DNA from: Candidatus Eisenbacteria bacterium
GTDB taxonomy: Bacteria; Eisenbacteria; RBG-16-71-46; JAFGJU01
Assembly (NCBI GenBank): GCA_026388185.1
Contig: JAPLKG010000005.1
Location: 61,001-125,000 of the forward strand
Reading direction: 5' to 3'
DNA: 64,000 bases
Shown piece by piece: positions 1 to 64,000 of this stretch (position 1 is its first letter; the number at the start of each line of letters is the position of its first letter). The position numbers and the translations under genes were made by a program. Below the pieces are notes generated by a model that was not told the DNA's origin, made no database searches, and saw only the letters and a list, made by a program, of their open reading frames with translations.

Positions 1-1037
1 AGGAGCTGGGGTGCTTCGCAGAAGGCGACACGTGGATCACGATTGTCGAGCCGGTGCAGCAGGTAGGCGCATCGCATTTGAGCCGGCATATCGGACGCCA
101 TGCCGTCGGTGCCCAAACCGACCAGAATTCCCTTGGCCATCATCGCGAGCACCTTGGCTACTCCCACCGCGTTGTTCATGTTTGATTCCGGATTGTGTAC
201 CACCATCGTCCCGGTATCTTTGACAAGATCCATCTCCCGCTCGTCGATGTTGACGCAGTGAATGTAGAGCGAGTTCTTCCCGCAGATGCCGCGAGTTACC
301 AGGCGCTCGACGGTGCGAATCCCGTATTTCGTCAAGGAATCCGTATGGTCTTCGAGGCCTTCAGCCACATGAATATGGTAACCGACGCCGTAGCGTTCAG
401 CCACGGCGCGACACCCGGCGAGCGTATCGTCCGATACGGTCATGGAGGCATGGAGGCCCATCATGCCGGTAAGGAATGGCGATTTTTCGGCAGCCATCCG
501 CTTGAGAAACCGTTCGTTTTCCGCCAGGCCACCGGCCGGTACGTTGCGATCCGACACTTCATAGCAGAGGGAGGCGCGAATGCCGCTCTCCAGGACAGCT
601 TTTGCGATCAAGTCGAGGCTGCCGTCACGGCATGAGGGGCTGGCATGGTGATCGATGATGGCGGTGGTGCCGTTGCGGATGCATTCGATGAGTGGAATGA
701 GTGCGCTCAGATATACGTCATCTTCGAGGAGTGCCCTGTCCAGCTTCCACCAGAGGCGCTCCAAGATCTCGCCGAAGCAGCGCGCGGGCTCACCAGGCGG
801 CGCAAATCCCCGCGCCATGGTGCTGTAAAGATGGTGGTGAGCGCAGATGAAGCCGGGCAGGACCACCTTGTTACGAGCATCTACCTTGACTTCGCAGGCA
901 TAGCGTTCTCTGAGATCTTTCGCCTGCCCTACATCCGCAATCAAACCATCCTTGACATATACTGCACCATCGTTGATGACTTGGTTGTTCCGCCCCAGAG
1001 TTATAACGATTCCTCCAGCAATCAAGTAGTCGCTCAT
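1..1037 (-). CDS. ssnA: SsnA-like amidohydrolase (partial, 3' end off window)
   Basis: Metal-dependent hydrolase of the TRZ/ATZ/SsnA group, which deaminates or hydrolyses N-heterocycles or ureido compounds; the exact substrate cannot be read from sequence. About 345 codons are present without a stop, and the C-terminus lies beyond position 1 (E. coli SsnA has about 440 residues). The start is ATG at 1037, preceded by AGGAGG at about 1045-1050. Visible motifs are the metal-binding HHH in PGFICAHHHLY near residue 70, the later IHVAEG histidine, the HCVNID histidine, HNPESNMNNAVG, and LGTDGMASD with the metal Asp. It lies 160 bp downstream of, and on the same strand as, a dihydropyrimidine-dehydrogenase-like gene. 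In E. coli ssnA neighbours ygfK and xdhD, which fits the rest of this window. A guanine/8-oxoguanine-type deaminase is the main alternative. Confidence 0.8.
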   Translation of the reverse strand, partial: MSDYLIAGGIVITLGRNNQVINDGAVYVKDGLIADVGQAKDLRERYACEVKVDARNKVVLPGFICAHHHLYSTMARGFAPPGEPARCFGEILERLWWKLDRALLEDDVYLSALIPLIECIRNGTTAIIDHHASPSCRDGSLDLIAKAVLESGIRASLCYEVSDRNVPAGGLAENERFLKRMAAEKSPFLTGMMGLHASMTVSDDTLAGCRAVAERYGVGYHIHVAEGLEDHTDSLTKYGIRTVERLVTRGICGKNSLYIHCVNIDEREMDLVKDTGTMVVHNPESNMNNAVGVAKVLAMMAKGILVGLGTDGMASDMPAQMRCAYLLHRLDNRDPRVAFCEAPQL

Positions 1038-1199
1038 GCGTGTCCTCCTCATCACGATATTACCGCTTCGCCAACATGCCACGACGACAGATTCCGGCAT
1101 CCCGGTCTTAAGATCATGGCGATCAAATCAAGTATGAGAACCTTCGAGTCTCGACCTGCCCGGCGCCGGGAACGATCGAAACGCCCCTATTCAGCGGAA

Positions 1200-3758
1200 T
1201 CAAGCTTCGCGAAGCGCCTGCGTCTCTTCCGGAGTTCGATCCCGCATGCTCAATGCCAGTGCGAAGCAGAGGAAATTGCACATACTACAGCCGATGCATC
1301 TTTCCGGATCGGTCACGGGATAGCCGTCATCGCCGTAGCTGATCGCCAAATAGGGACAGTGCTTACAATTGCCGCATTGCAGGCACACCTCGCGATCCAC
1401 CTGGGAAATCCGTTTCACCGAGGAAAGCGCCATGAAGTCCGTGACGGGTTCCGGCAAGGCGATGCCGATGAGTTGCCGCACGGAACGCAGGCCGCGTTCG
1501 AACATGAGATGGCTGAGTCCCGAATTCAACTCATCGATGATGCGGTAGCCGCTCTTGGTTACCAGCGAGCAGAATTGGACGGTCTTGCAGCCAAGTGCGA
1601 GGAAATCGGCAGCGTGTTTGTAGTTGACCGGCCCACCGTTGCCTGAGATCTCAACGCCCAGCGGCGCTGCTTTTGCCAGCGAGAGGTAGCTGATATTCAA
1701 GACGCCTTCTCCCCCCATGCCCACGATCACGCCTTCTTCCCATTCTTTCTTTTTTCCGGGCCGGAACACCAGGGTCGGAAATGTATTGGCCAGGGTAATT
1801 CCTGCTTTCTTGCCGTGGTGGCGGTCGAAAACCTGCTTGATGGCGGAAACGATGGGGGCGATGGAGGTGACTGCACCGGTCAGTTTGAAGAGCTTGGGGA
1901 TCGAACCGTCACCGGCCGCCAGCACCCAATCGATGATTTTGGCAGACAGCTCGGCGTTCTGAGACACAATATCTCCCTGGGTGCCGTCGCCGCCTTGCGG
2001 GCAGGAGAGGCTGTACTCGATGGCCATCGCACCTGCATTCTCCAGCTTCCGAGTATTGCTCTGCCAACCGCGCTTGTCGCTCTCATCGTTGCCGGTCACG
2101 GGACCGCCGGTCGATGCCGCGGTTAGGCGGTCGGGATATAGTTTGATCAGCTGGTCGATCTCGCGGCTCACTCGATCCAGTGGATGACCGGAGACATTAT
2201 CGCAATTGGCGAAGGTTGCATCGCCGAAAGCAAACATGTATTCCGCCGGAATATGGATGGGCACGTTGTCGAAGGAGGTCTTCATGATGCCGCCGGGCCA
2301 TCCTGCTTCGTATGCTTTCTTCATCTGATCGAATCCGTCGGTCGTCGGTGCTGCCGAGAGCAAGAAGGGTGAAGCGATCGTTCGCCCGAAGAAGTCGGTC
2401 TCGAGCGGCACCGGCCTGAAGTTGTAGCCAGGGATCTGGATGTAGCTCTTGACGAATCCGTTAGTATTTCGCTCGAAATGAGGAATCGGCGTTCTCCGGA
2501 CGTAAGCATCCACTTGTTCAGCGACGTTCTTGCCGGCAGCCGAAGCTTCCACCACCGTGGTCGGGCCTTCCACGCAATCACCTGCATAAAATACCGCCGG
2601 ATGCTGCACCCGAGGCATCGCACAGCGCGCCCCGATGGCAATGATAACCTTTTGGATATCACGCCGGATCGCTTCGCTGCCAGGAATCGGCGTCACTGCA
2701 CCGGGCCGGAATTTCACGCCCGCTTGCAGCTTTACCTTCACCGTCGAGATACCGCTGACAGTGCCATGTTCAGAGAGGATCTCGCTTACCCGAATCCTGC
2801 CGTTCACATCGATCCCGCTCTTGGTCAGCTCGCCCATCTCTCGGCTGGTGAGCGGCATTTCACTGAGGTTCTCAAGCGCGAACAGCTCGACCCTGCCGGC
2901 ACCCAGCGTCAATGCGGTCATCGCACAGTCGAAGGCCGTGGCGCCGCCGCCGATCACCGCCACGTTGCCACTCACTTCATATATTTCGGGCCTCTTGAGA
3001 AACGGAATCCCCATGATCGCCTTATCCTCATTTGGGATACCTAGGGGGATCGGCGACCACAATCCCACCGTGACGATCGCCACATCAAACCCGGCACCCA
3101 GAAGTGCCAGCGGATCGGTGATCTCCTTGTTCAGCTCGACCCGAATATCGCCTAATCCGAGGCTCCAGTCGAAATCGGTCTTCAAAACCTCTTTGTCAAG
3201 GCGGAAGTCGGGGATGAGATTGCACATGCCGCCTGGGGTGGAATCCCTCTCGAAGATGGTCACGGCATAGCCCTTGCGCCCCAGCATCGAGGCGGCAGCC
3301 AAACCTGCCGGACCTGCGCCAATCACGGCAACCCTCTTGCCATTGGGATTCACTGCCTCCATCACCGGCATGACCCCCAATCGTTTAGCCTTTTCGATGA
3401 GCGTGGCCTGCACCATCGGGATATTTACCGCGCCGTCCAGCTTCTTGTGCACGCAGGCCGCCATGCAATGCTTGTCCGGACACACCTGCCCGCAGATGCC
3501 GCCCAACGGATTCTTCCCCATGATCAAGGCAGCCGCGTGCCTGATGTCTGACGGCGATCCAACCTGAGAAGCAAGGATGAAGTCCGCCGGTGAGCAATCG
3601 CACGGACAGGCGCCCATGCATGGCTTATCCTCGCAATACTCGCATTTCTCCAGCTCGGCTCGTAACTGAGCCTCTGTCATAAATAAATTGACTTCGTAAA
3701 TGGAGTCCCCGCGATCGCTGGGCAACCTCGTCCGTCTCCGGATGACATCGCTCGCCAT
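1200..3758 (-). CDS. Dihydropyrimidine dehydrogenase-like FAD/FMN/Fe-S oxidoreductase
   Basis: About 852 residues with the domain order of dihydropyrimidine dehydrogenase (a PreT-PreA fusion). An N-terminal Fe-S domain has Cys from residue 39 (CEYCEDKPCMGACPCDC). A GltD-like FAD domain has IGAGPAG near 148-154, and an NAD(P)H fold has IGGGATAFDCA near 270. An FMN TIM barrel covers about 470-790, and two C-terminal [4Fe-4S] motifs follow (CLQCGNCKHC, CIGCSMC). E. coli YgfK has related parts in the opposite order, so DPD is the better template. By eye the loop holding the DPD catalytic Cys (LACGQDPEL in the human enzyme) aligns with DIVSQNAEL, so that Cys is missing; LSCP and ANTF are kept. It probably reduces or oxidises a purine- or pyrimidine-derived ring other than uracil. 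ATG 3758 follows AAAGGAG with 11 nt spacing; ATG 3791 is the alternative. Confidence 0.8.
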   Translation of the reverse strand: MASDVIRRRTRLPSDRGDSIYEVNLFMTEAQLRAELEKCEYCEDKPCMGACPCDCSPADFILASQVGSPSDIRHAAALIMGKNPLGGICGQVCPDKHCMAACVHKKLDGAVNIPMVQATLIEKAKRLGVMPVMEAVNPNGKRVAVIGAGPAGLAAASMLGRKGYAVTIFERDSTPGGMCNLIPDFRLDKEVLKTDFDWSLGLGDIRVELNKEITDPLALLGAGFDVAIVTVGLWSPIPLGIPNEDKAIMGIPFLKRPEIYEVSGNVAVIGGGATAFDCAMTALTLGAGRVELFALENLSEMPLTSREMGELTKSGIDVNGRIRVSEILSEHGTVSGISTVKVKLQAGVKFRPGAVTPIPGSEAIRRDIQKVIIAIGARCAMPRVQHPAVFYAGDCVEGPTTVVEASAAGKNVAEQVDAYVRRTPIPHFERNTNGFVKSYIQIPGYNFRPVPLETDFFGRTIASPFLLSAAPTTDGFDQMKKAYEAGWPGGIMKTSFDNVPIHIPAEYMFAFGDATFANCDNVSGHPLDRVSREIDQLIKLYPDRLTAASTGGPVTGNDESDKRGWQSNTRKLENAGAMAIEYSLSCPQGGDGTQGDIVSQNAELSAKIIDWVLAAGDGSIPKLFKLTGAVTSIAPIVSAIKQVFDRHHGKKAGITLANTFPTLVFRPGKKKEWEEGVIVGMGGEGVLNISYLSLAKAAPLGVEISGNGGPVNYKHAADFLALGCKTVQFCSLVTKSGYRIIDELNSGLSHLMFERGLRSVRQLIGIALPEPVTDFMALSSVKRISQVDREVCLQCGNCKHCPYLAISYGDDGYPVTDPERCIGCSMCNFLCFALALSMRDRTPEETQALREA

Positions 3759-4112
3759 GATGTGCTCTTCTCCTTTACTGACGTAGTCCATGATGATCTC
3801 AATGAGCTATCGACATTATCATCGGGTCGGAGATCCTGCACAGGCTGTTGTTTCTGAACCTTAAAGGATTCCGGACGATACTTCAACCAGAAGGTGTGAG
3901 TGAATCCGACGAGCGGCAGAGTTGGTTCTTGGATTTTGCCGTTGGAAAATTGGGGGAACTCCTTCGATACCCAAACATCTTGACACGGAATCGAATTTCC
4001 TATAGGGTCAGGACGTTCTATCACTAGCCGTGGGGCAAAGAGGAGCGCCGTCGATTGGCGCCGTCCCTCTCGCTTCCCGGTAATATTCTATCTCTATCCA
4101 GGAGGATGCGAC
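3759..4112. other. Intergenic region without a recognised gene
   Basis: About 350 bp separate the divergent DPD-like gene and the small envelope-protein gene. The open leftward frame here (to about 4024) has no start signal I trust and no recognisable family. The only supported element is a promoter-like pair at 3980-4008. Confidence 0.5.
3980..4008 (+). promoter_or_regulatory. Sigma-70-type promoter for the 4113 gene
   Basis: TTGACA at 3980-3985 is a perfect -35. TAGGGT at 4003-4008 follows after 17 bp; an alternative -10, TATAGG, sits at 15 bp. It lies about 105 bp upstream of the ATG at 4113. Confidence 0.45.
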
Positions 4113-4754
4113 ATGAGGATCTCTCGAATCGTTCTAATCGTTCTTGTTGCAGGTCTAGGCCTGTGCTTTGCGCTACCGGTCGCAGCTCAGTACATCGGTG
4201 TTCTGCAGTCCGCCGAGACGAACGATCGCGGCACCTTCAAGCTCATGGTTGCCCCGATCATGGTATTCGGTAAGAACGGAGCAGACGACGAGTTCGGAGT
4301 CGCGGCTCGTGGTGGGTATGGATTCACCGACCGCTTCGACGCCGAAGCCAAGCTGGGCTTCTTCGAGAATAGTACGTACGTCGGCGCGGATGGCGAGTGG
4401 TGGATTCTGAGCGGCAAGGAAATGGATACCGGCCTGGATTTCTCGTTGACGGGAGGCGTCCACTGGATGTTCGCGGGGGAAGGGAATTTCGACACCATGG
4501 GGCTCGACGTCACGCCGCTGTTGAGCGGGCACGTGAACGAGAAGATAGAGCTGTGCGGTGCGCTGGATGTCTCGTTCGAGTCGATCAATGATGCCCCGCC
4601 GGGGGTCGACGACACGTTCACGAGATTGCACCTCGTGCCCGGAATCGAGTACCACCTGTCCGACGTAGTCGACCTGGTCGGCGAGATTGGTATCGGGCTC
4701 AACGACAACTCGTTTAGCTATGCGGGCGCCGGCATCGCTTTCTACCTCCGCTGA
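4113..4754 (+). CDS. Small outer-membrane beta-barrel-like protein
   Basis: A 213-residue protein with a clear Sec signal peptide: MRIS, a hydrophobic core of about 15 residues, then ALPVAAQ with a likely cut after VAA or AQ. The mature part alternates polar and hydrophobic residues in short Gly- and aromatic-rich strands and ends in AGAGIAFYLR, a C-terminal aromatic strand typical of outer-membrane barrels. Strong RBS AGGAGG precedes the ATG. I do not recognise a named family; small porin-like or OmpW/OprF-like barrels have this shape. It is followed by a small DUF3185 gene on the same strand. Function is unknown. Confidence 0.65.
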   Translation: MRISRIVLIVLVAGLGLCFALPVAAQYIGVLQSAETNDRGTFKLMVAPIMVFGKNGADDEFGVAARGGYGFTDRFDAEAKLGFFENSTYVGADGEWWILSGKEMDTGLDFSLTGGVHWMFAGEGNFDTMGLDVTPLLSGHVNEKIELCGALDVSFESINDAPPGVDDTFTRLHLVPGIEYHLSDVVDLVGEIGIGLNDNSFSYAGAGIAFYLR

Positions 4755-4876
4755 TAACGAGTGGTGTGGTGGTCAGATTCACCTTCTGTTCGTCGTCGCC
4801 GTTGCTGTCTCGTGTCTCCGGCTGACTCGGGCCGGGGCACGTGCAGGCGGCGCGTGGATAGGAAAGGATAAGTGAA

Positions 4877-5089
4877 ATGAAATCCATTGGAATCTTGCTC
4901 GTGGTCCTTGGAGTCCTCGCGCTGGTCTACGGCGGAATCAACTACAACAAGAACCGGACGGTCCTCCAGATGGGTTCGATGAGCGTTACCGCCACGGAGC
5001 GCAAGAGCATTCCAGTCCCGGCAGTCGTCGGTGTGGTTGTGCTGATCGGCGGTGTCGCACTTCTGGTGACCGGCAAGCGCCGTTCCTAG
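4877..5089 (+). CDS. DUF3185 family small membrane protein
   Basis: A 70-residue protein with two hydrophobic helices (about residues 3-20 and 46-64) and a conserved-looking centre with YGGINY and a Thr/Ala-rich stretch. It ends in a positively charged tail, GKRRS. This pattern matches the DUF3185 family of two-helix inner-membrane proteins found in many diderm bacteria. No function is known. It lies 120 bp after the small barrel gene and faces the BamA-like gene. Confidence 0.7.
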   Translation: MKSIGILLVVLGVLALVYGGINYNKNRTVLQMGSMSVTATERKSIPVPAVVGVVVLIGGVALLVTGKRRS

Positions 5090-5183
5090 TCTCTGTGATC
5101 CTCGACGGGACATCGCAGCGGGCGATCATGAAGAGCCCGTGCGGGTCTCAGAGGAATGTCGATCTTCTCGCCCCGGCCGCGCC

Positions 5184-6941
5184 TTAGTATTCCACGATCT
5201 CCGGCCTGATTCCCATGAACTCGATCGACCGGAAGCGCTTCTCTCCGAACGCGGTGTAGGAGAACGCGGCATGATCGATCGGGAGTCTCGGATACCAGGC
5301 GAAGCGCAGTTGCACCGGCCCGATCCCGAAGCTATCCTTGTGTAACCGGACCCCCAGCCCCAGCCCCGAGTAGCAGTTCTGCGCGAGGATACTCCTGCGC
5401 CCGGAGCCGATGAAATCCAGGTCCGCGAAGGTGAAGAACGCGAAGGTGACTCCTTTCGCCCTCCAAGGGGTGAATGCGACGGATTCAAGGTTGAGCTGGA
5501 GGCGCCTGGTTCCGGTCACAGTGCTGTTGTAGACCACGCCACGAATGCTCTCGTCGCCGTTGAAGTTAATGCTGTCGTCCGCGTAGCGGTGGATCCCGGT
5601 GGTGTATCCCGCTTTGACGAACTGACGGAACCGGAACCCTCCGACCTGCAGAAGATTGCTGAAGTAAAGGGTCTGCAGTCGGATTACTCCCTGCTCGATC
5701 TTTCTGCCTTTGGGATATCCACCCATGCGCACCTCAACGACCCCGTATCCCAGTCGGCCGATCTTCTCTCCCGCCGCCAACGTGGCGGATGCATAATGAC
5801 TCTGGGTGAACTCCTCGTTGGCCAATCCGTACGTGACGCGGGCGAGAAAACCGTAGGGGATATCCTCCGTCCGGCCAAAGTTGTACAGTAGATTCGCGCG
5901 GTAATACGAGCTCTGGATGTAGGTGAGGCTTCCCAGAACGTGGTCCATGTCGTGATACTGATAGAAGGTGAATGGCGTGACCGGCGGGCGTTTGGTGAAC
6001 TTTAGATGCCGGACCCGGCCCGAAAGGAACAGGGTGGGGCGGCGCCCGGTCGCTTTCTGAATGCGCCATTGATGGACCGGTCTTCCCGCCCAGAGATCGA
6101 TCAGATCGGAAGTGTTATCGGCTGCGGAAAGTAGTGAATCCGGTACTGCGATCGAGGTCCGCCTCAGGTCCAACCCTCCGGCGTATCGGAGGACGGGAGA
6201 GATAAGCTCGCGGGAGAGTACGAGGCCCGCCGTTTCCTTGCCGGGCATTTTCACGTACTCCAGTTTTCCGGTGATGAACGAGCCGTGGATGTTTTGCATG
6301 GAATAGTTCGTGTCGAATCCCAACCGGGGGGTGGCGTTGGGGTCCAGAGTGGCCGCCACGGAAACCTGGTGCCCCAGCCCGAGGAGGTTTTTCTCGGCCA
6401 GGCTGACCTTCAGGCGGTTTCCCTCTTTCAGGCTTCCTGAGAGCTGGAGGGTCCATGTTTCCTTCACGATGACCCGCACGTCGGCCGAATCGCGGCTTTC
6501 GGGAATCCGCACCACGACGATTCGGGCATCTCCGATAAACGCCAGGTTCCGGAGGATGCGCTCGCTGTCTGCCAGCCGGAAGGGATCGATGGCGTCCCCC
6601 TCCTTGAAGAGGAGGGTCTGGCGAATGGTGGTCTCGCGGGTCTGGAAGTTCAGGTGGTTGAGGGTCCTCTCCAGCCGCGATTTCGTCGATCGGGTAGTAT
6701 CGTCGACCGACGGGCCGAATACATCAAGGTTCGTGACCAGGATCCTCCGGACGCGCTTTCCCGCATAACGGAGGAATTTCCGATCGCTCCGCTCCAGCGC
6801 AGGTCCCTGCTCGCTCTGCTCAACCTCGACGGAATCCGTTTCCGCGCGCACCGCGGGCACGCTCGGTTCCGCGAAAACGCACTCACAGGAAGCTCCAAGT
6901 ATCAGTAACAACACGAGAAGGATCACTGAGCGTCGGTACAT
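5184..6941 (-). CDS. BamA/TamA-like outer-membrane surface-antigen protein
   Basis: A 585-residue protein with a signal peptide (MYRRSVILLVLLLILGASCECVFAEP); the Cys in GASCEC could be a lipobox-like site. About 140 residues follow that resemble one or two POTRA domains (VRRILVTNLDVFG; then ILRNLAFIGDARIVV, typical of POTRA strand-helix-strand). A beta-barrel of roughly 400 residues ends the protein (GHQVSVAATLDPN, LGLGVRLHKDSFGIGPVQLRFAWYP). BamA/TamA proteins insert or export outer-membrane proteins, but with few POTRAs this is more like a TamA/patatin-associated D15 paralogue than the essential BamA. Start ATG 6941 follows GAGGCGGG; a longer frame reaches 6998. The gene stands alone, convergent with DUF3185. 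Confidence 0.7.
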   Translation of the reverse strand: MYRRSVILLVLLLILGASCECVFAEPSVPAVRAETDSVEVEQSEQGPALERSDRKFLRYAGKRVRRILVTNLDVFGPSVDDTTRSTKSRLERTLNHLNFQTRETTIRQTLLFKEGDAIDPFRLADSERILRNLAFIGDARIVVVRIPESRDSADVRVIVKETWTLQLSGSLKEGNRLKVSLAEKNLLGLGHQVSVAATLDPNATPRLGFDTNYSMQNIHGSFITGKLEYVKMPGKETAGLVLSRELISPVLRYAGGLDLRRTSIAVPDSLLSAADNTSDLIDLWAGRPVHQWRIQKATGRRPTLFLSGRVRHLKFTKRPPVTPFTFYQYHDMDHVLGSLTYIQSSYYRANLLYNFGRTEDIPYGFLARVTYGLANEEFTQSHYASATLAAGEKIGRLGYGVVEVRMGGYPKGRKIEQGVIRLQTLYFSNLLQVGGFRFRQFVKAGYTTGIHRYADDSINFNGDESIRGVVYNSTVTGTRRLQLNLESVAFTPWRAKGVTFAFFTFADLDFIGSGRRSILAQNCYSGLGLGVRLHKDSFGIGPVQLRFAWYPRLPIDHAAFSYTAFGEKRFRSIEFMGIRPEIVEY

Positions 6942-7017
6942 TCCCGCCTCGCATCCCGTGTCCGTTTGTCCGCCCTGGGACCGATGTGGTGAAGCCAACC
7001 GTCAGGTCACGGACGGC

Positions 7018-7143
7018 TTAGGTTCCGATAATCTCATTCAAGCCATCAACGGCTTGACTCAACTCGTCTGGGGAAACAACCCCGATCTTCTTGCCAACCC
7101 TCTCAACGGAGAGCGTTCGAATCTGGCTTGTCTTTACCCATGA
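7018..7143 (-). pseudogene. C-terminal remnant of a MazF/PemK-type toxin
   Basis: In the frame ending at 7018 the peptide VKTSQIRTLSVERVGKKIG followed by VVSPDELSQAVDGLNEIIGT is the typical last 35-40 residues of MazF/PemK endoribonucleases. The N-terminal two thirds with the catalytic barrel are missing. The fragment begins inside the 3' end of the antitoxin gene in another frame, so a deletion has joined the antitoxin body to the toxin tail. It cannot make an active toxin. Confidence 0.75.
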
Positions 7144-7348
7144 ACGCTTCGGCCATTGCCTTCTCAAAAGCGGGATCAAGCTTTGCACATTCCCGCGCAA
7201 GCCGGTTGCGATCAATCCGCTCCAGCTTCTCACGCACTGCCTCCTGAATCGCACGGCTACGGCTGCGAAAGACACGGTTCTTGACAAGTTGATCTATGCG
7301 TTGAACCGAGGCCACGTCCAATGTGATCGCTACTTTCGCCTTTCCCAT
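7103..7348 (-). CDS. Ribbon-helix-helix antitoxin, fused tail
   Basis: An 81-residue protein with an N-terminal ribbon-helix-helix DNA-binding fold (KAKVAITLDVASVQRIDQLV, then SRSRAIQEAVREKLERI) as in CopG/MazE-type antitoxins. These bind and neutralise a MazF-type RNase and repress their own operon. Start ATG 7348 sits 6 nt after AGGAGG (plus strand 7354-7359); an upstream GTG overlaps the RBS and is unlikely. The last 11-12 residues (MGKDKPDSNALR) are not antitoxin-like. They come from out-of-frame toxin DNA after the deletion described for 7018-7143, so the toxin-contacting C-terminus is probably lost while DNA binding may remain. Confidence 0.75.
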   Translation of the reverse strand: MGKAKVAITLDVASVQRIDQLVKNRVFRSRSRAIQEAVREKLERIDRNRLARECAKLDPAFEKAMAEAFMGKDKPDSNALR

Positions 7349-7358
7349 GGGCACCTCC

Positions 7359-7381
7359 TGGTATTACCACATATCATACCA
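7359..7381. promoter_or_regulatory. Likely antitoxin operator (inverted repeat)
   Basis: TGGTAT (7359-7364) and ATACCA (7376-7381) form an inverted repeat with an 11-bp centre just upstream of the antitoxin ATG and touching its RBS. Ribbon-helix-helix antitoxins normally bind such sites to autoregulate. Confidence 0.45.
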
Positions 7382-7622
7382 TGGAGTCTGTCAAGTGGAG
7401 AGCTTGAATGAACCTAAAGGCTCCGGCAAGGGGTTCGGCGCGTCAGCAACTAACACCCTCTATGTGTACTCTGTCAGAACGTTCCATTTCTATGCATAAT
7501 CTCATATGAGGAGTTTGCTACGCCTTGGAAGCCAACAACATCACTTCTTCAAGAACCGTCCATACGCTCCACCCCCAAGAGTCGGGGCGCAATCCTCCCC
7601 GTATTGGGTTTCTCCAGCGGCA

Positions 7623-8384
7623 TCAAGTCTCCCTAGTGCGTAACATGCGAGCTCTTTCGTTTCCGATCAATGCGAGTAGATTGCGCTTCATCTGCAGGCA
7701 TACGTCGTCCGTCGTCGTTCCCCACAAGAGTGCGACAGCGTCTGCGATACTGATCGCTTCCCAAGGCATCAGAGCGACAGTGCGATTCTTCGCGAACGGT
7801 CCGTCTGTCTCTGGAAGTATTCTGTCCATGGGTAGTTCCCGAAGTATTGCACAGCCTGTCGCCCCGCGTAGCATAGCAGGCCCAACACTAAACCAACATC
7901 CGAGAGCTACTGCACGGCGGGCCTGTTCAACAGTGCCTGAAAACCAGTGCAATACCGGCGTACTCTCTCGACAATACTGTTCAACGAGATCAAGGACGCG
8001 GCTTGCGGCGTTTCTCGAATGGATGCTTAGGATCTTCCCTCCGACCCGTTCGCACTTATTCAGTACCTCCCTGAGAATCGACTCTTGCAATGGCATGCTC
8101 TCCTGATGCCTGCGAGATCCATCAAGACCAATCTCACCCACAAACCCAGCTTTAGGAATGCAGGACATCAGCAATGCGCGTTCACCTGCCTTCTTGCCGA
8201 CGACCTCTGGATGCATCCCCACAGCAACCTTGATGTTGTCATAGCCGGCAAACACGCGCGAAGTAGCCTGCCACGCCCGAGGACTGGTCGTGACAACAAG
8301 AGTGAAGGCGTTGCAGGCCGCAACTCTGGGTAAAATCTTCAGCGCGTCAGGGTAGAGGTCGAGGTGGCAGTGAAAGTCAATCAT
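7623..8384 (-). CDS. qatD: QatD, TatD-family DNase of a Qat anti-phage system
   Basis: A 253-residue TatD-type metal-dependent hydrolase. Motifs run in order: HCHLD (residues 5-9), VGMHPE, VGEIGLDGS near 100, LSIHSRNA near 138, HWFSG near 165 and ETDGP near 210. These are the metal and catalytic positions of TatD DNases. The start overlaps the qatC stop by 4 nt (ATGA), so the two are translationally coupled. TatD alone is a housekeeping enzyme, but as last gene after a KAP NTPase, an unknown protein and a QueC-like protein it matches QatD of the QatABCD system. The role in that system is likely nucleolytic; the mechanism is not settled. Confidence 0.85.
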   Translation of the reverse strand: MIDFHCHLDLYPDALKILPRVAACNAFTLVVTTSPRAWQATSRVFAGYDNIKVAVGMHPEVVGKKAGERALLMSCIPKAGFVGEIGLDGSRRHQESMPLQESILREVLNKCERVGGKILSIHSRNAASRVLDLVEQYCRESTPVLHWFSGTVEQARRAVALGCWFSVGPAMLRGATGCAILRELPMDRILPETDGPFAKNRTVALMPWEAISIADAVALLWGTTTDDVCLQMKRNLLALIGNERARMLRTRET

Positions 8385-9655
8385 ATGACGCCGTGGCTGG
8401 TGAGGAGCTGGCCCAGTTCATCCATGCCGCGCGCCACAACGTCTTCGTATCGGCCCCGTTCGTCGGGAAGAGCAAAAGACAGTGCTCCGCCTGTGAATCG
8501 ACGTATTCCCTTGTCCTGGTAACGGAGATATGCGGTAGCCGCTGCGGCCACATCGCTGGATTCTGAGAGGGCAAGTCGCTGACAGCAGTATCCCTTAGCT
8601 GTCGTATCGGGTAGGTTCGCCTTGAGGAACGCGGCGCGCCGAACCATGCACGGGACACACTCACCGCAGTGCGTGAGCTTGTGTCGCTGGTACTTCCCGC
8701 AGCTTATGGAGTCTCCTATCAGATTCGCGAGTCTTGCTTGGTCCGAGCAATCCACGAGCAAGTCTCCCTTGGTTTTGTCACGGTACGGGAAAGACATCTT
8801 CGCTTGGATGCCGAGCCCATCCCAGAGTGACTGAATGCCCTTCATGTAGACAGGATGTGTAGTTTTCGTGCTCAGACTTCCGAGACGACCCGGCCCAAGA
8901 GGGACATTGAGGCTAATGAAACCGTTTTCTGGCACAACAAGCTCCGCAGGTCGATTCTCAGTCGACGAAATTGCCGATGCTGCGAGCGCTCCAAACGCGA
9001 AGAAAACTATCGATCGAGCTCTTGTCGATTTCTCTGAGGGTCCCGGATGGTTTACAGCAAAACTCCATTGACAATGCCGACCCGCGCCGCCCAGGGCCAC
9101 TGCGTATTTTTCTTGGGTTGCGCGGTCTCCTCTAACCACTTGCGAAACAAATAGTGGGTTCCTGCCCGCGGAAGTCAAATCGAGAGCCCCAACCAGGCTG
9201 TCGATTCCGCCCGAAAGCAAGCATACGCAATCCGCATCACTCTTCTGTGGCTTCTTCGCCTTGGGGGGCTTCACGCCTCCCTCTAGAAAGTGCAAACTCC
9301 AGAAATCACCGGTCAAGAAACGGAGAAGTGACTCCAACTCGGCGCGCCTGGCATCCCAAACAGCAGGCTGTCTGAGGCAGACACTCAGTTCGATCATTCG
9401 GGTCCATCCGTCCGCGCTGTCCTTTCGCGGAATGGCCTTATCAGCGGCGCCAACCGACGAGGCGATAGTTGCGAAGTCCCATGCCTGAGTTGACGGCGCG
9501 AGACCGGCTCGTCGGATATCTGTCGGCAAGGAAGGCGCAATGTGCCCGACACTTTCACATCCTGAAGGAGCGTACGAATACAGGGCAAAATACTCGACAT
9601 CAGGGTCGAGGGCGTCCGGAAGGAGTGAGATAGGGCAACACATGACTCTCTTCAT
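8381..9655 (-). CDS. qatC: QatC, QueC-like ATP-utilising protein
   Basis: A 424-residue protein with a PP-loop domain: LLSGGIDSLVG at about residues 146-156 is the SGGxDS ATP-pyrophosphatase motif of QueC (7-cyano-7-deazaguanine synthase). A Cys-rich zinc site (THCGECVPCMVRR) lies near 355-365, where QueC binds zinc. About 140 N-terminal residues precede the QueC core and are not part of housekeeping QueC. The start overlaps qatB by 4 nt and the end overlaps qatD by 4 nt. No queuosine biosynthesis genes are nearby, which favours the defence role over tRNA modification. QatC-type proteins may modify a nucleobase or a protein; this is not established. Confidence 0.85.
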   Translation of the reverse strand: MKRVMCCPISLLPDALDPDVEYFALYSYAPSGCESVGHIAPSLPTDIRRAGLAPSTQAWDFATIASSVGAADKAIPRKDSADGWTRMIELSVCLRQPAVWDARRAELESLLRFLTGDFWSLHFLEGGVKPPKAKKPQKSDADCVCLLSGGIDSLVGALDLTSAGRNPLFVSQVVRGDRATQEKYAVALGGAGRHCQWSFAVNHPGPSEKSTRARSIVFFAFGALAASAISSTENRPAELVVPENGFISLNVPLGPGRLGSLSTKTTHPVYMKGIQSLWDGLGIQAKMSFPYRDKTKGDLLVDCSDQARLANLIGDSISCGKYQRHKLTHCGECVPCMVRRAAFLKANLPDTTAKGYCCQRLALSESSDVAAAATAYLRYQDKGIRRFTGGALSFALPDERGRYEDVVARGMDELGQLLTSHGVI

Positions 9656-10515
9656 AGTGAACCCTCATAGACCAAGAAGGTGTTCTGCGCAGCACTTTGC
9701 AGTATAGACTGAAGCTCGTCCGATCCGGCGTTTGGAGTTTTCTCCCGGAGGACTTCGATCTGCGCACAAAGCTCTGCCTTGAGGTACTCTTGCATTTCAT
9801 TCATCCGTGTCACTAGGTCGCGAGGACTGAGCGCCGAGTCCTCGAATACCTGCCCGATGTCCAGACACAGACGATTGAATGCTTCGTAGCCAAGAAAAGA
9901 TTCGATGAGCGCCCAGATCTTGTCATCCCCCAAATGAAGAAGATCGACGTTGGGATTATCTGTCAGCAAGTCTCCCATCGCTTGTGCCATGGATTCACGG
10001 CAGGCGGCCTCGTCCAGACTGCCGCCGCCCGGCGCTGCCCGACGTATGATTTCGTCGGCCACCTCCTGCGCGCTTGCATTTCTTCCAGTAAGGGATGTGA
10101 CCCATTCGTTAATCGCTGGATCGGTCCCTTCGCGAGCCGATTGGAGGAGGCCAAACAGGCTTGCCCCTGTTCTGGTGGAAGTGCGCAGGCGGTTCGCCGC
10201 GTTCCGTGTGCCGCCCATGCCCGTACGGGAGTAATGTCCGACTGCTTCTCGGAATGAGTCTTGCTTTCCTGAGCGCGCGAAATCGCTCAGGGCGCGGCGG
10301 GCGTTGTAGAAGCGTCGTGGTGGCGCAAGTTCCGCCGGCTCGGGGGCCGGTTGCGGAGGTCGCTCTGGCTGATTGTTCCCTGAATCGCTATCGCCGTCTT
10401 CCTGGCCGTTCGGCTTCATTACGTCGCTGGGCTGTGGCGGCGCGATCTCGTTCAGCCACGGGGGATCAAATGGGACCCCGCCTCCCGGACCATTGCTCGA
10501 GCCTGAAGTGCCCAT
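9652..10515 (-). CDS. qatB: QatB, uncharacterised component of a Qat anti-phage system
   Basis: A 287-residue protein. The first about 70 residues are Gly/Pro/Asn/Glu-rich and probably disordered (GTSGSSNGPGGGVPFDPPW; QPERPPQPAPEPAELAPPRR). The rest is a helical domain with RALSDFARSG and YSRTGMGGTRNAANRLR, typical of QatB. Assignment rests on this pattern and on its position between the KAP NTPase and the QueC-like gene. It begins 1 nt after the qatA stop, with RBS GGGAG inside the end of qatA, and overlaps qatC by 4 nt. Its biochemical role is unknown. Confidence 0.8.
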   Translation of the reverse strand: MGTSGSSNGPGGGVPFDPPWLNEIAPPQPSDVMKPNGQEDGDSDSGNNQPERPPQPAPEPAELAPPRRFYNARRALSDFARSGKQDSFREAVGHYSRTGMGGTRNAANRLRTSTRTGASLFGLLQSAREGTDPAINEWVTSLTGRNASAQEVADEIIRRAAPGGGSLDEAACRESMAQAMGDLLTDNPNVDLLHLGDDKIWALIESFLGYEAFNRLCLDIGQVFEDSALSPRDLVTRMNEMQEYLKAELCAQIEVLREKTPNAGSDELQSILQSAAQNTFLVYEGSL

Positions 10516-10516
10516 A

Positions 10517-12385
10517 CTATCTCCCTTTGCCCAACCCGCTGATTGCGTTCTTCACAGGTTGCGGTGACTGGTCATCCGCGGCCCAACGCTTCAGCAGTTC
10601 CTTTGCCCACGGCTCACTCCGAATCATGGGAATGAACGGAGCCAGTCGTTTGGATGGATGGATATCGTTAAGGAGGTTCACAAATGAAGATCCTAGCTCT
10701 GGGAACGCTCTCGGGACGTGCAGGGCCTGGACCAAGATAGTCAAGTCCCACTGTCTTGATCTGGCACGACGGCGCATGCGATTCAGGATTCGTTCGCCTT
10801 CGGCCTCACCCAGAGACCTCAGCCGCTCCACGAGAGGTGGCAGAAAATTGTTCGCTTCCAAGATCGCATCCAGCAGTGCCCGTCCTTCCGCCGAGAGCTC
10901 ATCAAAACTGGCCAGGGATAAGGCCCTATCACGGCTCAGATAGAGAAGTGGGCGCAGATCAGTGTCAGCCAGTCTAGGATTCAGCTTGAGCCACTCCCGA
11001 ACGAAGGGATCATCCCAGCTTGGGTCTGGCACGTCGAACGATTCGCCCTTTGCCAAAATAGGCTCAATATAGGCTAAGCACGCTGCCTTTCCATCCTCAC
11101 GATCGGCAACCTGTTTGACTAGGTATTCGAACGCTGCCGGGGGCGCACAGCGTTCGAACAATTGCAGCTTCACAAGCTGGTCGAATGCAATGGTCATCCC
11201 TTGCGCCCTTGCGACCGTATCCCGAATCATCAAGCTATTGAGGAACCGCTTGATGAGGCGCGGATTCCCGGCAATGCGGTCAGCAGACACCATCAAGCTG
11301 GCGAGCTGGTCGGCCAGATCAATCTCCATGCTGACCTTCGTGGCATCCGTCCCGAAGGCTTCTTCTATTCTCTTGCGCGTAAGGCCACCCGCCCATGACC
11401 GACGGACTGCATCAAGAATGACGGTCTCTGCACGAATGCGTGCCTCCCTAGTAATATCGCCCCGTTTCTCTGCCAGTTCGGCGAGGAGCAGTATGAGGTA
11501 CCCTTTGACTTCGGTGGCGCCCAGCCTAGGGACTCTCAAGGGAACTTGGATTAGCTTGTCAAAGTAGCTGGTAACCAGGTCGTCGGACAGGTCAACGTTG
11601 CCAAAGTGCGTGCGCACAGCGCCACGAATCATCTGTTCGTCCGCGGCAATGATGAAGGCGGTATGCGGAAGGAAAAGAAGCAAACGCATTGCCTCGAGCG
11701 TCGAGATGGCGGTGTCTGGCAAGCACCGGTCGACGTCATCGACCAGCACAACGAGGGTGACATCCAAGCTGAGCAGCAGCTCCTCGAACGTGGCTCGCAG
11801 CTCTGCGATTTCCTGCGGCAGAGACTTGGATTCCTTCTCCTTCAACAGACCGGCAAGCTCCGGCTGGAGGGTGGCGTAGGCATCCGTGACTTTCTTCAGA
11901 TCCTCCGCGCTTGGTGTACCTCCTGCCTTGCAGAGCCCGCCGACGGCCCCGATAACCGCACCGATCGGGCCGCCCACGGTGCCGCCTAGTAGCGCACCTG
12001 AAACGGTTGGTGCCAGTAGCTTTCCAACGCGAAGCCAATTCACCCGCTTGGCGAATTCCAGAGCTTTGTCAACATGAGTCTGGCGCCGCTCGGATTCGGC
12101 GACAAGTCCGTCCGCAACAGATTGGAGCAACGCCATACGAGCATCGTCGTACCCCTGATAGAGCCAAGCGTTGAATTCGAGGAATACGTACTTTTTCCCA
12201 TCGGCATCGGATTTCCTCAGCGAAGCCCCGATCATCTTCACTAACGACGACTTCCCTGAACCCCAGTTGCCTGAAACGCCTATGGACAATGGTTCTCCTC
12301 CAGATTCGCGCACCAGCTGTGCCGCCGTATCTGCTACAACCGTGAAGTTGAGAAGATCCTTTGTCGTTTCAACATCATGCCACAT
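10517..12385 (-). CDS. qatA: QatA, KAP-family P-loop NTPase
   Basis: A 622-residue KAP-type NTPase. Walker A GNWGSGKS is at 39-46 and Walker B LVVLVDDVDRCLP near 205. Between them a Gly/Ala-rich hydrophobic stretch (about 115-140: APTVSGALLGGTVGGPIG) fits the membrane-associated insertion characteristic of KAP ATPases. The C-terminal half is helical. It is the first gene of the qatABCD order and all four genes abut or overlap, so the operon looks complete. KAP NTPases in defence systems are thought to sense or energise the response. No frameshift or missing key residue is seen. Start ATG 12385 has only a weak AGGGAT upstream. Confidence 0.87.
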   Translation of the reverse strand: MWHDVETTKDLLNFTVVADTAAQLVRESGGEPLSIGVSGNWGSGKSSLVKMIGASLRKSDADGKKYVFLEFNAWLYQGYDDARMALLQSVADGLVAESERRQTHVDKALEFAKRVNWLRVGKLLAPTVSGALLGGTVGGPIGAVIGAVGGLCKAGGTPSAEDLKKVTDAYATLQPELAGLLKEKESKSLPQEIAELRATFEELLLSLDVTLVVLVDDVDRCLPDTAISTLEAMRLLLFLPHTAFIIAADEQMIRGAVRTHFGNVDLSDDLVTSYFDKLIQVPLRVPRLGATEVKGYLILLLAELAEKRGDITREARIRAETVILDAVRRSWAGGLTRKRIEEAFGTDATKVSMEIDLADQLASLMVSADRIAGNPRLIKRFLNSLMIRDTVARAQGMTIAFDQLVKLQLFERCAPPAAFEYLVKQVADREDGKAACLAYIEPILAKGESFDVPDPSWDDPFVREWLKLNPRLADTDLRPLLYLSRDRALSLASFDELSAEGRALLDAILEANNFLPPLVERLRSLGEAEGERILNRMRRRARSRQWDLTILVQALHVPRAFPELGSSFVNLLNDIHPSKRLAPFIPMIRSEPWAKELLKRWAADDQSPQPVKNAISGLGKGR

Positions 12386-12653
12386 TGTAAATCCCTGCCT
12401 TCTATCTCCAGGCGCGATGGTTTCTTAGCCTGGTTCTACATCCGAGATTCCTGTGTTCTTGAAACTCAGCTTCCTGGACCACTGCTGTCGCTTTCTGCCT
12501 GAACGGCAATCCCCCTGCCTCAGCAGTCCTGCATATTGCACATGACCATCATAATGAATACATCGTTCCAACCACGGCTTGTACCATTTCCAAATGAGTG
12601 CCCGTAGAGCATCTTCCTTACGCTGCCCTCACCGAGACCTTCTAGCTAGGCGG

Positions 12654-12920
12654 TCAGGCACGCCATCGCTTGAGAGTGGGGAGTGTCTTGGTCATCAGGG
12701 TTCTTGCTTGCTCTTCCGGCATGATGTTCATCTGCACCATGACTGCGACGCACTTGTCGATCATGGCTTGCATGGCGATTTCGGGTTCTGTGAACCGTCC
12801 GTTTTGAAAGCAGTACGTACAGTAGTCCTTAGACTTGCTTCCGTCTGCCTCGGTGCCGAAGAGGTCTGGGCTTTCCATCGGCATCGCACAACTCTGACAG
12901 AATGGTCCTTTGGGTTGCAT
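12654..12920 (-). CDS. Small putative zinc-ribbon protein
   Basis: An 88-residue protein. The N-terminus has CQSCAMPM and, after about 20 residues, CTYCFQNGRF. Together they form a zinc ribbon of the putative zinc-ribbon family seen in many small stress or regulatory proteins, sometimes next to GyrI-like or DUF1801 domains. The C-terminal half is helical (TEPEIAMQAMIDKCV). Start ATG 12920 is chosen because AAAGGAG lies 9 nt upstream; an ATG at 12950 has no RBS. It is separated from qatA by about 270 bp and may be its own unit. Confidence 0.7.
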   Translation of the reverse strand: MQPKGPFCQSCAMPMESPDLFGTEADGSKSKDYCTYCFQNGRFTEPEIAMQAMIDKCVAVMVQMNIMPEEQARTLMTKTLPTLKRWRA

Positions 12921-13052
12921 TGTTGTAATCTCCTTTCCGCGAACGAACACAAGAATCAGCCCCCAGTGTAACGAGTCGGCTGGATTGCCTTGTTGGGGAA
13001 TGGGTTAGGTCGTTCTCTCTACTGTCTGTCTAGGACTTACACATATGTTTCC

Positions 13053-14120
13053 CTAGTAGCCTTTATCTCTAGCCCATCCAGACTCCCCCTCACATGCAAC
13101 GCAGCCAACATAGTAACTGTCCTCCAGGTCGCCGGTAGAGAGGCTACGGCACCAAGCGCATCGGCCAACTTCTTCAGAATCATACTTAGCAAAACACCGT
13201 GAACAAATCCAGGTGTCATTGACTTGGACCACCATCTCGCATCCGCCGCACTCCCCGCAATGAGCCACGATTGATCGTTCAGGATCGTGTTTGTCGCACA
13301 CGAAATCCTTGGTGAGAAACGCCTGGACGTCGTTCTCGTCAAATTTGTGGCCGCATTTGTTACACTCATGCCAAGGCTCCGCGATTAGTTTGTTTTGCTC
13401 GCCACATTCAGGGCATTCAACCATCAAACCAGTCTCTTCGGCGTCGCAGACCAAACACTTATAATCTAATATGGGCGCACCGCCTGCCTCTTCTTCGAAT
13501 GATTCAAAACGGCAAGAAGGGCAAATACCAAACAGTATTCCACGACTCTTGCGTCTCTTGATGCCTTCTGCAAGTGCCCGAAACTTTGCCTCGAGGTATT
13601 TTCGACGCTCGTGCATCGCCTTGTCGATTTCGACGATTCTCTTCTCGTAACTTTGAAATTGTTCGTTCCATCTTTTGAATATTCGGCTCACGTGGTACCA
13701 GGCCAAGTACTGCTCTCCCACGATCTTTTCGAGCTCGCTCTTGTTACCTGTAATTCCCGGGTGATAAAAATGGACCATCCGGTTTCGGTGGTCAGAGAGG
13801 CGCAAGAAGCACTCGTACTCCGCTTGGCTCAAGCCATCTTGGACAATTGATTCAAGCCGGGCTTTGGCATCCTTGATGCTGACGGACTGAAAATCTCCCG
13901 AGCGAAAGCTCTTAAGACTTGCTGTTTCAGGTCGGGTAATGATCAAAGTCCAATGTTCCCAAAGCAGGCGGGCCTTCATTATCAGCTCAACGGCTGCATG
14001 GAAATGGATTACAGAATACTTGGGTTCCTTATCGAATTCTTCCAATGATTTCTGAAAAAAATCAAAAGCGTTCTCCACCATAAGATTGAAGTCGTCTCTT
14101 ACCGGTCTAGGTTTCTCCAA
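13053..14120 (-). CDS. HEPN-like protein with multiple C-terminal zinc ribbons
   Basis: A 355-residue protein of no family I can name. Residues about 10-130 are helical and HEPN-like (FHAAVELIMKARLLWEH; then RNRMVHFYH, giving the R-x4-H signature at R112/H117 used by HEPN RNases). Residues about 150-185 form a charged helix. From about 195 on there are four or five CxxC pairs: CPSC and CLVC, CPECGEQNK and CNKCGHKF, CGECGGC and CSRCFAKY, CAWC and CVACEG. HEPN proteins are often RNases in defence and toxin systems, and the zinc ribbons suggest nucleic-acid or protein binding. It sits next to the Qat operon. The first codon appears to be TTG at 14120; an ATG at residue 14 is an alternative. Confidence 0.6.
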   Translation of the reverse strand: MEKPRPVRDDFNLMVENAFDFFQKSLEEFDKEPKYSVIHFHAAVELIMKARLLWEHWTLIITRPETASLKSFRSGDFQSVSIKDAKARLESIVQDGLSQAEYECFLRLSDHRNRMVHFYHPGITGNKSELEKIVGEQYLAWYHVSRIFKRWNEQFQSYEKRIVEIDKAMHERRKYLEAKFRALAEGIKRRKSRGILFGICPSCRFESFEEEAGGAPILDYKCLVCDAEETGLMVECPECGEQNKLIAEPWHECNKCGHKFDENDVQAFLTKDFVCDKHDPERSIVAHCGECGGCEMVVQVNDTWICSRCFAKYDSEEVGRCAWCRSLSTGDLEDSYYVGCVACEGESGWARDKGY

Positions 14121-14420
14121 GCTGACCCCGCTATGAATGGCCTACATTTCGACATTGATCTTCAATACATCGATCCTAATCATCCCATTCCCGTTTTGTT
14201 TATCCTGTGCGCAACGTCGCGGGTGAGTGGTGGGGTTTTCCTTCCGCCCCAGCCGCTGGTTACAACCCTCACTAGAACTTCACCACGAATCGAATCCGCA
14301 AACCGTGGCTAACGAGATACCAAAACCTCTAGAGATACCAGTGAGTCAACGGAGCCCAGGGACCGCGTCTCTCGAACCACGCTGGGTCCTGATGTTCTCC
14401 GTGCCCTCTGTGGTGGCTAA
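14121..14420. other. Intergenic boundary between defence island and carbamoyltransferase operon
   Basis: Three hundred bases without a credible gene. The right part changes in look and resembles spacer DNA of other lineages. No clear terminator, direct repeat, tRNA or attachment site was found by eye. Confidence 0.4.
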
Positions 14421-15800
14421 TTACCCCCGAGCCGCCTTCAGTCTCGCATCGATATCGCCAACCATTTGCTGTTGTTTGATCCACCATTCCTGGCCGAGCT
14501 GTGCGTCGAGTTCTTCAACCGTCTTGCCTTGTTGCTCAACCCAGGTATAGTATTTCAAGTTGTGCCACTGGCGGCGCATCTCGGTCGTGCCTTCGTGAAT
14601 CCAGTCAATCGTTTTGTCGCGGAAAATCTGCACGCGCGCGGTCGCTTCGGCCTCGTCCATCTTGCCGAATCTCTTGGTCATTTCACCCATCACCGAGTGA
14701 TAGCGATCGATCGCGTCTGTACAAATCGTGGCAATGGTGTCGTTCTTGCCGAATCCGTAGAACTTGGCTGTCTTGATAGCGCCGAGGATGTTGCACACGC
14801 CGCTGATGCCGAAAATCGTCGCCATTTCTTCAACTGATGCGCGCGGCACGCCAAAGCGTTTGACGAGCGTGTTCCGCCCGGCTTCTTCGGTGAGCAACTG
14901 CAAGCCCTTCTTGCATTCGATATCGTCGAGGCACATGATCGCGTCCATGTTCATCACGTTGTGAACCCACGTCACGTGCTTGTCGCCGATGCCTTGAATG
15001 TCGTGCGAGCCGTAGCCGTTGTTGTAAAGCGTGGGGCATTGAATCGGTTCAAGCCCGACGATTTTGTGATCGTGCCACACCTGCTTCAAGCGATCGCCTG
15101 CCGCGATCGTGCCCGAACTCCCCATCGCAGAACAGTATGCGGAAATTTCTCCGTTGCCGATGCCTTGTTGCTTGAGAACGTCCGCGAGTTCGACAATCGT
15201 GTTGCCTGTGACGTGATAGTGGAAGCGATAGTTGCCCATGACCTCGAATTGATTGAGGATGCGCACCTTGGGGTCCTGGCGGAGGCGATGCGTTTCGTCG
15301 TAAATCTCCTTGACGTTCGATTCCGAGCCGGGCGTCTTGATGATGCGGGCTCCATACGATTCGATCTGCCTGAACCGCTCCTGGCTCATGCCCTCCGGCA
15401 AAACGACGATGCTGTCAAAGCCCATACGGCAACCGACGTACGCGCCGCCGATGCCGTAATTGCCGGTCGAGGGCCACACAAGTGTGTGCGTGCTGGGATC
15501 CACTTCGCCGAACATCTGCTTTTCGATCAGCACGGAGTACGCCGCGCCGACTTTGTGCGAACCGCTTGGAAAATCCTTGCCGTAAAGTACGACGATGTTC
15601 GCGTCGACGCCGGTCAACTCTTTTGGAATCACGTGATAGTAAATGTTGTTGTTGCCGTCGCGCCACGTGATGTTGAACAGGTTGATCGGATCGAGCGGGT
15701 CTTTGGTTCTTGCTTCAATCGCGCGCTTGCGAATTTCCGGCACAATCTTGTTGGGGTGGAGCATTTCTTCGAACAAGGGGCCGAGAATTAGTTTAGACAT
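14421..15800 (-). CDS. PLP-dependent fold-type II enzyme (TrpB/cysteine-synthase-like lyase)
   Basis: A 459-residue enzyme of the tryptophan-synthase-beta superfamily. GSHKVGAAYSVL near residue 80 carries the expected Schiff-base Lys. PSTGNYGIGGAYVGCRMG matches the SxGN(H/Y)G substrate loop, and MGSSGTIAAGDRLKQVW is the phosphate-binding Gly-rich loop. It is the last gene of a leftward operon with two carbamoyltransferases and a carbamate kinase. In the E. coli ygeW-ygeX-yqeA operon the equivalent position holds diaminopropionate ammonia-lyase, another fold-type II enzyme, so a role as amino-acid ammonia-lyase is a reasonable inference, though the protein does not look like YgeX itself. RBS GGAG precedes ATG 15800, and 16 bp separate it from the thrC-like gene. 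Confidence 0.75.
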   Translation of the reverse strand: MSKLILGPLFEEMLHPNKIVPEIRKRAIEARTKDPLDPINLFNITWRDGNNNIYYHVIPKELTGVDANIVVLYGKDFPSGSHKVGAAYSVLIEKQMFGEVDPSTHTLVWPSTGNYGIGGAYVGCRMGFDSIVVLPEGMSQERFRQIESYGARIIKTPGSESNVKEIYDETHRLRQDPKVRILNQFEVMGNYRFHYHVTGNTIVELADVLKQQGIGNGEISAYCSAMGSSGTIAAGDRLKQVWHDHKIVGLEPIQCPTLYNNGYGSHDIQGIGDKHVTWVHNVMNMDAIMCLDDIECKKGLQLLTEEAGRNTLVKRFGVPRASVEEMATIFGISGVCNILGAIKTAKFYGFGKNDTIATICTDAIDRYHSVMGEMTKRFGKMDEAEATARVQIFRDKTIDWIHEGTTEMRRQWHNLKYYTWVEQQGKTVEELDAQLGQEWWIKQQQMVGDIDARLKAARG

Positions 15801-15816
15801 TTGAGACTCCTTGATT

Positions 15817-17088
15817 CTACTTGAGGTTTAGTTGGTTGACTGCCTCCAGCGTGGGCTCGATGACTGTGCCCGCACCTGCAACTTTCATTGCGCTGGCGAT
15901 ATCTTTCAACCCGTTGCCGGTCAACATACAGACAACTGTTTCATCCGATTTCACGAGACCCTGCTTGACTGCTTTCTTCAATCCCGCATACGCGGTCGAG
16001 GCGGCGGGTTCGGAAAAGATTGCTTCGCCGCGCGCAAGCTCAGGAATCGCGGCGAGAATTTCATCGTCGGTCACGGTGAGGTACGCACCGCCGGTTTCGC
16101 GCACCGCACGCACCGCGCGTACGCCGTCGCGCGGCAAGTCCGCACTGATCGAATCGGCAACGGTTTGCGCGTTGACAGCGGTAATTTTCTCCGTTCCAGC
16201 TTTCCACGCGTTGTAGCAGGCCGCCGATCCTTGGGCTTGAATGCCGATGAGCTTGGGCATCTTCTCAATCCAACCGAGCGCAACCAGATCGCGGAGTCCC
16301 TTCCACAATCCGCTGATGATGTTTCCGTCGCCCACCGAAACGAAAATGCTGTCGGGGGCTTTCCAATCTCCACCCCGCTCCTCCCGCGTCTCAACAGGGG
16401 AGGGAGTCAGCTGCTCGCAAATCTCAAACGACGCGGTTTTCTTGCCTTCTACCGTGTACGGATTATACGCGGTGTTGCGGCAATACCACCCAAACGATTT
16501 GGATACTTGTAGGCACAAATCGAATGCTTGATCGTACGTGCCTTTGACGAGGAGGACACGCGCACCGAAAATCAACAGTTGCACGATCTTTGCCTGCGGC
16601 GCGGTCTGCGGAACGAAAATCATCGCCGGCATTTTCGCGGCGGCGGCGAGACCGGCGAGCGCCGCGCCTGCGTTGCCCGTGCTTGCCGTCGTGATGACTG
16701 CGACGCCGAGTTCGCGCGCTTTGGCGACGACGACGGCGCTGGCGCGATCTTTGAACGATGCGGTCGGATTGCGGCCATCGTCTTTGAAATACAAATTACT
16801 CAAGCCAAGTTGTGCACCGAGCGTGGTCGAGCGATAGAGGGGCGTCCAACCAACGTGAAGCGGCGGCGCAGATTTGCGCGCATCATCGAGCGGCAGAAGC
16901 GGTGCGTACCGCCAAATCGAAAAATCACGTGACTTGGAAATTTCTCGCGGGTTTGTCTCTTTCGCGATTTTCACGTAATCGGGAATCGTGTCGAGGACGC
17001 CATCGTCGCCGTGCTTGGGGCAGACGTAGCGGACGGCGTTGCTGTCGTACTCTGCGCCGCAAAGCGTGCATTTGAAATGATAGTCCAT
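15817..17088 (-). CDS. thrC: Threonine synthase or threonine-synthase-like PLP lyase
   Basis: A 423-residue protein. An N-terminal zinc ribbon (CTLCGAEYDSNAVRYVCPKHG) precedes a fold-type II PLP domain with NPTASFKDRA near residue 87 (Schiff-base Lys) and TASTGNAGAALAGLAAAAKM. This is the layout of long threonine synthases, which convert O-phosphohomoserine to threonine. The gene is not next to homoserine genes. It sits between carbamate kinase and a second PLP enzyme in a carbamoyltransferase operon, so a specialised beta-elimination role (for example on diaminopropionate) must be considered. ATG 17088 has TGGAG 6 nt upstream and is preferred over ATG 17103. Confidence 0.75.
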   Translation of the reverse strand: MDYHFKCTLCGAEYDSNAVRYVCPKHGDDGVLDTIPDYVKIAKETNPREISKSRDFSIWRYAPLLPLDDARKSAPPLHVGWTPLYRSTTLGAQLGLSNLYFKDDGRNPTASFKDRASAVVVAKARELGVAVITTASTGNAGAALAGLAAAAKMPAMIFVPQTAPQAKIVQLLIFGARVLLVKGTYDQAFDLCLQVSKSFGWYCRNTAYNPYTVEGKKTASFEICEQLTPSPVETREERGGDWKAPDSIFVSVGDGNIISGLWKGLRDLVALGWIEKMPKLIGIQAQGSAACYNAWKAGTEKITAVNAQTVADSISADLPRDGVRAVRAVRETGGAYLTVTDDEILAAIPELARGEAIFSEPAASTAYAGLKKAVKQGLVKSDETVVCMLTGNGLKDIASAMKVAGAGTVIEPTLEAVNQLNLK

Positions 17089-17156
17089 CGGGACTCCAGT
17101 CAAGGGTTCAGGTACGGGGTTTCAGGCCGGAGCGTACTATCTACGTGTTCACCTAC

Positions 17157-18176
17157 TTACTTCCGAACAATGTGCGTCCCGGTTTCCCCGCGCAACGCGC
17201 GCCCGATATTTTCGGGATTCGTGATGATCGCGTGCTTGCCGCCGGCTTCGAGAAACCCGATGATCGCTTGCATCTTGGGCGCCATCGAGCCCTTGGCAAA
17301 GTGTGTGCCTTCGGCGAGATATTGCTTGGCTTCCGCCAGCGTCATCTTGTCGATCCATTGTTGGTTGGGCTTGCCGAAGTTGATCGCCGCTTTTTCGACC
17401 GCGGTCGCAATTAAGAACAAATCGGCGTTGACTTCGGCCGCGAGCAAACTCGATGCGAAATCCTTGTCGATGACTGCGGCAGTTCCCCGATACTCACCGT
17501 CGCCCACGTCGATGACGGGAATGCCGCCGCCGCCGACGGTGATGACGATGATGCCGTCCCTGAGCAGCGCTTCGATGGTCGTCTGCTCGACGATCTCCTG
17601 GGGCAGTGGCGACGGCACGACCCGTCGCCAACCGCGCCCGGCGTCTTCAACGACGCTCCAGTCCATTTCATTCTTGCGGCGTGCCGCTTCGGCTTGATCC
17701 ATGAATCCGCCGATGGGCTTGGACGGATTCTTGAACGCCGGATCGTTTTGATCAACCAACACCTGGGTGATGATGGTCGCGCAACATTTTTTGATGCCGC
17801 GATGATGCAACTCGTTTTGGAGTGCCTGCTGCAATTCGTAGCCGATGGCGCCTTGCGTGTCCGCGCCGCACACATCGAGCGGGACTTCATGCATGCCTTC
17901 AATCTTCGCGGCGATTTCGGAACGGCGCAAGACAAAACCGACCTGGGGACCGTTCCCGTGACCGATTGCCACATCCCAGCCCTGCTCGACCATGTCGGCG
18001 ATGTGGCGTGCGGTCTCACGCAACGCGTCATGTTGATCCTCGACCGATTGATGCGCCGCGTCTTTGATGAGCGAGTTACCGCCAATCGCTACGACGGCCA
18101 ATTTGCGTTTGGGCGCGCGCTTGACGGTCTTTTTCGCTGTTGGTTTGGTTTGCTTGAGCATCTTCTTCGTTGGCAT
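17157..18176 (-). CDS. arcC: Carbamate kinase with basic N-terminal extension
   Basis: Carbamate kinase makes ATP from carbamoyl phosphate and ADP, releasing carbamate (NH3 + CO2). The 339-residue protein has the family motifs VVAIGGNSLI, IGHGNGPQVG, CGADTQGAIGYELQQAL, VVPSPLP, VTVGGGGIPVI and FAKGSMAPKMQAIIGFLE. The first about 28 residues are Lys/Thr/Pro-rich (MPTKKMLKQTKPTAKKTVKR) and exceed the usual 310-residue length; such a tail is not seen in the standard enzyme. ATG 18176 follows AAAGGAA and is favoured over ATG 18197. The gene lies downstream of two carbamoyltransferases, as in fermentative ureido-amino-acid operons (arginine deiminase or ygeW/yqeA type). Confidence 0.9.
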   Translation of the reverse strand: MPTKKMLKQTKPTAKKTVKRAPKRKLAVVAIGGNSLIKDAAHQSVEDQHDALRETARHIADMVEQGWDVAIGHGNGPQVGFVLRRSEIAAKIEGMHEVPLDVCGADTQGAIGYELQQALQNELHHRGIKKCCATIITQVLVDQNDPAFKNPSKPIGGFMDQAEAARRKNEMDWSVVEDAGRGWRRVVPSPLPQEIVEQTTIEALLRDGIIVITVGGGGIPVIDVGDGEYRGTAAVIDKDFASSLLAAEVNADLFLIATAVEKAAINFGKPNQQWIDKMTLAEAKQYLAEGTHFAKGSMAPKMQAIIGFLEAGGKHAIITNPENIGRALRGETGTHIVRK

Positions 18177-18203
18177 CTGAATTCCTTTTGAGTGCAATGG
18201 TGC

Positions 18204-18290
18204 GTTAGTTCGATAGTTTGGTAGTTTGATAGTGCGATAGCTGAACTCACCAACGAACGCACTATTTTAGGATTACACTATCGTACTAAC
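18204..18290. repeat. Nested inverted repeat between carbamoyltransferase and carbamate kinase genes
   Basis: An outer pair GTTAGTTCGATAGT (18204-18217) and ACTATCGTACTAAC (18277-18290) matches 13 of 14 bp when inverted. An inner pair ATAGTGCG (18229-18236) and CGCACTAT (18258-18265) matches 8 of 8. The outer right arm covers the stop codon of the upstream gene. In leftward mRNA it would fold into a long two-part hairpin between the two cistrons. No U-run follows, so it may set mRNA stability or differential expression rather than end transcription. It also contains short GATAGTTTG-like direct repeats. Confidence 0.65.
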
Positions 18291-19266
18291 TCATTGTGAG
18301 CGCCATTACCGCTTTTTGCGCGTGCAAACGATTCTCGGCTTCGTCGTACACGGCCGATTGCGGACCGTCCATCACGCCGTCGGTGACTTCGATGTTGCGG
18401 TCGGCGGGCAGTGGATGCATGTAAATGGCGTCCGGCTTTGCCAGCTTCATGCGGCGTTCGTCCGTGATCCACGACGAATACTTGCTGATGATCTTTGCGC
18501 CCTCTTTTTCGTCCGGCGAGTGCACCATCGCGCCCCAGGATTTGGCGTAGACAATATCGGCGTCTTTGAACGCAGCGTCCATATCGTCCGCCACCTCAAA
18601 GCCTGCGCCGAATTTCTTCGCTTGTTCGCGCGCTTGCTCCATGATCTCCGGCATCAGTTTGAATTCCGGCGGATGCGCAAGAACGACGTCCACTCCAAAG
18701 CGCGGCATTTGCAGGATGAGCGATTGCGGGACCGACATCGGCTTTTGGTACGATGAGGCATACGCCCACGACACGACCATCTTCTTGCGGCGCAAATCCC
18801 GTCCCTTCTTCTCGACGATCGTCATCAAGTCAGCGAGGCATTGGAACGGGTGATAGACGTCGCATTGCATGTTGAGAACCGGCACGCGCGATGCTTTAGC
18901 GACCGCGTTAAGGTAGCCGTTGCCCACGCGCCAGTCCACGTGGCGAATTGCGATGGCATCGAAGTAACGTCCGAAGATTTCGCCCATTTCTTTCGGCGTG
19001 TCGCCGTGCGCAATTTGCGTCGTACGCGATTCAATGAATGCGCCGTGTCCGCCGAGCTGCGCGATGCCGGCTTCGAACGAGCCGCGCGTGCGCGTGCTGG
19101 AGAAGAAGAACAGCATCGCCAGGACTTTGTCGCGCAGTATCGGGTGCAATTGATTGAGCGCGCGCTGGCGTTTCAAATCGAAGGCGACATCGAGCACGGT
19201 TTCGACTTCTTCCTTCGAGAAATCGAGATCGCCGATGAGGTCGCGACCGTGTAAGAAGGTTTGCAT
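18286..19266 (-). CDS. ygeW: YgeW-like knotted carbamoyltransferase
   Basis: A 326-residue transcarbamylase. The carbamoyl-phosphate motif SSTRTRGSFEAG is near residue 57, and HPFQCLADL near 142 replaces the usual HPxQ form. WAYASSYQKPMSVPQSL near 187 is the Pro-rich loop that forms the knot in the YgeW/AOTCase branch, and HPLPADRNIEV near 295 is the C-terminal substrate loop. Ordinary ornithine carbamoyltransferases lack the Pro-rich loop. Next to carbamate kinase it probably runs in the phosphorolytic direction, turning a ureido compound plus phosphate into an amine plus carbamoyl phosphate. The substrate is unknown; a ureidopropionate derivative fits the setting. RBS AGGAGATG precedes ATG 19266; 18 bp separate it from the upstream gene. 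Confidence 0.8.
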   Translation of the reverse strand: MQTFLHGRDLIGDLDFSKEEVETVLDVAFDLKRQRALNQLHPILRDKVLAMLFFFSSTRTRGSFEAGIAQLGGHGAFIESRTTQIAHGDTPKEMGEIFGRYFDAIAIRHVDWRVGNGYLNAVAKASRVPVLNMQCDVYHPFQCLADLMTIVEKKGRDLRRKKMVVSWAYASSYQKPMSVPQSLILQMPRFGVDVVLAHPPEFKLMPEIMEQAREQAKKFGAGFEVADDMDAAFKDADIVYAKSWGAMVHSPDEKEGAKIISKYSSWITDERRMKLAKPDAIYMHPLPADRNIEVTDGVMDGPQSAVYDEAENRLHAQKAVMALTMS

Positions 19267-19284
19267 TATGTCATCTCCTGTTTA

Positions 19285-20265
19285 CTATTCGACCGCTCCC
19301 AACACCATCGCAAGCAACGCCATGCGTATCACCACGCCGTTGAACGCTTCCTGCCAATAGCGCGCCCAGCGCGTGGTGTCGACGTCCGCCGGAATCTCGT
19401 CCATGCGCGGAAGCGAGTGGAGTAGAATCAAATCGCTCTTGGCTTTTCGCTCTAACAGCTCGCGCGTGATTTTGTAATTTGCCGGCGTGAGCGCCTTGTC
19501 CTTGGTCGCTTCTTGCCTCGCCTGTGTGTAGTCGGGCTGCACGACCGGCTCGACCAAGATGACGTCCGCGTCCGCAATCGCCTGCTCGACGTGATCGGCT
19601 TCGCGGAAGTTGAGCGAGTACTGTCTGAAATCGGCCTTGTACTCTTCCGGCATGCGCATGTCGGGTGACTTGGGAAAGAGCGCGTCGGGGCCCGGCGAGA
19701 CGAACGTGACCGGGCAGTCGAATTGTGAGAGCGCGTAACCAAGCGAGTGCATCGTGCGCATCCGCATGTCGCCGACAGCGAGCCATTTCAAACCATCGAT
19801 GCGTCCCCTTTCGCGCAAGACGGTGTAGAGATCGCTGAGAACTTGCGTCGGGTGTTCACCCCAGCCGTCGCCGCCGTTGATGATCGGCACGCTCGCCCAT
19901 TTGGCCGCTTCTTGCGGCGCGCCTTTTTGGAAATGGCGCATCGCGATTACGTCGCCGTAGAACTCGAGCATCTTGACGGTGTCCTTGATCGATTCCTGAT
20001 AAAAGTCCCCGGCGCGCGTCATCTTGAAGTCGGCAAACCCGGTGACGTGCCCGCCAAGGCGATGCATCGCAGCTTCGTGCGCGAGGCGCGTGCGCGTGCT
20101 GGCCTGAAAGAACGCGGCGACGAGCGTTTTCTCCTTCAGCATGTCGACGTTCTTGCGCCCGCGCGCGATCACTTCCATTTTTTCCGCAACGCCGAACACG
20201 TGAAAGAACTCGTTGCGTTCAAACTCCTTGAGCGACAGAATGTCGCGACCTGCAAAACTACGCAT
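19285..20265 (-). CDS. Aspartate-carbamoyltransferase-like enzyme
   Basis: A 326-residue transcarbamylase closest to PyrB: FQASTRTRLAHEAAM near residue 54, EHPTQVLSDLYT near 140, and SLPRMDEIPADVD near 282, where PyrB normally has HPLPR. A GDMRMRTMHSLG segment matches the GDxxxxRTxHSL of ATCases. No pyrI, pyrC or other pyrimidine-synthesis gene is near. It is the first gene of a leftward operon with a second carbamoyltransferase and carbamate kinase. That makes a catabolic role more likely than UMP synthesis, but pyrB cannot be excluded. RBS AAGGAGG lies before ATG 20265. Confidence 0.7.
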   Translation of the reverse strand: MRSFAGRDILSLKEFERNEFFHVFGVAEKMEVIARGRKNVDMLKEKTLVAAFFQASTRTRLAHEAAMHRLGGHVTGFADFKMTRAGDFYQESIKDTVKMLEFYGDVIAMRHFQKGAPQEAAKWASVPIINGGDGWGEHPTQVLSDLYTVLRERGRIDGLKWLAVGDMRMRTMHSLGYALSQFDCPVTFVSPGPDALFPKSPDMRMPEEYKADFRQYSLNFREADHVEQAIADADVILVEPVVQPDYTQARQEATKDKALTPANYKITRELLERKAKSDLILLHSLPRMDEIPADVDTTRWARYWQEAFNGVVIRMALLAMVLGAVE

Positions 20266-20414
20266 CGCAAATCCTCCTTGTTTGATTTGTCATTCCGAGG
20301 AGCTTGGTCAGTTCTTGTCGGAAAATGCAAATCTGAGCCGTAAACCTGCGTTGGGACACCGAAGGTGTGGGATGGTCGTTGCCAGACAACCCTCGTCCCC
20401 CGGAGTTTCGGATG

Positions 20415-20443
20415 ATTATAGACCATTACGCTTGTCCTGACAA
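20415..20443 (-). promoter_or_regulatory. Leftward sigma-70 promoter of the carbamoyltransferase operon
   Basis: Reading the minus strand, TTGTCA (20443-20438) and a perfect TATAAT (20420-20415) are separated by exactly 17 bp. The expected start is near 20408, giving a leader of about 140 nt before ATG 20265. Confidence 0.65.
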
Positions 20444-20545
20444 CCTTAATGACCGTGTGATCGCGCCGGCACACGAACATCGTTGGACGAGCGGAATGGC
20501 GCAAAGAGACCGAGAGCTTTCCCGTGTGACGCGCGGAAAATTGCC

Positions 20546-20573
20546 TTGCAAGACGCGGATTCGCTGATATATT
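20546..20573 (+). promoter_or_regulatory. Possible rightward promoter of the mocA-hydroxylase operon
   Basis: TTGCAA (20546-20551) and TATATT (20568-20573) with a 16-bp spacer lie about 50 bp upstream of ATG 20624. Confidence 0.4.
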
Positions 20574-20623
20574 TCTAGTAGTTACGGGACCACTGAAGAG
20601 CCTCGAACACGCAACGGAGGGCT

Positions 20624-21259
20624 ATGACTTCTGAAAGCACGGGCATCGCCGGGATAATCTTGGCCGCGGGAGAAGGAAAGCGCATAGGCAAGAACAAGGC
20701 GCTGCTCGAAATCGGAGGGATCAAGTCCTTGGAGAAGGTGGCGACTTGCATGTGCGGTGCGGGTTGCGATCCGGTGATAGTCGTGGGTGGGGCTGAAGCC
20801 GACAGCGTGAGTGAAGAAGCCGCGCGACTCGGGGTCCGGTTCATCCAGAACGAAAATTGGCAGAGGGGGCAGTTCTCCTCCCTCAAGGTCGGGACGTCAC
20901 AACTGGCGAGCGTGGTGGGAGCTGGAAGGGGAGCGGGAACGGGGAAGAGTACGCAGGTGGGCGGAGCCATGGTGGCGCTGGTGGACCATCCTCTCGTAAA
21001 GAGAGAAACGTATCAAGTTCTTGTCGGAACGTCTCGGAAGTTTTCGGGAAGAATCATTGTTCCGACCTACCAGGAGAGACGAGGTCATCCGGTGGTTGTT
21101 CCCCGAGACGTCATGACAGAGATAGTGAACTCTCCGGATGGCATGACGCTCCGGGACATCATAAGAAAACACGACCACCTCGTGCTCGAGCAGGCCGTTG
21201 ACGATGCCGGGATTCTGACGGACATCGACACGGAGGCGGACTTGAGGCGGGCCGGATAG
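20624..21259 (+). CDS. mocA: MocA-like molybdenum cofactor cytidylyltransferase
   Basis: A 211-residue nucleotidyltransferase. ILAAGEGKRIGKNKALLEIGG at the N-terminus is the nucleotide-binding LAAGxGxRxGxxK motif, NENWQRGQFSSLKVG near 79 matches the MocA NxxWxxGxxSSL box, and VALVDHPLV near 119 has the metal-binding DxP-type site; RRGHPVVV follows. MocA adds CMP to Mo-molybdopterin for xanthine-dehydrogenase-family enzymes. It is first in an operon with two such enzymes, so it most likely matures them. A Gly-rich insert (GAGRGAGTGKSTQVGG) before the DHP motif is longer than usual. E. coli YgfJ is the counterpart in the ygfK-ssnA region. Confidence 0.85.
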   Translation: MTSESTGIAGIILAAGEGKRIGKNKALLEIGGIKSLEKVATCMCGAGCDPVIVVGGAEADSVSEEAARLGVRFIQNENWQRGQFSSLKVGTSQLASVVGAGRGAGTGKSTQVGGAMVALVDHPLVKRETYQVLVGTSRKFSGRIIVPTYQERRGHPVVVPRDVMTEIVNSPDGMTLRDIIRKHDHLVLEQAVDDAGILTDIDTEADLRRAG

Positions 21260-21280
21260 ACTGGAAAGGACACACATCTA

Positions 21281-23752
21281 ATGACCGTAATCGGAAGGCG
21301 AGTGAAGAGATCCGAGGGAGTCGAGCGCGTCACCGGGGCGGGGCTTTTCACCGACGATCTCAATTACCCGGGCATGCTGCACGCCGCCGTCGTCCGCTCG
21401 CCCGTCGCCAGGGGACTCGTACAAGGGATTGACACCGGGAGCGCCCTCAATATGAAAGGCGTCGAGGGAGTATTCACGTTCAGAGACATTCCCGGCCGCA
21501 ACAGCATCCCGATTATCCTGGACGATCAGCCGTTTCTCGCAGAGAAGTATGTGAACTACGTCGGAGAGCCGATAGCCGTGGTCGTTGCCTGTGATCGTCC
21601 CACTGCCAGGGCCGCGGCTCTGGCGGTCGAAGTCACGATTAAGAAACTCCCGCCCATTCTTTCTCTCATGGAGGCTCGCAATCATCCCACGATCAAGCTT
21701 TTCGGCGAAGATAACGTGTTCAGGCAACTCAAGATCAGGCGAGGCGACACGAAGAGGGCCTTCGCGTCATGTGACGTCATCGTCGAGAACGAATATCGCA
21801 CTCCCTATCAGGAGCACGCTTACATCGAGCCGCTGGCCATGATCGCCATCCCTCATCCCGACGGCAGGATGGAGATAAGAGGTTCGATGCAGTGCCCGTT
21901 TTACGTGCGGAACGCCGTCACGAGAGTACTGGCGCTGCCGGAGAGCGATGTTTGGGTGATACAGACTGCGACGGGCGGTGCTTTCGGCGGGAAGGAAGAC
22001 GTGCCCTCACTTCTCGCGTGTCAGGCCGCTTTGCCGGCGTGGAAGCTCAAGAGGCCGATCAAGCTCGTCTACGACCGTACCGAAGACATGATGTCTTCGT
22101 CCAAGCGTCATCCCAGTTGGGTGCGTTACAAATCTGGAGCGTCGAAAGATGGAACGCTGAAGGCGGTGAAAGTGGAGTATGTCATTGACGGAGGGGCTTA
22201 TTCGACGCTGTCGCCGGCGGTGCTGTTTCGAGGAACTGTCCACGCGGCGGGGCCGTATAGATGCGAGAACGTCAAGGTGGACAGCTACGTCGTCGCGACG
22301 AACAAGGTGCCGACAGGCGCATTCCGTGGGTTCGGCTCGCCACAGATACTTTTCGCCGCGGAATCTCAGATGGATATTCTGGCCGAGAAGCTCGGTCTCG
22401 ATCCTGTTGAGTTCAGGCGCAGGAATCTGCTCAGGGTTGGTGACACGACTGCCACCGGGCAGAGGCTTCTAAACAGTGTCGGCCTGGAAGAGACTCTCGA
22501 CAAGGTGCTTCAATCCTCCGCGTGGTGTCCTCGCGCGAAAGAGCGTGCGGACAAGGATGGCGGCAAAGATACAGGCAAGGCCCGGCGCAGAGATGAAGGC
22601 AGTGAAGACGACCGAATTCGGAACGAGGAGGGCAACACCGGGTTTGGCCTCTCCACCATCTTCTACGGGGTTGGTCTCGGTGCTGCTGGAAAGTATCTCG
22701 CGCGCACCGGCGCGAACGTCATTCTGCACTCCGATGGTTCGGTTCTGTTTTCCGTAGGGACTACCGAGCTCGGACAGGGGATGACCACCGTTCTCTCGCA
22801 GATAGTCGCGGACGGGCTTGGCGTACCGTTTGAGTGCGTGCGCATGACGGCTCCCGACACGAGTCGCGTGCCGGATTCCGGTCCGACGGTCGCCTCGCGG
22901 TCAACCACGATGTCTGGCAACGCGCTCAATAACGCTTGCAGGAAGATAAAGGACGTTCTTGTCGGAGAAGCCTCCGAGATGCTGGGCTGCCCGGCAGATC
23001 AGATAAGAATGGACGAAGGTGTCGTGACAGCGGGAGGGAGCCTGCGGGACGCGACTCTGCGGAGTGCAGCGGGGGAATCAGCGGGAGGTTTGGAGGGGAA
23101 GGCTTTCCCCGAGACTAAGACCTCGCTGTCTATTAATGATGTGATCAAATCGTGCGTGCAGAAACGAAAACCGCTCTCTGCCGACGGTTGGTACGCTTCG
23201 CCACCGACAAACTTCGATAACGAAACCGGGCAGGGCGACGCCTACGTAGTCTATGCTTGGGCCACAAACTTGGTCAAGGCGAGAGTGGACAGGGAAACGG
23301 GCGAAGTGTCGGTTCTGAAGGTGTGGTCGGCCCACGACGTCGGCAAGGCGATAAACCCATCGTCTGCGGAGGGCCAGATAGAAGGCGGTGTGCTCCAGGG
23401 TATCGGTTATGCTCTGACTGAAGACATGTCCGTTGATTCCGCCGGTCGCATTTTGAACCCCGACTTTTCCACCTACATAATCCCGACCGCGGAAGATGGC
23501 CCGGAGATAGTCTCGATAATCGTCGAGCACCCTTATCCCGAAGGGCCGGATGGCGCAAAGGGATTCGCCGAGCAGCCGCTCATGGGAATCGCGCCGGCAG
23601 TTGCCAACGCGGTCTACGACGCAGTGGGCGTGCGAATAACCGATCTGCCGCTCACTCCCGAGAAGGTCTGGAGAGCCCTGAAGGAGAAAGAAACTCACGA
23701 GGGCAAGCGCGGCAAAGCGGACTTAGGTGCAAGGACCCGGAAGAAGACATGA
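21281..23752 (+). CDS. Xanthine-dehydrogenase-family Mo-binding large subunit (set 1)
   Basis: An 823-residue molybdopterin-binding subunit. The N-terminal hammerhead domain (VTGAGLFTDDL) is followed by Moco-binding loops GGAFGGKED near 228, FRGFGSPQ near 350, and TELGQGMTTVLSQIVADGLG near 495. GAKGFAEQPLMGIAPAVANAV near the C-terminus carries the expected catalytic Glu. It should hydroxylate an N-heterocycle or aldehyde using water, passing electrons to the 2Fe-2S and FAD subunits encoded next. Two hydrophilic inserts stand out: residues about 423-450 (KDGGKDTGKARRRDEGSEDD) and about 595-610. The stop overlaps the next gene by 4 nt. The substrate cannot be assigned; xanthine, hypoxanthine or a related purine is likely from context. 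Confidence 0.88.
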   Translation: MTVIGRRVKRSEGVERVTGAGLFTDDLNYPGMLHAAVVRSPVARGLVQGIDTGSALNMKGVEGVFTFRDIPGRNSIPIILDDQPFLAEKYVNYVGEPIAVVVACDRPTARAAALAVEVTIKKLPPILSLMEARNHPTIKLFGEDNVFRQLKIRRGDTKRAFASCDVIVENEYRTPYQEHAYIEPLAMIAIPHPDGRMEIRGSMQCPFYVRNAVTRVLALPESDVWVIQTATGGAFGGKEDVPSLLACQAALPAWKLKRPIKLVYDRTEDMMSSSKRHPSWVRYKSGASKDGTLKAVKVEYVIDGGAYSTLSPAVLFRGTVHAAGPYRCENVKVDSYVVATNKVPTGAFRGFGSPQILFAAESQMDILAEKLGLDPVEFRRRNLLRVGDTTATGQRLLNSVGLEETLDKVLQSSAWCPRAKERADKDGGKDTGKARRRDEGSEDDRIRNEEGNTGFGLSTIFYGVGLGAAGKYLARTGANVILHSDGSVLFSVGTTELGQGMTTVLSQIVADGLGVPFECVRMTAPDTSRVPDSGPTVASRSTTMSGNALNNACRKIKDVLVGEASEMLGCPADQIRMDEGVVTAGGSLRDATLRSAAGESAGGLEGKAFPETKTSLSINDVIKSCVQKRKPLSADGWYASPPTNFDNETGQGDAYVVYAWATNLVKARVDRETGEVSVLKVWSAHDVGKAINPSSAEGQIEGGVLQGIGYALTEDMSVDSAGRILNPDFSTYIIPTAEDGPEIVSIIVEHPYPEGPDGAKGFAEQPLMGIAPAVANAVYDAVGVRITDLPLTPEKVWRALKEKETHEGKRGKADLGARTRKKT

Positions 23753-24285
23753 AACTGTCATTTAGGTTGAACGGGACAGACACCGTGCTCGACGTCTCAG
23801 GCTACGAGCGTCTGATAGATCTCTTGCGTGAGAGACTGGGTCTCTTCGGCACGAAGGAGGGTTGTGGAAAGGGTGAGTGCGGTGCGTGCACGGTCCTTTT
23901 GGACGGGGCTCCGGTGTGCTCTTGCCTCTTGCTCTCGTCGCAGCTCGCCGGCAGAGAAGTCACGACAATAGAAGGACTGGCGAAGAGAGACAGGCTACAT
24001 CCGGTCCAGGAGGCGTTCACCGAGACAGGCGCGGTGCAATGCGGTTTCTGCACGCCGGGAATGGTGCTTTCAGCAGTTGCACTTCTCAACGAAAATCCCG
24101 ATCCCTCGAGACAAGAAATCAAGAGGGCTCTTTCAGGCAATCTCTGCCGCTGCACCGGATACAAGAAGATATTCGAGGCCGTGGAACTGGCCGCAAAGAA
24201 CATGAAAGGATCGAGCAAGGGGATGAAGCCGGGGAGGAGAGTCGCTCGTAGTAAACGAGGGAGAGCACGGCAGAGCCGCGCGTAA
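23749..24285 (+). CDS. Xanthine-dehydrogenase-family [2Fe-2S] small subunit (set 1)
   Basis: A 178-residue iron-sulfur subunit. The plant-type cluster motif CGKGECGACTVLLDGAPVCSC is near residue 40 and the second cluster CGFCTPGM ... CRCTGYKKI is at about 99-145. It carries electrons from the molybdenum site to FAD. The last about 25 residues (KGMKPGRRVARSKRGRARQS) are a strongly basic tail that extends past the usual end of the family. It overlaps the upstream large subunit by 4 nt. Confidence 0.9.
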   Translation: MKLSFRLNGTDTVLDVSGYERLIDLLRERLGLFGTKEGCGKGECGACTVLLDGAPVCSCLLLSSQLAGREVTTIEGLAKRDRLHPVQEAFTETGAVQCGFCTPGMVLSAVALLNENPDPSRQEIKRALSGNLCRCTGYKKIFEAVELAAKNMKGSSKGMKPGRRVARSKRGRARQSRA

Positions 24286-24313
24286 TTGGTAGCGAAAAGT
24301 TCTGAGGAATGGT

Positions 24314-25177
24314 GTGAGCATGACAGACGCTGCGATCATCAGTGTTTCGACGTTGAATCAGGCTCTCAAGGCAATGGCACAGAAGAACGTCGTCGCTCTG
24401 GCAGGTGGAACCGACGTGCTTGTCAGACTGCACGACGTCGTCGATCGTCCATGGCCCAGGCTGCTTGTGTTGGAAGGGGTCAAGCCGCTCCACAGAATGA
24501 CGGTGAAAGATGACCGCATCTTGCTGGGGCCTCTTCTCACCTTCGCCGACATTGCGAAATCGGCCGGCCTGAGAAAGTTCGCGCCACAACTCGTTGAGGC
24601 GGCTTCGCTGGCGGGGTCGGTCCTCATAAGAAATCGCGGCACGATCGGTGGGAATGTCGCACACGCTTCTCCGGCCGGCGATCTAATCCCTCCTCTGTTC
24701 GTGCTTTCGGCGAGACTTGAATTGTCGTCCGTCAACGGCAAACGCTACGTATCAATCGAAGACTTCGTCAAGGGGCCGGGATTGACCGCTCTCAAGGCTA
24801 ACGAGCTGATCACGTCCATAATCCTTGAGAAATGCGGAAGCCACGGGTTCTATCTTCGGCTTGCGGCCAGAAGGGCCTTGGCCATCAGCAAGGTCTCGGT
24901 GGCTGCGAATCTCTCCGTGCGACGGGAGAAAGTGGACAGAATAAAGGTTGCCCTCGGTGCGGTGGCTCCAACTGTGGTGAGGGCATTGCGGACCGAAGAT
25001 TACTTGCTGGGCAGGGAGTTGACGGACGGCACCATCTCAGTCGCGTGTTCCATTGCCAAGAACGAAGCAACGCCCATAACGGACATACGTTCCGACGCAG
25101 AGTACAGGCGAGGAATGGTGGCCGTTCTATTGCGAAGGGGTCTCGCGCGAATCGCACACACAGGGACCCGGGCTTGA
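24314..25177 (+). CDS. Xanthine-dehydrogenase-family FAD subunit (set 1)
   Basis: A 287-residue FAD-binding subunit (XdhB/CoxM type). LAGGTDVLVRL near residue 35 and IRNRGTIGGNVAHASPAGDLIPPL near 105 are the two FAD-binding loops. It passes electrons from [2Fe-2S] centres to NAD or another acceptor. Start is GTG 24314 or ATG 24320; GAGG lies just upstream. No [4Fe-4S] insertion as in 4-hydroxybenzoyl-CoA reductase is visible. Order here is large, small, FAD. Confidence 0.87.
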   Translation: MSMTDAAIISVSTLNQALKAMAQKNVVALAGGTDVLVRLHDVVDRPWPRLLVLEGVKPLHRMTVKDDRILLGPLLTFADIAKSAGLRKFAPQLVEAASLAGSVLIRNRGTIGGNVAHASPAGDLIPPLFVLSARLELSSVNGKRYVSIEDFVKGPGLTALKANELITSIILEKCGSHGFYLRLAARRALAISKVSVAANLSVRREKVDRIKVALGAVAPTVVRALRTEDYLLGRELTDGTISVACSIAKNEATPITDIRSDAEYRRGMVAVLLRRGLARIAHTGTRA

Positions 25178-25214
25178 TGGCGTGGCTGATCGGCTGGACG
25201 ACAGAAGGACTCTC

Positions 25215-27716
25215 ATGGCTGATTGCGTGAACGACAAGAACTCATTTGACGTAATTGGCTCGGCCGTCCCCGGCGTGGACGCTCTCGACAAGGTGACGGG
25301 CCGCGCAAAGTACGGCGCCGACTACAATCAGAAGGGTCAGCTGTACGGAGCCGCCAGACACTCGGATTATCCCCACGCCGAGATCGTATCAATAGACACA
25401 ACCCGTGCGAGAGAGTTGCCCGGCGTCCGCGCCGTATTGACTCACGTCGATATCCCAGGCCAGAACTGCTTCGGCGGTGTGGTTCCGCACCAAGTAGTCT
25501 TGTGTTCCGATAAGGTCAGATATTTCGGTGACGTCGTGGCGATAGTCGCTGCGGATACGGAAGAGGTCGCGTCGACGGCCGTAGGACTTGTCGAAATCAG
25601 ATACAATCCTCTTCCCGTAGTGACCGACCCCGTAGAAGCTTTGCGCGAGGGCTCTCCGCCGGTTCATCCGAACGGAAATCTCTGCGTTCATCACAAAGTA
25701 AGAAAGGGTGACGTGGACAAAGCCTTTTCTAAATGTGATGTTGTTCTGAGGCGGGAATATTCCACTCAAAAGGTTGAGCACGCGTACATGGAACCCGAGG
25801 CCGTTCTGGCTGAACTCGGGGAGAACGGCGGCGTTACCATTACTGGTTCGGTTCAGAATCTCTATTCGATCAGGCGAGCGCTGGCCAGGGTCCTTGCCCT
25901 GCCGCTGAACCGCGTACGGATACGGCAAGCGACGCTCGGCGGTTCCTTCGGCGGCAAAGATGAGGTGATGAGCGCACTGGCTTGCCGGGCCGCTCTGCTC
26001 GCCCTGGCTACCGGACGACCCTTGAAGATGGTGAACACTCGCGAGAACTCCATGAGGGAGTCGTACAAACGTCATCCTTACAAGATGAGATACAAGGTGG
26101 GGGCCAGCAAGCAAGGTTTGTTGCAGGCGATGCAGATAGAGATCTTTGCCGACGCGGGCGCCTACGCCGCGATGTCTCCGTTCGTCACCTGGCGTTCGGT
26201 GGTACAGGCCACGGGGCCGTATGTCGTCCCCAACGTGAAGACGGATGTTTACGCCGCATACACGAACAATTGTTACACCAGCGCGATGAGAGGATTCGGC
26301 TCGCCGCAGATTTGCTTCGGCGCAGAGTCTCTGATGGATGAATTGGCTCTCGAGCTCGGCATGAGTCCATTGGAAATTCGCTTGAAGAACGTGCTCAAGG
26401 ACGGTTGTGAAACGGCCACCGGGCAGAAGTTGGATCACAAGGTTAGCGTGGAGCAGGCCTTACTGAACGTTGCCAGGAAGGGAAACTTCAAAGAAAAATG
26501 GAACGCCTGTCTGGAACAGAACAAGGGGGGCGCAGTGAGCAAAGGAAGCGCTGAGGGTACGACGGGCGAAAGTGACCACGACTCCGTGACCACGGCGGGT
26601 TCTGAACCTCGGGCAGGGTCTTGCATAAAGAAGGGGATAGGCTTGTCGTGCAGTTACCGGGGTGTGTCGTTGGGTGCGGAAGGAGTGGACGCCGCGGGTG
26701 TTGTCGTCTCGCTTCAGACGGACGGTACCGTGATCGTATCGTCGGGTCTTGTTGACATGGGTCAAGGAGCTTCAACCACAATCTCGCTTCTTGTGGCCGA
26801 AGAGCTGGGCGTCACGATTGACAGGGTCGTTTTCCTCAACGCAGACACGTCGCGTCTTCCGGATTCGGGCCCCACTGTTGCCTCGAGGACAAGTTTCATG
26901 GCGGGAAACGCCGCAGGGAGGGGCTGCCACGAGCTTCTCGAGAGGCTTAAGCCCATAGCGGCTGAGACGCTGAAGTGTTCACCGGGCTCGGTTGTGTTTG
27001 AAGACAATTTCGTTTATGCCGGCGGAGGGGAATCAAGTACCGGTGGCGGTGAACGCAAGGGGGAAGGCATGTCGCTGGCTGCGCTGGCCACCCTTTGCTT
27101 CCAGAAGGGGATTTCCCTTTACGCTCACGGCTGGTACAAAGCTCCGTCAACGTCGTGGGACGAGGAGAACGGCCAAGGTCTTGCCTATTACACGTTCGTA
27201 TACGGCGCCAATCTGGCGGAGGTGGAAGTGGATGCCGTGACGGGCAAGGTCGCCGTAACCAATGTCGTGAGTTCGCACGACGTGGGCCGTGTGATAAGTC
27301 TCCACGGCGCGAGGGGACAAGTGTGCGGAGGCGTGGCCATGGGACTCGGCTACGCTCTGCTCGAAGAGTACGCGGAGGAAGCCGGGGTGCCCCAGCTTGA
27401 GAATCTTGACGAATATCTTCTTCCGACCGCGGGCGATACGCCGGACGTGGATGTCGTTTTCATCGAGAACCCTGACAAGCTCGGCCCTCACGGCGCAAAA
27501 TCGTTGGGAGAACCCGCCTGCGAACTGGCGGCGCCGGCGATTGTAAATGCAGTCGCTAACGCAACAGGGAGAAGAATCAGAGCGTTGCCCCTCACGCTGG
27601 AGAGAGTGCTTCTCGGAAGGAAGCTCTCAAGGAAAGAAGAACGCGGCTCTGTGAAGGCGAAGGAAACTCTGACAGGGGAATCTGATCCAGCCAACGCACG
27701 GGACAGGGACCAATGA
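25215..27716 (+). CDS. Xanthine-dehydrogenase-family Mo-binding large subunit (set 2)
   Basis: An 833-residue paralogue of the set-1 large subunit. VTGRAKYGADYN opens the hammerhead domain; GGSFGGKDE near 239 and MRGFGSPQ near 360 bind Moco; VDMGQGASTTISLLVAEELG and GAKSLGEPACELAAPAIVNAV follow, with the active-site Glu in GEP. The hydrophilic insert at about residues 437-465 (GGAVSKGSAEGTTGESDHDS) and a second near 605-620 fall at the same places as in set 1. ATG 25215 is preferred (AAGGA 5 nt upstream) over GTG 25182. It overlaps the FAD subunit gene by 4 nt. Differences in the active-site loop (AEQP versus GEPA) suggest the two enzymes have different substrates. Confidence 0.88.
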   Translation: MADCVNDKNSFDVIGSAVPGVDALDKVTGRAKYGADYNQKGQLYGAARHSDYPHAEIVSIDTTRARELPGVRAVLTHVDIPGQNCFGGVVPHQVVLCSDKVRYFGDVVAIVAADTEEVASTAVGLVEIRYNPLPVVTDPVEALREGSPPVHPNGNLCVHHKVRKGDVDKAFSKCDVVLRREYSTQKVEHAYMEPEAVLAELGENGGVTITGSVQNLYSIRRALARVLALPLNRVRIRQATLGGSFGGKDEVMSALACRAALLALATGRPLKMVNTRENSMRESYKRHPYKMRYKVGASKQGLLQAMQIEIFADAGAYAAMSPFVTWRSVVQATGPYVVPNVKTDVYAAYTNNCYTSAMRGFGSPQICFGAESLMDELALELGMSPLEIRLKNVLKDGCETATGQKLDHKVSVEQALLNVARKGNFKEKWNACLEQNKGGAVSKGSAEGTTGESDHDSVTTAGSEPRAGSCIKKGIGLSCSYRGVSLGAEGVDAAGVVVSLQTDGTVIVSSGLVDMGQGASTTISLLVAEELGVTIDRVVFLNADTSRLPDSGPTVASRTSFMAGNAAGRGCHELLERLKPIAAETLKCSPGSVVFEDNFVYAGGGESSTGGGERKGEGMSLAALATLCFQKGISLYAHGWYKAPSTSWDEENGQGLAYYTFVYGANLAEVEVDAVTGKVAVTNVVSSHDVGRVISLHGARGQVCGGVAMGLGYALLEEYAEEAGVPQLENLDEYLLPTAGDTPDVDVVFIENPDKLGPHGAKSLGEPACELAAPAIVNAVANATGRRIRALPLTLERVLLGRKLSRKEERGSVKAKETLTGESDPANARDRDQ

Positions 27717-28657
27717 TCAACGTAGTCTCACATTACTATCCTGCATCTCTGGAGGAAGCTCTCGACTTGATGGCGTCGAGAGAGCTCACACCTATTGCAG
27801 GCGGGACAGATCTTGTCCCTCAGATGCGCGACGGCGAGCCGCGAGCGCTGATCGACGTGGCTCGCCTCGGTCTCAACTACGTAAGGGTCGCCGAGGGGGC
27901 GCTCGAGATCGGTCCCTGCGTTACCCATTCGAACCTGTGTTGTGATCGCGACGTTGTACGGTTTCTGCCGCTCCTTTCCAGTGCCGCCGGCGTGATCGGC
28001 GCTGTCCAGATAAGAAACAGGGGAACTATCGGCGGCAACGTAGTAAACGCCTCACCCTCGGCCGACACAGTGCCCGCGCTGTTGAATTACGACGCTGAAG
28101 TCGTGCTTGTTTCCAAGGCCGGCAGGAGACGCATGAAACTGGAAGAGTTCGTCAAACGGCCTTACGTTACGGACAGGAAACCCGGAGAGCTCTTGACTTC
28201 TATTGTGTGCAAGACGTCGGGGGCGACGGCCGTTGTGGCCGCCCGCGCGGCGGGTGAGGTCCCGAGTGGTGCCCCGGGTGGCGCCCCGAGCGCGGCGCTA
28301 GGATTAGAAGTCGGCACTTGTTTCCTCAAGTTGGGCCGGAGAAATGCGATGAACATTTCAAGGATGAGCCTGGCAGTGCTGCTCACAGTGGGAGCAGACC
28401 GTAGGATCGGGTCTGCTCGTGTCTCGGCGGGAGCAGTTTTTCCCGTTGCCAAGCGAATGCTCGAAGTGGAGCGATTGCTGGCCGGACAGATTGTGTCGAC
28501 GAAACTCTTCCAAGAGGCCGGTCTTCTCGCCACCGAGCTACTCGTGAAGGAAACGGGAATACGCTGGTCGACACCTTACAAGATGCCGGTCCTCAAGGGT
28601 CTGCTTGAAAGAGCATTACACCGGGCGGCAGAAAACAGCGGGGTGACCGCGGAATGA
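27713..28657 (+). CDS. Xanthine-dehydrogenase-family FAD subunit (set 2)
   Basis: A 314-residue FAD subunit with IAGGTDLVPQMR near residue 27 and IRNRGTIGGNVVNASPSADTVPAL near 101. A Gly/Ala/Pro-rich insert near residues 178-200 (AGEVPSGAPGGAPSAALG) interrupts the domain before the conserved LKLGRRNAMNISRMS. Overlaps its neighbours on both sides by 4 nt. Order of set 2 is large, FAD, small, unlike set 1. Confidence 0.87.
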   Translation: MINVVSHYYPASLEEALDLMASRELTPIAGGTDLVPQMRDGEPRALIDVARLGLNYVRVAEGALEIGPCVTHSNLCCDRDVVRFLPLLSSAAGVIGAVQIRNRGTIGGNVVNASPSADTVPALLNYDAEVVLVSKAGRRRMKLEEFVKRPYVTDRKPGELLTSIVCKTSGATAVVAARAAGEVPSGAPGGAPSAALGLEVGTCFLKLGRRNAMNISRMSLAVLLTVGADRRIGSARVSAGAVFPVAKRMLEVERLLAGQIVSTKLFQEAGLLATELLVKETGIRWSTPYKMPVLKGLLERALHRAAENSGVTAE

Positions 28658-29175
28658 GCACGGTCTGCTTGAGCTTCCGGTTGAACGGAGTTGAATTCAA
28701 GAAGGTCGTACCCTCTGGATGGACCTTGCTGCGCTATTTGCGTGACGACCTCGGCTACTACGGTACCAAGTGCGGCTGCGAGATCGGAGAGTGCGGCGTT
28801 TGCACGGTGCTCTACGACGGTGAGGCAATGAACTCGTGCCTCATCCTTGCGTCGCAAATCGACGGTGCGGACATCTGGACAATCGAAGGCGTGGCTCCGA
28901 GTGGCGGTTCACAATTGCATCCGATACAGCGAGCCTTTCTCGATTGCGGCGCCGTTCATTGCGGTTTTTGTTCCCCCGGAATGGTGATGTCCGTGGTGGG
29001 GTTGCTCCTGAAGAATCGGAATCCGAGCGAAAGTGAGATCAAGGGCGCCCTGGCGGGCAATCTGTGCCGCTGTACCGGATACGTTCAGATAATCGAGGCC
29101 GTGAAGACGGCGGCCTCAGTTGTCACGGATAGGGATTTGGAGAAGTTCGTCTCCGGGAAGAAGCGGGAGACGTAG
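28654..29175 (+). CDS. Xanthine-dehydrogenase-family [2Fe-2S] small subunit (set 2)
   Basis: A 173-residue iron-sulfur subunit with CGCEIGECGVCTVLYDGEA near 42 and the second cluster HCGFCSPGM ... CRCTGYVQI at about 108-150. It overlaps the FAD subunit by 4 nt and completes the second enzyme. Clearly paralogous to the set-1 small subunit but without its basic tail. Confidence 0.9.
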   Translation: MSTVCLSFRLNGVEFKKVVPSGWTLLRYLRDDLGYYGTKCGCEIGECGVCTVLYDGEAMNSCLILASQIDGADIWTIEGVAPSGGSQLHPIQRAFLDCGAVHCGFCSPGMVMSVVGLLLKNRNPSESEIKGALAGNLCRCTGYVQIIEAVKTAASVVTDRDLEKFVSGKKRET

Positions 29176-29236
29176 CGTAGGAGGATCCTCAATCAAGAAA
29201 TCTAGGCCGGATGCCGCCGTCAAGAAGGAGAGGGGT

Positions 29237-30526
29237 GTGAAGAGCCAGAGCTATGACTCAATGAAGAGCAGTTTCGACTTGAACAGGCGCGACTTCCTCA
29301 GGATCGGAGGCGCGTTTGGCATCGGGCTTCTGTTGGGCAACACGTCGGCGTGGGCGCAGGAGAATCAGAAGGTCGCTCCGCCCGCGAAAATCAAGACGAA
29401 CATTGACGACGCTCTGAAGACTTTCACGACCGGGCGTTCTTTGCCGGGTCCCTTTCCCGGGAGGGTCGTAGAAGTTTGTGACCAGAAGGCGATGGCGAAT
29501 GACAGGCCGGTTCCGGAAGTTGTGCGCACGATGTTCGAGAAGGGTGTGCGGCAGTTGACCGGCAAGAACCTCAAGAAGAGTTTCGGGATGTTCTTTGAAA
29601 AGGGAGACGTTGTCGGAATAAAGGTGAACCCGGTCGGCGCGGGTCTCATCAATACGCGGCTCGAAGTCGTGGACGCCACCATTGAATGGCTGACCAAGAA
29701 CGGCATCAAGCCGGATAATATTGTGATCTGGGATCGCTACGATTTCATGCTGAAGGAAGCCGGTTTCACTTCGGAACGATATCCCGGAGTCGGGATCGTC
29801 GGGCTTCAGACGATGGGAGAGACTGAAGAAGAGAGCGGTCAGAGTGAAGGTGGAAGCAAGGCAGAAGGTGAAGGGCAAGGCCGGACTCAGGGCGAATCAA
29901 CGAGCGAAGGCAAGAATGAAGGCGCCAGCAGCTGGCTGGACAAGAATGGTAATCACGTTAGTGCAGGGAATTTCGACATGGATGTGTACTACTGGGCCGA
30001 CGTCGAGGGTCCAAAGGACAAGGCTTATCTCAACCAGCACGTGTTCAACGGAAAGTACTCTTACTTCGGCAAGCTTCTCACACAGAGACTGACGAAGATT
30101 GTAAATATCCCCGTGTTCAAGAACAGCGGCAACGGGATCTCAATGGCGACGAAGAACCTCGGGTACGGCTCGATCTGCAACACCAATCGACTGCACAATC
30201 CGCTCTTCTTCGACGTGTGCACGGAGGTCCTGGCGTTTCCCGTAATAAGAACGAAGCTTGTGCTCAATATCACCGACGGCCTCAGGGCACAGTATGACGG
30301 CGGTCCCATGCCTGTCGCAGAATTTGCATATCCGATGAGCACGCTCTTCTTTGCGACCGATCCGTTTGCACTCGACATGACCTGTCATCGTCTCATGGTC
30401 GAAAAACGGAAGAGCATGCAGGTCAAAGTGAACGAGCACCCGATCTTTACGGACTATTTCCGTTACGCAGAGCGCCTCGGGCTCGGCATTGCCGATCCGG
30501 AGAAGATTGAGCACGTTCGGATTTGA
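29237..30526 (+). CDS. Tat-exported DUF362 domain protein
   Basis: About 429 residues. A twin-arginine signal is clear: NRRDFLRIGGAFGIGLLLG followed by AWAQE. The body matches DUF362 proteins (KGDVVGIKVNPVGAGLINTRLEVVDATIEWL; PDNIVIWDRYD; VNIPVFKNSGNGISMATKNLGYGSI). A long low-complexity stretch near 192-228 (ETEEESGQSEGGSKAEGEGQ and following) interrupts it. Start GTG 29237 has AAGGAGAGG upstream; ATG 29261 is possible. It follows the hydroxylase genes on the same strand, 60 bp on. No [4Fe-4S] motif of longer DUF362 proteins was found. Role unknown; exported and perhaps linked to the extracytoplasmic part of the pathway. Confidence 0.75.
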   Translation: MKSQSYDSMKSSFDLNRRDFLRIGGAFGIGLLLGNTSAWAQENQKVAPPAKIKTNIDDALKTFTTGRSLPGPFPGRVVEVCDQKAMANDRPVPEVVRTMFEKGVRQLTGKNLKKSFGMFFEKGDVVGIKVNPVGAGLINTRLEVVDATIEWLTKNGIKPDNIVIWDRYDFMLKEAGFTSERYPGVGIVGLQTMGETEEESGQSEGGSKAEGEGQGRTQGESTSEGKNEGASSWLDKNGNHVSAGNFDMDVYYWADVEGPKDKAYLNQHVFNGKYSYFGKLLTQRLTKIVNIPVFKNSGNGISMATKNLGYGSICNTNRLHNPLFFDVCTEVLAFPVIRTKLVLNITDGLRAQYDGGPMPVAEFAYPMSTLFFATDPFALDMTCHRLMVEKRKSMQVKVNEHPIFTDYFRYAERLGLGIADPEKIEHVRI

Positions 30527-30609
30527 GGGCGGGTGGGACGGCGGTGAATGGGTGCGTGCCGGGAGCACACGATGCTAGTTGTAGTTTTGTAAGCAGCCTT
30601 AGGATTACG

Positions 30610-31521
30610 ATGAGAAGACCGCCGCTCTTGAATTCCGTCGCAGTTTTGTTTGTCTTTCTTCTTTCGTCTGCCGATGTGGTCTCCGGGGCGAAAGCCGGTC
30701 CCGCCTTCCCGCGAGACAACTATGTGGCAGGCTGGGTGAGATCCGAACGGACGCTGCGCTTCGAAAGGAGCAATCTTTTCGACTACATTGACGGCGGTGC
30801 TGAGCTGTTCCTGGAGTTTGGGTTCGACGTGTTACTCGTCCAGCGCTACAAAGAAAGCAACGCGAAGGGAGATGACGAGATTGCGCTGGAAATCTACCAA
30901 ATGGAGAGCGCCGAAGCGGCGCTGGGAATATACCTGACCAAGTGCGGCAAGGAAACGCCCGTCGGGGGCATAAAGGAAAGAAACTCCGGTGATCGCTATC
31001 AGTTCAGCATAGTCAAGGGAGACTGTTTCATCCAGGTAAACAATTTTGGCGGCGACGGGAAACTGATGCCGGTCATGCTGAAGCTGACGCAGCGAACACT
31101 CGCAAGCATTCCAAAGGGCCCTCCGGTGACGTTGCTGAGTCGCCTGCCGGAGAAGGACTTCATTTCCGGCTCCGGTTTGATTTTCCGCGGCCCCTACGCG
31201 CTGCAATCGATCTTCACCTTTGGCAGTGGCGACGTTCTTCAGTTACGCGGGAACGTTTTCGGCGTGACCGGAGACTACGCGGGACCCGAAGGCGGCGTCT
31301 ACACGAGACTCCTCATCCTGTATCCGGAGCCGAAGGCTGCACTGTCGGCGTTTGAGAATCTCTCGAACAACCTGGATCCCTACTTGGAAGTAGTGAGCAG
31401 GCTGGAGAACGGATTCACGTTCAGAGACTACAGAGACAAGTTCGGGACCGTGGAACTCAAGAACGACGTCATGGAAATCAAGATCAATTTGCCAGAGAAG
31501 CCAGAGACGACGGAGAGATGA
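30610..31521 (+). CDS. Secreted DUF6599-like protein
   Basis: A 303-residue protein with an N-terminal signal peptide (RRPPLLNSVAVLFVFLLSSADVVSGAKA). The body has FDYIDGGAELFLEFGFDVLLV, EIYQMESAEAALGIY and LLSRLPEKDFISGSGLIFRG, a pattern I associate with the DUF6599 family of exported proteins found with DUF362 proteins in similar genomes. Function unknown. Start ATG 30610 places the signal peptide at the N-terminus; the longer frame has no RBS. Follows DUF362 by about 85 bp and is probably co-transcribed. Confidence 0.65.
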   Translation: MRRPPLLNSVAVLFVFLLSSADVVSGAKAGPAFPRDNYVAGWVRSERTLRFERSNLFDYIDGGAELFLEFGFDVLLVQRYKESNAKGDDEIALEIYQMESAEAALGIYLTKCGKETPVGGIKERNSGDRYQFSIVKGDCFIQVNNFGGDGKLMPVMLKLTQRTLASIPKGPPVTLLSRLPEKDFISGSGLIFRGPYALQSIFTFGSGDVLQLRGNVFGVTGDYAGPEGGVYTRLLILYPEPKAALSAFENLSNNLDPYLEVVSRLENGFTFRDYRDKFGTVELKNDVMEIKINLPEKPETTER

Positions 31522-31574
31522 GAACGTTCAGAGGAGCCGGACAAGCGAGAAGGGCGAGTTTCATGGAGGCGTGA

Positions 31575-32147
31575 GTGAGCTTCATCAACATTGAAATCAA
31601 GGCCCGGTGTAGTTCTTTAGATGCCGTTAGACGGGTTTTGAAAGAGCGTCAGGCGACCTTCAAGGGTGTAGATCGTCAAGTCGATACGTATTTCAATGTC
31701 TCCAACGGCAGGTTGAAACTCCGCGAAGGCAACATTGAACGTTGCCTCATCCACTACAGTCGCAAGAATCAGGCCGGCCCAAAGAAGTCAATCGTGACTC
31801 TGTACGGTCCCGTTGCGAATTCGGCGTTGAAGGAGACTCTGACGAACGCTCTGGGCGTTCTTGTCGCCGTGGAGAAAACGAGAGAGATATACTTCATCGA
31901 CAACGTCAAGTTCCACGTGGACGCGGTAGAACGACTTGGCACTTTCGTCGAGATCGAGGCAACAGACTCAAGCGGGATCATCGGACAGGAGGTCCTTCGC
32001 AGGCAATGCGAAGAGTTCATGGGCCTGCTGGGGATTCGCTCCGACGATCTGGTCAAGCATTCATACTGCGACATGATGCTCCGTCAAGCCAAACACTCCT
32101 CGCCAGGTCGGCGCACCCTCGCGAAGTCGGCGGCACGCGAAAGCTGA
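31575..32147 (+). CDS. CyaB-like class IV adenylate cyclase / CYTH domain protein
   Basis: A 190-residue CYTH-superfamily protein. NIEIKARC at the N-terminus is the CyaB form of the ExExK motif. QVDTYFNVSNGRLKLREG and LVKHSYCDMMLR are the usual strand motifs at about 36-53 and 157-168, and FVEIEATDS gives further metal-binding acidic residues. Members hydrolyse or cyclise triphosphates; class IV cyclase activity is known only for some. Start is GTG 31575 with GGAGG 5 nt upstream. The C-terminal tail (SSPGRRTLAKSAARES) looks disordered. Confidence 0.8.
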   Translation: MSFINIEIKARCSSLDAVRRVLKERQATFKGVDRQVDTYFNVSNGRLKLREGNIERCLIHYSRKNQAGPKKSIVTLYGPVANSALKETLTNALGVLVAVEKTREIYFIDNVKFHVDAVERLGTFVEIEATDSSGIIGQEVLRRQCEEFMGLLGIRSDDLVKHSYCDMMLRQAKHSSPGRRTLAKSAARES

Positions 32148-32202
32148 GTCGCCGCAACCAGCCAAAAACAATGCAGTTACGGGCGTGACCCACAAATCCT
32201 GT

Positions 32203-32231
32203 TTGACACGAGTCGCTTTCGGAGCTATCCT
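32203..32231 (+). promoter_or_regulatory. Sigma-70 promoter of the rubrerythrin gene
   Basis: A perfect TTGACA (32203-32208), a 17-bp spacer and TATCCT (32226-32231) lie about 50 bp upstream of the ATG at 32280. Confidence 0.7.
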
Positions 32232-32279
32232 CATCTCACGACGTTACTCTTCGCAAGCTGGCTCTGAAGGAGGATGTCC

Positions 32280-32798
32280 ATGAAGATTTATAGATGTCGT
32301 GTCTGTGGGGAGGCTTACGTAGGCGGGGGAAAGCCGTTGAATTGCCCGTGTTGCGGCGCACCCGACAAGTACATCATTCTGGCCAAGAACTGGAAAGAGG
32401 ACATGATCTCCACGCTCACCGACGTCTCGGAGAAAAACCTCAAGAAAGCTTTGGAGTTAGAGATAGAGGTCTCAGGTTTCTATCGTTGCGCCGCAAGGGT
32501 GGCCGTTGAAGAAGAAGTAAAGGCCATGTTCTCGGCACTGGCGAAGATAGAGGCGGAGCATGCTTCCACAATGCGCAAGATGCTGGGGCTTCCCAGGTCC
32601 TACCCTTACGAGCACGAAGGGCGCTGCCACCCGACGGACACCCAAAACCTGGCAGAAGCGCGGCGCAAAGAACAAATTTGTGTGGCTTTTTATGAAGAAT
32701 CTGCCAAGCAGGCCGGCGAGAAGCGAGTGAGGGAAGTCCTTGTTGCTCTTACAGAAATCGAGAGAGACCACCTAGTTGTTACTACGAAAAAAATGTAG
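32280..32798 (+). CDS. Rubredoxin-like / rubrerythrin-type ferritin protein
   Basis: A 172-residue protein that reverses the usual rubrerythrin order: an N-terminal rubredoxin-like zinc/iron ribbon (CRVCGEAY ... CPCCGAPDKY, residues 5-27) followed by a ferritin-like four-helix domain with carboxylates and His in ELEIEVSGFY, KIEAEHASTM and EIERDHL. Such proteins protect anaerobes from peroxide and oxygen. ATG 32280 is chosen because AAGGAGG directly abuts the ATG at 32274, leaving 6 nt to 32280. It has its own promoter and is followed at once by a hairpin. Confidence 0.82.
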   Translation: MKIYRCRVCGEAYVGGGKPLNCPCCGAPDKYIILAKNWKEDMISTLTDVSEKNLKKALELEIEVSGFYRCAARVAVEEEVKAMFSALAKIEAEHASTMRKMLGLPRSYPYEHEGRCHPTDTQNLAEARRKEQICVAFYEESAKQAGEKRVREVLVALTEIERDHLVVTTKKM

Positions 32799-32819
32799 AC
32801 CTGGGCAATCAGCCCAGGT
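32799..32819 (-). terminator. Hairpin terminator at convergent rubrerythrin / nth ends
   Basis: ACCTGGGC (32799-32806), a 5-nt loop and GCCCAGGT (32812-32819) form a perfect 8-bp stem. On the leftward strand a run of seven T (plus-strand A-run 32787-32793) follows the stem, so it best serves transcripts of the activase-nth operon; it may also stop rubrerythrin mRNA. Confidence 0.7.
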
Positions 32820-32946
32820 GGGTTAGCGCTACGCCTCACGAGTTGCCCCAAATCGGCCCGATCCTTCTCGAGCAGGCCCTCCGAGCATTTCCCGACACGC
32901 CACCTTGCCCAATTCGCCTCAAAGCACAATCCTTTGGGAAGCTGCC

Positions 32947-33609
32947 TCAACAGTTTACGGAGGGACACAGACTTGCCACAACGCATTTGCAGCATCTGGG
33001 CTTCCTGGCCTCGCACACGGCCCTTCCGTGCAGAATCAAGGCGTCGGAGAAAGGCCTCCAAAGCTCCTCGGGCAGGAGTCTCATGAGATCCTGTTCGATG
33101 AGGTCGGGATTCGCATTGCTCGTGAGTCCCAGTCGTTCCGAAAGCCGTTTCACGTGCCTGTCTACGACGACTACAGGTTTGCCGAAGAAATTTCCGAGGA
33201 CAACGTTGGCGGTTTTCCTTCCGACTCCTCGGAGTGCGATAAGTCCTTCCATCGTGTCGGGGACTCGACCGCCATGTTTCTCCACGATGTCTCTGCAACA
33301 CTCGATTATGCTCCTGGCCTTTTGTCTGAAGAAGCCTGTCGACCGGATTTCCTGTTCCAGTTCACTATGGTTTGCCTTAGCGAACTCGGCCGCGGTCTTG
33401 TACTTGCTGAAAAGCCCCTTCGTAACGATGTTCACGCGCACGTCCGTCGACTGAGCCGACAGAATCGTTGCGACGAGAAGCTGGAGAGCCGACCTGTGTT
33501 TCAAAGCCGTCTTGGCCTCTGGGTACTCTTTTAGCATGAGCGATGCTATCTTGTACGCTCTCTTTCCTTCTCTCCGACTTTTCTTGTTTCTCTCGGCCGG
33601 CTTAGCCAT
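32947..33609 (-). CDS. nth: Endonuclease III
   Basis: A 220-residue DNA glycosylase/AP lyase. The helix-hairpin-helix LRGVGRKTANVVL near 125 holds the catalytic Lys, and VVDRHVKRLSERLGL holds the catalytic Asp. The C-terminal CEARKPRCCKCVVASLC gives the C-x6-C-x2-C-x5-C [4Fe-4S] site. It removes oxidised pyrimidines in base excision repair. ATG 33609 has AGGACA upstream; a longer frame to 33660 lacks an RBS. It is last in a leftward run behind four activase/dehydratase-type genes; only 56 bp separate it from them. Confidence 0.92.
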   Translation of the reverse strand: MAKPAERNKKSRREGKRAYKIASLMLKEYPEAKTALKHRSALQLLVATILSAQSTDVRVNIVTKGLFSKYKTAAEFAKANHSELEQEIRSTGFFRQKARSIIECCRDIVEKHGGRVPDTMEGLIALRGVGRKTANVVLGNFFGKPVVVVDRHVKRLSERLGLTSNANPDLIEQDLMRLLPEELWRPFSDALILHGRAVCEARKPRCCKCVVASLCPSVNC

Positions 33610-33665
33610 TGTCCTGTTCACCCCCGACTGAGTCTGCCACGACGAGCTTGCACTCTCCACCGGAC

Positions 33666-34775
33666 TTACGCGTTCGCCAAGCTTGACTCAGGTTTTCTGA
33701 ATCCGAGACGTTTTCTTCTCACTATGAGATCCACGAAGGCCTCGAGCCTCGTGCTCACTCCGCCTTCGTCAGAATGCTCGTCTATCGGAAGAGGTAGCAC
33801 GGGTATGCCGTAGTCTTCCGACACTTTGTGCATGACACTCTGCGCAAGTACCTCGGGCATACAAGTGAAGGGCATTATGAGAATAACGCCGTCGAAGTCC
33901 CGGTGAACGGCCTGAATGGTCTCACCTATGCTCTGGCATCCTGTGCACAGGTCAGGATAACGCATGTACAACGAAGCTTCGCGCATGGCGAATTCGTGCT
34001 CCCGTCTGCCCTTTCTGTCCAACCTCAATACCCTCACAACTTTCTTCCCGAGCCAGTATGATCTTTCCACTTCCACGCCCATCTCTCCCAACTTGTCCTG
34101 CACGTGAAAGTTGACGTTGGGCTCGGCCATCATGTATGCCTCACCGACGATTCGTATCCGGGCCGACGGTTCCTTCTCGACGGCCCTGGCGCTGGAGAAA
34201 GCGGCTCTCGCCTGTTCCATCGTTTTTCTCACGCTTTTGTTGTCGGTTGCGGAGTCAAGCGTGGCATGCCACGTCTTGAAGAGTCTTGCGGTTTGACCTC
34301 GCAGCTTCTCCCTGGGTCGAGTCGTCATTGAAAGAACCTCAAGTTCTTCGAGGGCGAGAAGCTTTCTGATTCCAAAGAGGAAAGCCTGCACCACGTCTCT
34401 CCATCCGGTTTTGTTACCGAACTGACGGAAGTGGCCCAGGAATTCGAGAGGCCTGTCGTAGTTGACGGGTATCATCTTGCATTGGAAGCCGAGGTCTCTC
34501 AGGATTATCTCCTGCGCGGGCCAATAGAAACCGAGCCTGCAATTGCCGTGACTCGTGGCCATCGCGACGGTGTCGGCTCCCATCCGCAGGCCTTCTATCA
34601 TGTTTCCGAGCGTGACCTTGAAGGGGAGACACACGAGCTCGGGGGCGTACCTGGCGCCGAGCGTGATGGTTTTGTGACTCGTTGGAGGGGGGACGACGAT
34701 CTCTTGCCCCAGGCGTTTGAAGACCGACTTCATTGCCACAGTGAGCGGCCCCATGTGCGGGAATGTTACTATCAT
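33666..34775 (-). CDS. HgdB/DUF2229-like CoA-enzyme-activase-associated protein A
   Basis: About 369 residues. The N-terminus FPHMGPLTVAMKSVFKRLGQ and ARYAPELVCLPFKVTLGNMIEG resemble the 2-hydroxyacyl-CoA-dehydratase-type half domains (DUF2229/HgdB-like) joined to activases. CTGCQSIGETIQAVHRDFDG and MPFTCMPEVLAQSVM near 285-340 hold conserved Cys, and LPIDEHSDEGGVSTRLEAF ends the domain, as in the C-terminal part of the 1441-residue fusion in this window. The frame opens to 34964, but its N-terminus overlaps the upstream gene and has no family signal, so ATG 34775 is preferred. Likely an iron-sulfur partner of the neighbouring activase; the reaction is unknown. Confidence 0.72.
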   Translation of the reverse strand: MIVTFPHMGPLTVAMKSVFKRLGQEIVVPPPTSHKTITLGARYAPELVCLPFKVTLGNMIEGLRMGADTVAMATSHGNCRLGFYWPAQEIILRDLGFQCKMIPVNYDRPLEFLGHFRQFGNKTGWRDVVQAFLFGIRKLLALEELEVLSMTTRPREKLRGQTARLFKTWHATLDSATDNKSVRKTMEQARAAFSSARAVEKEPSARIRIVGEAYMMAEPNVNFHVQDKLGEMGVEVERSYWLGKKVVRVLRLDRKGRREHEFAMREASLYMRYPDLCTGCQSIGETIQAVHRDFDGVILIMPFTCMPEVLAQSVMHKVSEDYGIPVLPLPIDEHSDEGGVSTRLEAFVDLIVRRKRLGFRKPESSLANA

Positions 34776-34830
34776 CTCGTGTACCTCAGCCGCGTCGGCC
34801 GGCGCCGCGCCCGAGCCGGTTCCCCCGCCG

Positions 34831-35814
34831 TCACGCCGGACTCCCCAGCGGCTCTGTCGCGTGCTTCCGTTTTCTTCTCGCGATGGCGTCGAGATACGCC
34901 TCCAACCTTGTCTCCACGCCGGCCTCACCGGTGTGCTCGTCAAGCACGAGAGACATGTATGCAACGTCGGGATGCTTTCTTGCTTCCGAATCTATCAACA
35001 CTTTGAGCAGGGCGTCAGGTCCGCACTCGAAGGCGATAAGATACATCACGCCGTCCACGGATTTCGATTTGAAAAACAATCTTGCGCCGGCCAGAAGCTC
35101 TTTGGCCGCCGTCCAGTACGGAGGGCACTCCAACAATTTGACCTCTCTCTCGACTGTGGATGGGTCGAGATGTCTGGCAGTGACGACGTCTACCCCCAGT
35201 GACGTAAGTCGCTCACGAAGGTTGAAGTTCACGAAGGAGTCGAAGAGATTGTAAGGGTGACCCAGCAGTGCGATCCTCAGACCCTTCCAGTTGGCGCTGC
35301 CGACTTCCCTGAACAAAAAACTGGATTCGCTCTCGGCCTCAGGTTCGGCAGAGAACCAGTTTTTCTGAGCTCCCAGCGCTTCGCGACAAGCCTTCTTGAG
35401 GAGCTGGAGCTTGCCCAGCTCCCGAGCCAGGTCGCGGAACTGTTTCTCATGGCTGACTACTTTCTTTCTCAGGTCGATGATAGGATCGAGTATTCGATGA
35501 ATGCCCGGCAGGTTGAGCCTCACCATGTCGGGAAATGCAACGATTTTCGGGCAGGTGTACGCGTTCTTTTCGACGCTGAGAACTCTCGGCAGAAACAGAT
35601 AGTCGACCTTCGGTGCTATGGCGGCCACGTGTCCGCACGCAAGCTTCACGGGCAGACATATGTCAGTCAAGCAATACTGCACGCCCAGTTGTAGGATGCC
35701 CTTGTTGGTTGGAGGGGAGATCACAACTTCCTCTCCCAGTGCCCTGAAAAAAGTCTCCCACATCAAATGATACTTGTGGTAGAGAAGCGCACGCGGAATC
35801 CCGATTCTTGCCAT
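34831..35814 (-). CDS. HgdB/DUF2229-like CoA-enzyme-activase-associated protein B
   Basis: About 327 residues starting MARIGIPRALLYHKYHLMWE, then VQYCLTDICLPVKLACGHVAA with Cys that could hold an Fe-S cluster. It ends with LVLDEHTGEAGVETRLEAYLD, the same closing motif as protein A. It corresponds to the first DUF2229-like segment of the 1441-residue fusion (GMPRSLIFHDLFPLWKAFF). Start ATG 35814 gives 70 bp after the activase stop; the frame's longer N-terminus overlaps that gene and looks non-coding. Together with protein A and the 345-residue activase it repeats the modules of the fusion as separate genes. Confidence 0.75.
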   Translation of the reverse strand: MARIGIPRALLYHKYHLMWETFFRALGEEVVISPPTNKGILQLGVQYCLTDICLPVKLACGHVAAIAPKVDYLFLPRVLSVEKNAYTCPKIVAFPDMVRLNLPGIHRILDPIIDLRKKVVSHEKQFRDLARELGKLQLLKKACREALGAQKNWFSAEPEAESESSFLFREVGSANWKGLRIALLGHPYNLFDSFVNFNLRERLTSLGVDVVTARHLDPSTVEREVKLLECPPYWTAAKELLAGARLFFKSKSVDGVMYLIAFECGPDALLKVLIDSEARKHPDVAYMSLVLDEHTGEAGVETRLEAYLDAIARRKRKHATEPLGSPA

Positions 35815-35884
35815 GATCGTTTGTCGCCGCGGCCAAGTATTCCTTGCAGACAGGCGGATTCTCACACCCCGCTCGAGGCAGGAA

Positions 35885-36922
35885 CTACGCTCGGGGCGAG
35901 ATCTCCACGCCCTGCCCCGTGACCAGGCACTCCTCACACGCGGGTGGCTCCTTAGATAGCTCCTTTGGCTCTGTCTGATACCTGCCGCATCTGTCTCCCC
36001 ATCCTGCAATCTTGGTATCGTTCATCAGGACCTCTATTACTTCACACAAATTTGGGCATTCCTTGCACTCGAAGCTGGTCGTCTTGTACTCCACTTTCCC
36101 CAGGGCAAAACCCCTGAAACGCGTCGTCTCCTCGGTTTCGGATTTCCACTCGTGGGCCAAGAGGGCGGCGCCGATCGCTCCCATCACTCCGAATCTCTCG
36201 GGCACCACGATCTCCATTTTGAGTTCGTCGGCGAGCGCTTTTCTGATTCCCTCGTTCGCCGCTACCCCTCCCTGAAAGACGACGGGAGGAAGAATTTCCT
36301 TTCCTTTGGCGACGTTGGCCAAGTAGTTGCGCACGAGGGCCTGACAGAGCCCCGCAACAATGTCCTCGACCTTGTGTCCTACCTGTTGCTTGTGAATCAT
36401 GTCGCTCTCGGCGAACACCGTGCAGCGCCCGGCGATTCTCACGGGATTCTTGGAGGAAAGGGCGAGCCGTCCAAAGGCCTCGATGGGCACCGTGAGTCTG
36501 TTTGCCTGTTGATCGAGGAAGGAGCCTGTGCCGGCGGCACATATCGTGTTCATCGCGAAGTCGACGGCGACCTGGTTACGAATAATGACTATCTTCGAAT
36601 CCTGGCCGCCTATCTCCATCACGGTCTGGACGTCGGGCTCCAGGTGAATTGCGGCGATAGAGTGCGCAGTTATCTCGTTCTTGACTATGTCGGCGCCTAC
36701 AAGTTCGCCAGTGAGCCGTCTTGCGCTTCCGGTCGCGCCCGCGGCAAGCACGTGGGACTTGCAGGGCAAGGCCTCGGCTGCGAGCGAAATCGCCCTCTGC
36801 ACTGCATCGATCGGGCGACCGGACGTCCTCAAATAGGCGTCGTAGAGAACTTTCAGGTTCTCGTCCAGAACGGCGAGATTTGTGCTCACGGAGCCAACGT
36901 CTATGCCCAGAAACACGTTCAT
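35885..36922 (-). CDS. BadF/BcrA/HgdC-type ATP-dependent activase
   Basis: A 345-residue ASKHA-fold activase. FLGIDVGSVSTNLAVLD is the phosphate-1 motif, MEIGGQDSKIVII the ADP site, and the two Cys in NTICAAGTGSF (near 130) and GRCTVFAESDM (near 167) bind the shared [4Fe-4S] cluster at the dimer interface. FQGGVAANEGIRKAL follows. These proteins use ATP to push a low-potential electron into a dehydratase or reductase. A C-terminal extension with CKECPNLC and GDRCGRYQ goes beyond HgdC and matches the segment that follows the second activase domain of the big fusion. Confidence 0.88.
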   Translation of the reverse strand: MNVFLGIDVGSVSTNLAVLDENLKVLYDAYLRTSGRPIDAVQRAISLAAEALPCKSHVLAAGATGSARRLTGELVGADIVKNEITAHSIAAIHLEPDVQTVMEIGGQDSKIVIIRNQVAVDFAMNTICAAGTGSFLDQQANRLTVPIEAFGRLALSSKNPVRIAGRCTVFAESDMIHKQQVGHKVEDIVAGLCQALVRNYLANVAKGKEILPPVVFQGGVAANEGIRKALADELKMEIVVPERFGVMGAIGAALLAHEWKSETEETTRFRGFALGKVEYKTTSFECKECPNLCEVIEVLMNDTKIAGWGDRCGRYQTEPKELSKEPPACEECLVTGQGVEISPRA

Positions 36923-37069
36923 AGTTCTTAGGATGGGTCAAATTGCCGGCGAATGCCTTGAAGAATGAGAATAGTACTCCGGTAAGTACGAGGCCCGGCC
37001 TACGAGAGACCCTCGCTCGTGCGGCGCCTCGGTTTCCATTAGCTTTGTGTTTCTCTGGAGATTCGGCGA

Positions 37070-40000
37070 CTACTGCGAGGTGTCTCGCTTCCTCTTCGCG
37101 TACTCTTTTGCCTGGTACATGAAGGCCTGAAGCCTGGTCAACGTGTTCGCCTGCTCCGTGCCGTCATACACCATGTTGAGGAACGGGAAGCCACCCTCGT
37201 TCTTCTGGACGAACTTGAGTATAGCATGAGAGATGGTTCCAGGCATACACGTGAAGGGCATTGCGCTCACCACGCCCGCGAGTCCCTTCTTGATGAAATC
37301 GATCGACTTGCCGACAGTGAGTATGGCCTCTCCCTCAAAACTGGGATGGAGGTAAGGAGCCGCCATGTCCAACACTTGCTTCGACGAAGGTTCGCTCCAG
37401 GTTTCGATGAGACCCTTGAACGGATGGGACAACGAATGCTCGTCGCGCCTCATGACGTAGTCCTTGAGGAGATTCTTCACGAGGAGCTTGTAGTCACCGT
37501 CGAGACGGCTTCGCATGTGGCGCCGGACGTTGCGGTACAGGAACCATTCGTAGACCGGGGCCATCAGCACCTGTCCCCCGAGCCCTTCGATTTGCTCGAC
37601 AAGATTGTTATTGCTGAAGTCGTTCGAACGCACGTATATCTCGCCCACAAGACCTATGAGGGGCCTCGGTTCTGAACGGTCAACCTTTATTTTCTCAAAA
37701 GCGACTCTGCTTCTTCCAATCGCGCCCAGTATGTCTTTGCGACTCCCGTTCTTTCTGATCACGTCGCATACGTCTTCGACCTGCTGCCAATAGACCCTCT
37801 CGATCAGTTTCTTGTCCTTGGCATAAGGTCTGGTCTCAAGAAGCCACTTGTAGAGCACGTCTATGCTGACGATTCCAAGCCAGCCCAATTCCAGGAAACG
37901 CCTTCCGACGAGTCCGAGATCATCGTAAAAGCTGGAGGCTTGGTTGGGGGCGTAGATGGGTACGTCTTCAAAACCGATTTCGTCCAACACTATTCTCTGC
38001 AAAGCATTGTATTGGCCGAAGCGGCAGGGACCGCCGGAGCCTCCCATGAAGAAGGCGTACTTGTTTCTGTCGAAGTCCGGCCGCATGGCCATCTTCACCA
38101 TGTCGCCGGTCGTGACGATACAGGGAAAACACTCTTTGCCGGTCGTGTATTTTCTTCCCCAGTGGAGCGTCTCGTCGTCCGGCTCGGGGAGCACCTCTGC
38201 GGGCATACCGCAGGCCTGGAAGGCAGCCGCGATTCCGTGGGCATGGTCGGCCATTCGCGGTATCAGCACGATGCGCTGATTTCCCTTGGAGATGTTCACG
38301 GTCTCAAACTTCCACGGAGGCGCCGTCCTTCTGTCGGAGGCTCCCTCGAGGCTGTCCAGAAAGGCCTCGCATCTTGTGATAATTCCCGCGTCCGCACTGT
38401 GCTCGTCTACTTCTATCTGCAAGAATGGCTTGTCACCCATTCTCTGTCTGAAGAAGCGCGAGACGAAAGAATCCGGTCCACATCCGAAGTTGGTGATGTA
38501 GAGCGCGGTGAGTCTCGGATCGTTGGCGATAATCTCGGCGGCGGACAATATCTTCTGGCCGTATCTCCAATACATGTTGGGCCACTGGTCGCTGATTTTT
38601 ACGCTGTCCAGAGGAAGAAAGTCCATGGGAATGGGGAGGACTCCCATGCCGCGCAGCTTACGCGGGATCTCGAGATTGGCACCGGGGTCGCATCCGTTGT
38701 ACGAACGGCTGACCACGACAAAGGCCTTCTGGCCCTCTCTCAAAGACGAGAGAATCTCCCTGCCACGCTCTCTGCATCTTTCCTGGAACTCCTCGTAGGC
38801 TCCCCATGCCTTTAGAGCGGCCTTCTTTACACTCCGGTGATCGGCACCCAGTCGCTTTCCTACGTCCATCATCGCGTCGGCCAGATGCTCCGGCCCCATG
38901 CCAAGCCAGACGTGAGGAGTGAGAAGCTTCGAATCCTTCGAGTCGAAATCTATGGCGCCCCGCACCGTGTAAGTGAGACTCTGGATGTATGGGCACACAA
39001 AGCTGTCCGTGAACTTGTCGTCGTTGCTGGGAAGATTTATGACGCTGGGAAGGAAGATGTAATCAACCTTGCTGTCGACCAACGTCATTATGTGACCGAG
39101 AGCGACTTTCATGGGGAAGCACGTCTCCACGACCGAACCCTCGCAGCCACGATGGATGGCGCTCTTTGTGGTTGTCCCCGAGAGTATTACCTTGCATCCC
39201 AGCTCCGAGAAGAAGGCCTTCCAGAGTGGAAAGAGGTCGTGAAAGATGAGGCTTCTTGGCATTCCGATCTTGGGCGCGTCGTTTGATTTTTCGCCGGAGT
39301 CCTTGTACGTTTCCAGCAACAGTCTTTCTCTTTCCTTGAAAAGATCGGGTAGGTCCTCGCCCTTCGATGCCCCGCGATCGACGTCGTATTTTTCGCACCT
39401 GCTGCCGTAGTAGAGTGGCTTCTCACCCTCAACCTTCACGCAATTGATCTCGCATCTGTTGGCACAGTCCGTACATTCAAAAGACGTGACCTCGTAGGGT
39501 CTGTCACTGAGATCGAATCCTTTGAACCTGCTCCCCTTGCCGGCGTCGTTCTCCATGGCGAGGATTGCGCATCCGATGGCGCCGGTCACTTCGTGGTGTT
39601 CCGGCACCGTGATAGGCTTTCCTGTGATCTTCTCGAAGGCTGCGACCACGCCCCTGTTGGCCGCGACTCCGCCCTGGAAGAAAATCCTGTTGCCAACCTT
39701 TTTCCCGGCAACAACCTTGTTGAGATAATTGAGGACTATGGAGTAGCTCAAACCCGCGACGAGGCTGTTCGTGTCACTGCCGCCTTGCTGGTGGCGTACG
39801 AGCTCCGTCTCCATGAAAACGGTGCACCGGTCCCCAAGCGATACCGGGTTCTCGGCCTCCAGGGCCATCTTGCTGAACTCGTCGATGATGTTTATGCCGA
39901 GTCTCTCGGCCTGTTCTTCGAGGAAGCTGCCGGTGCCCGCGGCGCAGACCTTGTTCATCTCGAAATCAACTATGGCGCCGTTCTCGAGACTTATGTACTT

Positions 40001-41395
40001 GGAGTCCTGTCCGCCGATCTCAAAAATCGTATCCACCGTAGAATCTATCTCGGCTGCGGCGCGAGCCTGGGCCGTGATCTCATTCTTGACCAGGTCGGCG
40101 CCGATGAAGTCACCCGTGAGGTAGCGGCCCGAGCCGGTCGTGCAGGCTCCGCGAATCTCGACTACGTGGCCTACCTTGTCGCCTACGATCTTGAGCCCCT
40201 TCTGTACCGCCTCTATCGGACGGGAAGCAGTCATGAGATAGCACTTCGCCAACACTCTCTTCTCACTGTCCATGACCACGACGTTCGTGCTGATCGAACC
40301 TACGTCGACGCCGAGGTAGGCAGGAACCTTGCCGTCGGTATCGCGTTTTGGTTCGCCCTTTTTCCCGAATGGAAGCGTCCTTCCACCCTCCGCCGTGGAG
40401 AGACTATCCAGAAACTTGTCCTTGTCTCCCGCGGCCTGCTTGGCGAGAAACTCCTCGATCTTCTGAAGTCCAGGAAAGACAGTCTCGACGTTCTGTTCCA
40501 GCGCGTTGTAGACCGCGCCAATTGCTCCCATGGAAGCGAAATACTTGGGGATGATGAGGGCGCCTTGTTCAAGTTCAAGCACCTGTGTGAATGCGCGTAT
40601 CATTCCCTGATTGGCGGCCACACCTCCCTGGAAGGAAATGGGCCTCACGAAAGTCCTGGCGGCACCGACCGTGCTCTTGAAGTTTCTGGCCATGGCGATG
40701 CAAAGGCCTGCCACTATATCCTTGGGAGGAGTGCCCTTCTGCTGAAGGTGTATCATGTCACTCTTTGCGAAGACACTGCACCTGCCTGCTATTCTTGGGG
40801 GAGTCTTTGATTCGAGGGCAAGCTTGCTGAACTCCTCTATCGAGAGGTCCAGCCTGTGCGCCTGCTGATCAAGAAACGACCCCGTGCCCGCGGCGCATAT
40901 CGTGTTCATTGCAAAATCAACCATCTCGGTCCTGCGGCTCCGAGGATCCTCCTTCAGGAAGATGAGCTTTGAATCTTCGCCGCCAATCTCGATGACCGTA
41001 CGCACTTCGGGATGCAAGTGCACCACGGCCGCCGTCTGGGCGACGACCTCATTTACAAAATGAGCGTTCAAGAGATCCGAGAAGAGTTGGCCGGCGGCTC
41101 CCGTCACTGCCACCAGTTTTATCCGCGAAGGAGGGTATTTCTTGAGAAGATCCTTGAGAGCATCGAGTGTGGCGGCCACGGGATGGCCTTTGTGACGAAC
41201 GTAGCTGTCTTCCACAACCTGCTTGTCAGGCCGCACCACTGCAATGTTTACGCTCACGGAGCCTGCGTCGATCCCTACGCAGACCTTTTCCGATCCAGCG
41301 TTCATTCTTGCGCCCGAAGGTGGCTGTTTCTGCTTATCCTCGATTGTCATGATTTCCCGACGTTCTTCCCTCTTGTGCTTCAGGGCTTTCCCCAT
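37070..41395 (-). CDS. Giant fusion: two HgdC/BadF activase domains plus HgdB/DUF2229 module
   Basis: A 1441-residue protein. Domain 1 (about 38-330) opens VCVGIDAGSVSVNIAVV with NTICAAGTGSF and GRCSVFAKSDM. Domain 2 (about 362-640) opens YLGVDVGSISTNVVVM with KVCAAGTGSFLEEQAERLG and DRCTVFMETELV. Both keep the two cluster Cys. A Cys motif (CTDCANRCEINC ... GSRCEKYD, near 645-680) links to the large DUF2229-like region (about 715-1440) with GMPRSLIFHDLFPLW, VETCFPMKVALGHI, QIEVDEHSADAGI, GKECFPCIVTTGD and MPFTCMPGTISHA. This is the acyl-CoA dehydratase activase-related family, found mainly in anaerobes; substrate unknown. ATG 41395 has a weak GAGG; ATG 41350 is possible. It heads the leftward operon. 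Confidence 0.88.
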   Translation of the reverse strand: MGKALKHKREERREIMTIEDKQKQPPSGARMNAGSEKVCVGIDAGSVSVNIAVVRPDKQVVEDSYVRHKGHPVAATLDALKDLLKKYPPSRIKLVAVTGAAGQLFSDLLNAHFVNEVVAQTAAVVHLHPEVRTVIEIGGEDSKLIFLKEDPRSRRTEMVDFAMNTICAAGTGSFLDQQAHRLDLSIEEFSKLALESKTPPRIAGRCSVFAKSDMIHLQQKGTPPKDIVAGLCIAMARNFKSTVGAARTFVRPISFQGGVAANQGMIRAFTQVLELEQGALIIPKYFASMGAIGAVYNALEQNVETVFPGLQKIEEFLAKQAAGDKDKFLDSLSTAEGGRTLPFGKKGEPKRDTDGKVPAYLGVDVGSISTNVVVMDSEKRVLAKCYLMTASRPIEAVQKGLKIVGDKVGHVVEIRGACTTGSGRYLTGDFIGADLVKNEITAQARAAAEIDSTVDTIFEIGGQDSKYISLENGAIVDFEMNKVCAAGTGSFLEEQAERLGINIIDEFSKMALEAENPVSLGDRCTVFMETELVRHQQGGSDTNSLVAGLSYSIVLNYLNKVVAGKKVGNRIFFQGGVAANRGVVAAFEKITGKPITVPEHHEVTGAIGCAILAMENDAGKGSRFKGFDLSDRPYEVTSFECTDCANRCEINCVKVEGEKPLYYGSRCEKYDVDRGASKGEDLPDLFKERERLLLETYKDSGEKSNDAPKIGMPRSLIFHDLFPLWKAFFSELGCKVILSGTTTKSAIHRGCEGSVVETCFPMKVALGHIMTLVDSKVDYIFLPSVINLPSNDDKFTDSFVCPYIQSLTYTVRGAIDFDSKDSKLLTPHVWLGMGPEHLADAMMDVGKRLGADHRSVKKAALKAWGAYEEFQERCRERGREILSSLREGQKAFVVVSRSYNGCDPGANLEIPRKLRGMGVLPIPMDFLPLDSVKISDQWPNMYWRYGQKILSAAEIIANDPRLTALYITNFGCGPDSFVSRFFRQRMGDKPFLQIEVDEHSADAGIITRCEAFLDSLEGASDRRTAPPWKFETVNISKGNQRIVLIPRMADHAHGIAAAFQACGMPAEVLPEPDDETLHWGRKYTTGKECFPCIVTTGDMVKMAMRPDFDRNKYAFFMGGSGGPCRFGQYNALQRIVLDEIGFEDVPIYAPNQASSFYDDLGLVGRRFLELGWLGIVSIDVLYKWLLETRPYAKDKKLIERVYWQQVEDVCDVIRKNGSRKDILGAIGRSRVAFEKIKVDRSEPRPLIGLVGEIYVRSNDFSNNNLVEQIEGLGGQVLMAPVYEWFLYRNVRRHMRSRLDGDYKLLVKNLLKDYVMRRDEHSLSHPFKGLIETWSEPSSKQVLDMAAPYLHPSFEGEAILTVGKSIDFIKKGLAGVVSAMPFTCMPGTISHAILKFVQKNEGGFPFLNMVYDGTEQANTLTRLQAFMYQAKEYAKRKRDTSQ

Positions 41396-41570
41396 ACATC
41401 TCAGCCTCGCTGCCTCGTCCCAGAATTCCCTGGGGCCACGTCATACATCTTGAGGCTTCTTGCTGGACTGGGAATTGGACCGGGCGGCACGGAGCGTCTG
41501 CTGCGGCACCAGCACCGTGCTACATGAGGGGAGCACCGCCCCTGGAATCAGTTACCAAAATTGAGCCTAG

Positions 41571-41599
41571 AGTCTATCAATCACGTTTGGGACTGTCAA
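41571..41599 (-). promoter_or_regulatory. Leftward sigma-70 promoter of the giant-activase operon
   Basis: On the minus strand a perfect TTGACA (41599-41594), a 17-bp spacer and TAGACT (41576-41571). Confidence 0.65.
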
Positions 41600-41700
41600 C
41601 GAAATTTGGCCTGTCGTCGGGCGTCTGCCTGCCTTCGATCGGCGAGACAGTCAGGCTCGTGTTCGTCGGCGCACACTCCGAGACAGCAGATTCTTTTTTG

Positions 41701-41729
41701 TTGACCGTACATAAGGCCTAGTCTAACCT
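41701..41729 (+). promoter_or_regulatory. Rightward promoter of the FG-GAP / GyrA-CTD unit
   Basis: TTGACC (41701-41706), 17 bp, TAACCT (41724-41729), about 105 bp before the preferred ATG at 41836. Confidence 0.5.
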
Positions 41730-41835
41730 GACTTTTGGGTTAGCTAACGCCATGGCACAGATGATTCTTCATAAGCTCGGGATTCTTTCAGGCAAGAGCA
41801 CATCTTCCGAACTCGTCGCGGCACTGGGGGTTCAA

Positions 41836-42666
41836 ATGGAATCAACTTTTCGCGTCTGCTCTTCCCTTACTCGGCTTTTTCGCTGTTCTTTTGCCTCGCT
41901 CCTTCTTCTCGCGGTCTTTCTTTCTTACCCGGCGCGGCCTGACGCGAGCCCTCCGCGAACGCCTCCCCCAGATTCTATTTTCAGCATAGAGCCGTTCGCG
42001 GCCCGATTCAGAGCGATGGCCGCCTTCACCGCCGACTCGATTCCGCACGGTTACATCGCATTTGGTGACGTGAGGGGATACGTGCATGTGTTGAAGAAGA
42101 AGGGGCCGGGTTTCGTTCCCTCGTGGAGCACGTTCTCCCTCGGCGCGCCGGTGAAGGAGGTTCTGGCCGACGACATTGATGCTGACGGTTTCGTCGACCT
42201 TGTGGTGATCACCACCGCCGGTAGAATGTTCGTTTTTGACACCAACACTCACCAGATGGTCTGGGAAAACACCGGCAATGATTTTGAGAGCGTGAGCACG
42301 CTTGTCATCGAGCAGTTGGATCGAGATCCCGCCAAGGAACTGATACTTCTTGCGGATTCAAAACTCTTGGTGATGGACGGAGAGAAGTTCCTGAGGGAAT
42401 ACCAGAGCGCGGACGCGTTTGACGCGACAGAATACATGGTCGTCGGAGACGTTGACAACGACGGCGAAAAAGAGATAGTGCTCAATTCTGGATTCGTCCT
42501 CAATGCCAGGACCCTCAACATCGAGTGGCAGACGGATTTCTTCGGGACGAGGCTTGCTTTGCGTGACGTAGACGGTGACAAGATGGAGGAACTCATCTGC
42601 GAGTCAACCGGGGGAGCCCTGATGGTGTATGACTTGGACACCAGGCAAGAGAAGTCGGTTTTTTGA
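41836..42666 (+). CDS. Secreted FG-GAP/VCBS-repeat protein
   Basis: A 276-residue protein with a signal peptide (SLTRLFRCSFASLLLLAVFLS, then PARPDAS). The mature part is a short beta-propeller of FG-GAP type: DDIDADGFVDLVVI near 114, EQLDRDPAKELILL, GDVDNDGEKEIVLNSG near 205 and RDVDGDKMEELI near 242 are calcium-binding DxDxDGxxE loops. A frame reaches back to 41752, but ATG 41836 puts the signal peptide at the N-terminus. Only four or so blades are present, fewer than the usual seven, so it may pair with another chain. It is followed 80 bp on by a cytoplasmic GyrA C-terminal-like protein, an odd neighbour. Confidence 0.72.
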   Translation: MESTFRVCSSLTRLFRCSFASLLLLAVFLSYPARPDASPPRTPPPDSIFSIEPFAARFRAMAAFTADSIPHGYIAFGDVRGYVHVLKKKGPGFVPSWSTFSLGAPVKEVLADDIDADGFVDLVVITTAGRMFVFDTNTHQMVWENTGNDFESVSTLVIEQLDRDPAKELILLADSKLLVMDGEKFLREYQSADAFDATEYMVVGDVDNDGEKEIVLNSGFVLNARTLNIEWQTDFFGTRLALRDVDGDKMEELICESTGGALMVYDLDTRQEKSVF

Positions 42667-42746
42667 GGAGGACGGCCGGACCGGCCGTTACCGGGTAAGT
42701 CCAGAGCGAGACCCAAGAGAGGTCAGACAGGGAAAGGAGACAGGAG

Positions 42747-43685
42747 ATGCCGTTGGAAGAGACAGCCAATGTGGACAACGCACTTGCAGTTCTCACCGTC
42801 GGTGGTTTTCTCAAGAGAGTGGGGCTCGATGAGTTTGAGACCCAAAGAAGGGGAGGAAAGGGAATTGTCGGTGGCAAACCCAAGGAAGAGGATGCCATAT
42901 TCAGCATTACTCCCGCACACCCTCGGGACAGAGTGTTGTTCTTCACAAACCTCGGCAGATGTTACTTCGTCGAGTCCGATCAGATTCCTGTGATGTCACG
43001 TTATGCGCAAGGGACGAAGGCGGCAAGTCTCCTCGGACTGACGCCCGAAGAGCATGTCACTTTCATGCTTGCCCACGGTGGCCCCTTCGAGGAACAGCCG
43101 CTGGTGCTTTTGTCCAAGAAGGGCATGATAAAGAGGACGGCTCTATCAAACTTCAAGAAATCCAGGGTGGGCGGGACTGTCGCCATGTCTCTGGCCGAAG
43201 GAGACAGCATACGCGCGGGCTACGTCTCGGCCAACCCCGGCGAAACGATGATCATTACTTCCTCGGGCAAGGCGGTTCGCTTTGACGAAAACGCCGTCAG
43301 AGTAATGGGCACGACCGCACAGGGTGTGAGAGGAGTGAGGCTGTCTCCAGAGGACGCTGCCATAGCCGTCTGTCCGGCCTCGGAGGGCCTGAACGTCCTC
43401 GTTGTCAGTGAGCAGGGCTTCGGTAAGCTGACCGCGCAGGAACAATTCAGGAAAACGGCCCGCGGAGCTGGCGGCGTGACCGGAGCCAAGCTCAACGATA
43501 AGACGGGCAAGGTGGCATTTGCGGGCACGTTGCGCACCGCGGAAATCATACTCTGCAGCAAACACGGAAAGGTCATCAGGTTCGCGAGTGCAGACGTGCG
43601 TGAGACCGGGCGGGCCGCGGTCGGCGTGCGTCTCATGACGCTTGAGGCCGATGACGCCGTGTCAAACGGAGCCATCATAGCCTAA
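42747..43685 (+). CDS. Stand-alone GyrA C-terminal beta-pinwheel protein
   Basis: A 312-residue protein that consists only of the DNA-wrapping domain of DNA gyrase subunit A. Six blades are seen, each opening with a hydrophobic strand and a K/R-G-x-(V/I/C)-x-(R/F) turn: TVGGFLKRVGLDEF, FTNLGRCYFVESDQI, LSKKGMIKRTAL, TSSGKAVRFDE, SEQGFGKLTAQEQF and CSKHGKVIRFAS. The GyrA box QRRGGKG, essential for wrapping and negative supercoiling, is intact at residues 33-39. No breakage-rejoining domain or active-site Tyr precedes it: the upstream gene is an exported FG-GAP protein ending in a stop. Start ATG 42747 has GGAG just upstream. It may act with a CTD-less GyrA/ParC or as a nucleoid protein. Confidence 0.85.
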   Translation: MPLEETANVDNALAVLTVGGFLKRVGLDEFETQRRGGKGIVGGKPKEEDAIFSITPAHPRDRVLFFTNLGRCYFVESDQIPVMSRYAQGTKAASLLGLTPEEHVTFMLAHGGPFEEQPLVLLSKKGMIKRTALSNFKKSRVGGTVAMSLAEGDSIRAGYVSANPGETMIITSSGKAVRFDENAVRVMGTTAQGVRGVRLSPEDAAIAVCPASEGLNVLVVSEQGFGKLTAQEQFRKTARGAGGVTGAKLNDKTGKVAFAGTLRTAEIILCSKHGKVIRFASADVRETGRAAVGVRLMTLEADDAVSNGAIIA

Positions 43686-43873
43686 TCGCGCTTCGGTTCA
43701 AGTCGGGGGAGGGGGGTTCGAGTTCACGACAGAGAAAGGGGGTGCCGTACCGGATAGGCGAGCCATCAGCAGTTGACTACTTCAGATTCTTCTTGCTCAT
43801 CTAACTCTCTGAAACAGGGCAACGACAAGTCGCTTATGGGTAGTTATAAGAATCGTGGAGGGTCCGAGAGTCA

Positions 43874-44053
43874 ATGAATCGGCGCAAGAGATACTACGAT
43901 AATGAGGATGAGCGTCCGAATCGGAAGCTACGAGTAATTCGTGAAATGGCAGACGAAAAGGATTGGGTAGACGAACTCGAGGTGGACGAGGATTTTGAGG
44001 AGGAATTCAATCAAGAATTCATGGACGAGGAAGACTACGAAGAATACGAATAG
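43874..44053 (+). CDS. Very acidic 59-residue microprotein
   Basis: A 59-residue reading frame from ATG 43874 to TAG 44053. After a short basic N-terminus (MNRRKRYYDNEDERPNRKLR) about 35 residues are dominated by Glu and Asp (DELEVDEDFEEEFNQEF, then EEDYEEYE). GGAGGG lies about 13 nt upstream at 43857-43862, a little far. It fits between the gyrA-CTD gene and the deoxyhypusine-synthase-like gene on the same strand. The codons are regular and no stop interrupts. Function unknown; a DNA-mimic or RNA-polymerase delta-like acidic tail are only shapes it recalls. Confidence 0.5.
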   Translation: MNRRKRYYDNEDERPNRKLRVIREMADEKDWVDELEVDEDFEEEFNQEFMDEEDYEEYE

Positions 44054-44111
44054 GAAACCTTGACGATGGCGATATTTCGTCGTTCCAAGGGGTAGATACG
44101 AGGGAGCCCGT

Positions 44112-45158
44112 ATGAAGCGTTTTTCCAAGAAGCCCGTCGATCCCATCAGCGTAGAGGCGGACGCGACGGTTGACAGGTTTGTGACACAGCTTTCCGAAGT
44201 CTCATTTCAGGCACGAAATCTCGGAACGGCAGTTGACATATGGGAGAAGATGCTTGACGATGAGGCAATGATCTTCTTCGGCCTCGCAGGCGCGATGGTT
44301 CCCGCGGGAATGAGAAAGATCGTCTCGTTTCTTGTGAAAAACAGATTTGTTGACTGCGTGGTTTCCACTGGGGCCAACCTGTTTCACGATTGCCACGAGA
44401 CTCTTGGTTACTTTCACTGGCGAGGCAGCCACCAGGCAGACGATCTGGTTTTGAAAGAAAGTAGCATTGACAGAATATACGACACTTTCGCCTCCGAAAA
44501 CGAATTCAGGCTTACCGACGATTTCATCACTCGCTTTACAGCGGAACTTCGGCGGGAAGAACCACTCACAACTCGCGAATTTCTTCACCTTTTGGGCAAG
44601 AAGCTGGCAGAAAAAACCGATAACGAGGGCATTCTGACATCGGCGTTCAAGGCCGGAGTTCCCGTATACTGTCCTGCCCTCGGAGACTCTTCCATAGGCA
44701 TCGCGGTGGCCGTGGGCAGAAGCAGGGGAGAGAATAAGGTTATGTTCGACATAGCGGCCGACGTGCTCGAAACCGCCAGGCTGGCGACTCCCTCTTTTTC
44801 CGCATGCTCGTCTACCGGCGTCGTGTATGTCGGAGGAGGAGTGCCCAAGAACTTCATCCAGCAGACCGAGGTCACGATTTCCATTCTGGGAGAGGAAGCC
44901 GCGGGGCACAAATATGCCGTACAGATCATAACCGATCCGCCGCACTGGGGAGGCTTGAGCGGTTGCACGTTCGAGGAAGCGCAATCCTGGGGAAAAATTG
45001 CAACCGAGGCGCTGAAGACGACCGTCTATTCAGACGCAACCATAGCGCTTCCGCTCATAGCGACGGCTCTTGCCACCAGAAGAAAAGGCAACCTCAAGAA
45101 ACGCAGAAAGCCGCAGTTCGAAATGGGTCACACTCTAGGCATGAGCCGTAGAGTGTAA
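44112..45158 (+). CDS. Deoxyhypusine-synthase-family protein (polyamine aminobutyl-transferase)
   Basis: A 348-residue DHS-fold enzyme. AGAMVPAGMRKIV near 60 and VSTGANLFHDCHE near 85 are NAD/spermidine-site motifs; VYCPALGDSSIG near 195; VYVGGGVPKNFIQQTE near 240. EEAQSWGKI near 300 carries the catalytic Lys of deoxyhypusine synthases. Bacteria lack eIF5A, and bacterial homologues act as homospermidine- or spermidine-forming enzymes. The next gene is agmatinase, which makes putrescine, so polyamine synthesis is the likely role. GAGGGAG precedes the ATG. Near-perfect inverted repeats at the 3' end are noted separately. Confidence 0.82.
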   Translation: MKRFSKKPVDPISVEADATVDRFVTQLSEVSFQARNLGTAVDIWEKMLDDEAMIFFGLAGAMVPAGMRKIVSFLVKNRFVDCVVSTGANLFHDCHETLGYFHWRGSHQADDLVLKESSIDRIYDTFASENEFRLTDDFITRFTAELRREEPLTTREFLHLLGKKLAEKTDNEGILTSAFKAGVPVYCPALGDSSIGIAVAVGRSRGENKVMFDIAADVLETARLATPSFSACSSTGVVYVGGGVPKNFIQQTEVTISILGEEAAGHKYAVQIITDPPHWGGLSGCTFEEAQSWGKIATEALKTTVYSDATIALPLIATALATRRKGNLKKRRKPQFEMGHTLGMSRRV

Positions 45159-45175
45159 CCTGCCAGCAGGGCAGG
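45130..45175. other. Two adjacent hairpins at the DHS-like / agmatinase junction
   Basis: ACACTCTA (45130-45137) pairs with TAGAGTGT (45149-45156) across the last codons of the first gene, and CCTGCC (45159-45164) pairs with GGCAGG (45170-45175) directly after its stop. No U-run follows; an mRNA-stability or attenuation role is possible. Confidence 0.4.
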
Positions 45176-45201
45176 CCTTCACGTCAAGGACATCGGTTTC
45201 C

Positions 45202-46089
45202 ATGACCAAGAAAAAACGAGAGCCTCACTTCGTGCCTTTCAATTTCGGCGCCCTCGAGGGCGACCTGTCCCTTCTGGAGAAGTCACGTATTGTGATACTT
45301 CCGGTTCCGTACGACTCCACTTCCACCTATTTGTCCGGAAGCAGGGAGGGGCCCCAGGCAATCATCTCGGCGTCAAGAAGCATGGAGCTTTTCGACGAAG
45401 AACTTGGCTTTTCGCCATGCTCCGTCGGTATCCACACGCTTTCTTTTCTGGATCCTGTGACTTCGAGCCCAGAAGAAATGCTGAGCGACGTCGCGGACAC
45501 GGTCAGCCAATACGTCAAGCTGGGCAAGTTCGTGATTCTGCTGGGGGGTGACCACATATTATCGGTGGGCGGAGTCAGGGCGCTCAAGAAGAAATGGAAA
45601 TCCATGGGGGTCGTTCAATTCGACGCGCACGCAGACTTACGCTACTCGTACCAGGGAACCAAGCTGAGCCACGCCTGCACCGGAAGACGATTAGCAGAAA
45701 TGTGTCCTCTGCTTCAGGTTGGTATAAGGTCTATGTCTGAGGAAGAGGATGACTTCTTGAAATCTTCGAGAAAATCCTCGCCAGTATTCTCGCTGCGGCC
45801 TTCACGCGTCCGTGAATTCTCCCGATGCCTCGACAAACTCCCGCACGAAGTCTACGTTACGGTGGACGTTGACGTGTTCGATCCTTCTATCGTGCCCTCT
45901 GCCGGGACGCCCGAACCAGGCGGATTGTCATGGGAGCAGGTCGTAAGCCTCATGGGAACGCTTGCTCGCAGGAAGAACGTTGTTGGCTTTGACGTGACTG
46001 AGCTCAGGCCGATACCTGGTCTTGTGTCGCCCGACTTTCTGGCGGCGAAACTCATTTACAGACTCATCGGTCTCTTTGTGCGGTCTTGA
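45202..46089 (+). CDS. speB: Agmatinase
   Basis: A 295-residue ureohydrolase. The di-manganese ligands appear in LLGGDHILSVGG near 112, VQFDAHADLRYSY near 138 and TVDVDVFDPSIVPSAGTPEPGGLSW near 218-242; VGFDVTELRPIPG near 257 gives the usual C-terminal acidic residue. Agmatinase splits agmatine into putrescine and urea; the GTPEPGG form is that of agmatinases rather than arginases. It follows the DHS-like gene by 44 bp, and together they make a short polyamine operon. No arginine decarboxylase is in the window. Confidence 0.87.
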   Translation: MTKKKREPHFVPFNFGALEGDLSLLEKSRIVILPVPYDSTSTYLSGSREGPQAIISASRSMELFDEELGFSPCSVGIHTLSFLDPVTSSPEEMLSDVADTVSQYVKLGKFVILLGGDHILSVGGVRALKKKWKSMGVVQFDAHADLRYSYQGTKLSHACTGRRLAEMCPLLQVGIRSMSEEEDDFLKSSRKSSPVFSLRPSRVREFSRCLDKLPHEVYVTVDVDVFDPSIVPSAGTPEPGGLSWEQVVSLMGTLARRKNVVGFDVTELRPIPGLVSPDFLAAKLIYRLIGLFVRS

Positions 46090-46133
46090 AACCCGCAGTC
46101 TTCTCCTGAAGACAAAGGGAAAGGCGGCCACTC

Positions 46134-47315
46134 GTGCCCCAACTACCCAGAGTTTTTCTCAAGAAGAACGAGGACAGAAGACAGAGGATAGGCCATCCCT
46201 GGATTTTCAGTAACGAGATCGAGAAATCCGAGGGAACTATCGAAGACGGCGGCCTCGTCGACGTCTACAGCCACGGTCGCACTTTTTTGGGCAGGGGACA
46301 CATCAACAGGCAGTCCCTGATCTCGATCAGAATTCTCACCCGCGAACCCGAAGAAATCGACAAGGCGTTCTTCCGCGAGCGCATGAGACGGGCAATCGAG
46401 TACAGGCAGACCTTTGCGGCAGGGCGAGACGCGTTGCGACTCGTCTTCAGTGAAGGCGACTTCCTGCCAGGCCTTGTCGTGGACAGTTACCTGGATTGCG
46501 TAGCGATGCAGATAACTACTCTGGGGATGGAAAGGCAGACGGAAATCCTGCTTGACGTGATCGAGGAGTTGCTGAACCCCGCTGCCATCGTCCTGCGAAA
46601 TGACACGTCGGCGCGCATACAAGAAGGACTTCCTCAAGAAAAAACGGTGGCCAGAGGTTCCTGCAGCGCCCCTCTTCTCCTCAAGGACATGTCTCTTCTA
46701 ACAATCGTGGACTTGCTCAACAGCCAGAAGACCGGTCTCTACCTTGATCAGAGTGAGAATCGTTCGGTCCTCGAAGACGTCGTTCTTGGCAAGAGAGTGA
46801 TGGACTGTTTTTGCTACGGTGGAGCCTGGGGCGTAGACGCAGCAAGATTGGGCGCCGTCGAAAGCGTACTTGTTGACGCCTCACCGCGCGCCCTTGAGAT
46901 GGCCAAGCAGTGCGCGTTCTTGAACGGCGTGCCGGAGAGGTGTTCCTTTGTTCAGGAGAACTGTTTCTCCTATCTTCGCAAGCTTCATTTTGCAGGAGAG
47001 AGATTCGACGTAGTGGTTCTTGATCCTCCCGGACTTGTGAAGAGCAGAGGGAAACTCAGGGCGGGAGTCGAGCTTTACGAAAGGCTGAACACGGCCGCCA
47101 TGAAGCTAGTGAATCCCGGGGGAGTGCTTGTTACTTGCTCGTGTTCGCACAACGTTGACAGAGAGATGTTTCTCAGCCTTCTGGCCAGGGCCGCGAGCCA
47201 GGCGAGAAGGGAAGTGCAGATCGTTGAGATACGCTCGCAATCGAAGGACCACCCGATGCAACTGCCCGGTCGCGTGAGCGAATACCTCAAGTGTGTCACG
47301 TTAAAGGTGTGGTAA
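46134..47315 (+). CDS. RlmI-like class I SAM-dependent rRNA methyltransferase
   Basis: A 393-residue protein. An N-terminal PUA-like domain (RIGHPWIFSNEIEK; VDVYSHGRTFLGRGHIN) is followed by a RlmI-type central part (QKTGLYLDQSENR near 203) and a Rossmann methyltransferase: VMDCFCYGGAWGVDAA near 222, VLVDASPRALEMAK, VVLDPPGLVKSR near 295 and VTCSCSHNVDREMF near 340. RlmI makes 5-methylcytosine in 23S rRNA; the CSCSH motif holds the expected Cys. Start is GTG 46134. It follows agmatinase by 44 bp and may be in the same transcript. Confidence 0.85.
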   Translation: MPQLPRVFLKKNEDRRQRIGHPWIFSNEIEKSEGTIEDGGLVDVYSHGRTFLGRGHINRQSLISIRILTREPEEIDKAFFRERMRRAIEYRQTFAAGRDALRLVFSEGDFLPGLVVDSYLDCVAMQITTLGMERQTEILLDVIEELLNPAAIVLRNDTSARIQEGLPQEKTVARGSCSAPLLLKDMSLLTIVDLLNSQKTGLYLDQSENRSVLEDVVLGKRVMDCFCYGGAWGVDAARLGAVESVLVDASPRALEMAKQCAFLNGVPERCSFVQENCFSYLRKLHFAGERFDVVVLDPPGLVKSRGKLRAGVELYERLNTAAMKLVNPGGVLVTCSCSHNVDREMFLSLLARAASQARREVQIVEIRSQSKDHPMQLPGRVSEYLKCVTLKVW

Positions 47316-47350
47316 CGGGTGACGGCGGCGGTCGACATCACCTATTTCTG

Positions 47351-47379
47351 TTGACTTTTCCAGTTCCAGCCTCTAGTTT
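47351..47379 (+). promoter_or_regulatory. Promoter of the TSP3-repeat gene
   Basis: TTGACT (47351-47356), 17 bp, TAGTTT (47374-47379), about 135 bp before ATG 47514. Confidence 0.45.
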
Positions 47380-47513
47380 GTCACCGGCACTGCATCGCTT
47401 GGTCTGACATCTGCATTGCGTCGTCCGGCTAAGCAAGATCGTCCGAAAGCCAGACCACGGAAGTGGCCACGAGGAAAGTGGAGCACGAAGAGAGTCGGCG
47501 TAAGGAGTTGGTC

Positions 47514-49067
47514 ATGAAGTCATCCACTCTAGTTTCCGGAAGAAATGTGAGCCCCAAGAGATTTACCTTTTTCCTTGCGTGCGTCTTTCTAGCCTGCCTT
47601 GCGTTCTCGCTGCATCCCTTTGCCGGGACCGCGAGAGCCAATCTGCAAGGCACGGATGGCCTGGCGCGGCTTTCCTCGCCTGAGATCTTGCCCCAAGGTG
47701 GTTGGTCGGTAGGGCTTTTCGGGAACTATTATCGCAGGATGTCTCCGACCGCTCACTCTGTGACGGAGCACTTCGCCGTGGGCGACCTGAGCCTAAGATA
47801 TGGACTCGCCGAGGTGCTCGAAGCTTTCGCGGTGCTGCCAGGAAACGGCACGCTGTGGCAGTACAAGGAGCTTCCCGATAGGGACGAACAGAGTGTGAAT
47901 CATGGCGGGGTGGGTGACGCCAGATTGGGTCTCAAGATGAAGCTGCCTCTCGAGAGTGACGTATTCTCGCTCGGCTTTGAAGCTGGAGCGTCTCTGCCGA
48001 CAGGGAATGACATGGTGCTGTGGTTGCCGGGCAACGCCACTGGCGAAAAACTGTTCACCAGCGGTTCTACGAATCTGTTCGCCCGCCTGTGCGCAAGCGT
48101 CGACCTGAGCCAGGTGAGGGCGCTGTCTCCCTTGAAACTGATTGCGAACGCCGGCTACCAGATCAACGGCGAAGAGGGAGGCGCACGCTTTCCATCATAT
48201 CTTTTCTCGATTCCAGGAAGCCTCGATAACAACGACGTAGTCTCGGGCGGGTTGGCCCTCGTGTTTCCGTCTTCTCGTGTGACCCTGTTCACGGAGTTGT
48301 ACACGGAGCAATTCGTTCAAGGTTCCGGCGTGGCGGGAAGAAAAGAGAGTCCCGTCTTCTTGACTCCCGGTGCGAAGGTGAAACTTCCGTTTGATCTAGT
48401 TGCCACTGCAGCCGTTGACATACGGCTCTCAGTGGACGACCGCAATACCGTGTTCAATCCCGACGAGGCTTTCCCGGAGTGGGGAATTACCCTGGGTCTT
48501 GACTTCACACCCGCGGTCTTCGGAAACGATGCTGACGGGGACGGAATCCCCGACGCCCAAGATCTCTGCCCGACGGAAAGAGAAGACTTCGACGGATTCC
48601 AGGACGAAGATGGTTGTCCTGACCCCGACAATGACAATGATGGAGTGCCTGACCTGGTCGATAAGTGTCCCAATCAGCCTGAAGACCTGGACGGCTTCCA
48701 AGACTCCGACGGTTGTCCTGACTTCGACAACGACCGTGACGGCATTGTAGATTCGCTGGACAGGTGCCCGGATCAGCCTGGGTCAACGGCTAACGGCGGC
48801 TGTCCGGATTCGATCGGTGAGGTGAAGCCGGAACAGCCCGTGCAACCGGCGGAAATGAAGCCGGCGCCGGCGAAAGAAGTCGATTCCGATAATGACGGCG
48901 TGCCGGATTCGAGGGACAAGTGCCCAACGCTCGCCGAAGACAGAGATGGGTTCCAGGATGATGACGGCTGTCCCGACATCGACAATGACGCTGATGGAAT
49001 CATAGACGCGGACGACAAGTGCCCCAACCAGCCCGGTCCGGAGAGTAACGGCGGCTGTCCCAAATAG
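47514..49067 (+). CDS. Outer-membrane protein with thrombospondin type-3 repeats
   Basis: A 517-residue protein. A signal peptide (FTFFLACVFLACLAFSLHPF, cut near ARAN) leads into a beta-barrel-like region of about 290 residues (LARLSSPEILPQGGWSVGLFGNYY; LSLRYGLAEVLEAFAVLP). From about 345 come six to seven calcium-binding TSP3 repeats: DADGDGIPDAQDLCP, DNDNDGVPDLVDKCP, DNDRDGIVDSLDRCP, DSDNDGVPDSRDKCP and DNDADGIIDADDKCP, with linkers EDxDGFQDxDGCPD. It stops at SNGGCPK, without the OmpA peptidoglycan-binding domain that usually follows such repeats in this class. ATG 47514 has AAGGAG 6 nt upstream. Likely a surface-anchored structural protein. Confidence 0.8.
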   Translation: MKSSTLVSGRNVSPKRFTFFLACVFLACLAFSLHPFAGTARANLQGTDGLARLSSPEILPQGGWSVGLFGNYYRRMSPTAHSVTEHFAVGDLSLRYGLAEVLEAFAVLPGNGTLWQYKELPDRDEQSVNHGGVGDARLGLKMKLPLESDVFSLGFEAGASLPTGNDMVLWLPGNATGEKLFTSGSTNLFARLCASVDLSQVRALSPLKLIANAGYQINGEEGGARFPSYLFSIPGSLDNNDVVSGGLALVFPSSRVTLFTELYTEQFVQGSGVAGRKESPVFLTPGAKVKLPFDLVATAAVDIRLSVDDRNTVFNPDEAFPEWGITLGLDFTPAVFGNDADGDGIPDAQDLCPTEREDFDGFQDEDGCPDPDNDNDGVPDLVDKCPNQPEDLDGFQDSDGCPDFDNDRDGIVDSLDRCPDQPGSTANGGCPDSIGEVKPEQPVQPAEMKPAPAKEVDSDNDGVPDSRDKCPTLAEDRDGFQDDDGCPDIDNDADGIIDADDKCPNQPGPESNGGCPK

Positions 49068-49208
49068 CGACTACAGGTGAGTCGCTGCGATCCGGCGGGT
49101 GCGGTGCGTGGATGAAGCGGCGAGTGAGATTGAGGGAGCGCTGGCGCGACAGGCCGGACGTTGTGAGAGACCGCGTCGGAGATCGCGCCGAGCGCGTCGT
49201 TCTGAACC

Positions 49209-50033
49209 CTAGCTTTTCTCGTTTTCCTTGGCCAAGTTCCAGAGCGCGTCCATTTCCTCGAGCGTGGAGTCGGTGGGACTCTTTCCTCTCTCTCGGAGTG
49301 CGCGTTCGATGGAGGCGAATCTCCTCCGGAACTTCTCCATGGTCCCCCTGAGACATATCTCCGGATTGACTCCGGTTTTTCTCGCCACATTCACGATGGA
49401 AAATAACAGGTCTCCGATTTCACTCTTTACCTCTTCTTCGCGTCCCTTGGAGAGAGCTTCCTCGAGCTCTTTGAGTTCTTCCCTTATCTTGGCGACCACC
49501 TCGTTCGTGGTAGGCCAATCAAATCCGACGGCGGCCGCCTTCTCCTGAAGCCGAAAAGAGGCCACGAGAGGAGAGAGAGTCGGAGAACCCCCTTCGAGCA
49601 AGGACGTCTGCTCCGGCTCTTCTCGGAGTTTTATTTCTTCCCACTGCTTGAGCACTTCCTCGCGTTCCTTGAGATTTTCTCTTGCGAAGACGTGCGGGTG
49701 CCGCCTCTTCATCTTCTCGTCGGTGCTCTTGACGACGTCGGCGAGGGTGAAGAGCCCCTGCTCCTGGGCAATCTCTATACAGAAGATGAGAAGGAAGATC
49801 ACGTCGCCGAGCTCTTCTTTCACTTTGTCGTTCTCTTCGGCCGCGATGGCGTCGATCAGCTCGTGCGTCTCCTCGAGAACGTACGGGGTCAACGACGTTA
49901 TCGTCTGACTCCTGTCCCAGGGGCAACCGTCCTTTCCGCGCAACCGCCTGGAGAGAGAAAAAAGACTGTCGAGAGTGAGGCCGGCGCTTTTCCGTTTGTC
50001 GATCTTACTGGTGCTAGGTCTCCGTCTGACCAT
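49209..50033 (-). CDS. mazG: MazG nucleoside triphosphate pyrophosphohydrolase
   Basis: A 274-residue all-alpha NTP-PPase with two MazG domains: GCPWDRSQTITSLTPYVLEETHEL near 36-60 with EELGDVIFLLIF near 74, and the second domain FDWPTTNEVVAKIREELKELEEA with EIGDLLFSIVN near 207. It hydrolyses NTPs to NMP and PPi, removing damaged nucleotides. Start ATG 50033 has GAGGAA just upstream; the DUF885 stop is 10 bp away, so the two form a small leftward operon. Confidence 0.9.
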   Translation of the reverse strand: MVRRRPSTSKIDKRKSAGLTLDSLFSLSRRLRGKDGCPWDRSQTITSLTPYVLEETHELIDAIAAEENDKVKEELGDVIFLLIFCIEIAQEQGLFTLADVVKSTDEKMKRRHPHVFARENLKEREEVLKQWEEIKLREEPEQTSLLEGGSPTLSPLVASFRLQEKAAAVGFDWPTTNEVVAKIREELKELEEALSKGREEEVKSEIGDLLFSIVNVARKTGVNPEICLRGTMEKFRRRFASIERALRERGKSPTDSTLEEMDALWNLAKENEKS

Positions 50034-50042
50034 TTCTTCCTC

Positions 50043-52070
50043 TTATTGAGTTTCTTCCAGCATCATCTCTTTCAGATACTTGAGAGGTGGAGAGCCGAAG
50101 CTCAAGAGCTTCTCGTTGAATTCCCTCTGGCTGTAGTTCTCACCCATCTTCTTTCTGTAGAGTCTCTCTATGTCACGGATTCCGTCGACCCCCACGAAGT
50201 ACGTGGTGAGCTGGGTCGATGTGAGAGAAGCGCGCACGATCTTTCCGTTGGCCTCTCTCTCCTCTTGAAAACCGCCGTGAATCATGAGATCAATGGCTTC
50301 CTTCTCGGTCATGGCGCCGGTGTGAAGCTCCGGATCGATGATGGCGTTGATGATCACCCTCAAGAGCCACTTGAGCTCCGAAAGCTGAAGTTTGGGGTCA
50401 CCAGCTCCGTAGCCTGCGTCGAGCATCATCTGCTCGGAGTAGACGGCCCAGCCCTCCACAAATGCACCGTTCTCAAGCATCGCTCTCACTAGAGAGGGGA
50501 AGCGATTGGCGTACCAGCCCTGGACGTAGTGCCCCGGAAGCGCTTCGTGCATGCAGAATATCATCTCGAGGTAGTCATTGTATTCCCTCAAGAACGACTC
50601 TTTCTCTTCCTTTGTCCACTCTTCATGGACAGGAGCCACGTAGAAGAATGCCTTCTGGTTTGCGTCAAACGGTCCCGGAGACTCGAGCCCTCCGTCCGCC
50701 ACGCCTCTCTCGAATTCCGGCGTCCACTCCACGTCCAGCTTCTGGTTCGCAGGCAACGCAATGATGTCCTTCTTGCGAATGAAACTCTCGAGTTGAGCGC
50801 AGTATTGCTTGCATTGATCGAGCAGCCCGTCTGCCTCTGCGTGGTCTTTCGCAAGTTCAGAAAAAACTTCCCTGGCGATCTCCTCGTCAGCCGCAACTCC
50901 CTGGCCGTGAACATGATTTTTCAGACGCCCTTCGCGCACCATGTCGTCGTGGATCTTGCGCGAGAGCTGTATGGCCTCCTTCCTCACCTCTTCGTATCTC
51001 TTTCGAGCCTTTGCCACCAGCTCGTCGGTGGTGACATCTCCTCCCAGAGCGTAGCGCAGTTTTTTCGCGTAGAGCTCCTTGCCGAGACGATAATCTGCCG
51101 TCGAACGAGGAAGGAGATCCTTCTCGAGATAAGTTCCGAAGGATTCGAGCGCTTCCGTTGCGACGTCGGACGCGACTCTGACTGACTCTTCCAGAGCCGG
51201 TGCGAGCGAAGCCGTGCGTCTCACGTCTTCTTCTATGTAGGATATGAGCCCTTCGTTTTGCCTCGCGGCCGTCTCGGTGGCTACCCGCGAAGATGACTTG
51301 ATGTTCGCCTTTGCTTCCTCAAGAAGACGAGGGAACTTGTCCAAGCGCGAGATTACCGCTCTAAGTCTGACGTCCAGTGGCGCGAAGTCTCTGCTCAAGA
51401 GAGAGCGGATGGCGCCGCCCGCGATGTCGGTGTAGGCGAGCGGAGACTTCTCCCACTCTTTGAGCTCCCTCATCGAGAAAAGTTCGTACTCGAGGTGATC
51501 CTTCAGAATTACGTAGTCGTAGCGATGCGTGGCACTCAGCTCCGAGGGATCGAAGGACAAGAGTTTCTTCAGGAATTCGGCCGTTGCCTTTTCTTCCTTC
51601 TTGATGGCCACCGGACTAACGTCGTCAAGCTCTCCGTCGAAGTCGTGTACGCCGATGTAAGTGGCGTGCACAGGGTGGTTCTCACAGTCCCACGCGAAGT
51701 AGTCCTTGGCAAGCGTCACAAAATAGCTGTCGGCCTTCGTCACCGTGGCGGCCGTAGGAAAGGCGAGAATAGCTTCAGGGGCCGTGGAAGAGGCGACGAT
51801 GGCCTCTGGGACCGCCCGAGAGGAGATGGCGATTTCAGAAGCTGTGGGGACGGAGCTGACAGCCCCTTGAGCGCTGAGGCTCGGGACGATGGATGGACTA
51901 ATGGCTGCGAATAGACTCACTGCGAGCAGACCCAGCGTGAGCAGAGCCGGCGCCGGCAGACCCGCAGTCCGAAGGTTTAGTGCGAAGTCGCGAGCGAGTG
52001 GCCTTCGCGCGACAAGCCTCTTACGAGCGTAAAGATGGTGCGGAATCAGGCGGACACTCTTCCGAATCAT
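50043..52070 (-). CDS. DUF885 family (peptidase-like) exported protein
   Basis: About 675 residues. A long basic N-terminus leads into a hydrophobic segment (PALLTLGLLAVSLFAAISPS) that is probably a signal peptide, then a Ser/Ala-rich linker. The DUF885 domain follows with FAWDCENHPVHATYIGVHDFDGEL and the zinc-peptidase-like HEALPGHYVQGWYANRF near 505, with E in FVEGWAVYSEQMML. DUF885 proteins are probably metallopeptidases. AAGGAGG lies 5 nt before ATG 52070, so this start is preferred over ATG 52094. Co-transcribed with mazG. Confidence 0.82.
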   Translation of the reverse strand: MIRKSVRLIPHHLYARKRLVARRPLARDFALNLRTAGLPAPALLTLGLLAVSLFAAISPSIVPSLSAQGAVSSVPTASEIAISSRAVPEAIVASSTAPEAILAFPTAATVTKADSYFVTLAKDYFAWDCENHPVHATYIGVHDFDGELDDVSPVAIKKEEKATAEFLKKLLSFDPSELSATHRYDYVILKDHLEYELFSMRELKEWEKSPLAYTDIAGGAIRSLLSRDFAPLDVRLRAVISRLDKFPRLLEEAKANIKSSSRVATETAARQNEGLISYIEEDVRRTASLAPALEESVRVASDVATEALESFGTYLEKDLLPRSTADYRLGKELYAKKLRYALGGDVTTDELVAKARKRYEEVRKEAIQLSRKIHDDMVREGRLKNHVHGQGVAADEEIAREVFSELAKDHAEADGLLDQCKQYCAQLESFIRKKDIIALPANQKLDVEWTPEFERGVADGGLESPGPFDANQKAFFYVAPVHEEWTKEEKESFLREYNDYLEMIFCMHEALPGHYVQGWYANRFPSLVRAMLENGAFVEGWAVYSEQMMLDAGYGAGDPKLQLSELKWLLRVIINAIIDPELHTGAMTEKEAIDLMIHGGFQEEREANGKIVRASLTSTQLTTYFVGVDGIRDIERLYRKKMGENYSQREFNEKLLSFGSPPLKYLKEMMLEETQ

Positions 52071-52250
52071 CGGGACCTCCTTACAACATTTCACAGTGAC
52101 CTTTCGTGTAGATCGTTACTCGCCGGGAGAGCTTAGCATATCCGAATCCGGGGTTCAAAGAGATGCAGCACAAACAGTAGAAACAGTGGAAACAGAGCGA
52201 CGTCGGGCGCGCTCAGCTTCGGAGCAGACGCAGGCTCGGATCGTCGCTAA

Positions 52251-55200
52251 TTACTGGAGTACCACTATCTTCTTAGCGCCACTGTATCCAGGAGCGTTAA
52301 GCTGATAGAAGAACACACCACTAGCTACCTTCTCTCCACGATCCGTCGTACCATCCCAAATCACCGAATGACGACCAGTCGCCTCTGCCTTCTCTACCAG
52401 CGTCCTGATCACCCTACCACTAACGTCAAACACCTTCAGACTCACCTTGCCAGGTGCGCCTACGGTGTACCATATCGTCGCAGTCGGGTTCATCGGGTTA
52501 GGATACGCTTGCGCCAACGACGTCCTCACGGCCGGCGGTGTCCCACTGATAGGATCGACGTCAACGAGTGACGGATCGCACCAGCTCGACGCCGAATAGT
52601 TTGCCCACCCAAGTACAGTAGCAAACCAGCCGGTCATGACGTTGTCGTTACCGCAGAGCGGGTAGCCGAGAGAGCCGTCGGTCCTGATCACGCAGTTGTC
52701 GTATCCCTCTGTCAACGTCTGGTAGGATGGACCACCAACCACGCTAACAGCGTTGCTGACGACCGCGTATCTGATCGTCGCCTGCGAATCGTACTTCCTT
52801 TCAGTCTTCGCATTGGGTGCAGAGCCAGAAAGTCCGATCACGTTGAACGTGCTCAAACACCCGTTCGTACGAGCCACAAACAACGTCGTGTCTGGTAACG
52901 CACCGCCCGCTACGCCTCTCACAGGCAAGCAGTAGGTGTAGTCACTCGTTTTCGACGCGTAGTTGCTGTACAAGCTCGTAGCACCCAGGATGTTGTTGAG
53001 GAACGGTCTACCCCAAGTGGAGTTGTTATAGAGATTCCTCGCAACACAGTCACCACTCATCCAGAAGAACCTGGGCGTGTCAATGTTCGAGTATGTAACC
53101 AACCAGCTGTTGATCAGGTTAACGTCCTGCTGATACATACTGTAGTTGAGCTGCGTACCGGCGTTCAACATGCAGTGCGTGTAGGCAAGCATCTGGTTAA
53201 GCGTGGCACCAGGACCCCAGTTGTACTTGTCGGTCCCTGGTCCACCAACCTGACCTGCGTTAGCTGCCCAACGACCGATACCGTTCCTCAAATCACTCGT
53301 CGGACCCAACTTGCTGAACGTGTCGTAGTAGAAACCGTTAGCCGTCAGATGCTGACCGATCCTGTCAGAGTTCCTCAAACCCGCGTTACCTCTCCGACCA
53401 AAATGATCTGCAACTATCAAGCACGGCCACTGCACGCCACCTTCACCGTCGTCCCTGTACATCGGCAGAATCTCGAACTCCTCGGCAACTCCACCCGCCG
53501 TGTCAGGAAGCAAGAACCAGTCGCCAGAACCCGTGTAACGAGCCTTGAGGAAGAACTCAATCCTCGTACCAGGTACAAACAAATTGTTCGGAAGTATCTC
53601 CGTACCTTCCGCCAACCCGTTAGCTATCCTGACAGGATCTGCCTCGTGGAACGCCGTCATCCAGGTCTTCGCCACCGTGGTAGTCGTTGTGGGAGAAGCA
53701 GTCACCCTTGCCGTGTCCATCCTGGCAGACTGCCATGCACCCGCAGTCGCTGTCGGAAACCACGTAGTGAAGAACGCATGGGTAACAGGCTGCTGTGGCC
53801 CTACTGCCGCCATACGGAAGGTAAGCCAAACCTCCATGTTATCCGCACCACCATGGCACACCATCGTGTCCCCAAAGATCGGAGGGTTGAGGAGGTAGTC
53901 GCCCAAGTAACCCGCCACCCTGGTATCGGCCGTGCTCGCCGGGTTGAGCGTTCCGTCCTCAGCAAACTGATCCTGGAAATAATCCAGCTCTCTCATGCTG
54001 ATGTACGGAGCTACATCCGACCCGTACAAACCAAACGACACGTTGTCAAAGTACGGCGTTACGTTGCACGTGTACGAACACACAGGCTCATCCATCGCTT
54101 CCTCGCAGTAGTTGACCACACCGTAAGCAATCTGCGCCTTCTCGGCACTCGGCGGTATCAACGTCGATAGGTCGAAGGTCACCGCACGACATGTCGCGGT
54201 CTCTCCCGTGTAGTACACGTAACCGTCGCTCAACCACCTGCTCCAACCGCCAGACTCGCACGCAGGCGCATACCTGGTCTCGAAGACGAAGAAGATGTAC
54301 ATGGCGAGCGGCGAGTACCCAAACCTCTCGCACGTCATCAACTTGCCGGCCAACCCGGGATGATCAGAAAAATCAATCACCGGCGAATACGCAAAGTTGT
54401 TCTGATACAGCGGATGTGGGTAGGTAAGGTGGTTCTCATCGTAGAACACCAACACACTGTCCGCAATCCCACACCACTCAGAACCAATCCATGCATAGCA
54501 AACATCCTGGTTCGGCAAAATGGGCAGATCGTTGATGTGCTTCACGTGAGCATAGTCACCGTAACCTGCATAGTAATGCGCCCAGCCAGACGGCAACCCT
54601 CCGTCTGCAACTACCTCAAAGTTCTCACTGTCAACTGCCGAATTGATGGTAAGCGCGTAGTCGTCAATCTCCAGACCACCGCATGTCGTCGGGTTGTACC
54701 CGTCCTGGTCAGAGTACCCACCGTCAGAATCAAAGTTGAACGCGATGCGGAAATCTACTGGCGGAGTCAACGACGCCAGGTGCAAATCAACGTCTATGCT
54801 CTCACTGCCGCTTACCACATCGTCGTACGTAGCCATCGTGTCGTAGTCCACCCACTCACTGGCGCCAGTGTCGTAGATCTGCAAGATGCAGTAACCATAG
54901 TCAAACCCAGCCTCACTCTCGTTGTGGTAGTCGTAGGCGAGAGTGATATTGTCGCCGGAAGCGTAGGTGTAACTACCCGTCACAACGGTTTGATACATGT
55001 TGTTGCCGTAGCCAGTGCCAGTATGGTTAACGTAGCAGAGATCGTAAGCCTGTTGGCTCGTCACGCCACAGAAGAGAGACTTGTGACCAGAACGCACGCA
55101 CGTCCCGATGTTGAGATAGGGATTGCTGCTCGTGTCACTCACCACGTGCATGTAGTCCTCTGCTTGATCCGTTAGGTCGACGCCCCTCCAGCCGTCCATA

Positions 55201-55508
55201 TTGAGACCGCTGTGCGGAGTGCCGTTAAAGCCGCCAGGGCTCCACGTCCACATCTTCCGGTTCGCCCAACCGGGAGCGGCAGGCGCGGCAGCGAAAGTGT
55301 CGCCACCCGCTATGACCGTTCCACCGTAGTAGAACGTGTCCGTGCCCGCCATTGCCGCATTCAGGCCGAATACGTGACCCATCGGGACTACGCCGACTGC
55401 CTCATCAATGACGGGGACTTTTCTCTCGATCTCCTTGGCTCCGGCAACGGCCGCCGTCGCCAGAATGGCAACCACCAGAACAAGCGAAACTACGACGAGC
55501 TTCTTCAT
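52251..55508 (-). CDS. Large secreted protein with C-terminal FlgD-Ig sorting domain
   Basis: A 1085-residue protein. MKKLVVVSLVLVVAILATAA is a signal peptide. The body is aromatic- and Asp/Asn/Gly-rich, with Cys (CYAWIGSEWCGI; VCSYTCNVTPYFDN), and looks like a beta-rich ectodomain; no enzyme family was recognised. The last about 85 residues, starting TSLAQAYPNPMNPTATIWY and ending GAKKIVVLQ, form a FlgD-Ig-like fold of the type used as Por/type IX secretion sorting signal in FCB-group bacteria. PNPMNP and the closing VVLQ are diagnostic. It lies alone, leftward. Likely a surface or cell-associated protein. Confidence 0.78.
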   Translation of the reverse strand: MKKLVVVSLVLVVAILATAAVAGAKEIERKVPVIDEAVGVVPMGHVFGLNAAMAGTDTFYYGGTVIAGGDTFAAAPAAPGWANRKMWTWSPGGFNGTPHSGLNMDGWRGVDLTDQAEDYMHVVSDTSSNPYLNIGTCVRSGHKSLFCGVTSQQAYDLCYVNHTGTGYGNNMYQTVVTGSYTYASGDNITLAYDYHNESEAGFDYGYCILQIYDTGASEWVDYDTMATYDDVVSGSESIDVDLHLASLTPPVDFRIAFNFDSDGGYSDQDGYNPTTCGGLEIDDYALTINSAVDSENFEVVADGGLPSGWAHYYAGYGDYAHVKHINDLPILPNQDVCYAWIGSEWCGIADSVLVFYDENHLTYPHPLYQNNFAYSPVIDFSDHPGLAGKLMTCERFGYSPLAMYIFFVFETRYAPACESGGWSRWLSDGYVYYTGETATCRAVTFDLSTLIPPSAEKAQIAYGVVNYCEEAMDEPVCSYTCNVTPYFDNVSFGLYGSDVAPYISMRELDYFQDQFAEDGTLNPASTADTRVAGYLGDYLLNPPIFGDTMVCHGGADNMEVWLTFRMAAVGPQQPVTHAFFTTWFPTATAGAWQSARMDTARVTASPTTTTTVAKTWMTAFHEADPVRIANGLAEGTEILPNNLFVPGTRIEFFLKARYTGSGDWFLLPDTAGGVAEEFEILPMYRDDGEGGVQWPCLIVADHFGRRGNAGLRNSDRIGQHLTANGFYYDTFSKLGPTSDLRNGIGRWAANAGQVGGPGTDKYNWGPGATLNQMLAYTHCMLNAGTQLNYSMYQQDVNLINSWLVTYSNIDTPRFFWMSGDCVARNLYNNSTWGRPFLNNILGATSLYSNYASKTSDYTYCLPVRGVAGGALPDTTLFVARTNGCLSTFNVIGLSGSAPNAKTERKYDSQATIRYAVVSNAVSVVGGPSYQTLTEGYDNCVIRTDGSLGYPLCGNDNVMTGWFATVLGWANYSASSWCDPSLVDVDPISGTPPAVRTSLAQAYPNPMNPTATIWYTVGAPGKVSLKVFDVSGRVIRTLVEKAEATGRHSVIWDGTTDRGEKVASGVFFYQLNAPGYSGAKKIVVLQ

Positions 55509-55627
55509 GGAGATACCTCTCGTATCTGATAGGAAGATCGCAGTGTTGCAGGTCCCGACCCTGTTACCAGGAAAGGAAAGAGCAACGGGGGAAAGACTTT
55601 TCTAAGCAACTAGGTGCCAAAACACAA

Positions 55628-55654
55628 GAGCCCCATCGGAAGACGATGAGGCTC
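55628..55654 (-). terminator. Terminator-like hairpin in the leader of the large secreted protein
   Basis: GAGCCCCATCG (55628-55638), a 5-nt loop, and CGATGAGGCTC (55644-55654) pair at 10 of 11 positions; on the leftward RNA the odd pair is a G-U wobble. The leftward strand continues TTGTGTTTTGG. It lies about 120 nt before the start of the secreted protein, so it could end upstream transcription or act as an attenuator. Confidence 0.45.
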
Positions 55655-55710
55655 AGATTGTTCTATTAGCAGAGGATGCGATGGAGACGCGTGAGACATT
55701 CTCATCTCCG

Positions 55711-55785
55711 GCATTATGTCACTCACTGAGTTATGCTGGTAAACTGCATTATGCCAGTCCAATCGGCATTATATCACACAATGCC
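55711..55785. repeat. Three GCATTAT repeats with an inverted copy
   Basis: GCATTATGTCAC (55711), GCATTATGCCAG (55746) and GCATTATATCAC (55766) recur within 70 bp. The last forms an inverted repeat GGCATT (55765-55770) / AATGCC (55780-55785). Could be an operator array for alr or the divergent gene, or chance. Confidence 0.35.
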
Positions 55786-55846
55786 GTTAGCGTCCAGCAT
55801 GAATAGTGAAGTGGGAGGCCGGTTGCGTCTTTCGCGAGTCGCCTGC

Positions 55847-55875
55847 TTGCGCTCTCAGCCGCCTTGTGGTATAAC
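55847..55875 (+). promoter_or_regulatory. Promoter of the alr-deo operon
   Basis: TATAAC (55870-55875) is a good -10; TTGCGC (55847-55852) is a fair -35 at 17 bp. The expected start near 55882 leaves a leader of about 110 nt before ATG 55994. Confidence 0.5.
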
Positions 55876-55993
55876 TCAGGGGCAAGTAAGTCGCTGCCGA
55901 ACCAAGGAACACACGAGGTGGGGCCGCCGTACCGACGAGCAAACGGCGCGGTGCCGGACCAACTGTTGCTGCAACGGGTAACGGGAGCAACGC

Positions 55994-57238
55994 ATGAAAT
56001 TCCCAGCCTGGGTTGAAATAGACCTCGATTGTCTTGCCGGGAACATCACTCTCCTGAAGGGGATGACCGGCCCGGGCACGAAGATATGCCTGGTCGTGAA
56101 GGCCGACGCCTACGGTCACGGTTCGGTAGAGGTGTCTCGAGCCGCACTTGAAGCAGGCGTAGACGTGCTGGGCGTTGCGACGCTCCACGAAGCGATCGAG
56201 TTGCGTAAGGCCAGAGTATCGGCTCCCGTGCTCATCCTGAGCCCTTCACTTTCTTCGGAGATCGAAGAGATCATCACCTACGGACTGCGCCCTTCGATTT
56301 CGAGTCTCGATTTCGCGCGAAAGCTCTCGCAAGCGAGCCAGAAGCGGTCGAAGACCACCCCCTTTCATGTGGAAGTCGACACTGGCATGGGAAGGACTGG
56401 ATTCGATTACGATTCGGCGTACGAGAATTTGAAAGCCGTCGCCTCCTTGCCCAACGTTGTGATGGAGGGAATCTACACGCATTTTCCCGACGCGGAGAAC
56501 CAAGACTTAAGCTTCGCGCGGGGACAACTCGAGAGATTTGAGATTCTCCTTTCTCGTCTCAAAGAAGACGGAATCACATTCGAGATCGTTCATGCCGCAA
56601 ACAGCGCGGGCATCCTCAACGTGCCTCAATCCCTTTTCAACATGGTGAGGCCGGGTCTCATGGTCTACGGGTTGCGCCCGGCCGGCGAAGGAGCTTCTAC
56701 ATGTGAAGTCAGGCCCGTGATGAGCTTCAAGAGCTGCATCGTGCAGCTGCGGCGCGTGAGCAGCGGGAGCTACATCAGTTACGGCAGAACCTACCGCGTG
56801 CCGAAAGACTCGTTGATCGGAGTCGTGCCCGTCGGCTACGGACACGGATATAGTTGGAGCTTGTCAAACGCCGGGCAGATGCTTGTTCGGGGTAAGCGTG
56901 CTCCGGTCGTCGGAAGGGTGACGATGGACCTCACTATGCTTGACGTGAGCGACGTGCCTGACGTGAAAGAAGGGGATGAAGTAGTTCTCTTCGGGAGGCA
57001 GGGCGCCGAGGAGATTACCGCCGACGAAGTCGCTCTCAAAGCGGGGACCGTCAGTTATGAGATACTGTGCTCGATAGGAAAGAGAGTCGTAAGGACGTTC
57101 ATTCGTAACAAACGACCGGCCAAGGTGATTACACTCGTAGGCGAACGGAAGGAGGTTGGGCCAACCGAGGGCGGTGAGTACTGTCAACCTGCAGTGCATT
57201 ACATCTCTGTCCCGGCCATGTCTGAAGAAAGAGGGTGA
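55994..57238 (+). CDS. alr: Alanine racemase
   Basis: A 414-residue PLP enzyme that makes D-alanine for peptidoglycan. LVVKADAYGHGSVEV near residue 34 holds the Schiff-base Lys, VEVDTGMGRTGF near 130 the TIM-barrel binding site, YISYGRTYRVP near 258 the catalytic Tyr of the second active-site half, and VVGRVTMDLTMLDV near 307 the conserved C-terminal motif. The C-terminal 30 residues (GERKEVGPTEGGEYC and on) extend a little past the usual end. It heads a run with nucleoside catabolism genes. Confidence 0.92.
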   Translation: MKFPAWVEIDLDCLAGNITLLKGMTGPGTKICLVVKADAYGHGSVEVSRAALEAGVDVLGVATLHEAIELRKARVSAPVLILSPSLSSEIEEIITYGLRPSISSLDFARKLSQASQKRSKTTPFHVEVDTGMGRTGFDYDSAYENLKAVASLPNVVMEGIYTHFPDAENQDLSFARGQLERFEILLSRLKEDGITFEIVHAANSAGILNVPQSLFNMVRPGLMVYGLRPAGEGASTCEVRPVMSFKSCIVQLRRVSSGSYISYGRTYRVPKDSLIGVVPVGYGHGYSWSLSNAGQMLVRGKRAPVVGRVTMDLTMLDVSDVPDVKEGDEVVLFGRQGAEEITADEVALKAGTVSYEILCSIGKRVVRTFIRNKRPAKVITLVGERKEVGPTEGGEYCQPAVHYISVPAMSEERG

Positions 57239-57243
57239 GATGA

Positions 57244-57450
57244 GTGCGGAGAGAAGAAGCCTTTAATGTGGGAGACAGGGTGAGCCACAAAGTCTTCGGC
57301 CAGGGCTTGGTGCTTGAGACGTCGGGCCAAGGAGACAGCCAGAGAGTCGTGGTATCGTTCTCGTCCGACAGATCTCAGAGAAAGCTCCTGCTGAAGTACG
57401 CGAGTCTCACAAGAGTGGAAAGAACCGAGAAGAACACAGGGCCTTCTTGA
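57244..57450 (+). CDS. Stand-alone PcrA/UvrD C-terminal Tudor-like mini-protein
   Basis: A 68-residue protein: FNVGDRVSHKVFGQGLVLET near 7-26 and SQRKLLLKYASLTRVE near 43-58. This is the short Tudor-like beta-barrel found at the very C-terminus of PcrA/UvrD helicases, where it contacts RNA polymerase. Here it stands alone, between alr (5 bp away) and deoB. Start GTG 57244 overlaps GAG-rich DNA near the alr stop, and the frame fits well. A regulator or RNA-polymerase-binding adaptor would be a fair guess only. Confidence 0.65.
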   Translation: MRREEAFNVGDRVSHKVFGQGLVLETSGQGDSQRVVVSFSSDRSQRKLLLKYASLTRVERTEKNTGPS

Positions 57451-57482
57451 CGATTTCCATTCGACTTCCCTCGTTACATCCA

Positions 57483-58661
57483 ATGCGTATCATCGTAATA
57501 GTACTTGACGGAGTCGGTATAGGGGAGCTTCCGGATGCCGCGCTTTATGGCGACGCCGGCAGCGACACGCTGGGGAACACCTGCCAGGCGATGGGTGGGC
57601 TTTCTCTGCCCAATCTGGAGAGGCTCGGCCTGGGTCACCTCGGGAATTTCAAAGGCGTGAGTGCCATTACGAATCCGGAGGCGTCCTACGGGAAACTGGA
57701 AGAGAGGTCTCCCGGCAAGGACAGCACTTCGGGCCACTGGGAGCTCATGGGTGTCATTCTGGAAAGACCCTTTCCGACCTATCCAAACGGTTTTCCCGAG
57801 AGCGTCGTTCGAGAGTTCGAGACCAGAATTGGACGGCGCGTGATCGGAAACATGCCTTACTCCGGCACCGAGATTATCAAGTTGCTCGGGGACGAACACG
57901 TGAAGACGGGTTGTCCCATTCTCTACACGTCCGCGGACAGTGTCTTTCAGCTCGCCGCTCATGAAGACGTGATTCCAGTCAAGCAGCTCTACGACTACTG
58001 CATCGTGGCCAGGGACTTTCTGATCGGCGAACACGGCGTCGCGAGAGTGATTGCGAGGCCGTTCTCGGGGAAGAGCGGCAGCTATCAGAGGACCACGAGA
58101 AGAAAGGATTTCTCAATTCCACCGACGGGCGATACAATTCTAGACATTCTCGAGACTAAAGGTGTTGAGGTTCTGGCCGTCGGCAAGGTGGCCGACCTTT
58201 TCGCCGGACGCGGTTTCACGCGCGAGATCAGAGCCAAGTCAAACACCGAAGGGATGGGGGCTCTTACGGCTGGCCTCGGCGATTCTGAGGAGAGATTTGT
58301 GCTGGCCAATCTTGGGGATTTTGATACCCTGTGGGGACATCGAAACGACGTGAAGGCATTCGCGCAGGGTCTGGTGGAATTCGACTGCTGGCTCGGAGGT
58401 TTCTTGAGCGAGCTCTCATTTGATGATGTATTGTTTATCACGGGTGACCACGGATGTGATCCAACGACTCCCAGCACTGATCATTCACGCGAGTACGTCC
58501 CGGTTCTGGTCTACGGTCGGAGACTGTGGAAGGGAGTGAATCTCGGCACGAGAACCAGCTTCGCAGATCTGGGAGCCACCGTTGCGGATCTGATGGGTAT
58601 AGACGGAACCGGGAAGGGAACTAGCTTTGCAAAGGAGATTGGATTTGGCAGCAAAGACTGA
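57483..58661 (+). CDS. deoB: Phosphopentomutase
   Basis: A 392-residue alkaline-phosphatase-superfamily enzyme that interconverts (deoxy)ribose 1- and 5-phosphate. MRIIVIVLDGVGIGELPDA opens with the metal-binding Asp; GKDSTSGHWELMG near 80 holds the phosphorylated Thr region; ITGDHGCDPTTPSTDHSREYVP near 320-340 provides further metal ligands. Start ATG 57483 gives the conserved N-terminus; a longer frame reaches 57447. There is no strong RBS. It overlaps the next gene. Confidence 0.93.
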   Translation: MRIIVIVLDGVGIGELPDAALYGDAGSDTLGNTCQAMGGLSLPNLERLGLGHLGNFKGVSAITNPEASYGKLEERSPGKDSTSGHWELMGVILERPFPTYPNGFPESVVREFETRIGRRVIGNMPYSGTEIIKLLGDEHVKTGCPILYTSADSVFQLAAHEDVIPVKQLYDYCIVARDFLIGEHGVARVIARPFSGKSGSYQRTTRRKDFSIPPTGDTILDILETKGVEVLAVGKVADLFAGRGFTREIRAKSNTEGMGALTAGLGDSEERFVLANLGDFDTLWGHRNDVKAFAQGLVEFDCWLGGFLSELSFDDVLFITGDHGCDPTTPSTDHSREYVPVLVYGRRLWKGVNLGTRTSFADLGATVADLMGIDGTGKGTSFAKEIGFGSKD

Positions 58662-59031
58662 TCTATTTCGAATCGCAAGGAAGGCCATGAAGAACAGCAG
58701 GGCTCCCTTTTCGAAGCTCAAGGTTGGCGTGGCGTTGAGAGCTGCAAGCGGGAAAATCTATGCAGGGTCAAATATCGAGACGGCTTCGTTGGGTCTGACC
58801 ATTTGCGCGGAGAGAGTGGCGCTTTTCTCGGCCATCGCGCACGGGGAGAGAAAATTCAAGGAAATCGCCATTGTTTCTTCGGCCGCCGAGCCCATTTCAC
58901 CTTGCGGGGCGTGCAGACAAGTGATGTGGGAGTTGTGCGGCGACATGGGGGTGTCAATACATAATCTCAAAGGTGCGAAGAAGGAATTCAAACTCTCTGA
59001 ACTCCTTCCGTTTCCGTTCGAGAAATTCTAG
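58645..59031 (+). CDS. cdd: Cytidine deaminase
   Basis: A 128-residue zinc enzyme that turns cytidine and deoxycytidine into uridine and deoxyuridine. SNIETASLGLTICAERVALF holds the first zinc Cys and the catalytic Glu; SPCGACRQVMWEL holds the other two Cys. The start is TTG at 58645 inside the end of deoB, 7 nt after AGGAG; this overlap indicates coupling. Length fits homotetrameric bacterial CDAs. Confidence 0.9.
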   Translation: MAAKTDLFRIARKAMKNSRAPFSKLKVGVALRAASGKIYAGSNIETASLGLTICAERVALFSAIAHGERKFKEIAIVSSAAEPISPCGACRQVMWELCGDMGVSIHNLKGAKKEFKLSELLPFPFEKF

Positions 59032-59135
59032 CCGGCGAGTAAGTTCGACCGCCCGCGTACGCGTCCGAGCCCGGTTTTCTTGTGGACGTGCGAGGCGCGC
59101 GTAGGTTTTTGGGTAGTAATCGTTGAGAGGTAATT

Positions 59136-59999
59136 ATGCATAACGAGGAGCTTGTAGAGAGAATAGCGAGAGAGGTGCTACGGAGGCTCGATGTAGGCCA
59201 GTCGGTTCGACCGGAGACCGACGAAGTCTGCTACAGATGTATCGGCTGCGGTCAGTGCGTCACGCGCAGGCCCGGTGCCGTGGCGGCGCTCCTCGACGCG
59301 GGAGCTTCCAGGGTTTCCTCTACGATTGGCGTCACTCCCAGAGATGCGGCGGTAGCCTCTCTCATAGATCACACGCTCCTAAAACCTGACGCCACCACGG
59401 ACGACATAGCGAAATTGTGCGACGAGGCCATCAAGCATGGCTTCGCGGCCGTATGCGTTCAGCCGTGGCACGTGCGCCTTGTTGCAGAGAGACTGGACAG
59501 GGCCGGCGCGAGAGTGAAGGCCTGCTCGGTGGCAGGTTTTCCTCACGGTGCCAATCGCAGCGACGTGAAGGCGTTTGAAGCAAAGCGAGCCGTCGGTGAC
59601 GGGGCGAGGGAAGTGGACATGGTGATAAACGTGGGCGCACTGAGATCCGGAGACTACCGCTACGTGGAGAATGATGTGAGGGGCGTCGTGGAAGCGTGCG
59701 GGAGGGGTGTGGTCACGAAAGTCATCCTGGAGACGGGGTATCTCAACGATGAAGAGAAGATAAAGGCGTGCGCTCTGACCAAGGCCGCGGGCGCGAGCTT
59801 CGTGAAGACTTCGACGGGCTTTGGACCCAGGGGCGCGAGCGTTGAGGACATACGGCTGATGAGGAAGGTCGTCGGCGAGGAGATGGGAGTGAAGGCCGCG
59901 GGCGGTATCAAGACGGCAGAGGATTTGAAGAAAATGGTGGAGGCCGGAGCGACCCGCATAGGCACGAGCGCGAGCATAAAGATAATAGGATCTGCGTGA
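59136..59999 (+). CDS. deoC: Deoxyribose-phosphate aldolase with N-terminal extension
   Basis: A 287-residue class I aldolase cleaving deoxyribose 5-phosphate to acetaldehyde and glyceraldehyde 3-phosphate. The core (about residues 70-287) has IDHTLLKPDAT, KACSVAGFPHG, EVDMVINVGAL, VTKVILETGYL, SFVKTSTGFGP (Schiff-base Lys) and VKAAGGIKT (second Lys). The first about 65 residues are extra. MHNEELVERIAREVLRRL is an amphipathic helix resembling the encapsulation peptides of microcompartment enzymes. CYRCIGCGQC (Cys 32, 35, 38, 41) is a four-cysteine metal motif. No shell-protein gene is in the window. Confidence 0.92.
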   Translation: MHNEELVERIAREVLRRLDVGQSVRPETDEVCYRCIGCGQCVTRRPGAVAALLDAGASRVSSTIGVTPRDAAVASLIDHTLLKPDATTDDIAKLCDEAIKHGFAAVCVQPWHVRLVAERLDRAGARVKACSVAGFPHGANRSDVKAFEAKRAVGDGAREVDMVINVGALRSGDYRYVENDVRGVVEACGRGVVTKVILETGYLNDEEKIKACALTKAAGASFVKTSTGFGPRGASVEDIRLMRKVVGEEMGVKAAGGIKTAEDLKKMVEAGATRIGTSASIKIIGSA

Positions 60000-60028
60000 C
60001 GGTCTGATACGCTTTTGGAGAGGATTTG

Positions 60029-61336
60029 ATGAACGCTTGCCAGATAATTGCCAAGAAGAGAGACGGGAAACCCATTACGGAAGAGGAAATCCAGTTTTTC
60101 ATCAAGGGTTTTGCGGAAGGGGCCGTTGCCGACTACCAGATGTCGGCGTTCCTGATGGCGGTGTTTTTCAGGGGCATGGGCTTGGAGGAGACCGTGAGCC
60201 TTACGCGGGCCATGATAAACTCCGGCAAGGTACTGGACCTCGGGGGCATAGAAGGGAAGAAGGTCGACAAGCACAGCACCGGCGGGGTGGGAGACAAGGT
60301 CTCGCTCGTGCTTGCGCCTCTTGTTGCCTCGGCGGGCGTAAAGGTGCCGATGGTGTCGGGAAGGACTCTCGGTCACACCGGCGGCACTCTGGATAAACTT
60401 GAGTCCATTCCTGGGCTCAAGACCCTCCTCACATCAAAGGAATTTGTTGAGATCGTGGGCAGCGTTGGGTTTGCCATAGCCGCCCAGAGTGACGAGTTCG
60501 TGCCCGCAGACCAGGGAATGTACGCCCTTCGAGGAGTGACCGGCACGGTAGAATCCGTTCCCCTCATCGTCAGCAGTATCCTCAGCAAGAAGTTCGCCGC
60601 AGGAATAGACGCGATCGTTTTTGACGTAAAATGTGGCGGCGGCGCTTTCATGCTGGACATCTCCGAGGCCGAGAAACTCGCACGAGAGCTTGTTCGTGTC
60701 ACCGCATTGCTTGGTAAGACGGGCAGGGCCCTTATCACAAATATGGATGAACCTCTCGGGTGCGCCGTCGGAAATGCCCTGGAAGTCAAGGAAGCCCTTG
60801 AGTGCTTGCGGGGTGAAGGGCCCAGTGACCTCCGTGAACTCACGATTGAGCTGGCAATTGAAATGCTCCTTCTCGCCGGTGCCGAGAGTGACCGCGGAGA
60901 CGCTAGAAATCGTCTGGAGAGATTACTTGATTCAGGCAAGGCCCTCGAGAAATTCCGGCAATTCGTCGAGGCGCAGGGTGGAGAGGTCGGAGTGGTGGAC
61001 GAGACGTCGCTTCTTCCTCGCGCGCCGCGGGTCGAGACGGTCGTCGCTGAGCGCGACGGCTTTGTGTCTAGCATAGACGCACGAGCCCTTGGCGAATTGT
61101 GCATCGACATGGGCGGTGGGCGACGCTTGCGCAATGACGAAGTGGACAAGTCGGTGGGGTTCTTGCTGAGAGCCAAGGTCGGGGACAAAGTCTCTGGTGG
61201 AAGCCCCCTGGCGGACGTTCACTTCAATCCTGCTCGCGGGAACGTCACGAGGAAGGTGGGCGAGGCCTTCAAGTTGAGTGAGCAGGCCGCGCAGAGACGA
61301 AAGCTAGTCTTGAGCAGATTGCCCTCCGCCGGCTAG
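60029..61336 (+). CDS. deoA: Pyrimidine-nucleoside / thymidine phosphorylase
   Basis: A 435-residue enzyme that splits thymidine, uridine or deoxyuridine with phosphate to the free base and (deoxy)ribose 1-phosphate. QFFIKGFAEGAVADYQMSAF and MGLEETVSLTRAM open the alpha domain; VDKHSTGGVGDKVSLVLAP near 88 binds phosphate; SGRTLGHTGGTLDKLE near 118 and DVKCGGGAFM near 205 complete the site. Start ATG 60029 has GGAGAGGA upstream. It lies 29 bp after deoC and completes deoB-cdd-deoC-deoA. Confidence 0.92.
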   Translation: MNACQIIAKKRDGKPITEEEIQFFIKGFAEGAVADYQMSAFLMAVFFRGMGLEETVSLTRAMINSGKVLDLGGIEGKKVDKHSTGGVGDKVSLVLAPLVASAGVKVPMVSGRTLGHTGGTLDKLESIPGLKTLLTSKEFVEIVGSVGFAIAAQSDEFVPADQGMYALRGVTGTVESVPLIVSSILSKKFAAGIDAIVFDVKCGGGAFMLDISEAEKLARELVRVTALLGKTGRALITNMDEPLGCAVGNALEVKEALECLRGEGPSDLRELTIELAIEMLLLAGAESDRGDARNRLERLLDSGKALEKFRQFVEAQGGEVGVVDETSLLPRAPRVETVVAERDGFVSSIDARALGELCIDMGGGRRLRNDEVDKSVGFLLRAKVGDKVSGGSPLADVHFNPARGNVTRKVGEAFKLSEQAAQRRKLVLSRLPSAG

Positions 61337-61365
61337 CAATTCCGGCGAACAGCCATGACGCACCT

Positions 61366-63468
61366 TCACGCGCCCTCTTTCTTGGGTTTTCTCCTCATCA
61401 GTTCTTCCGAAAGATCCTTGCGTGATTGGCCTCCGGCGTGCATGTAGCAGAATTCCGTAGGCTCTTCCCCCTCGCGGAAGACCTCCGTGGTTTTCTTCGG
61501 GCAGGTGTCGAGTGCCAGCAGACCCGACTTTGCGCAGATTTCCACAAAGGTCACACCCTCGGGCACAGGGAAATCCGTGAACTTGTAGAGGCTGCTCGCG
61601 GCCAGCATGATGTCGGTCCATATCGGGAGAGCGACCCTGTTGCCTGTCATACCGGGGCCGAGGGGTTTCTTCTTGTCAAAACCCACCCAGACTCCCGCTA
61701 CGATCTGAGGAGTGAAGCCAACGAACCAGGCGTCCGTGAAATCATCGGTCGTTCCGGTCTTTCCTGCCGCAGGTTCGAGGAAGCCCCTCAGCCTTGCGTC
61801 GTAGCCTGTTCCGTGGTTGATCACGCTCTCGAGCATGTTCGTCATTATGTAGCTGGTTTGAGCGCTCAGAGCCTCCTCGGTGCGAGCCCTGTTCTTCTCG
61901 AGCGCGTTTCCTTCTTTGTCCTCCACTCTGAGCACCATGATCGGTTCGGCTCTTATGCCCTGGTCCGCAAACACTGCAAAGGCCGAGGTGAGCTCGATCA
62001 GCGAGACCTCCGAAGTTCCCAGCGCAATCGTAAGATCATTTGCTATGGGTGAACGCACCCCCATTCTTCTTGCATACGAAGCCACCGTCGTCGGCCCCAG
62101 ACTCCTCAGAAGCTTGATCGCCGGGATGTTTATCGACTGCTGAAGCGCGTACCTCAGCGTTACGGGTCCCCTGAATGTGGCGTCGTAGTTCTGAGGCGTC
62201 CAGAACCTGCCTCCCGCTCCCAAGAAATTCACGGGTTCGTCTTCAATCAAGTCCGTCGGCTTGAATTGGTTGTCAATGGCGGCGGTATAGATGAAAGGCT
62301 TGAAGGCAGAGCCGGGCTGGCGCTTGGCTTGAATGGCGCGATTAAAGGGACTGTCCCTGAAATCCCTGCCCCCGATCAGCGCTCTGACATAGCCATTGCG
62401 AGGATCGATCATCACGACCGCGCCCTGGACGTAGGAAGTAAAATCACTTTGTCTGGCCCTGGTCTGCTCTTCCGACGTCAGCTCGCAGCGCTGCACTTTG
62501 TATTGCATCGTCTTCTCGAGCTCACACAAGTCCTTCTCGAAAACCATTTCAGCGGCTCTCTGCAGATTCAGATCAAGCGTCGTGTAGACCTTGAGGCCGC
62601 CCTCGTAGATCTGGTTGGTTCCGTATCTCTCGTCCAGATACTGTCTTACGGCCTCGATGAAGTAAGGCGCCTGATTTGCGCTCATCCTGCCCGGAGTCAC
62701 CCCGAGCGGGGCGTCCGCGGCAGAACTGTATTCTTCTTTGGTGATAATGCCTTCGTCCCTCATCACACTCAGGACAAGGTTCCTCCGTCTCAGAGCCACT
62801 TCTGGGTGACGTCTCGGAGAATACTCCCTCGGATTTCTTGGCAGGCCGGCAAGCAGAGCGCACTCCGGAAGGTCGAGCTCCTCTATGTTCTTGCCGAAGA
62901 ATATGCGCGAAGCAGCCTGCACCCCGTATGCGCCGTCGCCGAAGTAGATCTGGTTAAAGTACATCTGCAGAATCTCGTCCTTCGAATACATCCTTTCTAT
63001 TCTGAGGGCGAGTATTGCCTCCTTGATCTTTCTACTCATGGTTCTTTCGCGAGTGAGGAAGAGGTTTCTGGCGAGCTGCATCGTTATGGTGCTTGCTCCC
63101 TCGCGGACCTTTCCCGCGAAGGTATTCTTGACGGCGGCACGTCCTATTCCAAAAATGTCAATGCCCCAGTGCCTGCGGAACTGTCTGTCTTCGACAACGA
63201 TTATTCCGTTGACCAGATTGCCGGGAATTCTGTTGAGCGGCACGAGGGAACGGTTCTCCTTGAAGAACTCGTGGACGAGCTTTCCGCTTGCGTCGTATAC
63301 TTCAGTCTTGACAGCGGGTTCAATGGTTTGTAGCTTTTGGGGCGAGGGAAGTCCCATGCTGGCCCAACGGAACGCACTGAAGAGGATGCCGGCCAGGAGA
63401 AAGAGGGACATCACCAGAAAGGAAACGGTGTACTTTGTGTAGACGCTTCTGGCGCGTGTTTCTTTCAT
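61366..63468 (-). CDS. Class A penicillin-binding protein (PBP1A type)
   Basis: A 700-residue bifunctional peptidoglycan synthase. One N-terminal membrane helix (about 14-33) anchors it. The glycosyltransferase domain has EDRQFRRHWGIDIFG near 93, GASTITMQLARNLF and RKIKEAILALRIERMYSKDEIL. The transpeptidase domain has RQPGSAFKPFIY (SxxK) near 382, QQSINIPAIKLL (SxN) and AGKTGTTDDFTDAW (KTG) near 567. All catalytic motifs are intact. It is convergent with deoA and divergent from tyrS. Confidence 0.93.
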   Translation of the reverse strand: MKETRARSVYTKYTVSFLVMSLFLLAGILFSAFRWASMGLPSPQKLQTIEPAVKTEVYDASGKLVHEFFKENRSLVPLNRIPGNLVNGIIVVEDRQFRRHWGIDIFGIGRAAVKNTFAGKVREGASTITMQLARNLFLTRERTMSRKIKEAILALRIERMYSKDEILQMYFNQIYFGDGAYGVQAASRIFFGKNIEELDLPECALLAGLPRNPREYSPRRHPEVALRRRNLVLSVMRDEGIITKEEYSSAADAPLGVTPGRMSANQAPYFIEAVRQYLDERYGTNQIYEGGLKVYTTLDLNLQRAAEMVFEKDLCELEKTMQYKVQRCELTSEEQTRARQSDFTSYVQGAVVMIDPRNGYVRALIGGRDFRDSPFNRAIQAKRQPGSAFKPFIYTAAIDNQFKPTDLIEDEPVNFLGAGGRFWTPQNYDATFRGPVTLRYALQQSINIPAIKLLRSLGPTTVASYARRMGVRSPIANDLTIALGTSEVSLIELTSAFAVFADQGIRAEPIMVLRVEDKEGNALEKNRARTEEALSAQTSYIMTNMLESVINHGTGYDARLRGFLEPAAGKTGTTDDFTDAWFVGFTPQIVAGVWVGFDKKKPLGPGMTGNRVALPIWTDIMLAASSLYKFTDFPVPEGVTFVEICAKSGLLALDTCPKKTTEVFREGEEPTEFCYMHAGGQSRKDLSEELMRRKPKKEGA

Positions 63469-63660
63469 CGAAAGATCTTCCCCCTGTGTGCGCTGGACCT
63501 TTTCTTTGCTCTCTGGCCTTATCGGGCAGGTTCTGCGGAACCGTCACGATCAAACAGACGTGCCTTTTGTTCACTTTAGTCCATTGTGATAGCCGAATCA
63601 AGGGGTAATGCGGCCAGGCGACCACGCGGAGCGTTGAACCGCAGAGTGATGGATACCTAG

Positions 63661-64000
<340 letters not shown>

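Follow-up and report, generated by a model that had tools for sequence, protein, structure and literature searches.

The opening part of a 64,000-nucleotide stretch of DNA from a Candidatus Eisenbacteria bacterium (the window) carries genes that strongly indicate a variant of the anaerobic reductive uric-acid pathway. We consider it somewhat probable that, in this variant, both ureido groups are converted to carbamoyl phosphate and that a pair of PLP enzymes (PLP1 and PLP2) replaces YgeX. Our argument draws on features read directly from the sequences, namely gene content, operon conservation, co-occurrence, a motif change in the ATC-like carbamoyltransferase and the loss of an arginine in PLP2; the substrates of all proteins of the locus, the sequence of reactions downstream of ureidomethyl-hydantoin and the choice of the Mo enzyme that takes urate are predictions.

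In the proposed route, one or both Mo hydroxylases would reduce urate to 2,8-dioxopurine (yanthine), which the DPD-type reductase would dearomatise with NAD(P)H, followed by SsnA, which would open the ring to give ureidomethyl-hydantoin, and by HyuA, encoded elsewhere, which would open the hydantoin to yield 2,3-diureidopropionate. The YgeW-like enzyme would first phosphorolyse one ureido group of this compound, and the ATC-like pseudo-ATCase the other, replacing or supplementing the YgeY hydrolase; both carbamoyl phosphates would pass to carbamate kinase, giving two ATP instead of one. PLP1 and PLP2 would catalyse the terminal lyase step in YgeX's place, converting the C3 diamino acid to pyruvate and ammonia. 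Two successive phosphorolyses are thermodynamically costly, which counts against the scheme. The stepwise phosphorolysis of a di-ureido acid, suggested in the initial annotation, can now be given a real intermediate in 2,3-diureidopropionate (PMC12507026) and a precedent in allantoate (PMC4016543).

The closest known systems are the clusters of E. coli (xdhD-ygfM, ygfK, ssnA, hyuA, ygeW, yqeA, ygeY, ygeX) and C. difficile (uacX, uacY) (PMC12507026), which have in common with the window SsnA, a YgeW-like enzyme, carbamate kinase, a MocA-type protein and Mo hydroxylases, with HyuA present in the genome. The window differs in carrying a DPD-type fused reductase for YgfK or UacX (the profiles compared were YgfK and PreA), an ATC-like second carbamoyltransferase with no YgeY, PLP1 and PLP2 for YgeX, and three-subunit Mo hydroxylases.

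Layout and conservation of the locus

The genes named in the initial annotation are all real, full-length and correctly placed, SsnA alone being cut by the window end (Table 1). Positions 1-30526, grouped in that annotation into one supercluster, are not a single cluster: an insertion at about 3.8-14.4 kb splits the operon. This insertion is missing in the sister genome G002, where the reductase and PLP1 adjoin and where SsnA, the DPD-type reductase, PLP1, PLP2, carbamate kinase, the OTC-like and the ATC-like enzyme follow one another uninterrupted on one 2.69 Mb contig; the segment from SsnA through the ATC-like gene is thus not a composite of different genomes.

Table 1 Features of the locus, in window positions
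Feature	Position	Strand	Remarks
SsnA aminohydrolase	1..1100	-	C-terminal end beyond window edge; complete gene C5:60709-62100
DPD-architecture reductase	1200..3791	-	likely start 3680
Insertion splitting operon	3800..14420		~10.6 kb; content outside pathway
Porin-like ORF	4113-4754	+	inside insertion
BamA-like protein	5184-6998	-	inside insertion
Qat anti-phage operon, QatD/C/B/A	7623-12385	-	inside insertion; complete
Zinc-ribbon protein	13053-14120	-	inside insertion
PLP1, OASS/CBS-fold PLP enzyme	14421..15800	-	C-terminal extension
PLP2, threonine-synthase-like PLP enzyme	15817..17103	-	
Carbamate kinase	17157..18197	-	above cut-offs
OTC/YgeW-like carbamoyltransferase	18286..19266	-	
ATC-like pseudo-ATCase	19285..20265	-	
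MocA-type molybdenum cofactor nucleotidyltransferase	20624..21259	+	
Mo hydroxylase 1	21281..25177	+	A 21281-23752, C 23749-24285, B 24314-25177
Mo hydroxylase 2	25182..29175	+	A 25182-27716, B 27713-28657, C 28654-29175
DUF362 protein	29120-30526		putative cluster member only

The Qat system within the insertion had not been recognised in the initial annotation. QatB, QatC and QatD score above curated cut-offs and QatA reaches 423 against a cut-off of 600 in the profile search, with the QatA-D order present; no direct repeats were found at the ends of the insertion.

Both Mo hydroxylases are complete, with three subunits and Pfam domains above cut-off. Mo hydroxylase 1 belongs to the xanthine-dehydrogenase family, its best solved matches being 4-hydroxybenzoyl-CoA reductase and XDH, and Mo hydroxylase 2 best matches nicotinate dehydrogenase, then 4-hydroxybenzoyl-CoA reductase; the two are 27-28% identical to XdhD, a comparison from which the substrate cannot be read. 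The MocA-type protein scores 145 bits as a DVU_1551-type NTP transferase and 134 as MocA, both under cut-off, and is above cut-off for Pfam NTP_transf_3. The resemblance of Mo hydroxylase 2 to nicotinate dehydrogenase would fit a reading in which the carbamoyltransferase/PLP and Mo-hydroxylase operons are independent neighbours serving different pathways, such as N-heterocycle hydroxylation, as would G002, where no Mo hydroxylase was seen near the operon within the stretches read. We regard this as unlikely, though not negligibly so, given that the two operons are divergent in the window, 358 bp apart, and that, of 36 loci for which both flanks were present, 14 have a Mo hydroxylase no more than 10 kb from PLP1.

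The PLP pair and YgeY across genomes

The AlphaFold model of PLP1 (pLDDT 93.6) has OASS, CBS and beta-cyanoalanine synthase as its best solved fold matches (Z 34-38), so that its modelled fold is that of beta-elimination/replacement enzymes, a fold that does not tell the substrate. PLP2 exceeds the cut-off of the threonine synthase model TIGR00260 (216 against 167). We take Arg160 of the T. thermophilus enzyme to be the arginine lining the O-phosphohomoserine phosphate site of threonine synthase; at this phosphate-site position, arginine is found in all four solved ThrC structures, threonine in the window PLP2, and arginine in none of the 47 cluster PLP2 proteins where the motif was found. A PLP protein on contig C18, considered as the real threonine synthase, was rejected as TrpB-like; a separate ThrC was therefore not found in the window genome, and PLP2 could remain its only ThrC candidate.

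Like YgeX, a diaminopropionate ammonia-lyase, PLP1 and PLP2 are fold-type II PLP enzymes found in the same clusters, but they belong to other families, sharing only short local similarity with it (25-32%). The YgeX model TIGR01747 is unmatched in 63 of 66 PLP1 genomes, with zero matches in the window genome or G002. Urate clusters with both PLP1 and PLP2 are spread over at least eight phyla, and YgeX is almost always missing from them: among PLP1 loci with at least two urate markers (n = 36), PLP2 is present in 31 and YgeX in two, and PLP1 accompanies YgeX in three Bacillota loci. Cultured bacteria that have PLP1 and PLP2 include Moorella thermoacetica DSM 21394 and Acididesulfobacillus acetoxydans. 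The PLP enzymes, described at the outset as different ones, are indeed distinct from YgeX and turn up repeatedly in clusters of this kind across many phyla.

We sampled 400 Chloroflexota genomes for co-occurrence. The ATC-like enzyme occurs in 29 of them, and PLP1 accompanies it in 29/29, as against 36 of the 371 others (p=2e-26, kinship ignored); Fisher tests that likewise ignore kinship associate PLP1 with SsnA (p=7e-38) and with YgeY (p=1e-25). The Chloroflexota operons run from a purine-deaminase-type amidohydrolase, adenine deaminase and GntR, through YgeY where present and the ATC-like gene, to OTC, carbamate kinase, a PnrA-type transporter, PLP2 and PLP1. Full-length SsnA matches above ~378 bits are lacking from nine to ten of the ATC-like carriers, which have just a shorter SsnA-like amidohydrolase. 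Incompleteness of metagenome-assembled genomes could lie behind some gene absences.

YgeY itself (TIGR03526) has zero matches in the window genome or G002, in agreement with the absence noted earlier from the window; an M20 hydrolase on contig C14 was rejected as YgeY, the best M20 protein of the genome being of another type. Among the 65 PLP1-positive Chloroflexota genomes, YgeY is present in ten of the 29 with the ATC-like enzyme as against 30 of the 36 without it (p=9e-5, kinship ignored), and at least one of the two occurs in 59. Replacement of YgeY by the second carbamoyltransferase is not universal. Strict mutual exclusion was rejected, and the two are not strict substitutes, because they co-occur in the ten Chloroflexota genomes and in a further genome (G063), and adjoin directly in eight loci. 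This coexistence would also suit an ATC-like enzyme that is redundant with YgeY or acts on another urate-derived ureido compound, for example a stereo- or regio-isomer, with no gain in ATP yield. Such a role appears rather improbable in view of the 19 carriers without YgeY and of a history on the ATC-like tree in which YgeY was gained or lost several times (5-7 changes).

SsnA, the reductase and HyuA

SsnA is the pathway marker chosen by Li et al. (PMC12507026). The complete protein scores above both curated NCBIfam SsnA cut-offs (534.4 against 444 and 507.1 against 455.5) and is 35% identical to E. coli SsnA, which upholds the earlier placing of the locus in the E. coli-like YgeW/SsnA/Xdh anaerobic urate route.

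The adjoining reductase is a fusion of two halves, one of 4Fe-4S/FAD/NAD(P)H type and the other a PreA-like FMN half that carries a C-terminal 4Fe-4S domain. It aligns with pig DPD across domains, with the same domain order as DPD/PydA and the catalytic Cys671 kept (SCPQG), but is divergent (171 bits to pig DPD) and falls below the profile cut-offs for PreA (183 against 335) and YgfK (160 against 835). We propose that it is the yanthine-reducing enzyme. It neighbours SsnA not only in the window but also in G002 and, at 54% identity, in candidate division LCP-89.

HyuA, which the initial annotation had not seen, is encoded outside the cluster on contig C3 (TIGR02033, 572 bits against a cut-off of 393); an amidohydrolase on contig C20 was rejected as HyuA, being a 5'-deoxyadenosine-deaminase-type protein. 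The C3 gene is flanked by genes for a class-III aminotransferase and an aldehyde dehydrogenase, a context expected of beta-alanine breakdown. Together with the DPD architecture of the reductase, this context could point to reductive pyrimidine degradation, with the ATC-like enzyme acting on N-carbamoyl-beta-alanine (3-ureidopropionate) and the reductase and HyuA serving the same route. We find this unlikely, as PLP1 accompanies every Chloroflexota ATC-like gene, purine deaminases are found in ATC-like operons, and the reductase sits beside SsnA in the window, G002 and LCP-89.

The carbamoyltransferases and their implications

Carbamate kinase is 49% identical to E. coli YqeA and scores 424 with PRK12352 (cut-off 266) and 384 with TIGR00746 (cut-off 358). 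The OTC/YgeW-like enzyme, with the motifs STRT/HPFQ/HPLP, shares 36% identity with E. coli YgeW across 347 aligned columns, its score with the YgeW model being 199 against a cut-off of 453. The ATC-like enzyme keeps STRT and HPTQ, with HSLP for HPLP and PVV for RxQ; all 35 complete homologues carry STRTR, HPTQ, EPxVQ where TRxQ is expected, and HSLPR, the aspartate motif being lost, and they form a clade separate from PyrB with 100/100 support. Judged by its sequence, the ATC-like enzyme is a pseudo-ATCase and a member of an unpublished subgroup, since its motif 4, PVV, fits none of subgroups 1, 2 and 3, published as AIA/AIS/SIA, GX[SC] or VXP (PMC4016543, Table 1).

Published pseudo-ATCases, including the ureidoglycine carbamoyltransferase Rxyl_2847, which phosphorolyses allantoate (2,2-diureidoacetate), likewise show STRT, HPTQ, an altered HxLP, loss of RxQ and carbamate kinase nearby in purine clusters, and for subgroup 2 a ygeW homologue, xdhABC and hyuA have already been reported as neighbours (PMC4016543). 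The window type differs in its PVV motif and in its occurrence with SsnA, PLP1 and PLP2 in Chloroflexota and others, its activity being predicted only. Going by these shared motifs and by the reaction of the single assayed pseudo-ATCase, the ATC-like enzyme might itself act on allantoate in oxidative purine breakdown; this is very improbable, the allantoate subgroup having AIA/AIS/SIA with HPLA rather than PVV with HSLP, and ATC-like clusters holding SsnA, HyuA and Xdh. That the two carbamoyltransferases are duplicate biosynthetic PyrB and ArgF, a reading favoured by an ATC-like score that only just exceeds the ATCase cut-off of TIGR00670 (237.7 against 236.95), is scarcely credible, as separate PyrB and ArgF, both above their cut-offs by large margins, are encoded elsewhere in the genome and the aspartate motif is lost throughout the homologues.

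Returning to the variant urate pathway, we advance a broader proposal tentatively, as possible but short of probable: that a new pseudo-ATCase subgroup, specific for diureidopropionate/ureidoalanine, yields two carbamoyl phosphates per urate outside the gut, and that PLP1/PLP2 are the usual terminal lyase in many phyla.

The reductive urate pathway, published in 2025 (PMC12507026), was worked out in gut bacteria; the loci described here extend it, with different parts, to free-living lineages, among them ones from groundwater and sediment. They bear on a question raised as open in PMC12990295, namely whether this metabolism arose as an adaptation to the gut or is more ancient. Should the second carbamoyltransferase act as suggested here, the carbamoyl-phosphate ATP from urate fermentation would be doubled. 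Three families labelled aspartate carbamoyltransferase, threonine synthase and cysteine synthase in these genomes would, on the present reading, be misnamed and due for re-annotation.

Urate genes of the window and their single-operon origin

In the reductive urate pathway, XdhD converts urate to 2,8-dioxopurine (Li et al. 2025, PMC12507026; commentary PMC12990295); reductive dearomatisation by YgfK or the PydA-like UacX, then SsnA and then HyuA lead to 2,3-diureidopropionate, of which YgeW phosphorolyses one ureido group, YgeY hydrolyses the other and YgeX yields pyruvate, with SsnA serving as pathway marker (PMC12507026; PMC12990295). The genome behind the window (G000:C5:61001-125000) is 2.62 Mb and 97.9% complete, and profile matches recovered every gene named in the initial annotation, which had proposed an anaerobic purine/ureido catabolic cluster with two carbamoyltransferases. 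The amidohydrolase at the left edge is SsnA, the full-length version on the contig passing both curated SsnA models (534.4 bits, cut-off 444; 507.1, cut-off 455.5). Farther left, contig C5 encodes an arsenite-methyltransferase-like protein and a two-component system, and neither hyuA nor ygeY, for which the initial annotation had pointed to the DNA left of position 1, is there. The second gene encodes a dihydropyrimidine-dehydrogenase (DPD)-type fusion; the pig DPD alignment runs through its domains, and the active-site Cys671 is retained within SCPQG.

A foreign stretch encoding porin-like, BamA-like and zinc-ribbon proteins and a Qat anti-phage operon separates this reductase from the genes for two PLP enzymes, PLP1 and PLP2. 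In the sister genome G002, from the same family, SsnA, the reductase, PLP1, PLP2, carbamate kinase and the OTC-like and ATC-like carbamoyltransferases lie uninterrupted on one contig without the insertion; the window therefore holds one conserved operon that a defence island has interrupted, and the contiguous G002 operon answers the concern that its parts might come from different genomes. PyrB and ArgF are encoded elsewhere in the window genome, each far above its model cut-off, so that the window's carbamoyltransferases are extra copies, distinct from the biosynthetic enzymes. Adenine deaminase is also encoded, as is HyuA (contig C3; 572 bits, cut-off 393), whose neighbours are a class-III aminotransferase and an aldehyde dehydrogenase. 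The cluster would work like the E. coli uricolytic cluster, but we do not assign it to that type, since searches for YgfK, YgeY and YgeX found none of them: the reductase reaches neither the curated YgfK model (160/835 bits) nor PreA (183/335 bits), and the window genome has no match to YgeY or YgeX.

Features in the window and at homologous loci (L) in other genomes
Feature	Location	Remark
Complete Qat anti-phage operon, QatA-D	window 7623-12385	inside what is one operon in G002
Tandem 2-hydroxyacyl-CoA dehydratase activase-type proteins	window 33666-41395	BcrAD_BadFG, DUF2229, HGD-D; one is a 1441-residue fusion
Deoxyhypusine-synthase-family protein adjoining arginase/agmatinase-family protein	window 44112-46089	perhaps polyamine synthesis in a bacterium
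Chloroflexota MAG locus	L069:27-2535	compared with window
Second PLP1 subgroup (L051-L055)	e.g. L055:5414-6748	HKVLAAYAC around PLP lysine; PLP2 and SsnA-like protein both distant; perhaps another variant of the pathway
677-residue protein without Pfam match	L206:12965-14995	conserved in ATC-like urate operons, seven Chloroflexota loci
Family-2 glycosyltransferase between PLP2 and PLP1	L118:8899-9894; L085:5677-6699; L218:5518-6465	several Chloroflexota urate operons; no obvious role

The PLP1 and PLP2 pair

A PLP1 alignment scanned against 84,980 species genomes gave at least 592 stretches, all encoding relatives, and the neighbourhoods of the best 80 hold SsnA, Mo hydroxylases, HyuA, YgeW/OTC-like proteins, YgeY and carbamate kinase. 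Among the 36 loci with at least two urate markers, drawn from these best 80 of at least 592, PLP2 is present in 31 and YgeX in two; the 36 fall in nine named phyla, and PLP1 with PLP2 in eight, counting the candidate division LCP-89. YgeX occurs in 3/66 PLP1 genomes. Neighbourhood colouring in PMC12507026 would not separate these PLP and carbamoyltransferase families, since all PF00291 proteins were coloured YgeX and all PF00185 proteins YgeW.

The predicted PLP1 fold (pLDDT 93.6) matches the OASS/CBS/beta-cyanoalanine-synthase type (Z 34-38 over about 290-326 residues), a group of enzymes that act on C-beta of three-carbon amino acids. By profile score PLP2 would be a threonine synthase; the Arg of solved threonine synthases, a residue of the substrate-phosphate site, is Thr in PLP2 and non-Arg in all 47 proteins where the motif was found. 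Only two other PLP fold-II proteins, cysteine synthase and a TrpB-like protein, were found in the window genome. The PLP1-PLP2 pair would provide the terminal lyase step. PLP1 and YgeX occur together at three Bacillota loci, from Clostridium and Acididesulfobacillus (L083, L093, L104); PLP1 may therefore do something besides replacing YgeX, for example racemisation.

The ATC-like enzyme, its distribution and origin

The ATC-like enzyme scores narrowly above the ATCase model (237.7 versus 236.95). All 35 complete homologues checked retain STRTR and HPTQ, with EPxVQ in place of ATCase TRxQ and HSLPR in place of HPLPR, and in the tree the homologues form one fully supported clade, separated from PyrB by a long branch. 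Such motif changes and a separate clade mark the pseudo-ATCases (Barba et al. 2013, PMC4016543), one of which acts on the diureido acid allantoate by phosphorolysis; next to another, a ygeW homologue, xdhABC and hyuA had been reported before. Motif 4 of the window enzyme (PVV) matches none of the three published subgroups.

Gene presence was counted in 400 Chloroflexota genomes, where MAG gaps may hide genes: PLP1 in 65, full-length SsnA in 69, YgeY in 55 and ATC-like in 29. By Fisher tests that ignore relatedness, PLP1 is present in 29/29 ATC-like genomes versus 36/371 others (p=2e-26) and is associated with SsnA (p=7e-38) and YgeY (p=1e-25), while among PLP1 genomes YgeY accompanies 10/29 with ATC-like versus 30/36 without (p=9e-5). 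At least one of ATC-like and YgeY occurs in 59 of the 65. In nine to ten ATC-like genomes, almost all from the more divergent half, no full-length SsnA matched, and a shorter amidohydrolase resembling SsnA takes its place. The operon order is purine-deaminase-type amidohydrolase, adenine deaminase, GntR regulator, optional YgeY, ATC, OTC, carbamate kinase, PnrA-type transporter, PLP2, PLP1; YgeY immediately adjoins ATC at eight loci, is missing from that position at others, and switches five to seven times along the ATC-like tree. Because a third of ATC-like carriers also retain YgeY, ATC-like can supplement YgeY rather than only replace it.

The window ATC-like enzyme nests within Chloroflexota with modest support (81/92). 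Compared with L069, PLP1 is 88% identical and SsnA only 51%, a contrast in sequence pointing to an operon assembled as a mosaic by lateral transfer. Judging from its BamA-like and porin-like proteins, the window genome appears unlike Chloroflexota, while its ATC-like and PLP1 resemble Chloroflexota versions, making lateral transfer of the window genes likely.

A variant of the reductive urate pathway

In the best-fitting reading, whose substrate assignments we infer throughout, 2,3-diureidopropionate would undergo two successive phosphorolyses, both feeding one carbamate kinase, before PLP-dependent breakdown. The main rival, that ATC-like acts on 3-ureidopropionate, is suggested by the surroundings of HyuA in the window genome, but the strict association of ATC-like with PLP1 and with purine deaminases argues against it. 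The window cluster is a real, conserved variant of the known pathway.
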